Origin: Semisulcospira habei
Taxonomy: Eukaryota; Mollusca; Gastropoda; Semisulcospiridae
Direction of reading: 5' to 3'
Assembly (NCBI GenBank): GCA_036245525.1
Contig: BTPG01000005.1
Span: forward strand, 124,005,558-124,069,557
DNA length: 64,000 nucleotides
Below are positions 1-64,000 of the stretch, one piece after another. Within the stretch, counting starts at the first letter, position 1. Each line of letters begins with the position of its first letter. Under the pieces are notes generated by a model. That model was not told where the DNA came from and did no database searches. It saw only the letters and a list, made by a program, of their open reading frames with translations. Both the position numbers and the translations under genes were made by a program.

Positions 1-172
1 TATGAATTTTTACAGCTAAAGTTTTTGTAATTTGTTCAGGCTTTGAAGTGTGGTGGAAATTCACCAGTCAGTTTATGCTAAGAGTGTGAATACTACGTCT
101 ATGCTGGGAATAAATTTAAAAAATGGAGGCAGGTGGGTGAGAATGTGTGTGTGTGGGAGGGGGGGGGGCAAT

Positions 173-177
<5 letters not shown>

Positions 178-257
<80 letters not shown>
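178..257. repeat. (CA)n microsatellite
   Basis: About 40 perfect CA units; open frames across it are artefacts. Confidence 0.97.
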
Positions 258-260
<3 letters not shown>

Positions 261-457
261 CTTACGGTATGTTTGTACTTAGCGTAAGACTGAGACTACA
301 GTTGTGTTTGCCTACAGTTGTGCTGCCCCAATCGGATTAGAATGAAAGAATACGCGAATAGGCTATTAGGGCGCCTGTATTACGAGCTGCACAACACATT
401 TATTTACCTTCAGTGACAAACCGGCGTATGAATGAGGGGATTCTAATAAATAGCAGT

Positions 458-741
458 TCTAATAATAATAATAATAATAATTACGGTATTTATAATGCGC
501 TTATCTTATAATAATTATAACTCTAAGCGCGCACTCACAAGTACTCGCACACGCATGCGCACGCTTTAGACAATGACTCACGTACCACAAATAGTGAAAA
601 TACATTACGACGGTCAGCTTGGGGTGGGGAGTGTGGTGATATAGTGCTAGAACTGTTGAAAGAGGTGAGTCACACTTTTGAGGGCGGACTGGAAGGAGAA
701 GAGAGAGTGTTTCTGACGGAGAGAGAGTGGGAGAGTGTCGG
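458..741 (-). mobile_element. L2/CR1-like LINE 3' end with (TAA)n tail
   Basis: Minus-strand match to 26210-26480 including CTCTTTCAACAGTTCTAGCA, CCCCAAGCTGACCGTCGTAATG, the GCGCATGCGTGTGCGAG segment and the ACGGTATTATTATTATT tail. Confidence 0.88.
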
Positions 742-757
742 GATCATTTGTTGATCA

Positions 758-889
<132 letters not shown>

Positions 890-941
890 CACGGTGCGTG
901 CGTACTCGTGTGTATGTCGTTGTGTCGTGCTTTTAAAGAAT

Positions 942-1997
942 GGCTGGTCGAGGTAAGGGTTTGCTATTAAAATGTCGGCACGTGGAATCGAAATAGCAGT
1001 TCAGGGATGCGTCTTTTCTGTTACGATCATGAGGGGCAACACATAAAATGCCCACCTTGCCTAGATGTATTCCGAAGTTTACTTCTAGACAATGTCAGTA
1101 GTGAACTGAGCTATCTATGATCCTAATAAAAAAAAAAATATACTACTATGGCAGATCATAGCAGCGTATAACATCCTGATAGACGGCACAATCCAAGAGT
1201 CAGACACAAAAAGAACTAACCACACAGACGTTGTCGGTAAAAACAGTACTATTACTGTGCTATAATACTATTACCGACGCTACACCTTGCTTCCAATGGC
1301 CGAAAACCAGTCGCCAAAATATCAAACAACAAAGGGAGGGGGGAGGGAGGGACTTGTGTCGGGACTCTCACTGCTCGTCAAAATATACACGGTGCGGTTG
1401 GGGGGAGGGGGAGGGGGGGAAGGGAGGGGGGTTCAAAACTCCCTATAAAGAGACTTTGTTATAGCGTTTTAAAGAATATTCAACAACAACAGCAGTAAAT
1501 TAACTTTGGATTGCTTTTCTGTGGCCGGTCTGAGAACTTTTCTCTCAGTGTTACTACTCACATGACCAGTAACCTCAATCCGCTAGCAGGCGCCATGTTT
1601 GAAACTAACACGTACATTCCTTACGAACACTCATAACATGCTTGAACATTGTTTTGTGTCATCAGCCCATGCACTGACTTGATGGTAGTGCGAACAATCC
1701 AGATAGCTTAATGTTTCAATATCATTTCCAGTTCAAGTGTTTCTTGCGAAGGGGTCGGTGTCAGTGGCGTGAGGGGGTGTGAGGAGGGGCGGGTAGGGGG
1801 AGGGGCCGGGGAGGGGGAGGAGAAACTACATGACTACCGTCTTATAGCTGGTTTAAGCAACTGATCTGTTGACTTGCATATTACTTGCCAGGGCTACAGG
1901 CTCTGCATTAGTTCCATACTTATCCGAATGGACCATACATAAACAATAAATGAGATCCTTTTCTTTTTCTACTACCTATATTAGATTCTTTATCTTT
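942..1997. other. Unannotated DNA with G-rich blocks
   Basis: No gene seen. G-rich segments at 1333-1352, 1396-1432 and 1764-1822 have several G3+ runs and could form quadruplexes. Confidence 0.5.
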
Positions 1998-2024
1998 GTG
2001 TGTGTGTGTGTGGGGGGGGGGGGG

Positions 2025-2096
<72 letters not shown>

Positions 2097-2121
2097 GTGT
2101 GTGTGAGAGAGAGAGAGAGAC

Positions 2122-2167
<46 letters not shown>
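1998..2167. repeat. Compound (GT)n-(GA)n microsatellite
   Basis: GT runs broken by a G tract (2011-2024), turning into GA at about 2105, then GAAAT repeats. Confidence 0.97.
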
Positions 2168-2169
<2 letters not shown>

Positions 2170-2261
2170 GAAATGAAATGAAATGAAACTTTATTGAAAT
2201 GAAACTTTATTTCTCAAGGATAAATGATTAGGTATATAGACCTGTTTTCACTCATGTCCTT

Positions 2262-2352
2262 GCACACACACAGACACACGCACGCACACACACACATACA
2301 CACGCTCGCACGCACGCAAGCACTCACACAGACACACGCACGCACACACACG

Positions 2353-2390
<38 letters not shown>

Positions 2391-2420
2391 GTCACACACA
2401 CACACACACACACACACACT
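2262..2420. repeat. Imperfect (CA)n microsatellite
   Basis: CA units with CG, GA and TA interruptions. Confidence 0.95.
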
Positions 2421-2429
2421 GCCTGGAGA

Positions 2430-2480
2430 AAAAAGAAAAAGTAGTTAACCCCATCCAAGTCTCCAAGGCAGACCCGGGTG
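2430..2480 (-). repeat. SINE-2 head fragment
   Basis: AAAGTAGTTAACCCCATCCA, AGTCTCCAAGGCAGACCCGG GTGGGG resembles only the 5' head of SINE-2. Confidence 0.6.
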
Positions 2481-2771
2481 GGGAAAAGTACAAAGTAATA
2501 ATATATTTACAAGAAAAATTGTAAACAGAAATCAGTGTTTGCATGTATACATATATGCATCGGGTATTTACAAGAAATTACATAGTAAAAAATGGTAAAA
2601 GGAGAATAGACTGATATAGCTGTAGGGGGGAAATAGGCACTTACAAGAATAGCTTCAACAAGTCTACGCTGTTTACGTATTGAAGGTTTACTACACCAAC
2701 TTCAGAAACGAAAAGCCATAATCACGTGAGAAACGAAAAGCCATAGTCACGTGGTTTCTCTTTACAGCATT

Positions 2772-2981
2772 TCAAGTATTCCTGAGATACTTCAGCAGCT
2801 GGGTTTTAAATGTTCTAACCAATGGCGCTGATCTAATATCTGCCGGAACAGAATTCCATAATTTGGCCCCAGAATAGGACAAAGATGACTTGTAAATATC
2901 CCAGTGGGGCATTGGTACTAGCATATTGTTTCCTGGTGTTCGGCTGGACTTATGGGCAAAATGGAATAAATTTGTGAGCAT
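2772..2981 (-). pseudogene. LINE ORF2 C-terminus
   Basis: SSLSYSGAKLWNSVPADIRS and VRTFKTQLLKYLRNT fit the SF...G..LWN.LP..I......FK..LK.YL ending of CR1/L2/Jockey LINEs. Confidence 0.82.
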
Positions 2982-2995
2982 AAGTAGGAGATTCT

Positions 2996-3311
2996 AGGAG
3001 TCCGAAATAGCTCAGGCGGTTAAACGTCGGAGCAGGAGAGCGAAGGGAATCGCCGGGTCGTGGGTTCGCATCCCGTCCCGGCCCCGGTAGCTGGACTCAC
3101 AATCCAGTGGGAAAAAACGGATTTGTCCAATAGCATGTCCGTTGAAAGGTCCTGGTAAATCAAAGTGGCACAGTTGGAGTGCGCCTGAGTTGATCAGTGT
3201 TCAGGTCGTACTCCATAGGCAATAGATTTCCCTGTCCCCTATAACCCGCCCGTCAGGGCCGTCCATGATCACCTCGGTGCTGTGGACGTTAAACCCGAAC
3301 TAACCAACCAA
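2996..3311 (+). mobile_element. tRNA-derived SINE (SINE-1), copy 1
   Basis: Pol III box A-like TAGCTCAGGCGG near the start and box B GGTTCGCATCCC (3063-3074). The body is unrelated to tRNA and ends GACGTTAAACCCGAACTAACCAACC. Direct repeats AGGAGATTCT at 2986-2995 and 3312-3321. Inserted in the minus-strand LINE at 2.76-6.3 kb. Confidence 0.92.
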
Positions 3312-3435
3312 AGGAGATTCTGAGAGGGTGATTTTGCGCATGAATACCAGTTTATTATAGATAAAATGTTTGTGAAAAGGTAAGACAGCTAGCAATTTGA
3401 ATTTGTCATCTGTACTAATGCATTCTGTGGATCTG

Positions 3436-5085
3436 TCAACAATTTATGGCCCTTCTGTGGAGCGAGTTGAGTCTTTTAAAGTTAGCATCACTACTCCCGT
3501 CCCAGATAGTAGAGGCATACTCCAAATGTGGCTGAATATGAGCACAATAGTAGAATTTTTCTGGTGGATTCATTAGTAAAAAAAATTTCAGTTTATAAAG
3601 TAGGTATAAATTTTTAGATATTGTTTTACAAACATTTGCAATATGATTCTGCCAGCACAGCTTGTCGTCTATGATGATTCCAAGCACGCGCTGCTCCCGG
3701 ACTTGCTCAACAGACTGGCCATTAAATGCGAGTTCAGCTGGTTTTTGCCTAGTGGTAATCATCATACATTTGGTTTTGGAAGGATTCGGTACCATGGAGT
3801 TATTTTGACACCACTGTGAAACAACATTGAAACTACTCTGAAGAGATCTAGTTATACAATATATATCTGATGATGAAACGTCAAGAGTTCCGTCGTCTGC
3901 AAAGAGACTGCAGGTTACACTGGGGTCAGATATATGTAGTGGAAGATCGTTGATATAGACAGAAAACAATAATGGACCAAGGATAGATCCTTGTGGTACT
4001 AATTGCGCTATCACCCCCTCACGTGAGCTTGTCCCATTCACATGGACATGTTGTGTGCGCCCGTGCAGGTATGACGTAAGGAACGCAAGGGTGCCAGCAC
4101 TTAACTGATAGACAGCAAGCTTCTGAATTAAACTCTCATGATTAACGAGGTCAAAAGCTTTCGAGAGGTCCAAAAAGACAGCCCCCGTCATTTTACCGCT
4201 ATTCATCGCGGTCAGCCATCTATCAACTAATTGTGTTAGTGCTGTGTGACAAGAGTGCTTTAAACGAAAGCCCGATTGCAGTGAATGAATGAATTTGTGT
4301 TTTTCGAGATAATGCTGCAAATGTGTGTGGATGTGCCTTTCAATCGGTTTAGACAAAGTTGATAGCAGGGAAATAGGTCTAAACTTGTTTGGGTCAGCGA
4401 GGTCTTTGTTTTAGGTAATGGTATCACCTTTGCTGTCTTTAAGCTGGAAGGATTGATTGTACATTGCTTAACGTCCCGACAGCAACAAGGCTTTCTCAGG
4501 ACGTGCCTGCACTGCTTGTGGGAAAGAAAAAAAAAAAACTAAACAGAAAATTGAATGTATGTCGCCAGCCGGCCAAATACGTTAAATAAACCTACAACAT
4601 GGGGCCTAAATAAAGCTAAGACCATTTAGCAACACACATCCAATATCAAGAGCTACAGGCAGTGCAGACAGTAGGGAGAGTTTTAAAAAGGCAAATACAG
4701 GTGAATGGACAAAGGGTAGACAGAAACGCATGCCCCAGAATAGAGAGAAAAACCCACCCTGTGGGGCTGACCAGGGTGACCCTGGGAACTAAAAAATACC
4801 TAACTCCACCCAAGTCCCCCAGGGCAGACCCGGGTGGGGGGTTAAGCTGGAAGGAGTGTTACCTTGTTGTATGCAAAGGTTGTAAAGGTACTTTAACGAA
4901 TCTATGATATACGGCAAAGCCAATTTGAGAACAGTGCAGCTAATACCGTCATGGCCAGACGTACGTTTATTTTTCAATGCCGAGATGGATTTCCCCACGT
5001 CATGAACCGTTAATAATGGAATATGAAATGATGTATCGGGAGTCAACTTTTCAGTACAGAACCTTTTCAATTGTTCTGACACCAC
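3436..5085 (-). pseudogene. LINE reverse transcriptase
   Basis: ALKNKRTSGHDGISCTVLKL before the SINE-2 insertion. After it KPIERHIHTHLQHYL, SGFRLKHSCHTALTQLVD, GAVFLDLSKAFDLVNH, LVPQGSILGPLLFSVYINDL, LFADDGTLDVS (FADD), LGIIIDDKLCWQNHI and HLEYASTIWDG. Complete RT palm but interrupted and frameshifted. Confidence 0.88.
4453..4841 (-). mobile_element. SINE-2 with (CAAT)n tail
   Basis: Direct repeats TTAAGCTGGAAGGA at 4439-4452 and 4842-4855. The minus-strand 3' end is CGGGACGTTAAGCAATGTAC, AATC. The 5' end is CCACCCGGGTCTGCCCTGGG. No obvious tRNA boxes. It splits the reverse transcriptase of the LINE. Confidence 0.9.
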
Positions 5086-5150
5086 AGATGGCTGATCGGG
5101 AGATGTGGTCTCAGTGGAGTAGTGTACTGGCGGCAGAAAGAAAATGCTGA

Positions 5151-5471
5151 TTAAATACTGATATTAGCTGGGATGTTTGTACACTGAGCAGTATATTTGG
5201 ACCTCGTGAAAGCGTTCAGCGCACGCCAAACAGATATAATATCCTTTTTGTCATTCATAAGTCGGTGAAAGAGGGACCTCTGAGCCTTTCTCACTAGGGA
5301 CTTTACATAATTTCTTTGTTTTCGAAAGGCTGCAAAATCTTTATTTCTTTTATATTCATCTCTGATCTGCATGGCACCCTTGATTTCGTTATTCAACCAG
5401 ACGGGCAGCTGGGGATTTTTGACACGTTTCTCTCTGAATGGGGCATGTCTGTCAAGAACACCAAGAAACAA
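5151..5471 (-). pseudogene. LINE endonuclease-RT linker
   Basis: HAPFREKRVKNPQLPVWLNN, EIKGAMQIRDEYKRNKDFAA, FRKQRNYVKSLVRKAQRSLF: the typical HAP...PWL..EI...RD...R....W..YR..RN.V..L pattern of Jockey/CR1-group LINEs. Confidence 0.82.
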
Positions 5472-5714
5472 TCTGTACCATTCAGATAAAGCCTCGTTAG
5501 GATCACTATGGTGGTAGACCGTATCGAATGACGTATTACTTAAATCGTAAAAAAAAAAAAAAAATCCCTGCTAAAGTGTTTAAGCGATCTATATCTAATG
5601 GTTGTGTGCTGATGCTTGCGGAAAGAATTATCCGCTTTTAAGGTCCAGCAGCAGCACACCGGGTAATGATCGCTAATCCCTACCTGGGGCACTTCTACTC
5701 CCACCACCCTTGAC

Positions 5715-5985
5715 TTAAGGTATTATATGGTCAATTAGAGTGGAGAAAGTAGGACTAACACGGGTTGCTGTGCTAACCAGTTGTTTTAACCCAAGCATTG
5801 AGATAGTGCACTCCCAAGCAGGATTACTAAGAAACATATCGATATTAAAATCACCCCGAATCATTATCTCAGAGCTTGACTTTCTCACTTTATCCATCAT
5901 AGCGAAAACTCGTCAAACCATTGAAACACTGATGCTGGGTTTCTGTACAGGAATCCGATCAGCACGGGGCTGGATTTGTTTGCCC
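5715..5985 (-). pseudogene. LINE endonuclease C-terminal part
   Basis: IGFLYRNPASVFQWFDEF, then IMIRGDFNIDMFLSNPAW, LDHI(IP): the GDFN and (S/T)LIDHI motifs of AP endonucleases, in different frames. Confidence 0.75.
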
Positions 5986-6287
5986 TCAGCTCAACCCAAA
6001 CACCGTAATGCACTTGATGCCCGCCCGCTTCACTTGCACAAACGTCTTGGCGATGGTGTCAGGGATGCCAGCGGCACGAGTGCGTATGCTAAAGTCTGTT
6101 CGCGTAATTGTTTTACTGTTAATACCCGTGTCCATCCATATTACCTCATATCCACTCTTGGCCGACTGTAATAGATGGACGTACCGGATGGACAGGGCCC
6201 GCCTCCAGCGTCGCAGGACATCGATGCTTGAGTCTGTGAAAACTTTCTGTTTATCGTCAAGCGTGTTTTTCACTACAGGATCACTGG

Positions 6288-6289
<2 letters not shown>

Positions 6290-6376
<87 letters not shown>
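6290..6376. repeat. (GA)n microsatellite
   Basis: Perfect GA run of about 86 bp. Confidence 0.97.
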
Positions 6377-6379
<3 letters not shown>

Positions 6380-7169
6380 TCAGGACCATGCAAAGTTAAC
6401 TTATCAAATTGAGTGCACAGTTGTATATATTGTGACCTTGACCTTAATTATAAAGGGTAATTATATTATAATGTTCCTGAAAATCTCAACAAAATATGAT
6501 TCAGTAGTAAGAGATCCTATAGGTGTTGTGAGCAAATATTCCTAAAATCTGAACAAATGTTTGGCCCTTATTGTAAACTGAAATATTCTTACAAACTCTT
6601 CGAAAACAGCGATCTTGACCTTCGCGTGAAGGTCACGTCCAATCGTTTATCAATTATTCATAGCAAGTCCTTACATGTTATCACTTTTAGTAAGATTTTT
6701 TAAATAACATTTTCAAAAATATGTTGGTTTGTTTCATAAAGTACAACTTTAGGTGACCTTTAAATAAGACCTTTCAAGGTCACCAGTGGAAAAAATTGAA
6801 TCGTTTACGTTTCCAATGATGATATATTATAACAGTTGTATATATGTTTTAATCATAGTATGTCATACAGATTGGACACCTATTCTTCTTGCAAGAAGGC
6901 TGTTTCGCGGATAATGAAAGGAGAAAAAGATGGCGCCGCGATGACGTCACCAGTTTGCTTTTTAGACATTGAATCATTGTAAATGGTAGGTAAATGTATT
7001 CTGTTTCCAAAGATACCAATCATTTAGTTCTGTGTGCTTTTTTACGGTAACTGCATCGTAGACTAATGCAGCTGATGTCGGCAGGGGTCATTTGTTCACT
7101 GGTGAAAGGATCAACAGAGGGTACTGGACCGACTGAATCTGACAGAGAAATATAGCGGTGCAAATTGAT
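6377..7169. other. AT-rich DNA with scattered TGACCTT motifs
   Basis: Phrases such as GTGACCTTGACCTTAATT (6431) and GATCTTGACCTTCGCGTGAA (6611) suggest an old family-D relative. No gene. Confidence 0.5.
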
Positions 7170-7180
7170 ATATATCAGTG

Positions 7181-7487
7181 CTGAGACCGAAATAGCTCAG
7201 GCGGTTAAGCGTCAGAGCAGGAGAGCGAAGGGAATCGCCGGGTCGCGGGTTCGAATCCCCGGTCCGGCCCCGGTAGCTGGACTCGCAATCCAGGGGGAAA
7301 CGACGGGCTTGTTCAATAGCATGTCCGTTGAAAGGTCCTGGTAAATCAAAGTGGCACAGTTGGAGTGCACCTGAGTTGATCAGTGTTCAGGTCGTACTCA
7401 ATAGATTTCCCTGTCCCCCATAGCCCGTCAGGGCCGTCTATTATCACTTCGGTGCCGTGGACGTTAAAACCCCGAACTAACCTAACC
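7181..7487 (+). mobile_element. tRNA-derived SINE (SINE-1), copy 2
   Basis: Same family as copy 1 with a better box B (GGTTCGAATCCC, 7248-7259). Direct repeats ATATATCAGTG at 7170-7180 and 7488-7498. Ends ACGTTAAAACCCCGAACTAACC. Confidence 0.93.
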
Positions 7488-7498
7488 ATATATCAGTG

Positions 7499-8879
7499 TA
7501 TCAGCGAACTGTTACCTTATTAAAAGAAAGCGGTCAAAAGACCTACCCAATGCGCAAAAGGCCATCGGCCGCCACTGATTGGCCGGCCCACGGCGCCAAA
7601 GGCAATTGGGCAGACGCGGTCGGCCCGATGTCCTCAGTTTGGAAATTGGGTACATCTGTAAGAGGCATAGATTATCATCCCCTGTAATGTGCAAGGGTTT
7701 ATGAGAACCACTGAGTCTCTGGTTGCCTCGATTTACCTTTTGGTACTGTCTTTGGTCGAAACCATTGTACACCTGGGTACCGCTTGACTGTTTAAACTCG
7801 TGTTCGGCTGTCGTGGGATGTGTATGTGGCGTACCAAACCTAACGCTTCAAGGGCCACGAAGACCACATCAGTTTCAGAATAACTGTTACGTGGTGGAGT
7901 CGTAGTCGCAGTATGATAAACACACCAGGCGCACGCACGTAAGGTTCTTTTAAATAAACTTCATTCAGCTGCAACCCGTCACACGTGGCTTAAGAATGTA
8001 GGCTACACTGGAGTAACAGTTCCAACAATATTTTAATTCAGCGATGCGATCTCCACACAATGCATTCCCAAATGCACCAACACTGATACAATGTCTCCTC
8101 TGAAAATGTCAACACTGGCGACACAAAGTTTCTCATACAACGTACACCACCGTTACGCTGCGTCTCTCACAATGTACACCCTATAAAATTATGGGCCACG
8201 TACCTACGATAAACTGTGTGTCCCTACAACTGACAATGCCTGACAATGTACACACGTGCTTCCTAGCACCAACTTTTATAGTAAAACGACTTTCCAGAAA
8301 AATCTAATGAATTTACACAACGCAACCAATCAGAACGGAACACGTAACTGAAACTCATAAATGCTAATTAAAAAAATGAACTTTCTAGAACAACTACAAT
8401 AGTCTACAAAAATTTGACTGCGGCATTTCAGCCCCAAATCCTAGTGTGTAATGACGTCACACAAAAGTATGGCACACCGTTCACGACCTTTCATAACACG
8501 CAAAGAACGGCTGCTAAATTCACGCGCACAGAGAACAACTATGGCTAAAAATAGAGCAGCTCTACTACCGCTATCCTCCGTGCGACTTTGCTAGAAGCTT
8601 CCGGACTAAGCTTAGCGTATCATAACAAAACCAATTCCGCTATCTGCGCGAACAATAGAGAATCTCACTGCAAAGGTACGTGATACGTAACCGTGATAGC
8701 TCAAGTAAAAATCGGATCGTTTCCTACGATTAACACATGCGTGCTCTTACAGAACAACACAACCACAATCGTAACAATAACATGAAAAACACATGTTCAC
8801 ATCTCCTTTGTGAAACACTTGTTCATATCTCCGTAGCGAGCAAAAGGCCTTCTGACGCATTTGACCAACTGTGGTCGGC
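7499..8879. other. No recognisable feature
   Basis: Short open frames without motifs; AC-rich non-coding sequence. Confidence 0.4.
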
Positions 8880-9084
8880 ACTGGGTCTGATGACGTTTCT
8901 GTCTACCGTATTGAAAATGGTAGACTTTGAAATGGGGCTGGCCTCAGCTTGTTCAACACTAGTACGCGATAACATAGGCGGGCATGCGTCACACTGAAAA
9001 AGCGTAGTAACTAGAGAAAATTACGTCACGTCTAGCTACGCTAGCATTGCTGTTGAACGCAGATCTAGCGCCAAAGCGCCGTGT

Positions 9085-9088
<4 letters not shown>
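8880..9088. repeat. Repeat A (inverted copy of 27447-27645)
   Basis: GGTAGACTTTGAAATGGGGC ... CGCCAAAGCGCCGTGTAC, running into (GT)n. Another trace of its end is at 39690-39760. Confidence 0.85.

Positions 9089-9180
<92 letters not shown>
9089..9180. repeat. (GT)n microsatellite adjoining repeat A
   Basis: Perfect GT run continuing repeat A, as (CA)n does at 27441-27466 in the inverse copy. Confidence 0.97.
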
Positions 9181-9182
<2 letters not shown>

Positions 9183-10018
9183 ACACCAAATGACTAAAAT
9201 GGGTTACTTTCTTTACCATCCTTATGCAATCTGGGTCTGTGTAAAATTATGGGTGGCCAGATCAGACACCCATTTTTTCTGAGGGTTGTTTCTGTATTAT
9301 CTTTCATTCAAAATTCAGAAAAAAATATCAAAATACGATGTGCCCATTTTAACAGATTTACTTCATCGTTGTGTTTCAGGGATGCCCTGGGCCTGTGTGT
9401 GGACACGGAAGCGGCCGGAGTGTTTTCAGATCAATTTGATTGGTCCAACACCGATGAACGGAGTTGCTTCCCTTGCTTAAACGTCTTTCGTCTCCAACGG
9501 ACGCACCGGTCATTCTCTCGCATTTGCAGAGGTACTTTGTGCAATATTTCTTAGTTAAGAGCACGCCCAAATGTACTTGTTCAGTGCAGTTATTTAACTG
9601 AGAGATGCCTCCAATCCCCGTACCCGTTTGGCCCAGAAAAATAAGGCGTCTGCTTTCAAACGTGTCTTCGGCCTCTCGGCCGCACCGGGCCTGACCGTTG
9701 AGTCTTGTAGTAAATGATAATAGAACCCCACGATTTTAACAAAAGCTTTCTTCTTCAATGAAAGGAATTCGTTCAATAACCCCATTACAAGGTCAATCTG
9801 CCACGCGATTTTGTTTCTTCTTTCTTTTTTTTTCTGACGTGTTAACTTGCCACATGCATGCACAGTATCAGTTGACTTTTTTTTTTTTTTTTAAATGGCG
9901 CCAGATTTCAATCCTCGTTCGCAAAACTGCCTCGCGATTCGAAGAACGAACGTCCACAAACAGGTCTCGTTTAGGAATGTGCAACTGAAGTATCGCTTTT
10001 TACTGTATTGCCAGTTTT
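9181..10018. other. No recognisable gene
   Basis: Contains a T tract (9876-9892). Frames at 9249-9570 show no domain. Confidence 0.4.
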
Positions 10019-10580
10019 TAGATCTCAGGGTCACCCTGGTCAGCCCCACAGGGTGGGTTTTTCTCTCAATTCTGGGGCATGCATGTGTTTCTGTCTACCC
10101 TTTGTCCATTCACCTGTATAAATTTGCCTTTTTAAAACTCTCCCTACTGTCTGCACTGCCTGTAGCTCTTGATATTGGATGTGTGTTGCTAAATGGTCTT
10201 AGCTTTATGTCTTGGCCCCATGTGTTAGGTTTATTTAACTCATTCTACCCCAGACACACCACGGCAGGATAAGGATCCACCATGATAGTTCAAGGGTGAT
10301 GCCAGAATAGCTTGGCGCCTACGGGCGCCAAGCTATTCTGGCATCTCCTTTGAACTATCATGGTCGATCTGTGCCCTGCACTGCAATGCAGTCTTGAGAG
10401 GACAGGGGCAAAATTTAAGGATTTTGGTGTTGGGGTAGAATGAGTTAACGTATTTGACCGGCAGGCGACATACATGGCAATGTTCTGTTTAGGTGGGTTT
10501 TTTTTTCACAAGCAGTGCAGGCACGTCCTGAGAAATCCTAGTGGCTGTCGGGACGTTAAGCAATGTACAATCAATCTGAT
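10019..10580 (+). mobile_element. SINE-2 copy split by a palindromic MITE
   Basis: Plus-strand copy from CAGGGTCACCCTGGTCAGCC to GTTAAGCAATGTACAATCAATC, interrupted at TTAA by the element 10239-10444. Also lacks the CCACCCGGG head. Confidence 0.88.
10239..10444. mobile_element. Palindromic TTAA MITE, family A, inserted in a SINE
   Basis: TTAA (10235-10238, 10445-10448) with ends CTCATTCTACCCCA / TGGGGTAGAATGAG. The interior holds a ~38-bp-per-arm hairpin GATAGTTCAAGGGTGATGCC, AGAATAGCTTGGCGCC, loop TACG, then the complement. The split SINE on either side rejoins exactly at TTTAACGTATTTG, as in the uninterrupted SINE copies. Confidence 0.93.
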
Positions 10581-11105
10581 TCAAAATGTCAGTTGGTTTA
10601 CATGGTTGTATTGGACATGTTCTCAGCAACACCATTTTGGTCACACCGGCTCAGGACTTTCTGGCACACACCCAGCGCCGGATGGCAGCAGGATGTCCAA
10701 AGCCATCGGGATCTATGCTGCAGAATCATGGCACCCCAGCCTCTGCCACAGAGGGTGCGTCTGGTAGGAGGGTGCATGGACGGCAGCGGAATGCTCCCAA
10801 TTACAAACTGGTAAGTAAAGTGATTCTATGATCATCTTCATTTTATTGGCTGGCGTGCGTGCGAAGCAAAAGTGAGTTTATGTTCTGGGCCACTGGTCGT
10901 CCGTCCGTCGTCCATGGTAAACTTTAACTCATTCTACCCCAACACCAAAATCCTTAAATTTTGCCCCTGTCCTCTCAAGACCGCATTGCAGCGCAGGACA
11001 CAGATCGACCATGATAGTTCAAGGGTGATGCCAGAATAGCTTGGCGCCCGTAGGCGCCAAGCTGTTCTGGCATCACCTTTGAACTATCATGGTCGATCCT
11101 TATCC

Positions 11106-12891
11106 CAGGGTGGGATTCTTCCGCGTTTCCGCGGATTTCCGTGGAAATTCTTTCACAATTCCGCTGAAGCATATTTATTTTCCGCGTCTAATAACAACAA
11201 AAAAGACGAGAAAAAAAAAATCTTCTTAAATGGCAAAAAAATCTCAAATGGGTTGGATTTGTATGTAGTTTGGTTCACTATCGCCCGACACTTCCGGTAG
11301 CTTTAGGTCGCAGTGGAAAATGGTGGTGAAAAAGGATATTGTCCAAGACAGAGTGCCGTTTAGTGTGCATCTGAACATAAACTGGTACGCACATTCCATT
11401 TTTATACTGCAGATCAGGAGTGTCATAACAAAGTCCATTTTCGGGTGTGTTTGGTCTCGCTCCCCCTGTCGGTTTTTGGTTACTTTGGCGAACGGTGGAC
11501 ACGCGTGCCTATCCCCCCCCCCCCCCCCCCCCCTGTCGTTTGATTTTTCGGCCGCTGAAAATGAAGGACATGAAACCCACCCCACCCCACNNNNNNNNNN
11601 NNNNNNNNNNACTGAAAATCAATAGTGTAACAAAACCGAGCTCACAAAACTTGCTCGAACAAGTCTGGTCTGGTACATAAGACTCGTCCGCTTGTTCCCC
11701 GCATTTAGACATAACATTTTGGAAAGACCAAACGATCGATTTTTAGATCAGTTTTTGCCTGGATCGGACTTAGTCTTCGCGTTAGGTTTGAAAATGACCC
11801 GGTTGTTTTGTTTTATAATTTATTCATAGGACAATTAGCCGGTGAGATGTATGACGTCAGCTCTGTAAACGCGTTAGTTGTTTTATCGTTCTATGATGTT
11901 AAGTTCAGGTGTTGTCGACAGTGTTGTGCGTGGTGTGTGTTTTTGAAAAGTTCCGCACTGGTCCCTTGCCTGACCAGGTGCTGGTTGCGCAAATAACGCC
12001 AGGAGCACAACGGTTATGTACATAGAAACCAAAATGCTTTTGTCCACGTATGGTGTATTCAAACCGCCCGTGTACATAATGAACTTATCTTTGTAGTCAA
12101 GTGACGACGACCTAACCAAAATTGGAAATCTGTCTGCATAAATTCCTAAAAGATATGTGATGAAAAGAAATAACAACCATTATGCTCGGACTGCCCACGC
12201 AGGGCTGTCCCTACCCCGACAAATTCTAAAGACCCTCTCTTGTCAAGCCGTAGCATGAAAGAAATGGGACAGTGTACTGGGGAATTGTATCATAAACGTC
12301 CTACTTAAAAGGGTAGCTAGCTAACAAAAAATCATTCCTCATAAATCGTCTCTGCATGTTATATAACCAAATACAGTATAATACATGTTTTTGTTTGTAT
12401 GTACGTACGTGCGTGTGCTTGCGTGTGTTATGTTGGTATGGTGTTGTTGTGTGTATTTTGCATGTTATAGAACCTTTATGGGCAATCTGCACTGCCCTTG
12501 AATTATCTGTTTGCAACTGGCGTGTCTTGGTTGTCGTGTATGTTTTTGTTAGGTTCAGAGCCCATTGAATAAAGTTAGCCCTGAGCGGTCCCTCCTAGTG
12601 ACTTGCCTGCAACAAAACACACTTCATACCCTTTAGACGCGACGTTGAATGCCTGGATGAAACTTTTACCCACCATTGAAAAGGGTTTGGCATTGAAAGT
12701 CCTTGTTTGTCATGCGTTGAACTAAATATATGTGTGGACAAGCAAAGTGAGTTTTTCGGAATATCGACTCTGCAGTATTGAAGAAAACTCCTGTAAAAAG
12801 TTAAATTAACCTAATTAGTTATTAATTAAGGGTCAATAGTGTTGGTCGTTTGATTTTCCGCGTTTTCTTTCTTACTAGAATCCCACCCCTG
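11106..12891. mobile_element. hAT-like DNA element nested in the MITE, with assembly gap
   Basis: Inverted ends CAGGG(G)TGGGATTCT and 6-bp direct repeats TTATCC at 11100-11105 and 12892-12897. Left sub-terminal DNA is a small TTCCGCGTTTCCGCGGATTTC repeat. No transposase frame is recognisable, so it is non-autonomous. Contains 20 Ns (11591-11610) and a C tract (11513-11534). Confidence 0.8.
11591..11610. other. Assembly gap (20 N)
   Basis: Twenty undetermined bases adjacent to a C-rich tract that likely blocked sequencing or assembly. Confidence 1.
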
Positions 12892-13266
12892 TTATCCTGC
12901 TGTGGTGTGTCTGGGGGTAGAATGAGTTAACGGTGGCATTTTCTCGGAGACTATTCAAGCCACATTCTTCAAGCTTGGCCCAAGGATACTTTGTGGCAAG
13001 ACCTTTTTAAACATGCCAATTTGAGTGACCTCTCTCAAAGGGTCACGCAGGGTTGACAAATGTGTGAAAACTGCTTGCATTTTCAGAAAACGTGGATTTT
13101 GACTGCTGCAGAAGCCAGCCCTCGTCACCGAGGTCACACATATGTAAATCGGTCATACACGGGATTACTCTTTTTATTCTTGTGCAAGGCCCCTTTAAAC
13201 CAAAATTGGGCTGTTTCTGTTTCTAATGCAGCTTTGGTTTTAATCTTTCTTTCTTTCTTTCTCCAG

Positions 13267-13490
13267 TTGGCAAATGGCGCCTGGGATGGACCCGAGACTG
13301 AGAGCAGTGCCAGCGCATCGCAATACGAGGGCAGTGATGACGAGGAGTTTGTTCCTGGCTCGAGCTCACCGGATTCAGAGGGTGTGTCGGCATCAATTGC
13401 TGGGATCTCGGACATAGACAGTATTGTATCGACTATGTTAGATTTCATCAAAGTGGCAGGTTTGGGGTGGCCAGGTGTTGGTGACGCTTA
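13267..13490 (+). CDS. Probable acidic upstream exon of the Crypton-like gene
   Basis: Follows a pyrimidine run (TTTCTTTCTTTCTTTCTCCAG) that is a good 3' splice site. The frame reads LANGAWDGPETESSASASQ..EGSDDEEFVPGSSSPDSEG, a Ser/Asp/Glu-rich segment of the kind found at the N-terminus of this protein family. It ends in TAG at 13488, out of frame with the 13518 ORF, so a small intron (acceptor TTAG near 13517) or a frameshift must separate them. I could not find a donor that restores phase with certainty. Confidence 0.45.
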
Positions 13491-13517
13491 GTACCAGCAA
13501 GGTGCAGTGTGCGTTAG

Positions 13518-15686
13518 GGGGGTGGCAATGAGAATGTGGATAGGCAGGAGGAACATGATGCTGGAAAGAGTGGGGAAAGAGCACTTACAGAAGAAACAGG
13601 TGTGCACGTGTCGCAGAGAGGGAAAGGAAAGTACAAATGGGACAAGAAACATGCATGCAAATTGTGTGGCAAGCTTGTCTTGAAAATGAGCACGCACTTA
13701 CAAGATGTCCATGCAGATGAGGCTGACGTTGCTAAAATTTTGTCGATGAAAAAAGGGACCAAGCAGAGACGTCGAGCATGGATCAGACTACAAGATGAGG
13801 GTGATTACATGCATAACGTTGCTGTTCTTGAAAACAAATCCGGATGTTTGATTCCTAAGTATCGCACCAAAACTAGTAAGGTAGACGACCTTCTCGCCTG
13901 TAGCCATTGCAAAGGGCTCTATCAAAAAAAGCTGATCTCTGTACACTCAAAACGTTGCTGTCAGAAGCCAGGAGGGTTTCAGATCACTCGGCGAGGGGAC
14001 GCCGCTCGCCGTGGTCGGCTCATGCTTCCAATACCCTTAGACGTTGAATTTTCCTTCTACCACAAGGTCTTGGCTACCCAGAGAGATGATGAGATAAGCC
14101 GTCTCATCAGAACTGACCCCTTGCTTCTTGAGTATGGAAAGAGATTATTTGACCGCAGGGACATTGAAGAACACACGGCTGGACAAATCAGCTCCAGGAT
14201 GCGGGAGTTAGGGAGACTGTTAAAGATTATCAGAGTGAGGTCAGAAATGAAAATCGCAAGTTTAAATGCTGTGATCAATTCAGCTAGCTTTGATCATGTT
14301 GTCCTGGCTGTAAAAGAGCTAGCAGATTTTGATGAGGACACACATCAGTTCAAAAAAGGCAATCTCGCAATGCGCATAGGCCATGCTTTGAAAAAGTGTT
14401 CACAGATCAAACAGTCACAGGCATCCAAACAGCTTGGACAGGGTTCAGACGACAGGTGGCGACAGGAGCTCTCTGAGGCGCAGCGGTTTGACTCTGTCTT
14501 CAACGGGGACTGGTATGATTGTGTGTCCGCTACAGCAGCCCAGTCGGTCGGGAAAATGACCATGAACAAACCCAAGCTGATCCCATCATGTGAAGATGTG
14601 AGGAAGGTCCAACAGCTTCTTGAGACAAGGATGGTTTCGGAAGATTATCCGACAGTGGTTAAAGCAACTCTTTGTGCTGTATCACTTTTCAACCGAAAAC
14701 GAGGGGGAGAAGTTCAGAGAATGAAGGTGTCAGACTTCCAGAATGCTAAGATTGGATCGATCACCAATCAAGATATCTTGAAAGGTCTCACAGAGGTTGA
14801 GAAGAAAATGGTGAATCATTTTCAGCGAGTGGAAATCAGAGGCAAGTTTAATAGGAGTGTTCCCGTTTTGCTGACGAAGAAGATGATGACAACTGTGGAC
14901 AGAATCCTTCAAATGAGGCAATCGGTGCCAGCTCTCGCTGATTCCCAGTACATCTTTGCCACACCTTCTGGTCAGAGGCCTTACAGAGGCCATGATGTTC
15001 TGAAGGCCCATGCCCTAGAAGCAGGGGTGTCATACCCAGCCATGTTCACATTTACTCAGTTGCGGAAGCAGGTTGCAACTTTGGCTCAGTCAATGGCCAT
15101 CTCGGAGTTAGACCAGGATCAGCTGGCAGATTTCCTTGGCCATGATATTCGGATACATCGCCATATCTACCGCCAACCTCAAGACGTCCTTCAAAAGGCA
15201 AAAGTGGCAAAGATTCTTCTGTCAGTTAACAATGGGATGACAGATTTTGAGAGTTGCATTAGAGCTGAGCTGGGCGATGATGAAGAGATTGACTTTGACA
15301 ATGAAGACGCATCAGAAACTGGCAGAGAGGTCTCGGGGGGAACAGCACCTGTGAATGAAGCAAGTAGCAAGTCAGCAACACAGGAATCGATGAGCATGAC
15401 GGAGAAAAGACGTCCAGAGCCTGATGACAATCTAGATAGTTTTGATGATGACAGTACTGCGTCAGCTCCTGTTCGAAAGAAAGCTAGATTTACAAGAAAA
15501 CCATGGGGGGAAGCTGAAGAGAAAGCTGTTCAAACTCGTTTCAAGACACACCTCGTCATGAACAAACTTCCTGGAAAGGCCGAGATACAGTATGCAATGG
15601 CGCTGGAACCTGCACTTAGACATAGGCGCTGGACAAACATTAAGGATTACGTCCGCAACAGACTGAAAAAGTTACAAAAGAAATGA
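13518..15686 (+). CDS. Crypton-like tyrosine recombinase with N-terminal zinc fingers and C-terminal Myb/SANT-like domain
   Basis: A 2.15-kb uninterrupted frame. Counting from codon 13536 (716 residues), residues 41-59 form a C2H2-like finger (CKLC...H..H), followed by a basic RRRAW segment and a second Cys/His motif at 122-141 (CSHC...H...C). Residues about 350-565 resemble a phage-integrase fold: FNRKRGGE (Arg box, ~385-391), FTFTQLRKQ (510 = second Arg; the usual HxxR His is Thr507), LGHDIRIHRHIYRQP with His536 and probable nucleophile Tyr545. An acidic linker (575-645) precedes RKPWGEAEE...RRWTNIKDYVRNR, a Myb-like tail. No ATG starts the frame at 13518-13536 (first codon used is GTG), so an upstream exon probably supplies the start. 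The architecture is like Crypton-derived proteins common in aquatic invertebrates. Function as transposase versus domesticated regulator is not decidable here. Confidence 0.75.
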   Translation, partial: GGGNENVDRQEEHDAGKSGERALTEETGVHVSQRGKGKYKWDKKHACKLCGKLVLKMSTHLQDVHADEADVAKILSMKKGTKQRRRAWIRLQDEGDYMHNVAVLENKSGCLIPKYRTKTSKVDDLLACSHCKGLYQKKLISVHSKRCCQKPGGFQITRRGDAARRGRLMLPIPLDVEFSFYHKVLATQRDDEISRLIRTDPLLLEYGKRLFDRRDIEEHTAGQISSRMRELGRLLKIIRVRSEMKIASLNAVINSASFDHVVLAVKELADFDEDTHQFKKGNLAMRIGHALKKCSQIKQSQASKQLGQGSDDRWRQELSEAQRFDSVFNGDWYDCVSATAAQSVGKMTMNKPKLIPSCEDVRKVQQLLETRMVSEDYPTVVKATLCAVSLFNRKRGGEVQRMKVSDFQNAKIGSITNQDILKGLTEVEKKMVNHFQRVEIRGKFNRSVPVLLTKKMMTTVDRILQMRQSVPALADSQYIFATPSGQRPYRGHDVLKAHALEAGVSYPAMFTFTQLRKQVATLAQSMAISELDQDQLADFLGHDIRIHRHIYRQPQDVLQKAKVAKILLSVNNGMTDFESCIRAELGDDEEIDFDNEDASETGREVSGGTAPVNEASSKSATQESMSMTEKRRPEPDDNLDSFDDDSTASAPVRKKARFTRKPWGEAEEKAVQTRFKTHLVMNKLPGKAEIQYAMALEPALRHRRWTNIKDYVRNRLKKLQKK

Positions 15687-16525
15687 ATTGAGCCGCCACT
15701 CGCAGGCATTTTCGATTTCATACAGATTTATTACATCAGTGTTATTATTGGGGTGGTTTCAGCATGTATAGCCTGCTTTTTTTTTTTTTTTTTTTTTTTT
15801 ATCTGATGGACGCCTGGATCATTTGTGACCCTCTCTCTCACAAAATCAGTCTTAAGAACTCGCATTTTGGATGTTTTGACATATATGCATTTATGAAAAC
15901 TACAGTGTTTGCTGATTACTGTGATATATGACTGTATGCTGTAGTGCAAAAATTGTAAAAGCTGTTCTTAAGTGTTTAAAGTTGTTAAAGCCTCCGGCGG
16001 CCATTTTGAGAAAACAGCCTGTGAAGTTTCTGTGTGCAGCATAATTGGGGCCAAGGGCAGACTTTTAAAATCATTTTTTTACCTATTTAATGGCATTTTT
16101 CATGATAAAGATTTTAACCATACGATACTTTGGTGTATGTAGAATACATTTCTCCCAAAAAGTGAAAATGCCCCAGATTGACCCCCCACCACATATTATT
16201 GCGTGTAGTGCTGATTGGCTCGCTGCGAGTTAAGACTGGTTTCGTGAGAAAGGGTCACATTTTGTATACTGTATAACCTTTGGATTTGCAAAACGAAACA
16301 GCCGGCTGGGGACAAAAGACAATATAATAAGATAAGAAAACCATTGACAATGTAAAAATTGATTACAAGAGTGTTATTGGGGGGGGGGGGGGGGGGGGGG
16401 CGGATCATTTTGTAATATACTGCATGCCATTTTAAAAACTCTGCAAATGAAAGAATGGTTGGTTGTACTGCCATACCATTTTGCAAATGAAAGAATGGCT
16501 GGTTGTTTGTTGGAGACGAAAGACG

Positions 16526-16533
16526 TTAAATAA
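16526..16533 (+). terminator. Candidate poly(A) signal downstream of the Crypton-like gene
   Basis: AATAAA within GTTAAATAAAGGC about 840 bp after the stop codon at 15686. The intervening DNA has a T tract (15777-15800) and a G tract (16380-16400) and no other gene. Weak inference. Confidence 0.3.
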
Positions 16534-16607
16534 AGGCTGAAGTTTCAAGTGATTTCTTATGTTGTCAGTTAGTTAATTAATGTCAGTGTTCTGTTCTGTC
16601 ATTTTAA

Positions 16608-17174
16608 CTCGTTCTACCCCAAGATCGGAATCCCCAAATGTTGACGTCGTCTTCAGAAGACTGCGTTGCAGTGCAGGACACAGATCCACCATGATAGTTC
16701 AAGGGTGATGCCAGAATAGCTTGGCGCCCATAGGCGCCAAGCTATTCTGGCATCACCCTTGAACTATCATGGTGGATCTTTATTTTGCTGTGGTGTGTCT
16801 GGGGTAGAATAAGTTGAGCCCAATGTTGAAGTCGTCTTCAGAAGACTGCGTTGCAGTGCAGGACACGGATCCACCATGATGGTTCAAGGGTGATGCCAGA
16901 ATAGCTTGGCGCCCATAGGCACCAAGCTATTCTGGCATCACCCTTGAACTATCATGGTGGATCTTTATTTTGCTGTGGTGTGTCTGGGGTAGAATAAGTT
17001 AAGCCCAAATGTTGAAGTCGTCTTCAGAAGACTGCGTTGCAGTGCAGGACACAGATCCACCACGATAGTTCAAGGGTGATGCTAGAATAGCTTGGTGCCC
17101 ATAGGCGCCAAGCTATTCTGGCATCACCCTTGAACTATCGTGGTGGATCTTAAATTTTGCTGGGGTAGAATAAG
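16608..17174. repeat. Tandem trimer of the family-A palindromic MITE
   Basis: Three head-to-tail units of about 190 bp between outer TTAA sites (16604-16607, 17175-17178). Each holds GTCGTCTTCAGAAGACTGCG, a TGCAGTGCAGGACAC segment, the palindrome with loop CATA, and TGGGGTAGAATAAGTT(A/G)AG. The internal junctions retain GTTGAG and GTTAAG, decayed or intact TTAA. Confidence 0.92.
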
Positions 17175-17248
17175 TTAAGTGTTCGTTTCTTCGTCTGGGT
17201 CTTTTTCTATCTTTGATATTTTTCCACACTTTTTGACCCGCATCATAG

Positions 17249-17465
17249 TCATACTGAGGCTAATAGCTTCAAATCTGTTCACTGCCATAATTCTATGCAA
17301 GCTACATTACAGTACTTACAGATGAGGACATAGACCAATGGCTTTAGTTCAAGGGTGGTGCCACAATAGCTTGGCGCCTAGAGGCACCAAGCTATTCTGG
17401 CACTAACCCTTGGACTATTTCAGTTACACTAGTTGCACACACTGGTGTATTCCGAATGATAAGGG
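17249..17465. mobile_element. Palindromic element, family B
   Basis: Runs ATACTGAGGCTAATAGCTTC ... ACATAGACCAATGGCTTTAG, hairpin GTGCC(A)CAATAGCTTGGCGCC / complement, and CACACTGGTGTATTCCGAATGATAAGGG-TTAA (17466-17469). The left TTAA is lost. Same family at 29525, 40203 and 63913. Confidence 0.85.
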
Positions 17466-18059
17466 TTAATATTCAAAATGCTCTGTTGCTGTTTGTCTGA
17501 AACTCCAGAGTACCCCAAAACGCACAAAAAAAGTCCTTTAATTTCCAGAATACATTATGTTGATTCTCACATCAATGCCATGATAAACTGTTTTGCTTCA
17601 AAAGGACAAAACGCAGCAATGTTTAAACGATTTCCTCTGTAAAAATCATAATCGAAAGGTTTCGGGCCAGTGTTTATTGAATTTTGCACCATACTATGTA
17701 AAGAATGTTAAAGCACACATACACATTTAAGTTGGGAAAAAAAAATTAATGTGAAAAAGAAGTATTCCATGAACTTGACCTTATTACAGACGCCTATTGT
17801 TGTGAAGACACCCATTTTGACTGTAATGCCAGTTTCATTTGTGTGAGAGAGACACCCACCCACTTTATTGGCAGAAACCCATTTTTTCGGCATCTAGTGG
17901 CTCTGTTTCTAGAAAATGTCTATTTTATTTTAAGTTATAGAGCTTAGTTATAATGTGAGTTCTAAACATTCGCATCAATTCCAGAGCCCTAGAATAAATA
18001 GAAATATGGGAACCCATTTTCACATGAAATGCTAGGTAACCCACTCTGATGGTTGCGTC

Positions 18060-18061
18060 TC

Positions 18062-18141
<80 letters not shown>

Positions 18142-18650
18142 TGATTTGTGTGTATAAGACAGCGACTAGAGCCTGCGTTTGTGGACGGATGGGTTTGAAA
18201 CTTTAGGATATCGTTTTTAAAAGAATTATCTCGACATCTTTATTTAATTTGATTAATTAGTTCACTCATTTTTGAGAAAACGACCGTTTCACAAAAACCG
18301 GTTGATCCGCATTAGAGACCGTAATTTGTCTTATTCATACTAGATATTTTTGCATATACAGCTAGATTAAAGGTAGATATTGAAGCGGAGTTCGTTAGCC
18401 AGCATTGTACCTCTTCAACTTTTTGAATGATAATTAATTCATTTTTGAAAAAAATTCGAACCGACCGGTGCGTTTTCCACTCCCACCTAAAAAGAGGGTA
18501 TCCGCCAGTTCCCCCCTAGTGAAGAGGCGGTAGCGGAGGAAAGAGACCCTTTGCGGTGCCCTTTCAGCCACCTCCAGACACCCCCATGACCAGTGGGACG
18601 TAAAAGGCCGTCAATAACAACGGTAATCTCAGAGTTGTACAAATGGTGAA
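18060..18650. repeat. (GT)n + repeat B (inverted copy of 27090-27466)
   Basis: (GT)n at 18064-18139, then GCGACTAGAGCCTGCGTTTG, TGGACGGAT..., to CACTCCCACC. It matches the inverse of 27120-27440 well up to about 18480, and increasingly poorly beyond. Confidence 0.82.
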
Positions 18651-21600
18651 ATTGCTCTAATGTTCCTAAAATGAACGCGAAAAACAGCGCGAAGAAGACC
18701 GGCTGGTCCAAGCGATTCATCGGACTCAGGCCCCCTGTATGAGCCGAGGACTCGCTAAGAGAACGTACTTAAACCTGAGCTAGCACAGAGTAATTGTGCA
18801 GTCCCAGAATTATCGGCCAGGGAGGCTCGAAGCACTCGCCCTCCACTCTCGCTTTCTCCCCACCACACAGAGTGATTGTAATGAGCGAAGAGACACGTAT
18901 CCCTGTGTCCCGCCCCCCCGCCCCTCTCACGCCAAGTCTATCATCTCGGCCATCAGGAAGACGTTCTCATAACCTCGTCACTAGTGTGCCACCGCCCCGC
19001 CCACACTGATTCCCCAAGCGTACCACCGCCCCCCCTGATGTGTCGTGTCCAGTGGGTTTTTGCTGGAGATGGGCGCATCGTAGGACGCCCCAGTTGACCT
19101 AGCGGAAGATTCGCGGGGGTGGGGGTATCCCCCGTCCTTACTCAGACTCTGTCCTCCATCTTTCCCATCCATTCCTTCACGGTGGATACCACCGCCTAAG
19201 ACGCACCTCCCCTTTGCTCTCCTCCTCTCCCCAGCTAGCATCAGACGCTGACCTCTGGCCATCAAGCCAAGGATGTACTGATGTCTCTTTAACAACAAAA
19301 ATGTCCCTGTAAACAACTCATCCCTGTAATGAGTTATCCTATAAAAAGAATAAGTCGCCCTGGCTGAGAGCTCAAAGCAACATATACGTAGACTATGTCC
19401 TTTGCGGATAAACTATCCGCTCGAATCTACACATCTCAGCTGCTGCGCCGCCGTCCCCCCTTTGCTCGCCCCTCGGTTTGACCTTGACGTGCCCCACTGC
19501 ATCGAGGAGAGCGCCTTGTCCGGTTCCCTGTATGAAATGAGATCTCGCCTTTTGCTTGTAAGAGCCGACCTGCCGTCTTACCTCGCGATCCCGGATTCAA
19601 ATCATGCTCAAGTCATTGTGTAGAACTCAGTCTGATACCCCCGCTAAGCCCTCGCCCGCATAATGAGAAGCGGTGCATAGGGCCAACTACTGTACGCCAA
19701 GCCCCATGATTCGCCATCCTCCCCCCTAGTCCCTCCTGCTGACGACCCCATCGAGGCCGCCGTTACACTATGGTCCCGCCCATTCCACGGCCCTCGGTGA
19801 TCACGTCGGCCCGACCTTACCACCCGCCCCGCCCCTATGCGCCACCCATCATAGGCGCCGCCTATAGAGTCGCCGCGATCGACATGATCTGCGACTGTAT
19901 GTGCCTACACTCACACACCCCACAAACACATCAATGTGACAAAGATGCGATCATCCCCCATCACGATCGTGCTTCTATACTTCACGCTCTGAAGGCTGAA
20001 GATGACGTGTACATTGCAAATACTGATTGAGGCCAGAGAACAGGCGAGTGTTGGTTATGGTTGCTTCGATTTCGGCAGGTTTAACCTAGAATACAGAGAA
20101 CACACGCCGCAAACCTGAAAACAGTGGATTAAGGTGGTGCCACGGCCACCCTGACGCTCTAGCCGTGAGCGGCGGCGTCCTACACCTGACCGGGGGATAC
20201 AGGGGGAAAATCTATTGGCCGCATATGGAGTAATTCAGACACTCTGCCGAAGCATCTGGCCAGCACAGCTCTTCCCAATCAATTCAGGAGTAAAATCGTA
20301 CAACGTTGCTCGCCACTACTAATTTAGAGCAGAGTTTTACCAGAGATGCGGCGCCTCTATTGTGTCCGCACTCTTCGAGAATGTAAGCCGCGCAGGTTGT
20401 CGCCTTCCCCGTCCCGTCAACACGAACTCTGACGTATGGCAAAGCGTCTTACTTACAGCGAGCGTGTGCATAGAGCCCGACACCTTATTCTGTATTCTCT
20501 TTCCCTAGGGATCTACGCTGGCCAGTTCAGTCGCCTGTATCCGGGTTCCCCCGACTCGTTGTCATCGGCACTGGGGAACACTCCTGCATGCATGACTCGT
20601 CGACCGTTCCTATTTGCATGACATAATCCGTAGCGCCACGCATGCAGATGGCCGGGGGGCGGTTCACTCTCCTCCAGAAATCCGCATGTTGCTAGTTATC
20701 CCATGAATCCTGCACACTAAACCGTCCCAGAGCATACGCGACGCTCATGCGACTCGAACTAATGCCCGCCGTAAGTATGGCTCATCGCTAGGTCCTAGCT
20801 AAGTACCCGATATGTACGCCGTGGCGACTCATCGATAGTCTGAAGACGCATCATGTTGCTCAGGCACCTGAATTCTTGTGTTCCGCGCTGGTTCTAGTTG
20901 TCACCTCCTGGACTGTCTTGATCAGTATCAGCCGCTAGCATGAATCTTTGCTAGCAGCGCTGTCACGTATTTTTTAGTGAGACACGTGCAGATATCAGGA
21001 GCTCGACATCCGACGGTAATACGGCCTATCAGTTATATGTATTCTGTCTTGTGTTCACGCTCTGCATCGTATGGCATCGTGGTCATCGCTATTATGATTA
21101 CTCTAGTCAAAGCTGTTGTCATGTATTCCTCGTACTGACTCATGTCAGCTACCAGTGCTAACTCAATCATCTTTTTTAGAACCGGAGTGGAGTCAGTCAA
21201 TACTGGTCACAGGTTACTTGATATAATAGACGTACCGTTCTCTTGCCTATACACCGGGCTCTCCCCCCGTCTCCCTGCTGCTTTGCAAAATAAAGCCCCA
21301 TATACAACCTTAAGATCCTGCGCCGGTGCGGGCGTAGCCCCGTAGTCCTCTAACCTAACTCATGTTTGCAGCAAGTAGTTTATGCGCTTGTTTGAATCAG
21401 TTGTATTATGACACAGCTTACGGCGGGCCTTTCGTGGGCAGCCTGCCAACATGGGTAGAAGGACAGAAAACACCATTCCACACCACCATGTGTGTCGAGA
21501 GATCTCTCTCTAGAAAATGCCGTACAGTCAGTTTTGCCGACATCATGTTCGGAACGTTCTACGCGCGGTAATAGAGTCTCCTATTACCCCCCTTTTGTAT

Positions 21601-22000
21601 TAATCTCTTTATTAAAATAATGATTATTCTCGGATGAGCGATCCCGGGAAACATAAATGTCTAGCCAAGCCCCTATCCCCAGCCCAAACACTTCACTACC
21701 CGCTCAAACCCTACGTACCCCCGCCCACCCACCCTCAGCACCCACTCCCCCCCAGCTCTCACTATCCTCCCCCCTCACTCGGTGCTTAAGCGGGTGAACC
21801 AGTTATCAATGATCATCCCATGCCTGTGAGAACAAAGTAAACATCTATGGCGCGCGGAATCGTCCTGTCTGCACTGAACAACAAACAGGAAGCGCGCGCT
21901 AATCCTACCCTAGAGCTCTATTATTCCTGAGAGAACCGACAAGAACTGGCACCTACAATAAACCTCGTTTGATGTCTCGTCTGCGGACTCGAAGACACGG
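18651..22000. other. Repeat-free block of unusual texture
   Basis: No microsatellite, TE motif, hairpin or sustained ORF was found over ~3.3 kb, unlike the rest of the window. CpG-containing words are frequent and base use looks even. See findings. Confidence 0.5.
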
Positions 22001-22937
22001 CTTTACTAACTTTGGATAATGGCGTTGTTATCATGTTCCATTCGGAGGACGGCGCATCTGGGCGTAATTTGGGCAAAAGTCAGCAAGTCCATTATTGAGA
22101 AACGGGACATACTCATTGCCGGTATAACATGAAAATATCGCTTTTCTCAAAAATGGGCATAATGGCTTTTGCCAAATGACGGCTACAGTGACCGCGTCCA
22201 GTCGATCAAACGAGACCAACTATGTTGCCACCATGGCAGCTCAGCTGGCAGTGCCGCGTAATCATAGGTTGGTGCTTCACGGCAGACGTATTTTAATCCT
22301 TTCCGGCACTGCCGAGAATAAAATCCAACACGATCAACTGCAAGAGGCACAGATCCTCCTGAGCGCTCCGCAGTTGCGTGGGGGCTCATGAGGATTTATG
22401 CCTCTTGCTGACAACACTTTGTATCCATGTTTCTTTGATGGACATGGGATCATAGACATTGAATTGACAGTGGTTTCTACCACTGGCAGGGTACGGGTTA
22501 ATCAGCTGACCAAAACCAAGTTATCGTCGCGAGGACGAGGCAGCGGTTTCAGTCGCACAAAAACAGTTCAAGGGTAGTAGATGGCGCCGCTTCGGCTGCT
22601 ACTTACGTGACGCTGGTAGTCGATCAACCTCCCGCGATTCGCGCTGGAAACGAAAAAGGCTCGAGGATGTGTTATCTGAAACCGGCTGGTAGTCTGTTCT
22701 GCCTTTTATTATTACTTTATTTCTAATTGCCGTCATTCAGTTCCCGCGAGCGTCCATCTATGGACGCGTTGCACGATTATTCCGACTGTAAAACTGGGCG
22801 CCTACGATGATCTCAGTGTGGAGAAAATGGGCGTGGTGTGCCTCAGCTAACTGGCCATCAGTCTTCACTGCACGGATGACTAGCTTATCCGGCCGGACAC
22901 TGGCGCCCATTTTAATCCATTCCACTTGCTTGAAATA
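22001..22937. other. Non-coding DNA, no gene recognised
   Basis: Small frames only (for example 22176-22391) without motifs. Confidence 0.4.
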
Positions 22938-23022
22938 CATTTTACGATAGTTTAAGGGTGGTGCCAGAATCGCTTGGCGCCTAAGGCGCCAAGCGATTCT
23001 GGCATCACCCTTGAACTAAAAT
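22938..23022. repeat. Palindromic hairpin element with co-varying arms
   Basis: CATTTTA...AGTTTAAGGGTGGTGCC, core AGAATCGCTTGGCGCC, loop TAA, exact complementary arm. Both arms carry the same change (AATCGC/GCGATT) relative to the common AATAGC/GCTATT. Confidence 0.88.
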
Positions 23023-23176
23023 GTTTGAACTGTCTCCAAATCTGCAATGTAGCATTCATAGGAAAATAAACACTTTTGAAAATGTTCAGCCTCAGGATGT
23101 AGTGGATTAACAGCAAGGCCGCATTTCCCAAATTTTGGAGGTGTCACCCAATGACTGTGTACCAGTTGCAGGAGGT

Positions 23177-23276
23177 GGATCGACCATGGATAATTCAAGG
23201 GCAGTGCCAGATTAGCTTAGCGCCTTCAGGCGCCAAGCTAATCTGGCACTACCCTTGAATTATCCATGGTCGATCC
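23177..23276. repeat. 100-bp near-perfect palindrome
   Basis: GGATCGACCATGGATAATTC ... GAATTATCCATGGTCGATCC around loop TTCA. Both arms share AGATTAGC/GCTAATCT and the GGATAATTC/GAATTATCC changes that distinguish it from other copies. Confidence 0.9.
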
Positions 23277-23839
23277 ATCTTCTGTTGTAGCCGTGGGTCG
23301 GGGCTAAATGGGTTTACTCCAAAGGGTATTTATACGCCCGAGCGCTCTTTCCCAACATTTGCATTTGAAGGAGGCACGGATTGTCATTAGCCCCTGCAGT
23401 TCATGAGATTCTATGCCTTTTGCCAGTCAGGACATTACACACAAAAAAGGGGGACTTGTAATTTGTGTGTGTGTGTGTTTGGGGGGGGGGGGGGGAGTGT
23501 GAAGATGACGTGATCAGTAAAATCCTAACAATACATGTACTCGTTACAATCGTATGTCCATCTGAACAAACAACTTTGTGCCTCCAGTAAAGGAAAAAGT
23601 TGAAATGTGTAATCTGACAATTTTACCACTTTAAACGATACGCAACGTTCGTGGTCGTATTTTGTACCCGGTCAACTGGTCAATGTAATATGCCAATCGT
23701 TCGATAGAATACGACTGCATCCCCTGGCTGCGTGCGCCGATTTGCGATTATGGATCTTACAGCCAACAGCCACAAGATCCGAAATCACATATCAGAGGAC
23801 TTTTATATCCCAGACAAAAGCCTGGAAAGAAATGATTTT

Positions 23840-23903
23840 AGCCTTTTGACCGTCGGTGGTACTTTTTATCGATAAAAAGTGCTACCGACAGCCAAAGGGT
23901 TAA
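23840..23903. repeat. Hairpin of the CCCTTTG...GTCGGTAGC family
   Basis: GCCTTTTGACCGTCGGTGGT, ACTTTTTATCGATAAAAAGT, GCTACCGACAGCCAAAGGG-TTAA; the left TTAA is decayed. Confidence 0.8.
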
Positions 23904-24057
23904 CTGATAGTTTGATTTGATCAGCAGTACGGACCTTCTGTTTCTAACCTACCATCTTCAATGGCAAGCACTGCAAAGGGAAAGAACTGTGTGGTCCAAT
24001 GATCAATTACTTGATCAATATAGGTCACAGCATGGACAAGAAACTACCATTGCATAA

Positions 24058-24190
24058 CAAGATGAGGATTTTATCCCAGTCTACCGTATTGCTTTTAGCT
24101 CACATGCGATTTTCTTTAGGAACATTCGGAGTTGTTACTATTTTTTAAGCTTATCCTTCTGATTCATACCCCCCCCCCCCTCCCTGATCC
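24058..24190. repeat. Family-E dispersed repeat, copy 1
   Basis: ACAAGATGAGGATTTTATCC ... AGGAACATTCGGAGTTG; related to 32446-32600. Confidence 0.75.
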
Positions 24191-24192
24191 GC

Positions 24193-24386
24193 ACAAACAC
24201 TGCTAGTGCTAATTTTAAAGGGATACAGACTTCCAGCTCTCGCTGATTTCGTCCAGGGGGGGGGGGGGGGGGGCCGGGGTGGGGGGGGGGGGGGATTATG
24301 TTCTGACTGACTGTCGCCGATGTTCGCGCATCGCTTTGATAAACCTCTCGTCACGTCCGTCCGCGCCTTGGGAGGCTGGCTCTTTT

Positions 24387-24418
<32 letters not shown>

Positions 24419-24775
24419 TGGGGGGGAGGGGGGAGAGCTGATGTTCCCTTCTTTGTTCGTTGGTGGCGTCTGGCTCCTGCTTCCTCCTTTGGGGTCACAG
24501 TTCAAGGCCCGGTTTTTTAGGCCCGCACCCTACTTCCCCTTACTGTTTGAGGGAGGTTGATTTTTATTAACCCCCCTATAAGTGTTTCTGTATTTCTCTG
24601 GAGGGGGGTGTTGTACCCTCCATTGCCCAGGGAGTGCATGGACGAAGGATGCTAAACCTCCCTGGGTACCCTATTTATTTTGATGGGTGGTGACCGTACG
24701 CAGGCGAGCGGGGAGTCACTGCTAGTGCTAATTTTAAAGGGATACGGACTTTCGCTGATTTCGTCCAGGGGGGGT
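24193..24775. repeat. Direct duplication around homopolymer-rich DNA
   Basis: ACTGCTAGTGCTAATTTTAA AGGGATAC(A/G)GACTT...CGCTGATTTCGTCCAGG occurs at 24199-24256 and 24718-24768. Between them lie G tracts (24257-24293) and a T tract (24384-24420). Confidence 0.8.
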
Positions 24776-24876
24776 GGTCATCTGGCTGGCTGTCGCTCCG
24801 TCGCGCAGCGGCTGGTGGTGTTGCAGGGGCCGGGCGGTTGTTGCTGGAGGCGGGTGGTGTGGCCGGTGGACCGTCG

Positions 24877-26740
24877 CTAGTACATCCAGGCTGGGGGTGG
24901 TTGTATGGCTAGCCACTGTAGGAGACTCCGTATGACTGGTGGTGGGGGTGGTGGTGGCCGATTGGTTCTTGGCTGGTTGTAGGGTCGGGGGAGTTGTGGT
25001 GGAGGTGGTGGGGGCCAGTGGAGTCTGGGTTTGGGGGTCTGCCGCTGAGACATGCGGGGAGCGTGGTGGTTCCGCGGTGGCAGGCGGAGATGTGGTGGAG
25101 GTGTTGGGAGGAGTGCCGGGCGTCTGGCTTGTTCCCTGCTTCTAGCGTTTTTGGGTGGTCGGTGACGTTGTCTGTATTGTTTCGTCGTCTGGATACTGTT
25201 GGTGGTGTCGTTGACTGGTGTGTCGGCGGGGGGTGGGTCGGTAGCTTGGTCTTTGGTGGCCAGTGCCATATTGGTACCGGTCTCTGTGGTCTTGGGTCGA
25301 TCAGTTAGCGTTTCAGCTTCTTGCGTATGGGTCGTCGGGGTGTTGGTACTCTGGAACTTTGTGGCTTGGGAAGCCTGGCTTCCCGTTGACTTCGTTGGCG
25401 GTGGTGGCGGTGTCACGGTTTCGGACTCCGCCTCTCTTGTCAGGGGGACCCCCTGGCAGCCTGTGTTGGCCGTCTTTGGTGGTTGGTAGTCCTTTAGGGT
25501 TCCTTGTTCAAACAGCCATCTGACTGTGGTTGCCGCTCTGTGGTGGTATTCTCCCTCTGTGGAGAGGATAGCCGGTATGGCGGTATGGCTGCCGTCAGCA
25601 GCCGCACGAGTCCGTCGAGATCTGTTGCTCCGATTCGGACTCTCTTCTCCTTCTTTGTCCATTCCCTTTCTTGCGCAATGCGGTCGGGGATGTGGACTGG
25701 TGGGGAGGTTGGTGTAGGATCCGCCTCGAATTCCGATTCCGACGGAAATTCGATTTGAGGTTCCGCTTCTGGTGGAGGGTTGAAGTACATTTCCACCTCC
25801 GCCGCATCAGTCAGATAGAAAATACCTCACTACCGAAGCTGCCACCAAACTCTCTGTCTCTCTTATCTTATCTCGCATCGACTACTGCAACTCTCTCCTT
25901 TCCGGCCTTCCTCACTCCACCACTCTCGCTCTCCAGCGCGTCCAGAACAATGCTGCCCGCCTCGTCCTCAGACAGAAAAAATCCGATCACATCACTCCCC
26001 TACTCAAGCTCCTTCACTGGCTCCCCATCCCCCAAAGCATCCAATACAAGATTCTATCTCTCTGCTACAAATCCCTGAACAACACTACGCTCCTACCTAT
26101 CTCTCCAACTTACTTCACCCTTACACTCCTTCCCGCTCCGCCTCCTCATCCCCCGCACCAAACTCAGCACTTTCGGCCCCCGCTCCTTCTCAGTATACGG
26201 TCCATCCACCTGGAACTCTCTCCCACTCTCTCTCCGTCAGAAACACTCCCTCTCCTCCTCCTTCCAGTCCGCCCTCAAAACTCACCTCTTTCAACAGTTC
26301 TAGCACTATATCACCACACTCCCCACCCCAAGCTGACCGTCGTAATGTATTTTCACTACTTGTGGTACGTGATTGTATAAAGCGTGCGCATGCGTGTGCG
26401 AGTTGCGAGTGCGCGCTTAGAGTTATAATTATTATAAGATAAGCGCATTATAAATACCGTAATTATTATTATTATTACTCTGTGGGTGGTTAGTGAAGTG
26501 GTTGGTCAGCTCACTTGTGAAGCGGCCGGTTGCTCTGTTTGGTGTGGACGCCGTCAGCCTGTGGGTGGCGGCTTTCAGTCGTTCTAGGAAGTCGGCGTTG
26601 GTTTCGCCTGGTCTCGGGATTGGTAGAAATTCTGGCTCTTCTTGCGTTGGGGTGGTCGCTGGGATGATCTCCGTTTCCCTTGTGTTGGTGTTTCGTCTAT
26701 TCGCCCTGAAAAGGGCGGGCTGTCGCTTGCGAGAGGCCAT
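24877..26740 (-). other. Low-complexity Pro/Thr/Arg-rich open frames, possibly a decayed gag-like gene
   Basis: Minus-strand frames 26740-26432 (ERLKAATHRLTASTPNRATG), 25796-25494 (WTKKEKRVRIGATDLDGLVR) and 25662-24877 (TTVRWLFEQGTLKDYQPPKT, then long Pro/Thr runs). The first two are separated by the LINE insert. No catalytic motif or zinc knuckle. Weak coding evidence. Confidence 0.3.
25806..26480 (+). mobile_element. L2/CR1-like LINE 3' portion with (ATT)n tail
   Basis: Frames across 25806-26300 read LILSRIDYCNSLLSGLP, LQRVQNNAARLVL, HITPLLKLLHWLPIPQSIQY, KILSLCYKSLNN, and later TWNSLPLSLR, SALKTHLFQQF, the L2/CR1 end of ORF2 with frameshifts. Tail GTAATTATTATTATTATTA. It interrupts a Pro/Thr-rich minus-strand ORF (24.9-26.7 kb). 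Confidence 0.88.
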
Positions 26741-27089
26741 GGCTAGCTGTGCGGTGAACCGTCCTCAGCTGTTGATCTGTGCGAGGCTTGTTGGTGGGCT
26801 GAGTGAAGGCTTGTTTCGGTTGACTGGACAGCGGAGCGGTGGTCCGTCCTCGGCTGTGGTGTCCGGGAATCACTGCCACACATGGCGCTAGTTATACGTC
26901 ATGTGGGCTGGCGTACCAACAGACCGTCTTCTTAATCAAATTGTCAGAAACAGAGAGAGCATTGCTTCCACCTATACACATGAATAACACTGACTTTTCG
27001 TGCTTTGCGTTAGTTAGGAACATTGTATAACACTGACGTGTTTGGCGCTTTTACGTCCCTGTCGTCGAGTCGCGAAAGGCACGCAAGGG
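26741..27089. other. No recognisable feature
   Basis: Continuation of the GC-rich region; no motif found. Confidence 0.35.
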
Positions 27090-27645
27090 TCTCTTTCACG
27101 CAGCCTCTTCCAGGACTGACTGTTTGGTGGGAGTGAAACGTGGTTCGAAATTTAAAAAAAAATTAATTATCATTCAAAAGGTTGAAGAGATACAATGCTG
27201 GCTAACGAACTCATTTAATGTCTTCCTTTATTCTAGCCATATGCAAAATAGCTAGCAAGAATAAGAAAAAATACGGACTCTAATGCGGATAAACCGGGTT
27301 TTGTGAAACGGTCATTTTCTCAATAATGTGTAAACTAATTAAAAAACCAAATCAACTGCATCGAGATGATTCTTTTAAAGACGATATCCTAAAGTTTCAA
27401 GCCGATCCGTCCACAAACGCAGGCTCTAGTCGTTGTCACATACACACACACACACACACACACACGGCGCTTTGGCGCTAGATCTGCGTTCAACAGCAAT
27501 GCTAAAGTAGTTTGACGTGACCTAATTTTCTCTTGTTACTACACTTTTACAGTGTGACGCCTGCCCGCCTATGTTATCGCGTACTATGTGTTGAACGGGC
27601 CGAGACCAGCCCCATTTCAAAGTCTACCATATTTTGAGACAAAAA
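27090..27645. repeat. Composite repeat B-(CA)n-A, inverted orientation
   Basis: Holds, in reverse, the 18.1-kb repeat B and the 8.9-kb repeat A, joined through (CA)n at 27441-27466. It appears to be the complete form of the element. Confidence 0.82.
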
Positions 27646-27721
27646 TGCATGACCGATAACGTTTAGAAAATTCCCCAACCAATACATGTATAAATAAGAC
27701 ACAACCTCAGGAGATGAAACT

Positions 27722-27797
27722 GACAAAATAGATCAAGGGTAGATGGGAAGGTGGCAACCTAATTTGGCACTACACTTCAACTATCATGGCCAATCCA
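27722..27797. repeat. Decayed palindromic element
   Basis: TAGATCAAGGGTAGATGGGA ... TTTGGCACTACACTTCAACT, ATCATGGCCAATCC. Only remnants of the right arm are recognisable. Confidence 0.55.
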
Positions 27798-28153
27798 ACT
27801 CCCCCAGCAAGTACAGACTTTCTAGACGCATCCAAAAGTTACTAGGGTAGCACTACATGTGACCAAGTAAAAACATTAGCACATACACATACCACAAATT
27901 GCAGATAAAATTATGTTATGCTGTTTATTTTACAAGTTTCTTTGAACAGAAAACACAGTGTGTACAATGTACATGGGCCAGTTGAAAAGACAACATTAAA
28001 AATGACTTCCTTATAAACATCCACCTAACTTTCAGTTTTAATCTAAAGCACGACTCGCAAGAAATACCAAAACCCATGAAAATATTGTACAATGCATTGA
28101 AAACAAATTTTGACTTAAGGTTCATAATTATGTTATGCATATTTAGAGCTGCA

Positions 28154-28210
28154 TTAAACCTTTGCATGTCGGTAGCAGTTTATGTCGCTATCGACACGCA
28201 AAGGGCTAAC
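28154..28210. repeat. Hairpin of the CCCTTTG...GTCGGTAGC family
   Basis: TTAAACCTTTGCATGTCGGT, AGCAGTTTATGTCGCTATCG, ACACGCAAAGGGCTAA; partly decayed. Confidence 0.75.
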
Positions 28211-28470
28211 TCACTGCAGGCCCACTATATACAGATATGTGACGAAGAGCTACAAATCTGTACGCAGCAAGTTTCCAGCGAGTTAAAGAATTAAGTGGTC
28301 CATGACTAGTCCTTTCAGCTGTCAGTAGTGGTTTTTGTCGCGATTATTCCCGCTATCAACAGCCAAAGAACTAGTTGGGCTCATCTTCAAAGACAGAAGT
28401 AGTCATATAATTTGTTATGTTTCTTATGGTCTCTTACTCATTCAGCCCTGACGCACCACAGCAAGACATG

Positions 28471-28566
28471 GATTGAGCATGATAGTTCAAGGGTGGTGCC
28501 AGAATAGCTTGGCGCCCATAGGCGCCAAGCTATTCTGGCACCACCCTTGAACTGTTATGCTCGATC
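28471..28566. repeat. Palindromic hairpin element (family C flanks)
   Basis: GATTGAGCATGATAGTTCAA ... complement ending GCTCGATC, loop CATA. Flanks CATTCAGCCCTGACGCACCAC and CTGGGGTAGACTGTGTTAG recall family-A ends in decayed form. Lies in the probable EIF3E 3'UTR. Confidence 0.88.
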
Positions 28567-28943
28567 TGTCTCTAGAATTGTAATACAAGCCTTCAGAGGG
28601 CAACTTCAAAATCTGGGATTTCAGTACTGGGGTAGACTGTGTTAGCCCCGGTGTCTGTATGCAGCCACTAGCGAGCAACATCGCCGACTGCATGTGCAAG
28701 GAGGTTAAAACTTAAAGTACCTGGTTTGATGGTCCACAGTTCTGGACCTTCTGCCTACAGCCATAAGGTCCCAAATTAAACACGAGTGCACATCTATAAT
28801 TATTTTAATTTCAAAATAATCACTGAATATAAGAAAATATGTTCTATGACTGCAACTGGCAGAAATTAAAGGCCCAAGCAGGCAATAAATACAATTTCAA
28901 AAGAGTTAAGAAAAAATAGCCAGATAATCGTACGTTAATTTAA

Positions 28944-29005
28944 CCCCCTTATGCATGCAGTCACTGGTAATGTACACAGTACTGGTGGCTGCATGCACAA
29001 GGGGG
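28944..29005. repeat. 62-bp TTAA-flanked hairpin
   Basis: CCCCCTTATGCATGCAGTCA ... TGGCTGCATGCACAAGGGGG with TTAA on both sides (28940-28943, 29006-29009). Confidence 0.85.
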
Positions 29006-29162
29006 TTAACATCATGTCCGTTTTGAAAAAAGTAGTATGCACATTGTGCAAAAACAGATGTTTTTCAGCCAGGCTCCAGTACACATCGTCCGTTCAGTTG
29101 AGAAACATTGTGACGGAAAACATCCACAGTCCAGAAACAGTGCGACGGAAAACATCTACTAT

Positions 29163-29186
29163 CTAGTCCTGGGCACCCCACTGGGT
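29163..29186 (-). CDS. EIF3E: EIF3E terminal coding micro-exon (7 codons plus TAG)
   Basis: After acceptor TTTTTTTTCAG the frame reads TQWGAQD then stop. The family tail has a similar Trp...Gln-Asp pattern close to the C-terminus (human ends ...NWATQDSGFY, from memory). Phase 0 matches exon B. The 3'UTR follows in the same exon. This is the least certain exon because only eight codons are available. Confidence 0.8.
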   Translation of the reverse strand, partial: TQWGAQD

Positions 29187-32100
29187 CTGAAAAAAAAGAA
29201 ATAAACATAACTCATTCAGCACTGACACACTACCATAGGCGACAGATCGACCATGACAGTTCAAGATTGGTGCCAGAACAGCTTGGTGCCTTAAGGCATG
29301 TATATGATCGTCTTGTTATTTACCTGCGTATTTTTCAATGGGCTGGTGATTGGGTGCCTGATAGGAGGGGGCAGGGGATCTAACCGTTTGTCTGTCCACC
29401 GCCAAGTAATATCCCTTGGTATGTGTACTGTTAACAGCGCTAGCCTCACCTATCTGGTTTGTGAGTAAGGGGCATAAATTGTCATGAGCTCCTTGCAGAA
29501 GCAGGGACTGATGAGAGTCCATGTCTCTAACCCATATCATACTGAGGCTAAAAGTAAAAGCTTCAAATTTGTACACTGCCATTTGCAAGCTACATTATAT
29601 TACTACAGATAAGGATATAGACCAATGGCTCTAGTTCAAGGGTGGTGCCAGAATAGCTTGGCACCTAGAGGCGCCAAGCTATTCTGGCACTACCGCTGAG
29701 TTAGCATACCTCACCCTGTACCTAGGTTAAACGCACCAGTGGTGCCATTGTTGCTATTTTCACACCAGACTGGTCTCTCAGACCGGTCATGTGCACCAGA
29801 ACTGTGTGCTCAAGTAGGCTTCTGCACTTGTAGTGTGGTCTCATATGTTCACGCAGAAGATTGTGATCGCAGTCGAAAAACGGTTCCTTTTCGGTTTTAC
29901 TTTTAGTGCCTTTTACCTCTCCTAACACGCCAGTTTTGTGTAGAGATGGCAGAGGCTTGTGTCATGCCCCATGTTTCATGGTGCTAGCATAAGGAAGCAT
30001 TATTGCCGGATTGCATATGGGAAGGGGTGTATTCTTTTTTCATCATATTTTGCAGCAATCAAACGACGGTCACGTGATTCTTTCTCTGAGATTGCTCATT
30101 ACAGATGCAGAAAGCACACACTCTAAACCGACCTGGTGCACATGACCGGTCCAAGTGACCGGTCTGGTGCGAAAATAACAACAATGGCGCCGCTGGTGCG
30201 TTTAACCTACACACAGGGCGAGGTTTACCAACTCAGCGGCACTACCCTTAACTATTTTAGTCAATCTTGTATCACACACTGGTGGACACAGGAATTGAAG
30301 GAACTAAAACTTAAAAGAAACTCACTTCTACTTTATTGTGGAGCCCGGCCCGTTTCTCTATGTTAAGAGCCAGAACCTGTGACCTGAAAGCCAAATTCTT
30401 TGTCTTCTCAATCACTTGCTGGTACGGAGACACAGCCTGGGCACCCATCACAACATGGCCCTGAAAAAAAATAATAAAGGTGAGAAAAATAAAAACAAGA
30501 CCAGTGTCAACAATCTATTTTCAATGCTTTAACCTTTAGCACTCTGCTTTCCGCTGTCAGTTCTTTCCCCTGCACCTGCATTCTTTTTTAGTGGGCTAAA
30601 CCCAACGCTACCCTATTTACTTCAAAAGCCTACAACTTTTTCATTTTTCTATGTATGATTGTGGAATTTGGCATGTATGTAAATACATGAATCAAGATTA
30701 TGTCTCAATTCTTAAAACTGTGTTGTCTGTGTTATTATCCTAACAAAAAATAATAATAATCAATGCTTACTACGCACCGTTTCCGCGTTCACTAGCACTC
30801 GATTCAGAATCACTCCTCTGCCCATCACCACCATCTCCCACCCCCCCTCGATCTCAAGTCTTCTTGCAAAAACCCAAGAAAGTCTTCATCATCGAAATCT
30901 GACTCCATAAAAGTATTCCTTGATGAATGCTTCTAACTCCTCATCGGTCATCTTTTGTCAAAATGAAGCCGTCAGAACAAACTCTCGCTTAGAAAATTCG
31001 AATCGCTCAAACACACTCGAAGTTAGCAAGATGGCCAATATAAAACGGAAGCAAGCCTCATTTACAATCACCCACAATCCTTTGCAAAGGCTTCATAGCA
31101 ACCCATTGTGTTTACCATAGACGATTACGAGCAGACCACGTGGTGGCGACATATGTCGCCATCCGATAATGAAGCAAGATGGCGGCTGGCGACAAATGTC
31201 GCCACCAGCGTGCTAAAGGTTAATTATGATAACACAGACAAGTTAGAAAAGGCCATACAGAGATCAACTGGAATGAAATAAATGTCAAAATTATAGGCAA
31301 AGTACATCTGAAAATGATGACACTTGCACAACATTATTTCTAGAAACCAAAAATGAAAAAGTCCTTAAGGCTCATGTGCATGACCCATCCAGGATGGACA
31401 GACAACGGACAGATGACCACTGGCCCACTACAAAGACTCGCTTTTGCTATCGCACATGAGCCAAAAATCTGTTCCATCTGGAATATTTCATGTAAATTCC
31501 CTCATGAAGCAGTAGTTGCTGCCTTTATGAAAGCAATGTTATCCATCCAGCCCTAACTCACTAGATCTTACAGATCAACCATGAGAGTTCAAGGGTAGAG
31601 CCAGATTAGCTTGGCACCTGATGGTGCCAAGCTAATCTGGAACTGCCCTTGAACTAACATGGCTGGTCCATTTCCCACAGCTAGTACTGTAGTAGTAGTA
31701 GTAAGTTTGTATAAACGCCTACAAATTTGCAAATCATTATTAAAAGCTAAAACACATTCGAGACATGCTGCACCCCATATACGAGGCTTTATTCTGTGTA
31801 TCCAGATGCGGCACGCCTCAAATGAGCTAACATACCAGTTTGGAGTCAATCTTGGCATCGAGACGAGCGTTACGTATCAAGTTGACAATCCAACGCTCCG
31901 CTTCATCCGGTGACATGTTCAGCTTCTCAGCCAGCATACTGCAACAACAATCCACCGACATGATTCACAACTGACCAAAGCAAACACTAAAAGTAAGAGC
32001 ATACCGACGATTAATTTTGTCACTGGTATCATCATGAGTGCTCTTTCTCCAATGCAAGCTTTGAAAGTTGGAGCCAAGCATATAATAGGGTCGGGTCCCA

Positions 32101-35100
32101 AAGATTTTCACCTTCAGATGCAGACACTATGCAGGCCCCGCTATGCTTTCACACCGATGCGCTGCAACCGTGTACATGTTAATTATGTATGCTGATCAAA
32201 GCTTTCAGCATGATCATCAGAGCAGCATTTCCATATATTCATCAACTGGGAGTGCGAGGAATTTGTTTAGTTTCATTAAAAGATAATGTCAGAGTTAACC
32301 CTTTGTGTCTTGGTAGCAGTTTTCATCGTGATAATTTCCACAGTAATCATCATGACTAGAACAGCTACCGACATGCAAAGGGTTAAATTCAGTTGGGAGG
32401 TATTCTCTGGCAGTGTCTAAACAGGAGGGATTTAACAAAAGGAACAAGATGAGGATTTCATCCCTAAGTCTACCATATTGTTTGGAGCTCAGATGCGTTT
32501 ATCTTTTAGGAACATTTCAGAGTTGTTTATATTTTTAGGCTTATTATACTAATCCATTTCCCTCCTCTCTAAGCCAGCCTCTGATCAACACGCACGTCGG
32601 CGCACACAAATAAAGACAGATACACGGCGCTTCCCGCCATTAGTACGCTTTGTGGGCTTGTGTAGCGACAGGAATCCATCTCCTTCTACTCTAACCCACC
32701 CTCTGATCCACACACACTGGCAAACAGAAATAAAGACGGACACACAGTGATTACTGCCATTCGTAAGCTCTGTGGTCTGGCGTAGCATAGCTATTCTGAA
32801 GAAGAATAATAGCACAAGCAGAAAAACGAGGTCACTTCAAGCTTCACATCATGGCATCATTAGCCCCAGGACGCCGTGTTCATAGTCACGATCATCGGCG
32901 TCTCCCTGCGGTCACAGATGAGCCGGAAGATGTCCGGACTGAGTGACCACTCTGTGTGGAGAAGCTGGCCCCACCGCGAGAGGGAGTCTGCGAGGACGTT
33001 TAGGTGGCCCGGGATGTGTCGCGCTCGAAGAGCGATGCCGCGATCACTGCACCACAAGAGAACTTGGTACAGGAGCATGCAGAGAGAGAGGGAGATTGCG
33101 TCCCGCCTTGGTTCTGGGTGTAGGCGACTACTGTGGCGTCGGAGAGAACCAGGATGGCTTGGTGACAGAGACGAGACGCCCAGGTGATGAGGGCAAGCCA
33201 TACGGCCTTCAATTCCAGCCAGTTGATGTGTCTGCCGACGTGATCTTGCGGCCAGCTGCCCGAGGCTGTGACGATCTCTGGCAGCAGGTGTGCTCCCCAG
33301 CCGGCTAGTCTCGCATCCGTGCAGATGGAGAGTAGAGGCAAGGGGGAGACGAGGGAAACCCCCGACGCAAGCCAGAAAGGAACCGTCCAACGCTGGACGT
33401 GAGGCCTGACCAAAGGAGACACTGGGATTGGGACCGCCAGATCGCCAGAGGACGGGCGCCAGTGGAGGAGCAGATGCAACTGGCCCGGCCTGGCGTAGAG
33501 CCTGCCGAGGGGCAGGAGGTCCGCCGCCGCGCTGAAGAGTCCCAGGAGTTGGAGCCATACCCTGGCCGGAACCGCCTCCGCATGCGTGACTTGGGAGTGC
33601 CAGTGCTGCCAGCTTCTGAATCCACGCCTTGGGGAACTGTACTCGGTTGAGGTCGGTCAGGAATTCCATGCCGAGGTGGATAAACCGGCGAAATGGCGCG
33701 AGGTCCGACTTGCCCATGTTGACCAGGAAACCGAGCTGGCAGAGAAGGGTGAGCAGCGCGTCCCTCTCCCTTTCCAGAGTAATAATAATAATAATACCGT
33801 TATTTTATAGGCGCTTTTTCTAAATTTTTGGGCGAATCCACTCAAAGCGCCGCGAACTGAAACCCAACACGCACACTCACGTAACAGACACGGATTTACG
33901 CCATTTAAGTCAAACACAGTACAAGACAGACGAAAGGCCAGTTCAGCTACTGAAGTTACAGAGATTTTTGATCGCTTGTATTTGAAATTTGTAAAGTGGC
34001 CTGAAACCGGTACCAAAGTGTGGTGGGGAGGGGGGTGGGTGGGTGGAGGCAACCTGATTCCAGAGGAGCAGATCATCCAGATAGTTGTAAGTCGGGCTCG
34101 AGGACGACAGTCGGAATCTGGCGACGACCGCATCGATGATCCTGATGAAAACCCAAGGTCTGAGGTTGAGGCTGAAGGGAAGCGCCCGGAACTGATACAC
34201 CACTCCGCGGAAGGCGAAACGCAGATACCATTGGGAGGCCGGGTGCACGGGAACGTGCACGTACACGTCCGCCAGGTCGAGACTCACTGCAAAGTCCAAC
34301 AGTTGGATCGATGTCCTCAGGGCCCTGACCCTTCTCCATTCGGCAGTACGGACCAGAGATGTATCTGTTGAGCACCGAGAGGTCTATGATGGGACGCCAC
34401 TTGCCGCCGGGCATGGGGACGACGAAGAGACGGCTGTGGAATGCCGGGGAGTTGTGTCGAGAGACCACCTCCGTGGCGGACTTCTGAAGCAGAGCGGTGA
34501 CCTCGTCGTGAAGAGCCTCCGCTTTGAGCCGATCGATCGGGACTCTGGTCCTGAGAAGGGAGCACAGCAGAGGAGGAGGGGACCGAAATGAGATTAGGAG
34601 GCCCTCTGAGATGGTAGCGAGGACCCAAGGGTCGTCCAGCAGCAGCGAGCGCCACGCGTCGCTGTGCAGAGCTAGCCTCCTGCCAACTAGAGACCCTGCA
34701 GAGAGCGGCGGGGACGGGGGCAGGCGCAGGGGAGAGTCAGAGGGCCCTCCCGTGACCGTGTCCTCCGGGGGGGGCTTGGGTCAGGAGGGAGTCGGGGCTG
34801 GAAAGGAGCGGGAGCGGCCGGCAGCTGGGGTCCGAGTGGAGAAGCGGGCGCCCCTGGAGTAATGGCGAGCAGCGGGTCTAGTGGTCCGCAGGGCGCGACC
34901 CACGGCCTTGCGGGCAGCCTGAAAGGTGGGAGCGCCGCGGGTGGGCCAGATGTCCTTGGACGCATCCTTGACTGACTGCCAGGTGGGTCCAAAGAGCCAC
35001 ACACCTCTGAGCGGATCCTGACGGAGCTGTGTCTTCACCGCCGCGGGGAGGTCGAACAACCACGGAGGACGACGACTCGGCACATGAGGTCACAGTTAGC

Positions 35101-38100
35101 CGTGGCGGCCATGGCGTTCACGGAGGTATGGCACGCAGCCTGGTTGGCAGCCACCGCCAAGGCGAGGATGTCTCCCAACAGCGCCGACATAGAGGGGTGC
35201 CAGGCATCTTCCACGAGTCTTACCATGGCCTGCGTCGCCAGGTCCAACACAGGCCAGAGCGTTACGGACGAGGATCGCTGTCTTGTCCAGTCCTCGCGGC
35301 ATCCGGAGCTGCAGGGATGTGCGGCCGCCCGCCTGTAGTTCCGCCGCGACATCCACCGCTGGAATGGAAGGGGGCAAGCAAAGGCCTGGGAATGTCCGGT
35401 GTACCAGCGCTGGCGAAAGGAGATATCTAACTCCTCCGTCCACTTGGAGTCCGCGAAGAAGCTGCAGTCTCCTCATGGCTTGCCTGGGGGTATCCACAAA
35501 CACGGAGGCTTTCCTCTTGAGAGGGGGAGTCAGGGGGCAGGCGTCCGAAGGAAGAACGGATGAAATCAGACGCGCAGCTTCGTCTAAGGACCGCAGAGTC
35601 TCCATGCCCGGGGCTATGAAGGCAGGCTGTGCCGAGGAGCTGCCAGAAGGCCGAGAGTCCAGGGTCGCGGACCACTGATCTAAGAGCAGGGCCGAGACAG
35701 AATCCTCCGGCAGTAGACTCAGGGCCTCATCATCGTCGAGAGACGCTGACCGACGGGAGGGATTGATTGTACATTGCTTAACGTCCCGACAGCAACAAGG
35801 CTTTCTCAGGACGTGCCTGCACTGCTTGTGAAAAAAACCAAAACTAAACAGAATATTGAATGTATTGTCGCCAGCCGGTCCAATACGTTAAATAAACCTA
35901 CGCCATGGGGCCTAAATAAAGCGAAGACCATTTAGCAACACACATCCAATATCAAGAGCTACAGGCAGTGCAGACAGTTGGGAGAGTTTTAAAAAGACAA
36001 ATACAGGTGAATGGACCAAGGGTAGACAGAAACACATGCCCCATAATAGAAGGAAAAACCCACCCTGTGGGGCTGACCAGGGTGACCCAGGGAACTAAAA
36101 AGTAGTTAACCCCACCCAAGTCCCCCAGGGCAGGCCCGGGTGGGGGCCCGACGGGAGGGAAGCCGTGTCCTGACCAAGGAATGGGTACTGCCGTAGGGTT
36201 TTATGCGCACGTCACGGGAGCGGGCTTGGGAGGCAGGGACATCCCTTACAGCACGCCGCCGACGCTCGGCGTTCGAGGGTGGAGAAAGGTGGCTCACCTG
36301 AGTGTTGCTCCGACGAGGAGGGAGGCTGTGAACCGTAGGAGAATGCTCCCTCAAGGTGCGGCGGCCTGAACGATCACTGCGGTGAGAGGACCGGCGGCTA
36401 CTAGGGGAACGACTGCGTCCACGTAAGGGGAGGAGTCCCTAGACTGTTCCCGTGCTGCCGTAGACGAGCGGTGACGCCGGGAAGGGGGGGGGGGGGGGGG
36501 GGGGGAGGTGAGAAGCCATCGTTTCCTCGGGGCAGCAATACTAGCTGAGCGAGAGCCCGAAGACATGTGGGAACGGTGACTGTGCTTCCTGCTGCATCGG
36601 ACTTCCCGGTCTCGTGGCTCGAGCGGGTAGTGGGTTGCTGTGTGTCGGGGAACCTCCGAAAGGGGTGAATGCTGCTGCTGCCGAGGACGCACTGGCATGG
36701 CCTTAGAGGCGACATGATGACTGGGGGCGCTGTTGTTCACCGCGTTGCGGGGTGACCGACACAGCAGTTTAGTCTATGCTCTTTAGTTCTCAGCTGGCTG
36801 CCCGCCAGCACAGCTACAGGTCGGCTTCAAGAGAGCACTGATATAGCGAGGCAGCCTCCTTCCCCTTACTATCAGCGCGCTAAATACCATCACTGATAAG
36901 GCACCCGCTGTGTGGTCTCGCTTCAGCTTGGGATATGAATAGCGCAGCAGCCGTCTTTGTTCACAGTACTACTGTGCTTTACCCCGCTTATCTCTTAGCC
37001 TCTGCTGCATACATCGGCAGTGAATTACAGATGTTATCTTTATACCGGAATTAATTAACCTGCAGTTGTAAGTGATTATTTGAACATAAGCCGTAGAGAA
37101 GAAATTGTACTATCTTTGGACACCAAACATGCTGGGGTAATCTGCGTGGATGTTTGTCATGCACTGGCTCAAAGTATCACTAGGAGACGGATTAGATGCT
37201 GCCTTCCTTTAGTTTATCATTTGATCACATCACTGTTCAAAATCAAAAGTTGCTAAAAGGTTCTGACAAAGTAAGTGCTGTCAACAGATGTCTTAACTGG
37301 CATATCCCATGCTAAAATCTTCATATCAACATACCTGATTCCTGCTAGAGCTGGTTTGGTTGACCAAGTGAAAACGGTATTCCATTCAGAGCACGCCGAC
37401 ATGAAGTATGCGAATTTCACCGATACAGTCAATGTTTTTTTAGTATAAAAAAAATACACAAAGCAGAGGTTTACTGTTTGCTGTTCAGAAATTCAGTTCC
37501 GGCTTAGTGTCACATTAAAATGGCTCAAAATGAGTGTCTACAGGGTCACTATGATCCTGTGTCTAAACTTGATAGGACGATGAGTTTCAGTTTTTGGACA
37601 AGTGACAGTCTGTGAATCTTGGATTTGAATGGGGATGTTGCAGTGCTAACACTGGGTTTGGGAATAACTGGCGATGCCTCCTGCACTTCAAAGGGTGTTG
37701 GTGTTGATGTTGACGGTAAACTGGAAAAATAAGTGGAAGGTTGTAAAGCCGATGGAAGGTTGTAAAGCCGAATCTACACACTTCCTGACTTTTGCTGGTG
37801 TTGATGTTGATGCTGAACATGATGAAGACGGACAGAAAGAGAGATCAGAAAAAGAATCCCCTACATTATCAATATCTTTTCTTTTGGGTGCAGCTAGTCT
37901 GTTTTTGGCTGGATACGGTTGGCCACCTTTCGACTGCTGCTTGAAATGACTACATTTTTGACAGTCATCACAGAGTTTCATCAAAGGTTACCCAAAAATG
38001 ATCACACGTTTTTTGATTGTGTGTAGAGCTTGTGCGCTCCACTTGTTTTCTGAATCTGTCAAGCTTTGTATGACACGTGGAACAAATTGTTTTAGCATGC

Positions 38101-41100
38101 TTCCCTTCCATTGTCGATGAGCACATAAATGTTGTAACACGAAAATATATCACTTGTGTATTTAGTGCACAAAAACATGGGTTTGTTTTTGCCTTTGACT
38201 GCTCGCCTAGACCTTCTACCACAAAGTCTACACAAAGAATTCACGGCCTCCAAATGTCTTGGAAAGTAATGTCCATTCTCCATGGCTTTAACATGCTATA
38301 CTTTACATATATGCATCAGATAAGGGCACACACACATAGTGATACATCCGGCACTGAAAATCAGTCAGTTTTTACACATACGCACTGTCTACCGCAGAAG
38401 GAAAGTTGCTCGGACTATACACATTTTAATCAGGTAATAACTATAGAATTTTAAGAGGATTTCAAAAGAAACTTACATGAGCTTGAAGAGGACATTTAAA
38501 GTATTGTATTACATAATCATATTTACGATTGTAACGTTGTAGCCACGGTAATAATAAGTTATAAACTAAACTGATCACCTGCCTGACAGCCTTCAACAAG
38601 GAACAAAGAGCTCTACGCTTCCAGCCTGCAGCTCGGAAGAGGCTGGCATCACCCGCGTGCACTTATCAGTGATATGGGTCACAGCCCAACTAAAGAGAGC
38701 AATTCAGAGAAAGGTAAGCTGCCATGCCGAAGCTGCTGCCGGCTGCGCTCCGCCGTGAAGCGGGCGGACAAAGTGCCAGTGGTCTTGTCCGGGTTAGGTC
38801 TGTCGATCACCGCGTTGCGGGGCGATTGAGGCCGCTGCCGGCCACGCTCCGCCATGGAGCGGGCGGGCAAAGTCCCAGTGGACGCGTCGGGGCCAGAAGA
38901 ATGTTGAACCGCGTAGCAGGCCGACCGAGGCCGCTCCCGGCCACGCTCCGTGGAGCAGGCGGGCCAGGTCCGAGAGGGTATGACTGGACCAAATGAGAGC
39001 ATGGACCGGGGACCTGAAGATAGTACATGGGCGCGACAAGTTAACTCCCCAGCGTCCGAGCATGCGCGCCTGACCATCCCTTCCGCCGTGGGAGGGGGAG
39101 CGGGTGTAGGAGTGTAGACCTGGGAAGCCGCAGGTCGTTCGCACCAGTAAAATCCCCACAGCTGCGACCATTGTTCCTCCACCCAGGTGGTGCACGTGTC
39201 ACAAGTCTGCCCGGAGGCACAGCCAGAACAGGGGAGGCATACAGCATGGGTGTCGCTTGGCCACTGAAAAGCCCCACACTTCACGCAGGTCTTCACCTGT
39301 AAACTGCAAAAAAAGCAAACGTGAAAGGCGACCAGGCCTGCCCCCCCCCCCCCCCCCCCCCCCCCTGATGAGCTAAGCGTAAAAGACTGGTGGGAGACTC
39401 CTGATCATGTGACTTGATAGGGAGGTAAGAGAGGCCACTCAGGGTTTCTTGGTAACGACTCCCTGGAGTCGCCTCCCTGGTTGTGTAGTGTACACAACGG
39501 ATGCTTAGGCTGAAATCGGTAAGCTAAGTGTACCTTCCTATTAGTCATGCCATCGGAAAGAGTTTTGAGAAAACAATGACGGTTCTCTAGCAAGGTTTGC
39601 TTAACTAGACGTGATGTCATTTTTATCTGGTTACTTCTTTGGCAGCTTTTCTGCCACGCATGCCAAAAACGTCATGTGCATGCTCCGGAATGCGCTCTGA
39701 CCAGCCCCATTTCAAAGCCTACCATATTTCTTAAATACGGTAGACAAAAATGGCAAAGGTTTTACACCACCCGGGGTAGTTATATTAGAATATCAAAGCT
39801 CCGAATTGGTGTGACATGAGCCAAAGAGGGAGGTTACTGACAACTGCCACAGTAAATTCTGCAACCTCACTAACTCAATCTTGAACACCTTTAAATTCAT
39901 CAGCCTCTGATGCAATAATTCAGACCCTAAACATACTTCAATACACTCAACAATACACTTTCATAACCATTTGGCTGTCTGTGGCAACTTTTGTTGCGAT
40001 GATTCTTGCAGGAAATTTAATTTGGGAAACAGCACACACACAATTTTTTTTTTAATCTACTGAGGAGCAAAAGAAATGCGATATTTTTGGAAAGTGTTTC
40101 CGATGATTAAAAAAATATCACATTTCTTTTACTCCTCAGTTAACAACTTTAACTCTTTTGAGACGTGCCGCATGCAGATGCGGCACATCTCAAAAGAGTT
40201 AATCCTTATCATTCGGAATACACCAGTGTGTGAAATAAGTTTGACTAAAATAGTTCCAAGGGTAGTGCCAGAATAGCTTGATGCCTCTAGGCGCCAAGCA
40301 ATTCTGGCACCACCCTTGAACTAAAGCTATTGGTCTATATATCCTTATCTGTAAGTACTATAATGTAGCTTGCATATGGCAGTGTACAAATTTGAAGCTT
40401 TTAGCCTCAGTATGAGTTGGGTTAACAACCTTGTGCATGCAGCCACTAGTACATTACCGGTGGCTGCATGAACACAGAGATTAATAATTGCAAAGCCCAA
40501 AACCTCACCTGATGCTGATGCACTCGTGGATGCGACAGAATGTCTCAAAGATGAGGAGCCGGGCGTTCTCGATGAAGTCCTCCAGGCAGGCAACCAGGAA
40601 AAAGTCATTCATGAGTACAGTCTCACACTCACGAAGCTTCTGCTGAGCACTGTTAAAGTCGAAGTTCACGTACAGGCACATGATGAAGTCTGTGATCGGG
40701 TCTGAGTAGGTGTATGACTCCTGCAAAATTAATAAAAAATTTAGGATAAAAAACAACGAAAAAATATTATGTACAAGAAAAACAAGCCAAAGCCCTTGAG
40801 GCTCATGTGCATGACCGATCAACATACTTAATCTAAAAGACAAAGCCCTTAAGGCTCACATGCATGACCTATCAACATACTTAATGATTAATCTAATTGT
40901 GACTTTGATCTTTCTGACAGGCGACTTGTTTCTCAAAATGAACACATTTTTCACTTTTCTCAACCTCCTATGACCCTTGACCTTTGCGAGTAGTGAACCA
41001 AATTAGTTTGCATTGAAAGGTCTTGTCATCAGTTACCTTTCTGCTACATTTGGTTGAAATGTTTGCAAAATTAATGAAAAATACAAAAATTCTAACAAAC

Positions 41101-44100
41101 AAGACATCACTTGCTGATTTCTTGTGACCCTTGACCTTTCCAAAGGGTTGTCCTAATTAGCATGCATAGGAAGGTCTTATCATTAGTTATCTCTGTACCA
41201 GGTTTGGGATGTAAGATGTAAATAGTATTTGAGAAAAAAATATCTTTTGTCAAAATATGGCTATTTTTTACCTATTTCCCGATCTCTTGTGTCTCTTGAC
41301 TTTTCCAAGGGGCCAACCAAATTAGTATGCATAGGAAGATCTTACCATCAGGTATCTCTATACCAAGTGTGGGTTTAAAGTTGTGAATAGTATTTGAGAG
41401 AAAAAAACACATCTTTTGTCAAAATATGGTTATATTTTACCTATTTCCTGATCTCGCAACCCTTGACCTTTCCGAGGGTCAACAAAATTAGTATGCATAG
41501 AAAGGTCTTAACACTAGGTATCTTTGTATCATGTTTGGGCTTGAAGCTGTGAGTAGTACTTGAGATAACAAACTTTGTCAAAATATGGCTATTTTTTACC
41601 TATTTCCTGATCCCCTGTGACCTTGACCTTTGAAAGATTGATTGATTGATTGTACATTGCTTAACGTCCCGACAGCAACAAGGCTTTCTCAGGACGTGCC
41701 TCCACTGCTTGTGAAAAAAAACTAAACAGAAAATTGAATGTATGTCGCCAGCCGGTCAAATACGTTAAATAAACCTACAACATGGGGCCTAAATAAGGCT
41801 AAGACCATTTAGCAACACACAAAGGAGGTCACTCAAATTGATATGTTTAGAAAGGTCTTGCAACAAAGTATCCTTGGGCCAAGTTTGAAGACTGTGGCTA
41901 TAATAATCTCTGAGAAAATGCCAATGTTAAAGTTTACCACCGACGGACAGAAAACCACTGGGCAAAAATGTATTTTTCTTTAAAATAAATTTTTTCGAAA
42001 AATACTTACCGATGGCATTACTGTATGGAATATACCCCTTTACTTACCCGATTTCAGCCTAAGCACCCTTGTGTATACCTACCCAACAAGGGGCGTAAGA
42101 AGAGAAAAAGTGTAACCAAGTGACCGGGTAGTCTCCCCTCCTTCTATCCGGTCATGCGCCGTAGCTTACCCCAGTCGTACACTTTGCGAAGGGCGGCAAG
42201 CGGGGCAGGTGGGAGGGATGTCCAAGTAATGCCATCGGTAAGTATTTTTCGAAAAAATTTATTTTAAAGAAAAATACATTTGTTTCCTCAAAATCCATTA
42301 CCGATGGCATTACTGTATGGAAAGAATGGCAAGAAGGAGGAGGGTGTCGCCCCAAACCCGGCACGGCTGTAAGCTGAGCATCAAGGGGCAACCTCCCGAC
42401 GATTTCAGCGAAGGGTTACCTTAAGGCGCCAACGGCGCACGGAGGGAGTGTTGCGCTGCCGAGAGATCTCCAACGAGGGCCAGGTTGTCCCGTTGGCCGG
42501 AGAGATCCCGGAGGTAAAATCGGCGAAGGTGGACTCTGATCTCCAACTGACCGCCGCGACGATGTCCCTGACTGCGCAGTTGCGGTGGAACGCGACGCTG
42601 GCAGCAACCGCTCGAACTTCATGAGCTCATATCCGCATGGTCTTGGCCACTTGTGGGGACAGATCAGAGTAAGCGGAACGAATGATGCAACGCAACCAAG
42701 ACGATATTGTCTGGGCGGAAATATCAGCCCGGCCAGGGGCCAAGGGTAGGAAGAGGCGGGAGCGACCTCGTCTCCAGGGCTTCACCCTGCGCAGATAAAT
42801 CTTTAGCGCACGGACCAGGTCCTGCAGCCATGATGTCTGGGACTGGTCAAATCCTGTAAGAGGCCGAAGACTCCATGCCTGGGGTGCAGCCGAGGGGAGT
42901 CTGTTCTTGGCCAAGAAAGAGGGGTTGGTCAGAAGCTGAACCGAACCGTCCGTTCTGAACTGCAAGCAGGCCAGATCAACAGACAGGGCATGCAGTTCGC
43001 TGACTCTGGCAGCTGTGGCGAGGGCCAAAATGAAGCAGGTTTTTCTAGTCAGGTCCGGAAGACTGGCGTGACGCAGAGGCTCAAAGCGACTGGAATTCAG
43101 CCATGTGAGGACCCAAGGGAGATCCCAGCTTGGAACGAGGGACCGAGTGACTGGCCGTTGGAGGTCGAAATGGGACATCAAGTCAGAGAGATCTTTGCAC
43201 GTTCCAGGGTCCGGACGATAGGTGTCCGCCACCATGGCAAGATAACCACTGATGGTAATCGGCGCCAAGTTCTGTTCATGAAACAGCCACAAGAAGAACT
43301 CGGCTAGCTGCGGAGTAGTCAGTGCCGAAGGGTCCAGAAGTCTGGTTTCGCACCAGGTACGAAGGACGCTCCATTTCCCTTCATACACGCGGAGGGTCGA
43401 ATCTCTGCGGGCTGAAGCGATCGCCTCCACTGCAGCATCCGAGAAACCTCGGGTTGCGAGGGCCTGCCTGACAACCGCCAGGCGTGAAGCAGCAGTTTCT
43501 CCGGACAGGGGTGGAAGAGGTTCTGTCGAGGCTGCTTCAGCATCTTCCGAGGCGTGGGAAGCCGAAGAGGCGGATCTGTGGCGAGACTCAGAAGGTCGGT
43601 CGTCCAAGTCCTGTTCCAACTGAACGGAGTGACCAGCAGGAGGATCGTGTTGCAACCCCGAAGCTTGAGGAGGATTTTGGGTACAAGAACCGATGGAGGG
43701 TACGCGTAGGCTATGAGGCCCTCCCAGCAAATCGATAGGGCATCCACCGCCCAGGCGAGAGGGTCCGGGATGGGGGATACAAAGAGCGGGAGCTGCTTGT
43801 TCCATCTGGTCGCGAACAAGTCGATCATGGGGGTCTCCCAATGAGTGCAGATCATGCGGAAAATGTCCGGCCACAGAGACCACTCGGTGTGGAGAAGTTG
43901 TTCGCGTCTGGAGAGGGAATCCGCGAGAACGTTCAGGTGTCCCGGGATGTGACGCGCTCGGAGTGATATGTCGCGATCTCTGCACCAGAGCAAGATCTGG
44001 TACAGCAGCATGCAGAGAGTCGGCGATTGAGTGCCCCCTTGCTTCTGGATGTAGGCCACGATCGTCGCGTTGTCGGACAAGATCAGGATCTCCTGTTCCC

Positions 44101-47100
44101 GAAGCCGTGCTTCCCAATGGATGAGGGCCAACCACACTGCTTTCAACTCCAACCAGTTGATATGTCGGTCCCGAAGGTCCGTCGTCCAAAGGCCTGATAC
44201 GGAGCTGAATTCCGGCATCAGATGGGCCCCCCAACCTTGGAGGCTCGCATCCAAGTAAATGGAGAACGTCGGGGGAGGGGAAGAGAGAGAGATTCCCATC
44301 GCCAACCAGGAACGGTCCGTCCAGCGGAGAAGGTGAGGTCGGATCAGTAACGAGACCGGAACCGGGGCTGAGAGATCCCCTGGAGAAGGCCGCCAGTGGA
44401 GCAGGAGATGAAGCTGTAGTGGTCGAGCATAAAGCCTGCCCAGTGGTAGCAAGTCCACCGCTGCGCTGATGAGGCCTAGGAACTGAAGCCAAGTCCGGGC
44501 CGGAAGCGACTCCGCGAAGTAAACTTGTAGTGCCATGGCCGAAAGTTTTGAGATGCGAGGCTCCGGCAGACGAACTCTGTTGAGGTCGGTCAAGAACTCC
44601 ATCCCCAAGTGGGTGAAGTGATGCGAAGGAACCAGGTCCGACTTGCCGTCGTTGAGGAGAAATCCGAGGCGACGCAAAAGAGCTAGAAGTGAGTCTCTGT
44701 CCTTTGCCAGCTCGACCGAGTCCTGGTTCTTGAGGAGCAGATCGTCGAGGTAGTTGACGTCGGGCTGGAGGAATACCGCCTGACCTTTGCGACAACCGCA
44801 TCCATAATCCGAGTAAAAACCCACGGGCTGAGGTTGAGACCGAAGTGGACAGCCCGAAACTGGTAGACGACGCCGGCAAAGGCAAAACGAAGGTAACGAC
44901 GTGAAGCGGGATGAATGGGAACATGAAGGTACGCGTCGAAGAGGTCGAGACTGACCGCAAAATCCAAAGGCTGGACTGACGCCCGCAGGGCCCTTGCAGT
45001 TTCCATCCGGAAGGAGGGCACGAGAATGAATTTGTTCAGGGCGGAGAGGCTATGATCGGGCGCCACTTGCCGCCGGGCTTCGGGACAACGAAAAGTCGAC
45101 TGTAGAAGGCTGGAGTGTCGTGGCGAACCACCACTTCCGTGGCCGACTTCCGAAGAAGGGTTGCGATTTCGTCTTGAAGCGCGTCTGCCTTGTCGAGATC
45201 GGAAGGCACTTCTGTCCACAGAGGCGAACGTCGCAACGGAGGGGAATTCACAAACGAAATCTGCAGCCCCTCCGAAACCGTGGCAAGAATCCAAGGGTCC
45301 TCCAGCAACAGCAAACGCCACGCGTCGCCGTGCAATGAAAGCCTCCTGCCGACTGGAGGCTCTGAGGGGGTCGGCAGGAGTGGTGTCGGAGAGAAGTCAT
45401 TGGGCTCTCCCGCGGCCAGGCCTCCGGGAGGCCCGGGTCCAGGCGGGGGCCGCTGCCTGGGACGGACGAGCTCTACCGGTGGAAGTCCGTGGACCGAAAC
45501 GGGAAGGAAATCGGACCGGAAGACGGGAAGAGGGTCTGAAGTCCTGAAAGTGCGCTCCCTGTCCCTGCGCTGGGCTGGAGGCCGCCAGGGGTCCGGTCTA
45601 GGAGCGCTGGGCCAAAGGTCTTTAGTTGACTCCCGAACCTGCTGCCAAGTAGGGCCGAAGAGGAGGGGTCCCCCAAGGGGGGCACGGCGCAGCTGAGCTA
45701 CGGCCCTGGCAGGGATGCCTGGACAGCCCTTCAGCACGGCATCCCTTCGGATAAGGTCGCAATTCGCCGCGGCCGCCAAAGAATTCGTCGCAACGTGGTG
45801 AACTGCGCGATTCGCTGTGATGGCTATGGAGTGAATGTCGCGAAGACGAGACTCATCCGGCCGCTCCCAAAATTCCTCTACACTTCTAACCACCGCCTGA
45901 GTAGCCAAGTCCCAAAACCCTGCACACGCCAAGGAATTACGCGCAAGGGTAGCAGTGCGTTCCAGTCCGGGAGGAAAAAACCGACGGGCCGAAACCTTGC
46001 CGTCGGCCTGCAACTGAGCGTCCAGATCCACTGGCGGGAGGGAGCAAGCAAAGGCCTGAGAATGTCCCGCATACCAAGCCTGCCGAAACTTGATATCGAC
46101 GCCGGAGGGCCATCAAGTGTCGGCGAAGAAACCACGATCACGGAGCTTGCCTAGGGCGAGGTGCTCGTTAAAGGCTTCCATCAGATCTTTAATTCCCGGA
46201 GGCTGAGGTAAGGACTTGAAACGTTTCACTTGAAGAGGAACATCGACCGAAGCTGCGGCTTTCCTCTTGAGGGGGGGGGAGACGGAGGGCAGTTCTCCAA
46301 GGGAAGAATTTTAGCGATCAAACGTGCCGCCTCGTCTAATGCACGCGAAGTATCAGAAGTCCCAGACGGCCCTCCTGGTGCATCCAAGTCCGAAGAGTCC
46401 CGAGAGCCAGGGACCGGGGATAAAATGGCGGAAGCGGAGTCCTCCGGAAACAAGCTAAGAACGTCATCGTCCCCAAAAACGGGGGAGGTAGCCCCTCGGT
46501 CCCGACGTGGAGAAACAACATCCGATTGTCGGCACGGCGAGCTAGATAGAGGAAGGCGAAAGGCTAGCCAAACGCGTGCGCTGTCGAGAACCGGGCACTA
46601 CCGTAGCGCTAGCCTGGGAATCTGCACGGCCGACGTGGACAGGAGGAAGTTCCGAAGAAAAGCCCCGAGGGGACACATCCAACCGACGCGCAGCAGGCCT
46701 CTCCCTAGGGCTGTGCGAACGGCTGGGACGAAAATAAGTCCGAGGGGCGCGAGGGGACCAGCTACGGCCGGGAGCCCTGACAGCGCTGGAGGAAGGAGAC
46801 CGACGTCGCGGGGACGGGCTCCTATCGAGGTGGCGCGAAGATGAACGCCAGTCCGAAGTCGGCCCCCTGCAAGGACGAGCAGAGGCCGACGGACGGTGTC
46901 GCCGGGAAGCTAACGAAGGCGGAAGGGAATCCCGCGTGCCCCGTCTCTCGGCCACCCCTTGCGAAGGACCATGCGAGACTGGCATAGGTCTCTCGGCCAC
47001 CCCTTGCGAAGGGCCATGCGAGACAGATGAGACTCTACCGGCCATCACTGTGAGAGGGCCAAACGGTACCGAGTCTAACAAGCGCCAAGAGGAGGGCCCC

Positions 47101-50100
47101 ACTATCTCCGAAGTCGCCCGCCGGCGCGGAGATTTAGGGGGGGCGGAGGCTACAGGAATAACAATGCTAGGCACTGACCTGTCCTCCATCGGCGTAGCAG
47201 TTTCTAAAGTCCCAGGGCAGCGACGCTGATAAAAATCCCACATCCGTGACCACTTCTGTTCCCTCCAAGGCGCACAAACCGCGCAGGAACGAGCAGAGGA
47301 GCAGCCAGAACACGGCAAACACAACTTGTGGTCGTCCGTGGGCCATTGAAAATCTTTACAACGTTTACAGGTGCGAAGTTGAACACTGTAACACAAAGCA
47401 GACGCTATTTTGAAAAACACGTGGGCCGTGAACAGTGCTCACGACCGGTCGAGGGCTAAGCCCACAAGAACGAAAAAATTCCAAGGGAGGTACCGACGAG
47501 AAGTAAACGGCCCGTTTACTCGTAGGCATAACCCGAGGCCTTACCTCGTCATCCTGATAAGCCACTAAGGTGAAGAGCAGAGAAGAGAAAAAGAATCCAA
47601 ACGAGAGAGGCTGAAACCGGTGACCATCCACGTTTGAGCAAAGGGTACGACTGGGGTAAGCTACGGCGCATGACCGGATAGAAGGAGGGGAGACTACCCG
47701 GTCACTTGGTTACACTCTCTTTCTCTTCTTACACCCCTTGTTGGGTAGGTATACACAAGGGTGCTTAGGCTGAAATCGGGTAAGTAAAGGGGTATATTCC
47801 ATACAGTAATGCCATCGGTAATGGATTTTGAGGAAACAAACATAAGACTCACTTCGTACGTGAGCCAAAAACTCTGAAGCGTGCTTCATCCTTCTTTATT
47901 ATTTTCTGTAGGATTTATAAGCGTTATGATTCAAGGCGTGAATGTTTTCGTAGAACCTGTAGCTGCATGCACAAGGGTGATAACCATATTTTATGATATC
48001 ACAACTGAATAAGCGCTGCTAATAATATCAACCTTTAAACCAGCAAGAAAGTTCAAGGATACAGTGCTAGATTAACCCTTTGGCCTTGGCTGTCGGTAGG
48101 AATCATTGCGACAAGAAGCACTACCAACAGCCAAAGTGTTAGTCTGACTGGACTAATCCACCCCCATCTGGGCCTATCAATCAAACATTATGGCCCGTAC
48201 ATGTCCAATGGCTTGTGTGAGATCTTCATACTCACCTTCAAATGTTGTTCAAGAAAGGCAAAGCCCTTATGGCTCACGTGTATTGACCGATCCACACGTG
48301 TGACAATAAGTAAAAGGATGTCTTCTGCACTAACAAAATCCATGTTTTCTCAAAATTTAATCAGTTTTCACACATCTGTGAAACCCCCGTGACCCTTGAC
48401 CTTTGCGATGAGTCAACTAAATTAGGATATCATCAGCTACCTTTGTGCCAAACTTGATTGAAAAGTTTGCAAAAATGCTGATAATAACTACAATTATTGG
48501 CATTTTATACACATTTGTCAATCTCTTGTGACCCTTGACCTTTCCAAAGGGTCATCCAAATTAGTATGCATAGATAGGTCTTACCATCAGGTATCTCTGT
48601 AGCAAGTTTGGGTTTGAAGTTGTGAATTATATAGTATTTGAGGAAAAACATCATTTGACCAAATATGGCTATTTTGGACCTATTTCTTGAGCTCTTGTGT
48701 CCCTTGACCTTTCCGAGGGATCAACCAAATTAGTATAGTATGCATAGAAAGGTCTTACCATCAGGTATCTTTGTACCAAGTTTGGGTTCGAAGTTGTGAA
48801 TACTATTTGAGAAAAAATCAATTATGTCCCAAAATAGCTATTTTTGATATATTTCCTGATTCCGTGACCTTGACCTTTGTGAGGTCACTGAAATTGGTAT
48901 GTTTAGAAAGGTCTTGCCACAAAGTATCCTTGGGCCAAGTTTGAAGACTGTAGCTTGAATAGTCTCCGAGAAAATGCCAACGTTAAAGTTTACCATGGAA
49001 GACGGCAGACAGACGACCATCGGCCCAGAACATAGACTCACTATTGCTTCGCACATGAGCCAAAAAGTAATTATTAGGAGTGAAAGAGTTAATCAACTCC
49101 TCACTTCTGACTAACCTCTTGACTGCAACTGATGATACCGCTCTGAGGAAAGATGTGTAGCGTCTTTTCTACAAATGGTATCATCAGCACTATTCATGGG
49201 ATTGAAGTTCTTATCCCTATAGTGCTCATATGGCTGCACACGTAACAAAGATTAAAAAAAGCGGGAGTATTGTGCATTTACCTGCTGGATGACCTTGACG
49301 AGGTCCTTGAGCACCTTCTGTCGGCGTCCCTTGTTGGTGATGACTGCGGTAGTCAGGTATCGCAGGATGTGGGGGCACATCGTCTGGATAGCATTCAGGT
49401 ACCTGCACAAAGCAGCAGAAAACATTTGTGTGCAGGGCTTGGGCAACACCACAACACAGTGAATGCTTGAGTCCATGCCGCCTAAGAGGCACAGATCCTC
49501 ACCAGCGCCTGCAGCTTGTGTTGGGTTATGAGAATTGGTGTATGCAAAGTCATGAAAATGCTCACAAAGTCATGAGAGCTTTTGTGACCAATTTGATTAT
49601 GGGTAAAATCTCAAAATGAAATGCAACTATTTCACAATTTTTTTCAATGTGCTGATCAAGACTATTCATTTTCTTTTGAGTGTATACTTACAGAGGTTGA
49701 TAAAGGAACAGGTCGATGATAAGGTCACGTCCCTTGGCATGGTTGAAGAAGACGAAAAGACTCCAGTGTATCAACCATGTCCTCTGCTGCAGCGCCTGAA
49801 GAGCGTTTGCGAATGTCTGCAACATATAATTTATATTTACAAAAAATATCCCAGAAGTGTGACACAGTCATGATGACATACAGGAGTTGGAATTTCACAG
49901 CTTACTTAAATTGCAATGCTGAATCTTCTACAATGTTATGCAGAACTGGAGAATGTTCCAGTTCACTATGCCACACCAAACAGTGCGTCACTAATGTTTG
50001 GCAAGATCTTTTGCCATTTCACTTTACTGCTCCAGATAGCATTGAGAGGGAAGCCCTTATACAATTGAGCCTCAGTATATTGTGGTATCTGGGAGTCAGA

Positions 50101-53100
50101 GCCACACCGCGTTATTTGTGATTGGGTTATGGTAGTGCTGAATTTACTCTGACTTGTAAAGAAAAACAACTTGGTGAGCAGAAGGCCCTAGTTTCGTTAT
50201 TTGGGTTTAACGCCGAGCAGGCTACTAAGGCCATCTCACGGCGGAGAAGGCCCTAGGGCCAATGTCGGCCTTAGCTAAGCACGGGCCAGCTCAGGCTAAT
50301 GTTATCTCGAGGACCTTGCTCACTAGGCATCCTTGATTGAGCCATGTGTCCATGTTATATCAGATACCACAGTATACTGAAGCGCATGATAATGAGGCTG
50401 ACCAGACCTGTACCATACCTTTCCTTTCACACCCCGAATGGGGCTGGAAAATGTATTTTTCTCTAAAATGTTTTTTTTTTTTTTTTAAATACTTACCGAT
50501 GGTATTACTATATGGAAGGTACACTTAGCTTACCGATTTCAGCCTGAGAATCCTTTGTGTATATCAACACAACCGGGGAGTCGTTACCAAGAAACCATGA
50601 GTAGCCTCCCTTCATCCCTAACCGGTCACGTGTGCAATGGTGTCACACCAGTCGAGTGCTTAGCGCTCCGACGGCAAGCGGGGGTAGGCAGAGGGGCCCT
50701 CTGAGTAATACCATCAGTAAGTATTTTTCGAAAAAATAAATTTAGGGAAAAATACATTTGTTTCCTCAAAATACATGCCGATGGCATTACTATATGGAAG
50801 AATAGCGAAAAGGAGAAGGGTGCCGCCCGCTAGGTCCCGCCACTGCTTGTGCTTAGCAGTCACAAACAGGAGCAACCTCCCGAAGACTTCAGCTAAGCGG
50901 ACCTAGGGTGCCAGAGGCGCCGGGAGGGAGTGTGTTGCGCCGCAGCGATGTCCCCCACTAAGGCCAGGCTCTCCCGCTGGCCCAAGAGGTCCATGAGGTA
51001 GAAGCGGGCAAAGGTGGAATCTGCCCACCATCCGACAGTCGCCACAATGTCTCGCACGGTGCAGTTTCGGTCAAACGCAATGCTCGTGGAGACCGCTCGA
51101 ACCTTGTGCGCCCGGATATGCAGCCTCTTAGCCCCGTCCGGGGTGAGTTCCTTGTACGCAGAGCGGACGACCCAGCGCAGCCACGAGGAGATCGTCTACG
51201 CAGAGATATCGTCCCTGCCAGGGGATAACAGCAAGAAAGAGGCAGGTCTGGCCACGCCAGAAAGGCTTTGTCCCACGAAAGTAGACTCTCAGCACCCGGA
51301 CCGGGTCCTGACGGCGGGAGTGTGAGTGGCCGCAGGACAACCACTGGGGCCCTGGCCGAGGGGAGCCAATTTTTCGCCAAGAAGGCGGGATTCGTCAGAA
51401 AATGTACAGAGCCATTCAACCTGAACTGTAGACAGGCCGGGTCTACTGAGAGAGCGTGCAGCTCGCTGACTCTGGATGCTGTAGTGAGCACAAGCAGGAA
51501 GCAGGTCTTCATGGTCATGTATGCCAGGCAGGCCAAGGGCAGCAGTTCGAACCTGCCCGAATTCAGCCAAGTAAGGACCCAAGGGAGGTCCCAGCGAGGG
51601 ATCAGCAAGCGAGTGACTGGTCGCCGGAGCTCGAAATGGCGCATCAGGTCCGAGAGGTCCGGGCACGCCCCAGGGTCCGCGCACCCCAGATGACGGTACG
51701 TGTCTGCAACCATGGAAAGGTACCCCCAGATGGTGAAAGGGGGAGGTTCTTTTCCTGAAAAACCAACAGGCAAAACTCGGCTAGCTGGGGCGATGTCAGA
51801 GCCGTGGGGGGGAGGGGGGGGGGGAGGGAGACGCGCTGACTCGCACCACACCCGGAAGACTCACCACTGTGCCTCGTACACCCGGCGGGTGGAAGATCTG
51901 CAGGCCGCAGCGATAGCCTCCACCCCCGCACGCAAGAAGCCTCTTGCGCGCGGCAAGGGCCTGCCGCACAACCTTGAGGCGTGTAGTAGGAGCCGCTCTG
52001 GGCACGGGTGAAAGAGCTTTTGCCTGGGCTGCTTAACCCTTTGAACCCGGCAAACCGCTGTAGCAGTTTGAGGCCTCGTATACCCTTCAGCCCGGCAAAC
52101 CGCTACAGCGGTGTCAGGTGTTTTGTATCACGCGCCCGGTGACGTGCGAGCCTCGCTGCGCGTGTGGTGACCTCGCCCTTCACACAGACACATCCTGTTT
52201 ACACTGACAGGGTCATGTACGTTCATCTGTGGTATGCGGTCAGTTTCAGTTGCGGCGCTAGCGCGGGAATTACGGTCGGAATGGCGAGTGGATGTGTAGA
52301 TTTTCGGAGTGATACAATTTTGTGTTTGGAGACATGGTTTCAACAACAGATAGCTTAGATGTATTGGGACATGTGTACCAACCTACCGCATGGCAGCATA
52401 ACCACATGTTGGCAGTGTCAGCTGGAGCGATCGCCGTTTGAGGCACTGACAACAGCAATTACTTACAGCTTGATTCTGATGCTGAATTCGGAGGTTCTAA
52501 TTGATATTCCGTTTTTTTTTATGCCACACCTTGGTGCACCTGTAGGTGACTCTGTGGACACCAACGACACACATTGGTCACGTGTAGTACGTGTATAGTC
52601 TTTACAACACTGGTACTTCCATCCGATCGTGTACGAGACACAACACAGACACACTGATCATCATTCGACGCCGCTTATTACATGTTGTCTAGACCGTGGA
52701 TATACCTTATCAGTGGCAGGTGTAAACATTGACATCTGGTGACAAGGTAGGAGCCTTACGTTGTATCGGCATGCTGGAAATGCATGGACACATACGTGTC
52801 ACAGTAATAGACGCCCTATTTAATAATGCATGTTAAGTACCAGCGACCTGTCATGCATGAAAGACATTTTTTTTTTGACGTTTATTGTCACCTGTCACTA
52901 TTTTTGTCACCAGGCATTACAACACATGTGACACAGTGTGGTCAAATCCATAAAACGGTAGTCCATCCAATGGCAAATCTGTACATATATACCTATATGG
53001 GGATATCTGTTGTAAAGTATTATTTACAAATATTTTACAGTGCACACCCATTTCCAACAGAAATTTGCCAAATAAAGTCAGAGCTGAAGGGTGTATAGAC

Positions 53101-56100
53101 TTCTTATTTACTCAGGGTTCAAAGGGTTAAGCATCATGAGAGGGGTGGGCAATGGCAGAGGAGGGTCCGCGGCGAGGCTGAGGAGATTGGTGGTCCAGCT
53201 CCTGCTCCAGCTGAATGGCGCGACAAGGAGAAAGATCACATTGCAGCCCATGAGCTTCAGCAAGACCTTGGGCACTAGCACCATCGGAGGGTATGCGTAG
53301 GCCATAAGGCCCTCCCCAAGAGACGGAGAGCGCATCCACCGCCCACACGAGGGGGTCCGGGAATGGGGCGATGAAGATGGGCAGCTGCCTGTTCCATAGC
53401 TTTGTGAACAGGTTGATCAGCGGGGTCTCCCAGTGCGCGCCATATTTTAAAGGCATATTTAGATCTTGTCTTACAGCCCTGACCTCGCGCTGGGACCATA
53501 CGGCGTTGAGGCGCGTCCCCTGGGTGGTGGATAGGGGGTCCCTCGTGAGAGGGGTGCACTGAATGAAATAAGGTGCCGTGAACCAACATGGTCTAAGGGA
53601 AGGTGACCCCGACAGAAAACCCCTGGTCCTCCTAGTAAGGGGGTTGGGCATGGGGGTAGCTTCCCCACCCTGCAAAAAAGGAAATAGCTACAAAAACGCC
53701 GACGAAAAGACTAACAGTAATTCCTTTCCTGGAGGAGGAAGGTTCTTCTACTAGAAGACTTATGACGTCCTGTGGTGAAAGCCGGAAGTCTTCGGAAGCC
53801 ACAGGACCGAGCCGCCTCTCTCTATCCAGGGATACAACCATGGGCACATGGAACGTCAAGACCATGTACCAGAGCGGCAAGGCCGCCCAGATAGCAGCGG
53901 AAATGCAAAAGTACAACCTTTCCCTGCTAGGCATCAGTGAAGCCAGATGGACGCAGTCTGGCCAGAAAAGGCTGTTAAGTGGGGAGATGATTCTGTATTC
54001 AGGTCATGAAGAGGAGAATGCCCCCCATACAGAAGGAGTAGCACTCATGCTGTCACCAGTGGCACAGAGAGTGCTGATGGGCTGGGAACCTCTTGGGCCA
54101 AGAATTATAACAGCAGCCTTTAGAACCAAGAAAAAGCTCAAGCTGAACGTCATCCAGTGTTATGCGCCCACCAATGACAGTGACGAGGAAGAGAAACAAG
54201 AGTTCTACGACCGACTCCAGAGTGCCGTGGACAAATGTGCGGAGCGAGACATCACCATCGTCATGGGCGATTTTAATGCCAAAATAGGGGAGGACAACAC
54301 CGGATACGAAGAGGTGATGGGGAGACAGGGACTAGGCTCGGAGATGAGTGAGAACGGGGAGAGGTTTGTAGACTTTTGTGCTCTAAACCGACTTGTCATT
54401 GGAGGCAGCATCTTCCCACACAGAAGAATACACAAAGCAACTTGGGTCTCACCTGACCATACAACAGAGAACCAAATAGACCATATCTGCATTAGCAAGA
54501 AATTTAGAAGATCCCTTCAAGATGTTCGAGTGAGGAGAGGAGCAGATGTCGCCTCCGACCACCATCTGCTTACCTTAAGAATGAAGCTCAAGCTAAAGAA
54601 AAGCCGCACAGAGACAACAAGAAGACAGCGCTATAATGTAGGCCTCCTGAGAGAAACTGGAGTTAGAGAAGAGTTCAAACTGGTGCTGTCCAACCGGTTT
54701 CAAGCGCTACAGGAGCTAGTAAATGAAGAGGAGGCGGTCACCACAGAGCAGCAGTGGAAGGCAGTTAGAGAGGCGCTGAACTCAACCTGCAAAGACACTG
54801 TAGGGTTCAGGAAACACCACCACAAGGACTGGCTGTCGGCACAGACCTTGAAGAAGATAGAAGCGAGGAAGCAGAAGAAAGCAGCGATCAACAACAGTCG
54901 CATGAGAGCAGCCAAAGTAAGGGCACAGGGGGAATACTGGGAAGCCAACCGCGAGGTGAAGAGGAGTATCAGGGCAGACAAGAGGGCCTACACAGCAGAG
55001 GCAGAAAAGGCAGCAGGCAGCGGCAACATGAAACAGCTCTACGACATTACCAGAAGATTGTCGGGTAAGTATGGCCATACAGAAAGACCAGTAAAAGACA
55101 AAGAAGGCAAGCCTATTGCAGACAGAGCAGACCAACTCGACAGATGGGCCGAGTATTTTGAAGAGTTACTGAACAGACCTAGCCCACCCGACCCCCCCGA
55201 CATCCAGCCGGCAGAGACCGACCTACCCATCAGCTGTGACAGACCCAGCCGGGAAGAGATCAGAAAAGCAGTGGCATTTTTGAAGAATGGCAAAGCAGCA
55301 GGGCCAGATGGCATCCCAGCGGAGTCTCTGAAAGCAGACCTAGAGACAACAGTTGAGATGCTGTACCCACTGTTTGGAAAGATCTGGGAAGAGGAGGTGA
55401 TGCCAGCTGACTGGAAGGAGGGGTACCTAATCAAGCTTCCCAAGAAAGGCGACCTCAGCAAGTGTTCCAACTACAGAGGAATCACCTTGCTGTCAGTACC
55501 AGGAAAGGTCTTCAACAGGATCATCCTAGAGAGAATGAAGAGCTCCGTTGACCCCCAGCTGAGAGACCAGCAAGCAGGATTCAGGAAGAACCGATCATGT
55601 ACAGACCAGATCGCCACTCTCCGCATCATCGTGGAACAGTCTCTGGAGTGGAGCTCCCCGCTGTACGTCAACTTTGTGGATTATGAGAAAGCATTTGACA
55701 GCGTGGACCGAGAGACTCTGTGGAAACTCCTACGACACTACGGTGTACCCACAAAGCTCGTCCGCCTGATCAAGAGCAGCTATGATGGCATGACATGTCG
55801 CGTGATCCACGAAGGGCAGTTCACCAGAGAGCTCCAGGTCAGAACTGGTGTCAGGCAGGGGTGTCTGCTGTCTCCGTTCCTCTTCCTACTGGCCACAGAC
55901 TGGGTCATGAAGATGACCACAGAGCACAGACGAAGTGGAATACAGTGGACACTGTGGACACAGCTTGACGACCTTGATTTTGCAGACGACTTGGCATTAC
56001 TGTCCCACACTCATCAACAAATGCAGGACAAGACCACGAGGCTTGCTGACATCTCGTCCCAAGTGGGCCTCACCATTCACAAACAGAAAACAAAGACAAT

Positions 56101-59100
56101 GAGGCTGAACGCAACCAGGGAAGAACCAGTCTTGCTTGCTGGCACCCCGTTGGAGGAGGTGGAGTCCTTCACCTATCTCGGGAGCATCATAGACAAAAAA
56201 GGCGGCACTGATGCAGATGTCAGAGCACGAATCGGTAAAGCCAGAGCAGCCTTTCTCCAGTTGAAAAAAGTGTGGAGTTCCGGAGAGCTGTCACAACACA
56301 CCAAAGTCCAGATTTTCAACTCCAATGTAAAAGCAGTTCTCCTATATGGAGCAGAGACATGGAGATTGACAAAAACCACAGTCAACAGAGTACAGCCCTT
56401 CATGAACAGTTGCCTTAGAAGAATTTTGAAAATCCACTGGCCAGAGAAGATCAGCAACGTCAGACTCTGGGAGAGAACAGAGCAGATAACAGCAGAGAAT
56501 GAAATTGGGCGAAGAAGATGGGGATGGATCGGTCACAGTCTGAGAAAGCCAGCTTCCAGTATCACTAGGCAGGCATTGTCATGGAACCCCCAGGGAAAGA
56601 GGAAAAGAGGTAGGCCGAGAAACTCCTGGCGTCGAGACCTCCAAGCAGACATCAAGAGACTGGGAACCACCTGGAGTAGAATTGAAGGAGAAGCACAGGA
56701 CAGGAGTTGCTGGAGGTCTCTCGTCGATGGCCTATACCCGGGTAGGGGTGACAGGCGTAAGTAAGTAAGTTACAGCCCTGAAAATGACGAGTAATTTACT
56801 CGTTATGGCGAGTGATTTTTTTTTGGGGCTTGTGCATTTTCCAATCCAACGGCGGCGAACCGCCAGCCGAACATCGGGTACGCCGGCGCGTGACCTGATC
56901 GCACTGCCAGCCGCCTCTAACATCACTTTGCGGCAGTAGCCGAACACGTCACAGGAACTGTGCGTACCATAACAGTGGTCGGTGACAGTCGTTCTATTTT
57001 TAGTGATGAACTGGTTCGTTTAGCCGCTCGCTCAGTCGCGGATGCGTTCAAAATCGACCCGACGCCGGGATCCGTGGGAGTGTAACAGGGCGGGCAAACG
57101 TTTAGTTTATGTGTGGTGTCACCATGTTATTACAAAGTGCGCGCTACATGTTGAACGCGTTACTTGCTGTGACGTCACCATAATACTATTATGGGATACG
57201 GCATCGTGCGTTTCACTTTCGATCTTGAACGAAGTTGTACATGGCGGAGAAAGAGCAAAGGAAGCTGGAATGCTTCGGATTCTTCAATCCGGCACTGTCT
57301 GATCTTGATAATCGCTTAGAAGAAAGTTGCACTTCAACACCGCCATCTCCATCGACAAGCGACAGAACCATAAATGCTACCCCTGGGCCGTGTCATTGCA
57401 CCGCCGCTATGACGGAGTTTTCAGAATTCATGGCTGTGCTGCGTGTATTTCCATGGCTAAAGCACGACGGCACTCAAATGGCATGCGCAATGTGCACTGA
57501 GGCAAACTCAAAAAGCAAGTCCAGAAATTTGAACAGAAATAAGTTTGTCAGTTTTCAGTTTTAATCGTGGTCGATCCATCTTCTGGTACACAGTTATTAG
57601 GCAAAAATTGGAGAAACACGTCTTCTGAGTCGTTAAACGGGTTGAAACAAACTTGTAAGTACATCAGTTCTCTCTCAGTTCTCTCTCACCTCACTCACTC
57701 ACTCACCCACCCACCCACACACCCACACCCACACACACACCATCACGCACACACAGTTTAGACAAGTCACACTTTGGTTGTCAATCTGCCGCGTTCAGCA
57801 GAAAACGCTATTTTTTAGTTCCCAGTCGCGGCACTGCACAAAGCCATCTCGCTGGACATTATGCACAAGCGCTACCCTCACAGCAGCTGTCCTCACATCA
57901 ACACAGGCGGGTCTGCACAAGACGCTGTGCGGAACGAAGGAAGTGGCGTGTACATCTGTTGTGCAGACCACACTACTATCTCTCCTTACCAGCTGGCGGC
58001 AGCAGCTCCAACTATCGTACAGATCTGCAGGTGCTCAACACAGCAGCAGAGCACTAGCTAGGGTAAGGCAGCAGCTTGATCCCCTGATCTCCTCACCAGG
58101 AAGCTTCAAGATAGACTGGACGCCCTGTCCACAAAATAGTGTTGCAGTGGATTCCAGTGCATTCTGGAGTAGCTGGGAAGAGGTTGACAGCCTGGCCAAA
58201 GCAGGCGCCAGACTACCTCAAGATCACAACCTCCTGTAAAGAAACCTAGACACTACAGCAACAAAGTGATTGGCAACAGCAGAATGGCTGCTGCAGCCCG
58301 TGGGCAGACGACATCAACAAGCTGAACAGGCCAGGCCACCATCTTCCATCTATGCACTGATCACTCTGGACTCGCCTCGTGAGACTGGGTCTTGCGAAAC
58401 AGCCCTATGCGAATGTGGCGTAGAAAATCAGTCTCCTAAGCACATTCTCCAGACCTGTCCATACCGAGAAGTGGTCCGCTGGCAGCTCTGACCAGAAGAC
58501 ACGTCCCTGTACACCAAACTCTGAAAACCTGCTGCCGACCTCTTGACAGCTCACTTATTGGCATCAAGAACAATATAAGATTTAATGACGGCCATCAAGA
58601 AATTGAACGTTGCAGAAGAAGAAGGCAACTGTTAGGAACCATGAAACTTTATTTTGCATATTCATATTTACACCTTTCTAGACTAAAAAAAAAATGAAAA
58701 GAAAAGGGGAGACCATAATAGACCCGCCTTACGCTAGGTAAAATATCACCTAAAAGACCAGCCATTTAAAAATAGTTACAATTAAATTGATTCGTCACAT
58801 TGAAATTAATGAAATGATCACAAATTTGTATGCTCAATATGCATATTTTGTTATGAAAACTGGCAACAAAAATATTTAATCAGATGAGCATGACGTAAGC
58901 AATTGTTATAATCATTTTGCGTTCCTTTGCGAACTGGTAAAATGCGGGTAGGGCAGCAGATTTAGCCACTGTGGCCCTTAAATGCATCACAGCATCATAA
59001 AATCAGGTTGGGAGTAACCGTGGTACTCTAACCTAACCAATAAAACCTAAACAGGACCTATCAGTTGTATACAAAATTTCTGAGGGCATCAGAAACAACG

Positions 59101-62100
59101 TACAATTCCCAATTCAGCAATTTTAAATGGGAAAAAGCTATCATTCACCAAGAACATACCGTAAAGAATGCCGACTTTCCTTATTTCTTGCACTTTATGC
59201 TCACATTATTGAAACTTAATAGGGAGAGAGAGAGGTCAAAATGAAATGGAATAACTTAAGTAATTTTTTCTAATTAATTTTGTGTATTTTTACAACATAG
59301 GGGTAGGGATACAAAATCAACCACTGTGGCACTCATAGTGATCACAGCATCACATACATAGTCAAGTTTATAATAATTGTGACATCCTGTTTTAATGCTG
59401 TAAGCCTGAAAATGGACTGCCAGTGCTATAGAAAATGTCTGAAGGATCGGACACACTTTTATTGTCTTTTTTTTTTTTTTTTGATTTTGCAGAAATGGAT
59501 GTTTAATGAGTGCACAAATACCTTCACTGTGAGCCAGATTCAATATTTGTTCATTCTGTTTTTTGGCAGAGGATGCAGAATGTGTGCCTTAACATAATAT
59601 TGCCTGATCTGGGCTTCTGGAATGAATTCTGATTTATTTAGAGGAATCTATCTATATCCCGTAGTCTTTCTGACCGTTGGGGCACCACTGATGACTTGGC
59701 AACCAGCTCCCTCCATTCCTCTCTGTTCTCTGCCATTCTTAGTGTATCACCCAGCCTCAGACCTGTCCACTCTGAGATATTGTCCTCCCATCTTTTCCTC
59801 TGTTTTCCTCTTCTTCGTCCTCCTTGCACAGTGCCTTGCAGGATTGTTTTGGCAAGCCCTGCTGAACGCGTGACATGCCCATACCACTTCAGTTTGTGTT
59901 TTTTCACAATGGCTAATAGGTCTTCATAGGGCCCGATGGCTTGCCTGATTCTTCTTCCCACTTTCTCGTTCGTGATGTGATCTCTGTATGAAATGCCAAG
60001 CAGGCTTAGAAAATATCTCATTTCAGTGGCTTGTATTCTCCTTTCAAGGTCTGCTGTGAGGGTCCATGACTCGCAGGCATACAAGAACACTGAGATGACT
60101 AAGGAGCGCATCAGTCTGATCTTGGAGCAGAGCGTGATGTTTCTGTCCTTCCATATGGTCTTCAATCTTGTCAGTGCTGTTGTTGTCTGCGCAATCCTGG
60201 ACAGTATTTCTGGTTTTGATCCCTCATCTGTCACAATGGCTCCTAAGTATTTGAATTTATTAACTGTTTCTAGTTTCTGGCTTCCAATCATGACTTCAGT
60301 GTCAATGCCTGAGAGTTCTATGTGAGAGGTACCTCCAGCACCAGCAAGACCTCTAATTATGTCTTTGTTTATTTTAAGAAAGCATTTGACAGGGTGTGGC
60401 ATGCAGCCCTTTGGTCCACCATGAAGCTGTACAACATAAATGCCAACCTGATCAAAGTCATAGCAAACCTTTACAACAAGGCCACTAGCGCAGTCTGCTT
60501 CAACAGCAAAACAGGAAACTGGTTTAGGACTACAATCAGAGTCAGACAAGGCTGCTTGCTCTCACCTACTCTTTTCAACATCTTCCTGGAAAGAATCATG
60601 ACAGACACTCTGAAAGATCATGAAGGAACTGTCAGTATTGGAGGCAGAACAATCACGAACTTGCGCTTTGCGGACGACATTGATGGCCTTGCAGGAACAG
60701 AGGAGCTAGCTCAGCTGGTGGAAAAGCTGGACAGTACAGCCATTGCGTATGGGATGGAAATCAGTGCAGAGAAGACCAAACTAATGACAAATAATTTAGA
60801 GGAAAATGTTTCTCAACCTCATTTTTAGCATCCATGAAGACCGTAAATGGGTGTACCCTTGCGCCATCGGCTATATCTCTGGTGTGCTCCTAAGGATTTT
60901 GTGGGATCATGGCTTAAACAACATCTCAGGACATACTAAAGTATACTTTGAAACCTATCTTATTGAGTACTGGCAGGGGGGTGGGGGGGGGGGGGGGCTG
61001 AGCATGGTATCAGGGTTCATACAGACTTTTGAGCACAAAATTTTAGGACATTACAAGGGCTTTCAAGGGCCATTTTGTGAAACTTCCTGGGGCTTGGAAC
61101 ACAGAAACCCGGCATTAATAAACAAGATAGCATGTTAATAATCATTATACTTTTTGGACATAAAGATGAATGTACACCCCTGTCTGTCAATCTCAGCATG
61201 ATGTGTGGCTTGGTTGATGAGCGTGTTATGCTAAGTCTATACATTTCTAAGCACTGGAGGAAAGAAGTCTGTAGTACTATCCAAAGCTAATTAAGTATTC
61301 AGTTGGTTTAATATTTATACTTATAAGGAATCTTTGAGTCGTTCCATTTCTTCAGAGATTTCTTTGTCCAAATCTTCAATGCTGACTTTCTTCTCTTTGG
61401 CTTTTCTGTGTAGGGCATTGGACTGGGTGATAAAGCGCACTTGTCCTGTATTTTCCGCCGTTTGTGAAAAAGTGCATCACATCGCACACTATCCGATGAA
61501 ATGGCCTGTTTTTTTGGCTTCGACTTCTGATGTCAAAACGTCAGTTTTGGTACAAAAAGAGTTCACACTAACACTGACACTCGGCGAAGAAGAAGCAGTA
61601 GTACTCGTTGATTGAACAGCATTCCTTGATTGGGTTGACGGTTCTGAAACAGCTGCAGAAGATTTCCCAGAAGTTGACAGTTTGTTGATAAAGCTTGTAA
61701 TCGAAACAGCAGGTTTACTTGCCGCAATGAGTTGCTTATGTTTCTTCCCTTTTGCGTGGCTGACAAGGGCACTTTCTCCCATTGTTCTTAGATCGATCGT
61801 TTTTTGGCACACACAACAAAAGCAAGCATGCTTGTTTGTCTTGTCTTCGCGAACCCAATCAGCATACTCTTTTTTTAACAGCCATTATCGACTGAACGTG
61901 CATTTTCCATTTGGCATCTTGAATCTTCGGCGCCAATCTCGAACGCAGAACGACTTCCGGTGGTACTTGATAACTCTGTCTCAACTTCCTGTGGTGATTA
62001 TGTCCCTTGATGAGCAGATGACGTTTTTGTCGTTGTATCGGCTCTTTCTTTTAGTTTTATAATCGAATCCCTTTCAAAAGTTGTTTTTATCATTTCTTTT

Positions 62101-63882
62101 TAAATTGTCTTTCGGTTTTATTTTCTTAACTTCATTATCATTAATACTTTGAGCCCATACGTGATTTTCAAGGGGTTTTCAAGGGTATTTGAGAAATTAG
62201 TAAATTTCAAGGGTATCCACGCCTCGCGCTGGGACCATACGGCGTTGAGGCGCGTCCCCTGGGTGGTGGATAGGGGGTCCCTCGTGAGAGGGGTGCACCG
62301 AATGAAATAAGGTGCCGTGAACCAACATGGTCTAAGGGAAGGTGACCCCGACAGAAAACCCCTGGTCCTCCTAGTAAGGGGGTTGGGCGTGGGGGTAGCT
62401 TCCCCACCCTGCAAAAAAGGAAATAGCTACAAAAACGCCGACGAAAAGATTAACAGTAATTCCTTTCCTGGAGTTAACAGGACAGGAGTTGCTGGAGGTC
62501 TCTCGTCGACGGCCTATACCCGGGTAGGGGTGACAGGCGTAAGTAAGTAAGTAAGGGTATCCAAGGCCTTGAAATGGGCATCTCAGAATTCCAGGGTTTT
62601 CCAGGGCCTCAAGGGCGCGTACGAACCCTGGGTATGGACTGGCTTATGGAGTATGAGGCCTGTGCATCAAAAACACCAACTCACAGAGAGAGAAGGGGGG
62701 GAGGGGGGGGGGGGAAGAACAGGTGCAGACAATAACAAAGCTCCGAATATCTCCAAGAGGCATAGATCCTGTGAGTTCCCGGCAGAGTGCGGAGGCTCAT
62801 AAGAATCTGTCTCTTTCTGGTTTGAATTTATACCTCTATGTTGCTATGTTTATGTAGCTTACTGCCCGGGTAAAACAAAGACAAATAGTCGAACAGCTGC
62901 AAGAGATATATATGCTCATTAGCATCAGACAGGCGCAGAGCGGAAACGAATCTGTTTGCATCCTGCTGTCTAGTGTTACGTCTATGTCGTTATGTTTATG
63001 TAGCCAGTATGCACTGGATTTTTATCATCCACTGGCCACACTAACGACGGCTGTCAGCAAGTCTCATGAGGCGACTGCTCCTCTGTGCGCAGAGAATAGC
63101 GCGATAGGAAAGCCCAGGCTAGGTTCACGGCAGTGCAAACTCGAGTTTGGAGACTAACTGCAACAGCATGTGGTTTCGCTCACAACCGGTTCCGCGCTGA
63201 AGTGCGGCTGTGTGCAAAACAGCTGCTAAATAGTCAGGAAATTCCACTGCCGGTCAGGAGAACCCGACTGTCAGAGGCATGCCCCGAGATCTTACCTGGC
63301 CATGTCCAAAGCGACGGAAGGCAAGCAAGAAAGGTTACACCAACGAAGGGGAACCACAGGTAGTCCACAGAGAACACAAGAACACCAAGGATAATACAAG
63401 GGTATCCAAGAGTATCCAAGGCTGAGCAATGGTACCTTACACCTTACCACCACAAAGCTAAGCGTAAGACTGGTGTGACACCACTGCACACGTGACCGGA
63501 TAGGGAGGAAGGGAGGCTACTCAGGGTTTCTTGGTAACGACTCCCTAGAGTCACCTCCCCGGTTGTGTTGATATACACAACAGATTCTTAGGCTGAAATC
63601 GGTAAGCTAAGTGTACCTTCCATATAGTAATGCCATCGGTATGTATTTTGAGGAAACAAATGTACTGGTCAAAGGGGTGGCCTGCCACTGCCAACAATAT
63701 CCAGATCTTCACTACAGACGTTCATTTCACCATTTCTCTCCACTCCAGAAACTCACGTTATTTTCAATGAGATCCCTGACTCTGTTGAGGTCCTCCAAGG
63801 CAACATCCCAACTCTGCATCAAGATCTCAGAAGCCAGTTTGCCCCAGCAGGCATTCATGAAGTTCTTGTCTGTGGGAGGAAG
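29163..63882 (-). CDS. EIF3E: EIF3E (eIF3 subunit e / INT6), C-terminal 281 residues in seven exons; 5' part outside the window
   Basis: Subunit e of the eIF3 complex, which acts in the cytoplasm on the 40S ribosome during translation initiation; the family carries a PCI domain near its C-terminus. Joined in the order 63882-63757, 49816-49692, 49402-49282, 40720-40509, 31938-31836, 30460-30326, 29186-29163, the exons give one frame. It contains hallmarks recalled from animal eIF3e: [85 protein letters not shown] and [19 protein letters not shown]. Human eIF3e is about 445 residues, so the N-terminal third or so lies at higher coordinates. Every intron has GT...AG ends and exon phases match (0,2,0,2,0,0). 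Two introns exceed 8.5 kb and one is nearly 14 kb, filled with mobile elements. Identity is from recalled conservation, not a search, but is very secure. Confidence 0.97.
29206..29300. repeat. Half copy of the palindromic element
   Basis: AACTCATTCAGCACTGACACA then GATCGACCATGACAGTTCAA and one arm to GGTGCCTTAAGGCATG, then unrelated sequence. One arm is lost. It begins about 20 bp upstream (minus strand) of the EIF3E terminal exon. Confidence 0.7.
29525..30300. mobile_element. Family-B palindromic element with nested TTAA insertion
   Basis: Family-B left half (ATACTGAGGCTAAAAG..., hairpin at 29635-29692), then CCGCTGAGTTAGCATACCTC...AGG-TTAA, the 471-bp element, then TTAA-CCT...CCAACTCAGCGG and CACTACCCTTAACTATTTTA, GTCA...CACACTGGTG. 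So a second palindrome centred on TTAA exists inside. Confidence 0.75.
29731..30201. mobile_element. 471-bp TTAA element with ~70-bp terminal inverted repeats
   Basis: TTAA at 29727-29730 and 30202-30205. Inverted ends begin ACGCACCAG(T/C)GG(T/C)GCCATTG and continue through GACCGGTCATGTGCACCAG for about 70 bp. Nested in the centre of a palindromic element (AGG-TTAA-CCT) inside the family-B copy at 29525-30300. Confidence 0.85.
30326..30460 (-). CDS. EIF3E: EIF3E exon B, 45 codons
   Basis: Begins [20 protein letters not shown] and continues to [13 protein letters not shown]. The reading frame could run two more codons past the donor, but AGAA|GTGAGT is a near-consensus donor and the family ends differently, so the exon stops at 30326. 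Acceptor is TTTTTTTCAG. Confidence 0.96.
30533..31219. mobile_element. 687-bp TTAA element in an EIF3E intron
   Basis: TTAA at 30529-30532 and 31220-31223; inverted ends CCTTTAGCACTCTG and CCTTTAGCACGCTG. Near the right end are two GGCGACA(T/A)ATGTCGCCA palindromes (31146, 31189). No coding region. It occupies half of the intron between exons B and C. Confidence 0.88.
31345..31465 (+). repeat. Family-D repeat, internally deleted
   Basis: AAGGCTCATGTGCATGACCC joined directly to ACAGATGACCACTGGCCCAC and GCTATCGCACATGAGCC; the tandem units are missing. Confidence 0.8.
31573..31669. repeat. Palindromic hairpin element, loop TGAT
   Basis: AGATCAACCATGAGAGTTCA, AGGGTAGAGCCAGATTAGC, TTGGCACC-TGAT-GGTGCCAA and complement. 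The GGCACC/GGTGCC and GATTAGC/GCTAATC changes are paired between arms. Confidence 0.88.
31836..31938 (-). CDS. EIF3E: EIF3E exon C, 34 codons (PCI winged-helix part)
   Basis: Encodes [34 protein letters not shown], the conserved end of the PCI domain. Acceptor GTTGCAG at 31939-31945; donor CTG|GTATGT. Phase 2 in, 0 out. Confidence 0.97.
32299..32382. repeat. 84-bp TTAA-flanked hairpin (CCCTTTG family)
   Basis: CCCTTTGTGTCTTGGTAGCA ... AGCTACCGACATGCAAAGGG with TTAA at both ends. Relatives at 23840, 28154 and 48072. Confidence 0.85.
32446..32600. repeat. Family-E dispersed repeat, copy 2
   Basis: ACAAGATGAGGATTTCATCC ... AGGAACATTTCAGAGTTG; same order as 24058-24190 with substitutions. Confidence 0.75.
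32566..32800. repeat. Two ~117-bp tandem units
   Basis: Each unit has CCTCTGATC(A/C)ACACGCAC-type start, AAATAAAGAC(A/G)G, CACA or CACGGCG, GCCATT(A/C)GTA(C/A)GCT and a GTGTAGCG/GCGTAGCA end. No coding meaning seen. Confidence 0.7.
32870..33780 (-). pseudogene. DIRS-2 RT thumb + RNase H, truncated
   Basis: Includes [59 protein letters not shown] and [18 protein letters not shown], the RNase H Asp-Glu-Asp-Asp set, in at least two frames. Ends after HWETPMIV at the 32870 break. Confidence 0.85.
33781..34069 (-). mobile_element. Short LINE-tail or SINE insertion with (TAA)n end
   Basis: Flanked by TTCCAGAG on both sides (about 33772-33779 and 34060s). The minus-strand 3' end is ATAAAATAACGGTATTATTATTATT, similar to the ACGGTATTTATAA(T)n(ATT)n ends at 455 and 26,480. 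It interrupts DIRS-2 between [10 protein letters not shown] and the next block ([12 protein letters not shown]). No coding capacity. Confidence 0.75.
33943..34299 (-). pseudogene. DIRS-2 reverse transcriptase palm
   Basis: [40 protein letters not shown], and [11 protein letters not shown] with the catalytic YLDD. Here [16 protein letters not shown] stays in one frame, which shows what DIRS-1 lost near 44760. Cut by the LINE-tail insertion just after LLLWNQ. Confidence 0.87.
34317..35605 (-). pseudogene. DIRS-2 gag C-terminal part into RT start
   Basis: Shifting frames encode [38 protein letters not shown], and end [28 protein letters not shown], the first RT block. Homologous to 45036-46031 in DIRS-1, with several frameshifts. 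Confidence 0.75.
35763..36147 (-). mobile_element. SINE-2 copy in DIRS-2
   Basis: Direct repeats CCGACGGGAGGGA at 35750-35762 and 36148-36160. Near-identical to the 4.45-kb copy over its whole length. Confidence 0.93.
36778..38700 (-). mobile_element. Insert in DIRS-2 with short inverted ends and a Cys-rich ORF remnant
   Basis: DIRS similarity stops at about 36770 and resumes near 38700. The insert edges read CTCTTTAGTT (36778) and, inverted, AACTAAAGAG (near 38690), possibly terminal repeats. No clear target duplication. The interior carries a broken Cys-rich gene (37690-38283). Class unknown. Confidence 0.4.
37690..38283 (-). pseudogene. Broken Cys-rich protein gene of unrecognised family
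   Basis: Starts [27 protein letters not shown], then after a frameshift [16 protein letters not shown], then after another [19 protein letters not shown] and an acidic Ser-rich tail ([15 protein letters not shown]). The C..CG...C..C...CxxC.HF...(K)GG(R/Q)P order resembles a putative zinc-binding module I recall from uncharacterised invertebrate proteins; I cannot name it. At least two frame breaks, so not functional. Confidence 0.45.
38679..39296 (-). pseudogene. DIRS-2 gag-like N-terminal fragment
   Basis: [36 protein letters not shown] matches the Cys module of DIRS-1 ORF 1. The downstream part consists of three ~100-bp repeats (ACCGCGTTGCGGGGCG... units at 38720-38990) translated as Ala/Arg/Pro-rich repeats. 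Confidence 0.7.
38720..38990. repeat. Minisatellite inside DIRS-2 gag, about 3 x 100 bp
   Basis: Three units containing GAGGCCGCTGCCGGCCACG, GAGCGGGCGGGCAAAGT and CCAGTGGACGCG-like segments, with point differences. A partial unit (ACCGCGTTGCGGGGTGACCG) also lies at 36739 on the other side of the insert. Confidence 0.75.
40060..40139. repeat. Hairpin element with ~29-bp inverted repeat
   Basis: CTGAGGAGCAAAAGAAATGC, GATATTTTT and the complement ending CACATTTCTTTTACTCCTCAG around a GGAAAGTGTTTCC loop. Flanked by TA, compatible with a mariner-type MITE. Confidence 0.75.
40153..40198. repeat. 46-bp TTAA-flanked hairpin
   Basis: CTCTTTTGAGACGTGCCGCAT, loop GCAG, ATGCGGCACATCTCAAAAGAG between TTAA at 40149-40152 and 40199-40202. 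The arms differ at one position. No room for coding. Confidence 0.88.
40203..40421. mobile_element. Palindromic MITE, family B
   Basis: Between TTAA at 40199-40202 (shared with the neighbouring 46-bp hairpin) and 40422-40425. Ends TCCTTATCATTCGG / GAGTTGG; central hairpin with loop CTCTA. The arm GCCAAGCAATTCTGGC has drifted slightly. Confidence 0.88.
40426..40480. repeat. 55-bp TTAA-flanked hairpin
   Basis: CAACCTTGTGCATGCAGCCA ... TGGCTGCATGAACACAGAGA between TTAA at 40422-40425 (shared) and 40481-40484. Same family as 28944-29005. Ends about 25 bp below EIF3E exon D. Confidence 0.82.
40509..40720 (-). CDS. EIF3E: EIF3E exon D, 70 codons plus 2 nt (PCI domain)
   Basis: Begins [12 protein letters not shown] and ends CRIHECISI, including [18 protein letters not shown] and [18 protein letters not shown]; this is the heart of the PCI domain. 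Acceptor TTTTGCAG; donor CAG|GTGAGG; phase 0 in, phase 2 out (codon AG|T, Ser). Confidence 0.97.
40795..41967 (+). repeat. Family-D repeat: ~160-bp tandem units with TGACCTTGACCTTT
   Basis: Begins AGGCTCATGTGCATGACC. Units start at about 40977, 41131, 41296, 41463 and 41623, each with (C)CTTGACCTTT..., TTAGTATGCATAGAAAGGTC and a TTTGTCAAAATATGGCTATT segment. Interrupted by SINE-2 (41636-41820) and DIRS-1. Confidence 0.88.
41636..41820 (-). mobile_element. SINE-2 3' fragment in family-D repeat
   Basis: GATTGATTGATTGTACATTG ... to ACCATTTAGCAACACAC; 5'-truncated. It interrupts the fifth unit of the TGACCTTGACC repeat. Confidence 0.88.
41968..42180 (-). repeat. DIRS-1 inverted terminal repeat, left (3')
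   Basis: ATGTATTTTTCTTTAAAA... to about CAGTCGTACAC; its inner part from CATTACTGTATGGAATAT onward is complementary to the right end (47640-47815). Confidence 0.9.
42226..42322 (-). repeat. DIRS-1 internal complementary region
   Basis: GTAATGCCATCGGTAAGTAT... complements 41968-42020 and ...TTGTTTCCTCAAAATCC... to CTGTATGG complements 47795-47840, with the join near 42278. In the DIRS model this bridges the two ends of the replication circle. Confidence 0.9.
42420..43560 (-). pseudogene. DIRS-1 tyrosine recombinase
   Basis: Runs [66 protein letters not shown] (catalytic Arg). It ends prematurely at a TGA (42627-42629) where CGA would be expected, just before AHEVR (HxxR, 42613-42626). Farther on, a missing base near 42521-42533 loses the frame at the nucleophilic Tyr. 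The recombinase of DIRS elements integrates the circular cDNA. The open frame upstream of ~43560 in this register is only a shadow of RT/RNase H. Confidence 0.88.
43560..44790 (-). pseudogene. DIRS-1 RT thumb + RNase H
   Basis: Frame starts with the catalytic YLDD and runs [37 protein letters not shown] into RNase [53 protein letters not shown] (the Asp-Glu-Asp-Asp set). The frame then overlaps the recombinase ORF downstream, as usual in DIRS elements. Confidence 0.88.
44683..45100 (-). pseudogene. DIRS-1 reverse transcriptase, fingers/palm
   Basis: In the shifted frame: [61 protein letters not shown]. This is a DIRS/Gypsy-like RT palm with the first catalytic Asp in SLDLFDAY. A second one-base loss near 44760-44790 puts the following catalytic block NYLDDLLL (44734-44757) into another frame. 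Confidence 0.88.
45036..46031 (-). pseudogene. DIRS-1 gag C-terminal part running into RT start
   Basis: Includes [54 protein letters not shown] and ends [19 protein letters not shown], the first RT block. A one-base deletion at about 45046-45055 throws the frame off just before the conserved Asp-Leu-Ser of the RT. Confidence 0.8.
46542..47420 (-). CDS. DIRS-1 gag-like ORF 1
   Basis: 292 codons. N-terminal Cys-rich module [20 protein letters not shown] then [14 protein letters not shown], followed by an Arg/Ser/Pro-rich low-complexity tail with two near-identical repeats of [13 protein letters not shown]. The same Cys module occurs in the 38.7-39.3 kb copy. A nucleic-acid-binding structural protein is the likely role; no standard gag domain is recognisable. 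Confidence 0.7.
   Translation of the reverse strand: MFFKIASALCYSVQLRTCKRCKDFQWPTDDHKLCLPCSGCSSARSCAVCAPWREQKWSRMWDFYQRRCPGTLETATPMEDRSVPSIVIPVASAPPKSPRRRATSEIVGPSSWRLLDSVPFGPLTVMAGRVSSVSHGPSQGVAERPMPVSHGPSQGVAERRGTRDSLPPSLASRRHRPSASARPCRGPTSDWRSSSRHLDRSPSPRRRSPSSSAVRAPGRSWSPRAPRTYFRPSRSHSPRERPAARRLDVSPRGFSSELPPVHVGRADSQASATVVPGSRQRTRLASLSPSSI
47640..47840 (-). repeat. DIRS-1 inverted terminal repeat, right (5')
   Basis: Ends ...GTAATGCCATCGGTAATGG, ATTTTGAGGAAACAAA at 47840. Complementary to the left end except for the outermost ~50 bp, which differ as expected for DIRS split ends. Confidence 0.9.
48072..48142. repeat. Hairpin of the CCCTTTG...GTCGGTAGC family
   Basis: TTAACCCTTTGGCCTTGGCT, GTCGGTAGGAATC...ACTACCAACAGCCAAAGTG. 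The left TTAA is intact; the right is GTTAG. Confidence 0.75.
48225..49072 (+). repeat. Family-D repeat, second copy
   Basis: AAGCCCTTATGGCTCACGTG start, four TGACC(C)TTGACCTTT units, end CACTATTGCTTCGCACATGA GCC. It preserves the DIRS-1 pre-integration site sequence near 49018-49035. Confidence 0.87.
49282..49402 (-). CDS. EIF3E: EIF3E exon E, 40 codons
   Basis: Encodes [40 protein letters not shown]. The basic stretch after ITNK is two residues shorter than in the human protein as I recall it. Acceptor TGTGCAG; donor CAG|GTAAAT; enters in phase 2 and leaves in phase 0. Confidence 0.97.
49692..49816 (-). CDS. EIF3E: EIF3E exon F, 41 codons plus 2 nt
   Basis: Encodes [20 protein letters not shown] then [21 protein letters not shown], nearly identical to the animal eIF3e core. 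Acceptor TTGCAG; donor CT|GTAAGT leaves phase 2, completed by G of exon E to give Leu. Preceded by a 13.94-kb intron and followed by one of only 289 bp. Confidence 0.97.
49880..50450. other. Intronic DNA between EIF3E exon F and DIRS-3
   Basis: No gene. Phrases near 50080 and 50355 (ATACCACAGTATACTGA and its complement) form an inverted pair about 280 bp apart. Confidence 0.4.
50893..52032 (-). pseudogene. DIRS-3 tyrosine recombinase with readable catalytic end
   Basis: Runs [47 protein letters not shown] (catalytic Arg). After a frame change: [15 protein letters not shown] (HxxR), [20 protein letters not shown] (Trp and nucleophile Tyr), ending at TAG 50893-50895. The C-terminal part is better preserved than in DIRS-1, but frameshifts upstream break the ORF. 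Confidence 0.82.
52037..53126. mobile_element. 1,090-bp non-autonomous TTAA (piggyBac-like) element
   Basis: Bounded by TTAA at 52033-52036 and 53127-53130 with inverted ends CCCTTTGAACCC. Removing one TTAA and the element restores DIRS reading ATGC-TTAA-GCAGCCC, homologous to ATGCTGAAGCAGCC in DIRS-1, so the empty site is known. A sub-terminal repeat CGGCAAACCGCT(G/A)(T/C)AGC occurs twice near the left end (52048, 52092). No transposase ORF inside. Confidence 0.92.
53131..53440 (-). pseudogene. DIRS-3 RNase H-downstream segment
   Basis: [58 protein letters not shown] match 43560-43850 of DIRS-1. It continues on the far side of the TTAA element at 52032. Confidence 0.88.
53483..56769 (+). 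mobile_element. Full-length RTE-like non-LTR retrotransposon with target-site duplications
   Basis: A 12-bp direct repeat TTACAGCCCTGA flanks the element at 53471-53482 and 56770-56781. It has a 5' leader of about 280 bp, one intact ORF (53762-56764) and a very short 3' end with a tandem GTAA/TAAG tail and no poly(A), a trait of RTE-type LINEs. The 5' leader and 3' tail recur joined together at 62220-62554. It was inserted at the edge of an older DNA transposon whose end begins CAGCCCTGAAAATG. The intact ORF and perfect duplication point to a recent insertion. Confidence 0.92.
53762..56764 (+). CDS. LINE polyprotein: AP endonuclease + reverse transcriptase (1000 aa, intact)
   Basis: Residues ~27-275 are an apurinic-type endonuclease: [59 protein letters not shown] linker precedes a reverse transcriptase at ~500-780: [43 protein letters not shown] (~638), [13 protein letters not shown] (~699), [10 protein letters not shown] with catalytic FADD (~740). 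The C-terminal part ([49 protein letters not shown]) is typical of this LINE class. No frameshift or stop is present. The protein nicks target DNA and copies its own RNA there. The first Met of the frame is at 53762; Met27 at the endonuclease start is an alternative. Clade (RTE/RTEX) is from recalled similarity. Confidence 0.93.
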   Translation: MTSCGESRKSSEATGPSRLSLSRDTTMGTWNVKTMYQSGKAAQIAAEMQKYNLSLLGISEARWTQSGQKRLLSGEMILYSGHEEENAPHTEGVALMLSPVAQRVLMGWEPLGPRIITAAFRTKKKLKLNVIQCYAPTNDSDEEEKQEFYDRLQSAVDKCAERDITIVMGDFNAKIGEDNTGYEEVMGRQGLGSEMSENGERFVDFCALNRLVIGGSIFPHRRIHKATWVSPDHTTENQIDHICISKKFRRSLQDVRVRRGADVASDHHLLTLRMKLKLKKSRTETTRRQRYNVGLLRETGVREEFKLVLSNRFQALQELVNEEEAVTTEQQWKAVREALNSTCKDTVGFRKHHHKDWLSAQTLKKIEARKQKKAAINNSRMRAAKVRAQGEYWEANREVKRSIRADKRAYTAEAEKAAGSGNMKQLYDITRRLSGKYGHTERPVKDKEGKPIADRADQLDRWAEYFEELLNRPSPPDPPDIQPAETDLPISCDRPSREEIRKAVAFLKNGKAAGPDGIPAESLKADLETTVEMLYPLFGKIWEEEVMPADWKEGYLIKLPKKGDLSKCSNYRGITLLSVPGKVFNRIILERMKSSVDPQLRDQQAGFRKNRSCTDQIATLRIIVEQSLEWSSPLYVNFVDYEKAFDSVDRETLWKLLRHYGVPTKLVRLIKSSYDGMTCRVIHEGQFTRELQVRTGVRQGCLLSPFLFLLATDWVMKMTTEHRRSGIQWTLWTQLDDLDFADDLALLSHTHQQMQDKTTRLADISSQVGLTIHKQKTKTMRLNATREEPVLLAGTPLEEVESFTYLGSIIDKKGGTDADVRARIGKARAAFLQLKKVWSSGELSQHTKVQIFNSNVKAVLLYGAETWRLTKTTVNRVQPFMNSCLRRILKIHWPEKISNVRLWERTEQITAENEIGRRRWGWIGHSLRKPASSITRQALSWNPQGKRKRGRPRNSWRRDLQADIKRLGTTWSRIEGEAQDRSCWRSLVDGLYPGRGDRRK
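56772..57240 (+). other. 5' end of an unclassified DNA transposon (CAGCCCTGAAAATG...)
   Basis: The sequence after the LINE's right target duplication starts CAGCCCTGAAAATGACGAG, followed by a small palindrome (GAGTAATTTACTCGTTATGGCGAGTG). The CAG start and the transposase-like ORF at 57241 suggest a hAT-type left end that served as the LINE target. The matching right end was not found. Confidence 0.4.
57241..57564 (+). CDS. Short ORF resembling the N-terminus of a hAT-like or ZNF862-like transposase
   Basis: ATG at 57241 opens [20 protein letters not shown], a Ser/Pro/Thr-rich stretch, then [32 protein letters not shown]. The FPWLKHDG...C..C arrangement resembles the BED/TTF-type finger at the front of hAT-derived proteins, but the His half is absent before the stop at 57562. 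Probably a truncated transposase. I do not recognise the family exactly. Confidence 0.4.
   Translation: MAEKEQRKLECFGFFNPALSDLDNRLEESCTSTPPSPSTSDRTINATPGPCHCTAAMTEFSEFMAVLRVFPWLKHDGTQMACAMCTEANSKSKSRNLNRNKFVSFQF
57565..58120. other. Non-coding stretch with CA/CAC-rich tract
   Basis: Contains a CACTCACTCACCCACCC-type low-complexity run at about 57685-57750. The following open frames lack recognisable motifs. Confidence 0.4.
58260..58620 (+). pseudogene. C-terminal fragment of a LINE (Jockey/I-like) ORF2
   Basis: Reads ...[15 protein letters not shown].. then, after a frameshift, [34 protein letters not shown]. The CxCG...(T/S)xxHIL..CP motif is the Cys-His end found after the RT in many non-LTR elements. 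In-frame stops and a frame change mark it as dead. It is unrelated to the LINEs at 53.5 and 59.6 kb. Confidence 0.7.
58640..59619. other. Repeat-poor intronic DNA
   Basis: AT-rich with no coding signal. Two similar phrases about a dozen words apart (GTGGCCCTTAAATGCATCACAGCATCA-like at 58970 and GTGGCACTCATAGTGATCACAGCATCA-like at 59324) suggest an old duplicated repeat. A T tract lies at 59467-59482. Confidence 0.4.
59638..60320 (-). pseudogene. LINE RT C-terminal fragment
   Basis: Open frame from about 60310 to the stop near 59638 with the LINE C-terminal signature [28 protein letters not shown] and [14 protein letters not shown]. The 3' end is followed by a TAGA-type short repeat (TCTATCTA on plus) near 59650. 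No upstream RT on this strand. Confidence 0.88.
60345..60800 (+). pseudogene. RT palm fragment, inverted part of the twin-primed LINE
   Basis: Contains the RT motifs [18 protein letters not shown] and the catalytic FADD. It lacks the endonuclease and the RT C-terminus, and opens without a start of its own. See the parent element at 59620-60830. Confidence 0.88.
61300..61940 (-). pseudogene. hAT transposase remnant: zinc-finger N-terminus joined to C-terminal tail
   Basis: From about 61930: MPNGKCTFS, then an in-frame TAA, then [48 protein letters not shown]. The C..C...H....H spacing with [14 protein letters not shown] is a finger common in hAT proteins of invertebrates. After [13 protein letters not shown] the family's long catalytic region is missing and the sequence passes (with stops) to [20 protein letters not shown] and a short acidic/basic end with a stop near 61326. 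Not functional. Confidence 0.75.
62220..62554 (+). mobile_element. Internally deleted derivative of the RTE-like LINE (5' leader fused to 3' tail)
   Basis: Positions 62222-62474 match the 5' leader of the 53.5-kb LINE with only a few substitutions, ending at CCTTTCCTGGAG. The sequence then jumps to the last ~75 bp of that LINE (GACAGGAGTTGCTGG... to GTAAGTAAGTAAGT). Direct repeats GGGTATCCA at 62211-62219 and 62555-62563 flank it, so the short form itself was mobilised. It has no coding capacity and is comparable in layout to RIME/SIDER-type non-autonomous LINE partners. Confidence 0.9.
62636..63474. other. Intronic DNA, possibly DIRS-3 5' region remnants
   Basis: Includes a G tract (62697-62714) and two TATGT(C/T)G(T/C)TATGTTTATGTAGC phrases (62838, 62984), suggesting a local ~145-bp duplication. 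No coding similarity recognised. Confidence 0.4.
63757..63882 (-). CDS. EIF3E: EIF3E exon G (first in window), 42 codons
   Basis: Encodes [19 protein letters not shown] followed by [16 protein letters not shown] and ending IENN. Matches the eIF3e segment before the PCI domain. Acceptor CCCACAG at 63883-63889 and donor GTGAGT at 63756-63751 (minus strand); phase 0 at both ends. A palindromic TTAA element begins only about 30 bp upstream of this exon. Confidence 0.95.
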
Positions 63883-63912
63883 CTGTGGGACAAGAGATTT
63901 GAAAGGCATTAA

Positions 63913-64000
63913 CCCTTATCATTCGGAATACACCAGTGTGTGAAATAAGTTTGACTAAAATAGTTCAAGGGTAGTGCCAAAATAGCTTGGCGCCTCTAGG
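63913..64000. mobile_element. Palindromic MITE, family B, cut by the window edge
   Basis: Starts after TTAA 63909-63912 with CCCTTATCATTCGGAATACA, then TTCAAGGGTAGTGCCAAAAT, AGCTTGGCGCC and the first loop bases. It lies directly upstream of the EIF3E exon G acceptor. Confidence 0.88.

Follow-up and report, generated by a model that had tools for sequence, protein, structure and literature searches.

Template switching at inverted repeats in yeast genes leads to homogenization of the two arms and to inversion of the spacer between them, as described in the excerpt of PMC8604942. For the hairpins of RNA genes, PMC8794818 proposes compensatory change together with loop inversion as the strongest support for template switching, and gives this combination as extremely rare in rRNA. 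Whether selection or template switching is the source of paired changes in hairpins is an open question. The elements described here share arm homogenization, paired substitutions and inversion of the spacer or loop with the cases in these two excerpts, but there the carriers are genes under selection, while the hairpins here, at least 107,773 of them, belong to a mobile element. The loops of rRNA are constrained, whereas the more than 100,000 hairpins here show no evident constraint on the spacer. Such a number of similar hairpins amounts to a natural experiment, from which rates, tract lengths and strand bias could be obtained.

Among mobile elements, the CMITEs of Acropora corals are of similar build according to the excerpt of PMC2872659, with TTAA ends, about 100 bp, several families, an internal region better conserved than the ends, and tandem arrays. 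They differ in that the 60-nt conserved consensus published there forms no hairpin (-4.7 kcal/mol, z -0.65; compared by folding). MITEs of the piggyBac type are alike in the TTAA target site, short terminal repeats, small size and very high copy number, and differ from our family A in the termini, which in A read CTCATTC, the motif quoted in the same excerpt being CC[C/T]T. Kolobok and T2-MITE elements likewise use a TTAA target site (excerpts of PMC9587614 and PMC6004289). Kolobok termini are given there as 5'-RR ... YY-3', and a Kolobok identity is ruled out, as C follows TTAA in the consensuses of our families A, B and C alike. Among the titles and abstract openings listed by searches of open-licence PMC papers, none describes a TTAA MITE that is palindromic and has co-varying arms.

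The window, that is, the whole 64,000-nucleotide stretch of Semisulcospira habei DNA analysed here, contains 26 matches to the core GCCAGAATAGCTTGGCGCC with at most 3 mismatches, where 0.01 are expected. These make up 12 two-armed hairpins and two single arms, that at 29272 belonging to a truncated copy and that at 63976 being cut off at the window edge, which confirms the at least ten short-looped palindromic copies that a sequence-only reading had reported. An arm-profile search of the window added a strongly decayed 15th copy (E 5e-7). The loop measures 4 nt in the window hairpins, with one exception (22982-22984, 3 nt). Folding of eight window hairpins as DNA gave z values of -6.9 to -20.4, the lowest for the copy at 16683 (-61.2 kcal/mol; 0 of 200 shuffles equal it). 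The elements are as follows, none being assigned to a strand:

10235-10448, unstranded: family A element, hairpin 10273-10369, TTAA at both ends, within a larger dispersed repeat
10924-12930, unstranded: family A element, hairpin 11002-11098, ends TTAA/TTAA, broken by other DNA from about 11107 to 12890
16604-17178, unstranded: tandem array of three family A units, hairpins 16681, 16867 and 17052
17243-17469, unstranded: family C element, hairpin 17357-17403
22912-23110, unstranded: C-like element with paired AATCGC/GCGATT, TTAA at both ends, 3-nt loop
23107-23316, unstranded: family B element, hairpin 23168-23284, paired GATTAGC/GCTAATC and GATAATTC/GAATTATC, one GCTTAGC unpaired
27707-27803, unstranded: strongly decayed copy, arm profile match
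28434-28645, unstranded: A-like element, hairpin 28470-28566, ends decayed (TTAC/TTAG), GGTGCC on both arms and GAGC on both arms
29207-29295, unstranded: truncated half of an A-like element, one arm
29527-30295, unstranded: family C element, hairpin 29640-29694, split by an insertion, boundaries by eye
31536-31740, unstranded: B-like element, hairpin 31578-31662, paired GATTAGC and GGCACC, ends approximate
40199-40425, unstranded: family C element, hairpin 40256-40318, TTAA at both ends, arm differences unpaired
63909-64000, unstranded: family C element cut by the window edge, one arm

The insertion in the arm of the element at 29527 is about 550 bp long, starts at 29686-29695 and ends at 30246. 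It has the ends GCTGAGTTAG.../...CAACTCAGC and is flanked by a 9-bp duplication, GGCACTACC.

The copies at 10264 and 10996 lie within a larger dispersed repeat (about 9100-13140 and on towards 15686), which seven other loci match at 94-98% identity over stretches of about 2.4-2.5 kb and of another 280-340 bp. A young MITE burst, considered from the best 40 hits of the first element, was rejected, as the seven places examined are copies of this larger repeat; they were therefore left out of the counts. The larger repeat reaches near an ORF of 716 aa (13536-15686) whose match to Phage_integrase is weak (E 1.8e-4) and stays below the Pfam cut-off, and is possibly a multi-copy tyrosine-recombinase element. 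Its copy in the window holds about 1.25 kb at 11590-12845, where the seven others have about 10-54 bp. Non-LTR retroelement-like ORFs with an RVT_1 domain (Pfam) lie at 53762-56764 (+), together with endonuclease domains and DUF6451, and at 3436-4356 (-). No transposase was detected in the nine of 21 listed window ORFs that were compared with Pfam.

A self-complementary 34-place hairpin pattern, in which the variable sites were left free, has 107,773 exact matches in the species' own 1.98-Gb genome, and its reversed control has none. The first 100 matches listed are dominated by AATAGC/GCTATT (51, by eye) and ATTAGC/GCTAAT, mostly alike on both arms. For relatives elsewhere, one pattern was searched in genome_contigs and viral_contigs, with 0 matches. 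Where both TTAA ends are intact and the element is uninterrupted, its length is 199-227 bp, within the roughly 500 bp usual for MITEs, and terminal inverted repeats, a putative target-site duplication and a high copy number are likewise present. The elements are short TTAA-ended MITEs, probably non-autonomous, and their mobilization in trans would probably be due to a piggyBac-type transposase.

Consensuses of the short (S) and long (L) sides were built from flank-defined members (38 of family A, 41 of B, 12 of C). The layout runs from TTAA through a short terminal inverted repeat, a short side of about 39 nt and a 46-nt arm to a 4-nt spacer, and continues with the second 46-nt arm, a long side of about 80 nt, the terminal repeat and TTAA. 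All three consensuses carry TTAA at both ends. Exact TTAA at the fuzzy end motif is found on the S and L sides in 34 and 35 of 47 copies in family A, 22 and 19 of 52 in family B, and 6 and 3 of 14 in family C; in the remaining copies the end is changed or the end motif was not found. The terminal bases are CTCA on both sides in A, whose ends are alike, CCCA and CTCA in B, and CCCT and CCCA in C; CTCATTCTACCCC is an end sequence of these elements.

From the centre out to TTAA, the consensuses of A, B and C align on both sides, with the centre best conserved and the flanks between families more diverged and gapped than the arms. The sequence-only reading had seen one core in families with different ends. 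The shared centre holds, but the ends are homologous though diverged, and the suggestion that the core spreads by itself is not supported, since whole elements align from TTAA to TTAA. The shared core is hence the conserved centre of one old superfamily comprising A, B and C. Between the consensus arms of A and B, 4 of 46 columns differ, the same four on both sides, and none is fixed on one side only. Family C has a fixed difference between its arms (AGTG on the S side, GGTG on the L side).

The arm-matched substitutions that had been quoted from the window, namely AATCGC/GCGATT at 22963-23003, GATTAGC/GCTAATC with GATAATTC/GAATTATC at 23177, and GGCACC/GGTGCC at 31600, are all present. The proposed comparison of arms, made on the window copies, found them more alike within a copy than between copies: over a 36-column core in 10 copies, with the array counted once, there are 33 mismatches within copies against a mean of 47.7 after swapping arms between copies (p 0.0001), a result against which the inserted sequence in copy 29640 works, as it was counted as the outer right arm and adds mismatches. 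Unpaired arm differences are as visible as paired ones, for example at 11053 (AACAGC on one arm), 16918, 17081 (two), 17360 (two), 29647, 40267/40290 and 23206 (GCTTAGC on one arm), and in the family samples below most individual arm differences are unpaired.

For the family samples, exact duplicates (132 to 116 rows) and then copies in eight loci (L001-L008), the seven larger-repeat loci among them, were dropped (108 left). Ten copies fetched for a paired C, rows with weak flank assignment and copies with more than 6 mismatches (1 of 40 in A, 2 of 51 in B, 1 of 11 in C) were left out, and the counts, which were alike before this step, are given after removal of nine near-duplicate pairs (BLAST, 131 rows). 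Pattern-fetched copies come from the first 2.9 Mb of contig 1 and are conditioned on an intact centre. Family A (39 copies) has 8 paired and 34 one-sided changes, with a shuffled mean of 1.0. The eight paired changes are two shared states (25G in five copies, 28G too in three), so that A is without a private paired change and family B carries the weight of the test. Here, the 49 copies used (of 51) together show 10 paired changes, 122 one-sided changes and 4 mismatched doubles; 2000 arm shuffles gave a mean of 1.9 paired changes and none reached 10. The ten sit in nine hairpins, two of them in adjacent columns of one copy (L051). Family C (10 copies) shows 24 one-sided changes and no paired one.

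Genome-wide, site 51 (the second A of AATAGC, fifth letter of the pattern) is changed on one arm in 1,332 hairpins (642 + 690) and on both arms in 246, where about 8 doubles would be expected under independence for an estimated N0 of 55,000 (7 to 10 for N0 of 66,000 to 44,000). Among the matches listed, 41 of 50 doubles are matched against 41.5% expected (binomial p 5e-9), the expectation being derived by eye from the letters of 100 single changes listed (C 10, T 45, G 45), and each of the three other bases occurs among the matched changes. An excess is seen for mismatched doubles as well: they are 9 of the 50 listed, which scales by hand to about 44 of 246, where about 5 are expected. Copies thus differ in age, and doubles are inflated about ninefold; scaled to the mismatched doubles, the matched excess is about 6-fold and not 30-fold (by hand). 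Changes on both arms hence exceed independence, and age differences and inherited subfamilies explain part of this co-variation. The A>C transversion at site 51 is paired in 68 hairpins with many different spacers. Ten fetched paired-C copies comprise one of family A (L099), one of family C (L102) and eight of the GGTG type; in L099 the 46-nt arms are otherwise identical. Five of these ten AATCGC copies have the same spacer type (by eye), perhaps as members of a single subfamily.

Seen from the long side, 10 of 14 family C rows have TAGA as their spacer and 3 have the reverse complement, TCTA; without duplicates and copies chosen for their state, the numbers are 9 TAGA, 1 TCTA and 1 TTGA. Across the genome, 235 dispersed copies carry TCTA between arms that keep the asymmetry of family C, and the ten of them that were fetched have C flanks as far as the sequence reaches. 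The spacer is therefore inverted with the arms kept; by substitution, TAGA to TCTA takes two transversions. Copies with the S state on the L arm have TCTA in 99 cases (11%) and TAGA in 773; some of these could instead be copies with a converted S-side flank, and the place C1:236742343 is listed both among them and among the 235 TCTA copies with family C asymmetry, on opposite strands. An inverted spacer is combined with an L arm in the S-arm state in L046 and with a paired change in L102, and family B has the inverse spacer pairs TGAA/TTCA and TGAT/ATCA. The TCTA copies could also be an inherited subfamily.

Arm copying together with spacer inversion is the footprint published in the excerpt of PMC8604942, and we therefore take template switching as the main mechanism. 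We consider it probable that the palindrome of one old TTAA superfamily has repeatedly been rewritten arm to arm by template switching, with transposition from masters spreading the results. At a near-perfect central palindrome, a replicating polymerase could switch template onto the other arm and back, which would copy a mutation of one arm into the other; the inter-strand form of the switch would also flip the spacer. We infer that switches have occurred both in active lineages, where they would give rise to subfamilies set apart by matched differences, and, in place, in individual copies. Between switches, ordinary mutation would add unmatched changes, and decay of a single arm would be the commoner fate of any one mutation. 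The arm-to-arm conversion or template switch of the earlier reading thus finds support in the genome-wide counts and the spacer inversions, its interpretation as a whole only in part. A burst from masters already carrying the paired states, which it had named as evidence to the contrary, applies partly: many copies share the A/B difference, and some of the AATCGC class likewise represents a subfamily state. With two paired arm states dominating the genomic matches listed, those of the window are mostly old subfamily states. These had to arise in pairs at some point.

Inheritance might account for everything, if rare masters with perfect hairpins, selected for transposition as folded DNA, had seeded the subfamilies and the arms had then decayed independently, with no conversion in place. 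The A/B states common to many copies, the mostly unpaired private changes with none paired in family A, and the better conservation of the core than of the flanks between families all agree with this, but the scattered paired changes of family B, the paired transversion in the otherwise identical A hairpin of L099 and in a C copy, and the spacer inversions between intact arms do not, and we regard it as unlikely. Ectopic gene conversion among the more than 100,000 copies could swap whole centres, so that matched states and spacers cross families. Breaks induced by hairpins are expected to be repaired from other copies, which, like the conservation of the centre across families, would favour such exchange. 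L099, however, has kept around its paired C the A-type GATGCC and, in the orientation of its family, the CATA spacer, and the spacer of L102 is the inverse of that of its own family; no obvious donor tract therefore fits, and this explanation appears improbable.

Selection on a folded RNA, a small-RNA hairpin precursor whose pairing is kept by compensatory changes, would suit the stable stems and the conserved core. No Rfam family matches the window at the gathering threshold, single copies carry many unpaired changes, and the matched changes at site 51 reach all three other bases, all of which argue against it and make it the most remote of these explanations. As an extension of the template-switching reading, the palindrome might act as a self-correcting module, frequent switching in place re-perfecting the hairpin in tens of thousands of resident copies. 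We hold this only tentatively and think it rather doubtful; if true, self-correction would keep the hairpin fit for transposition against decay, and the ends would diverge while the centre stays shared.

Within the tandem array at 16604-17178, unit 3 has CACGATAG/CTATCGTG, a T>C change on both arms, which units 1 and 2 (CATGATAG) have on neither. A segmental copy on another contig (L023, 641-1615 against window 17004-18000) is 95.6% identical to the window over 997 bp from 17004 onward. It holds a single hairpin unit where the window has three, and only one of its arms carries the C, which weakens the array as an argument for conversion. L023 agrees with a half-converted ancestor whose state was resolved differently, with an ancestor that was paired and later underwent CpG decay in L023, or with a fusion of units 1 and 3 into a single unit. 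At another locus (L031, about 1515-1750), one side of a C element is locally amplified in tandem (AACTATTTTAGTCCAACTTATTTCACACACTGGTGTATC, four copies). Further short hairpins, whose stems are unrelated and whose ends are TTAA or nearly so, are found in the window at 40149-40202, 28642-28710, 28938-29009, 40422-40484 and 23837-23903, some of them adjoining the elements described above with one TTAA in common (40199-40202; 40422-40425).
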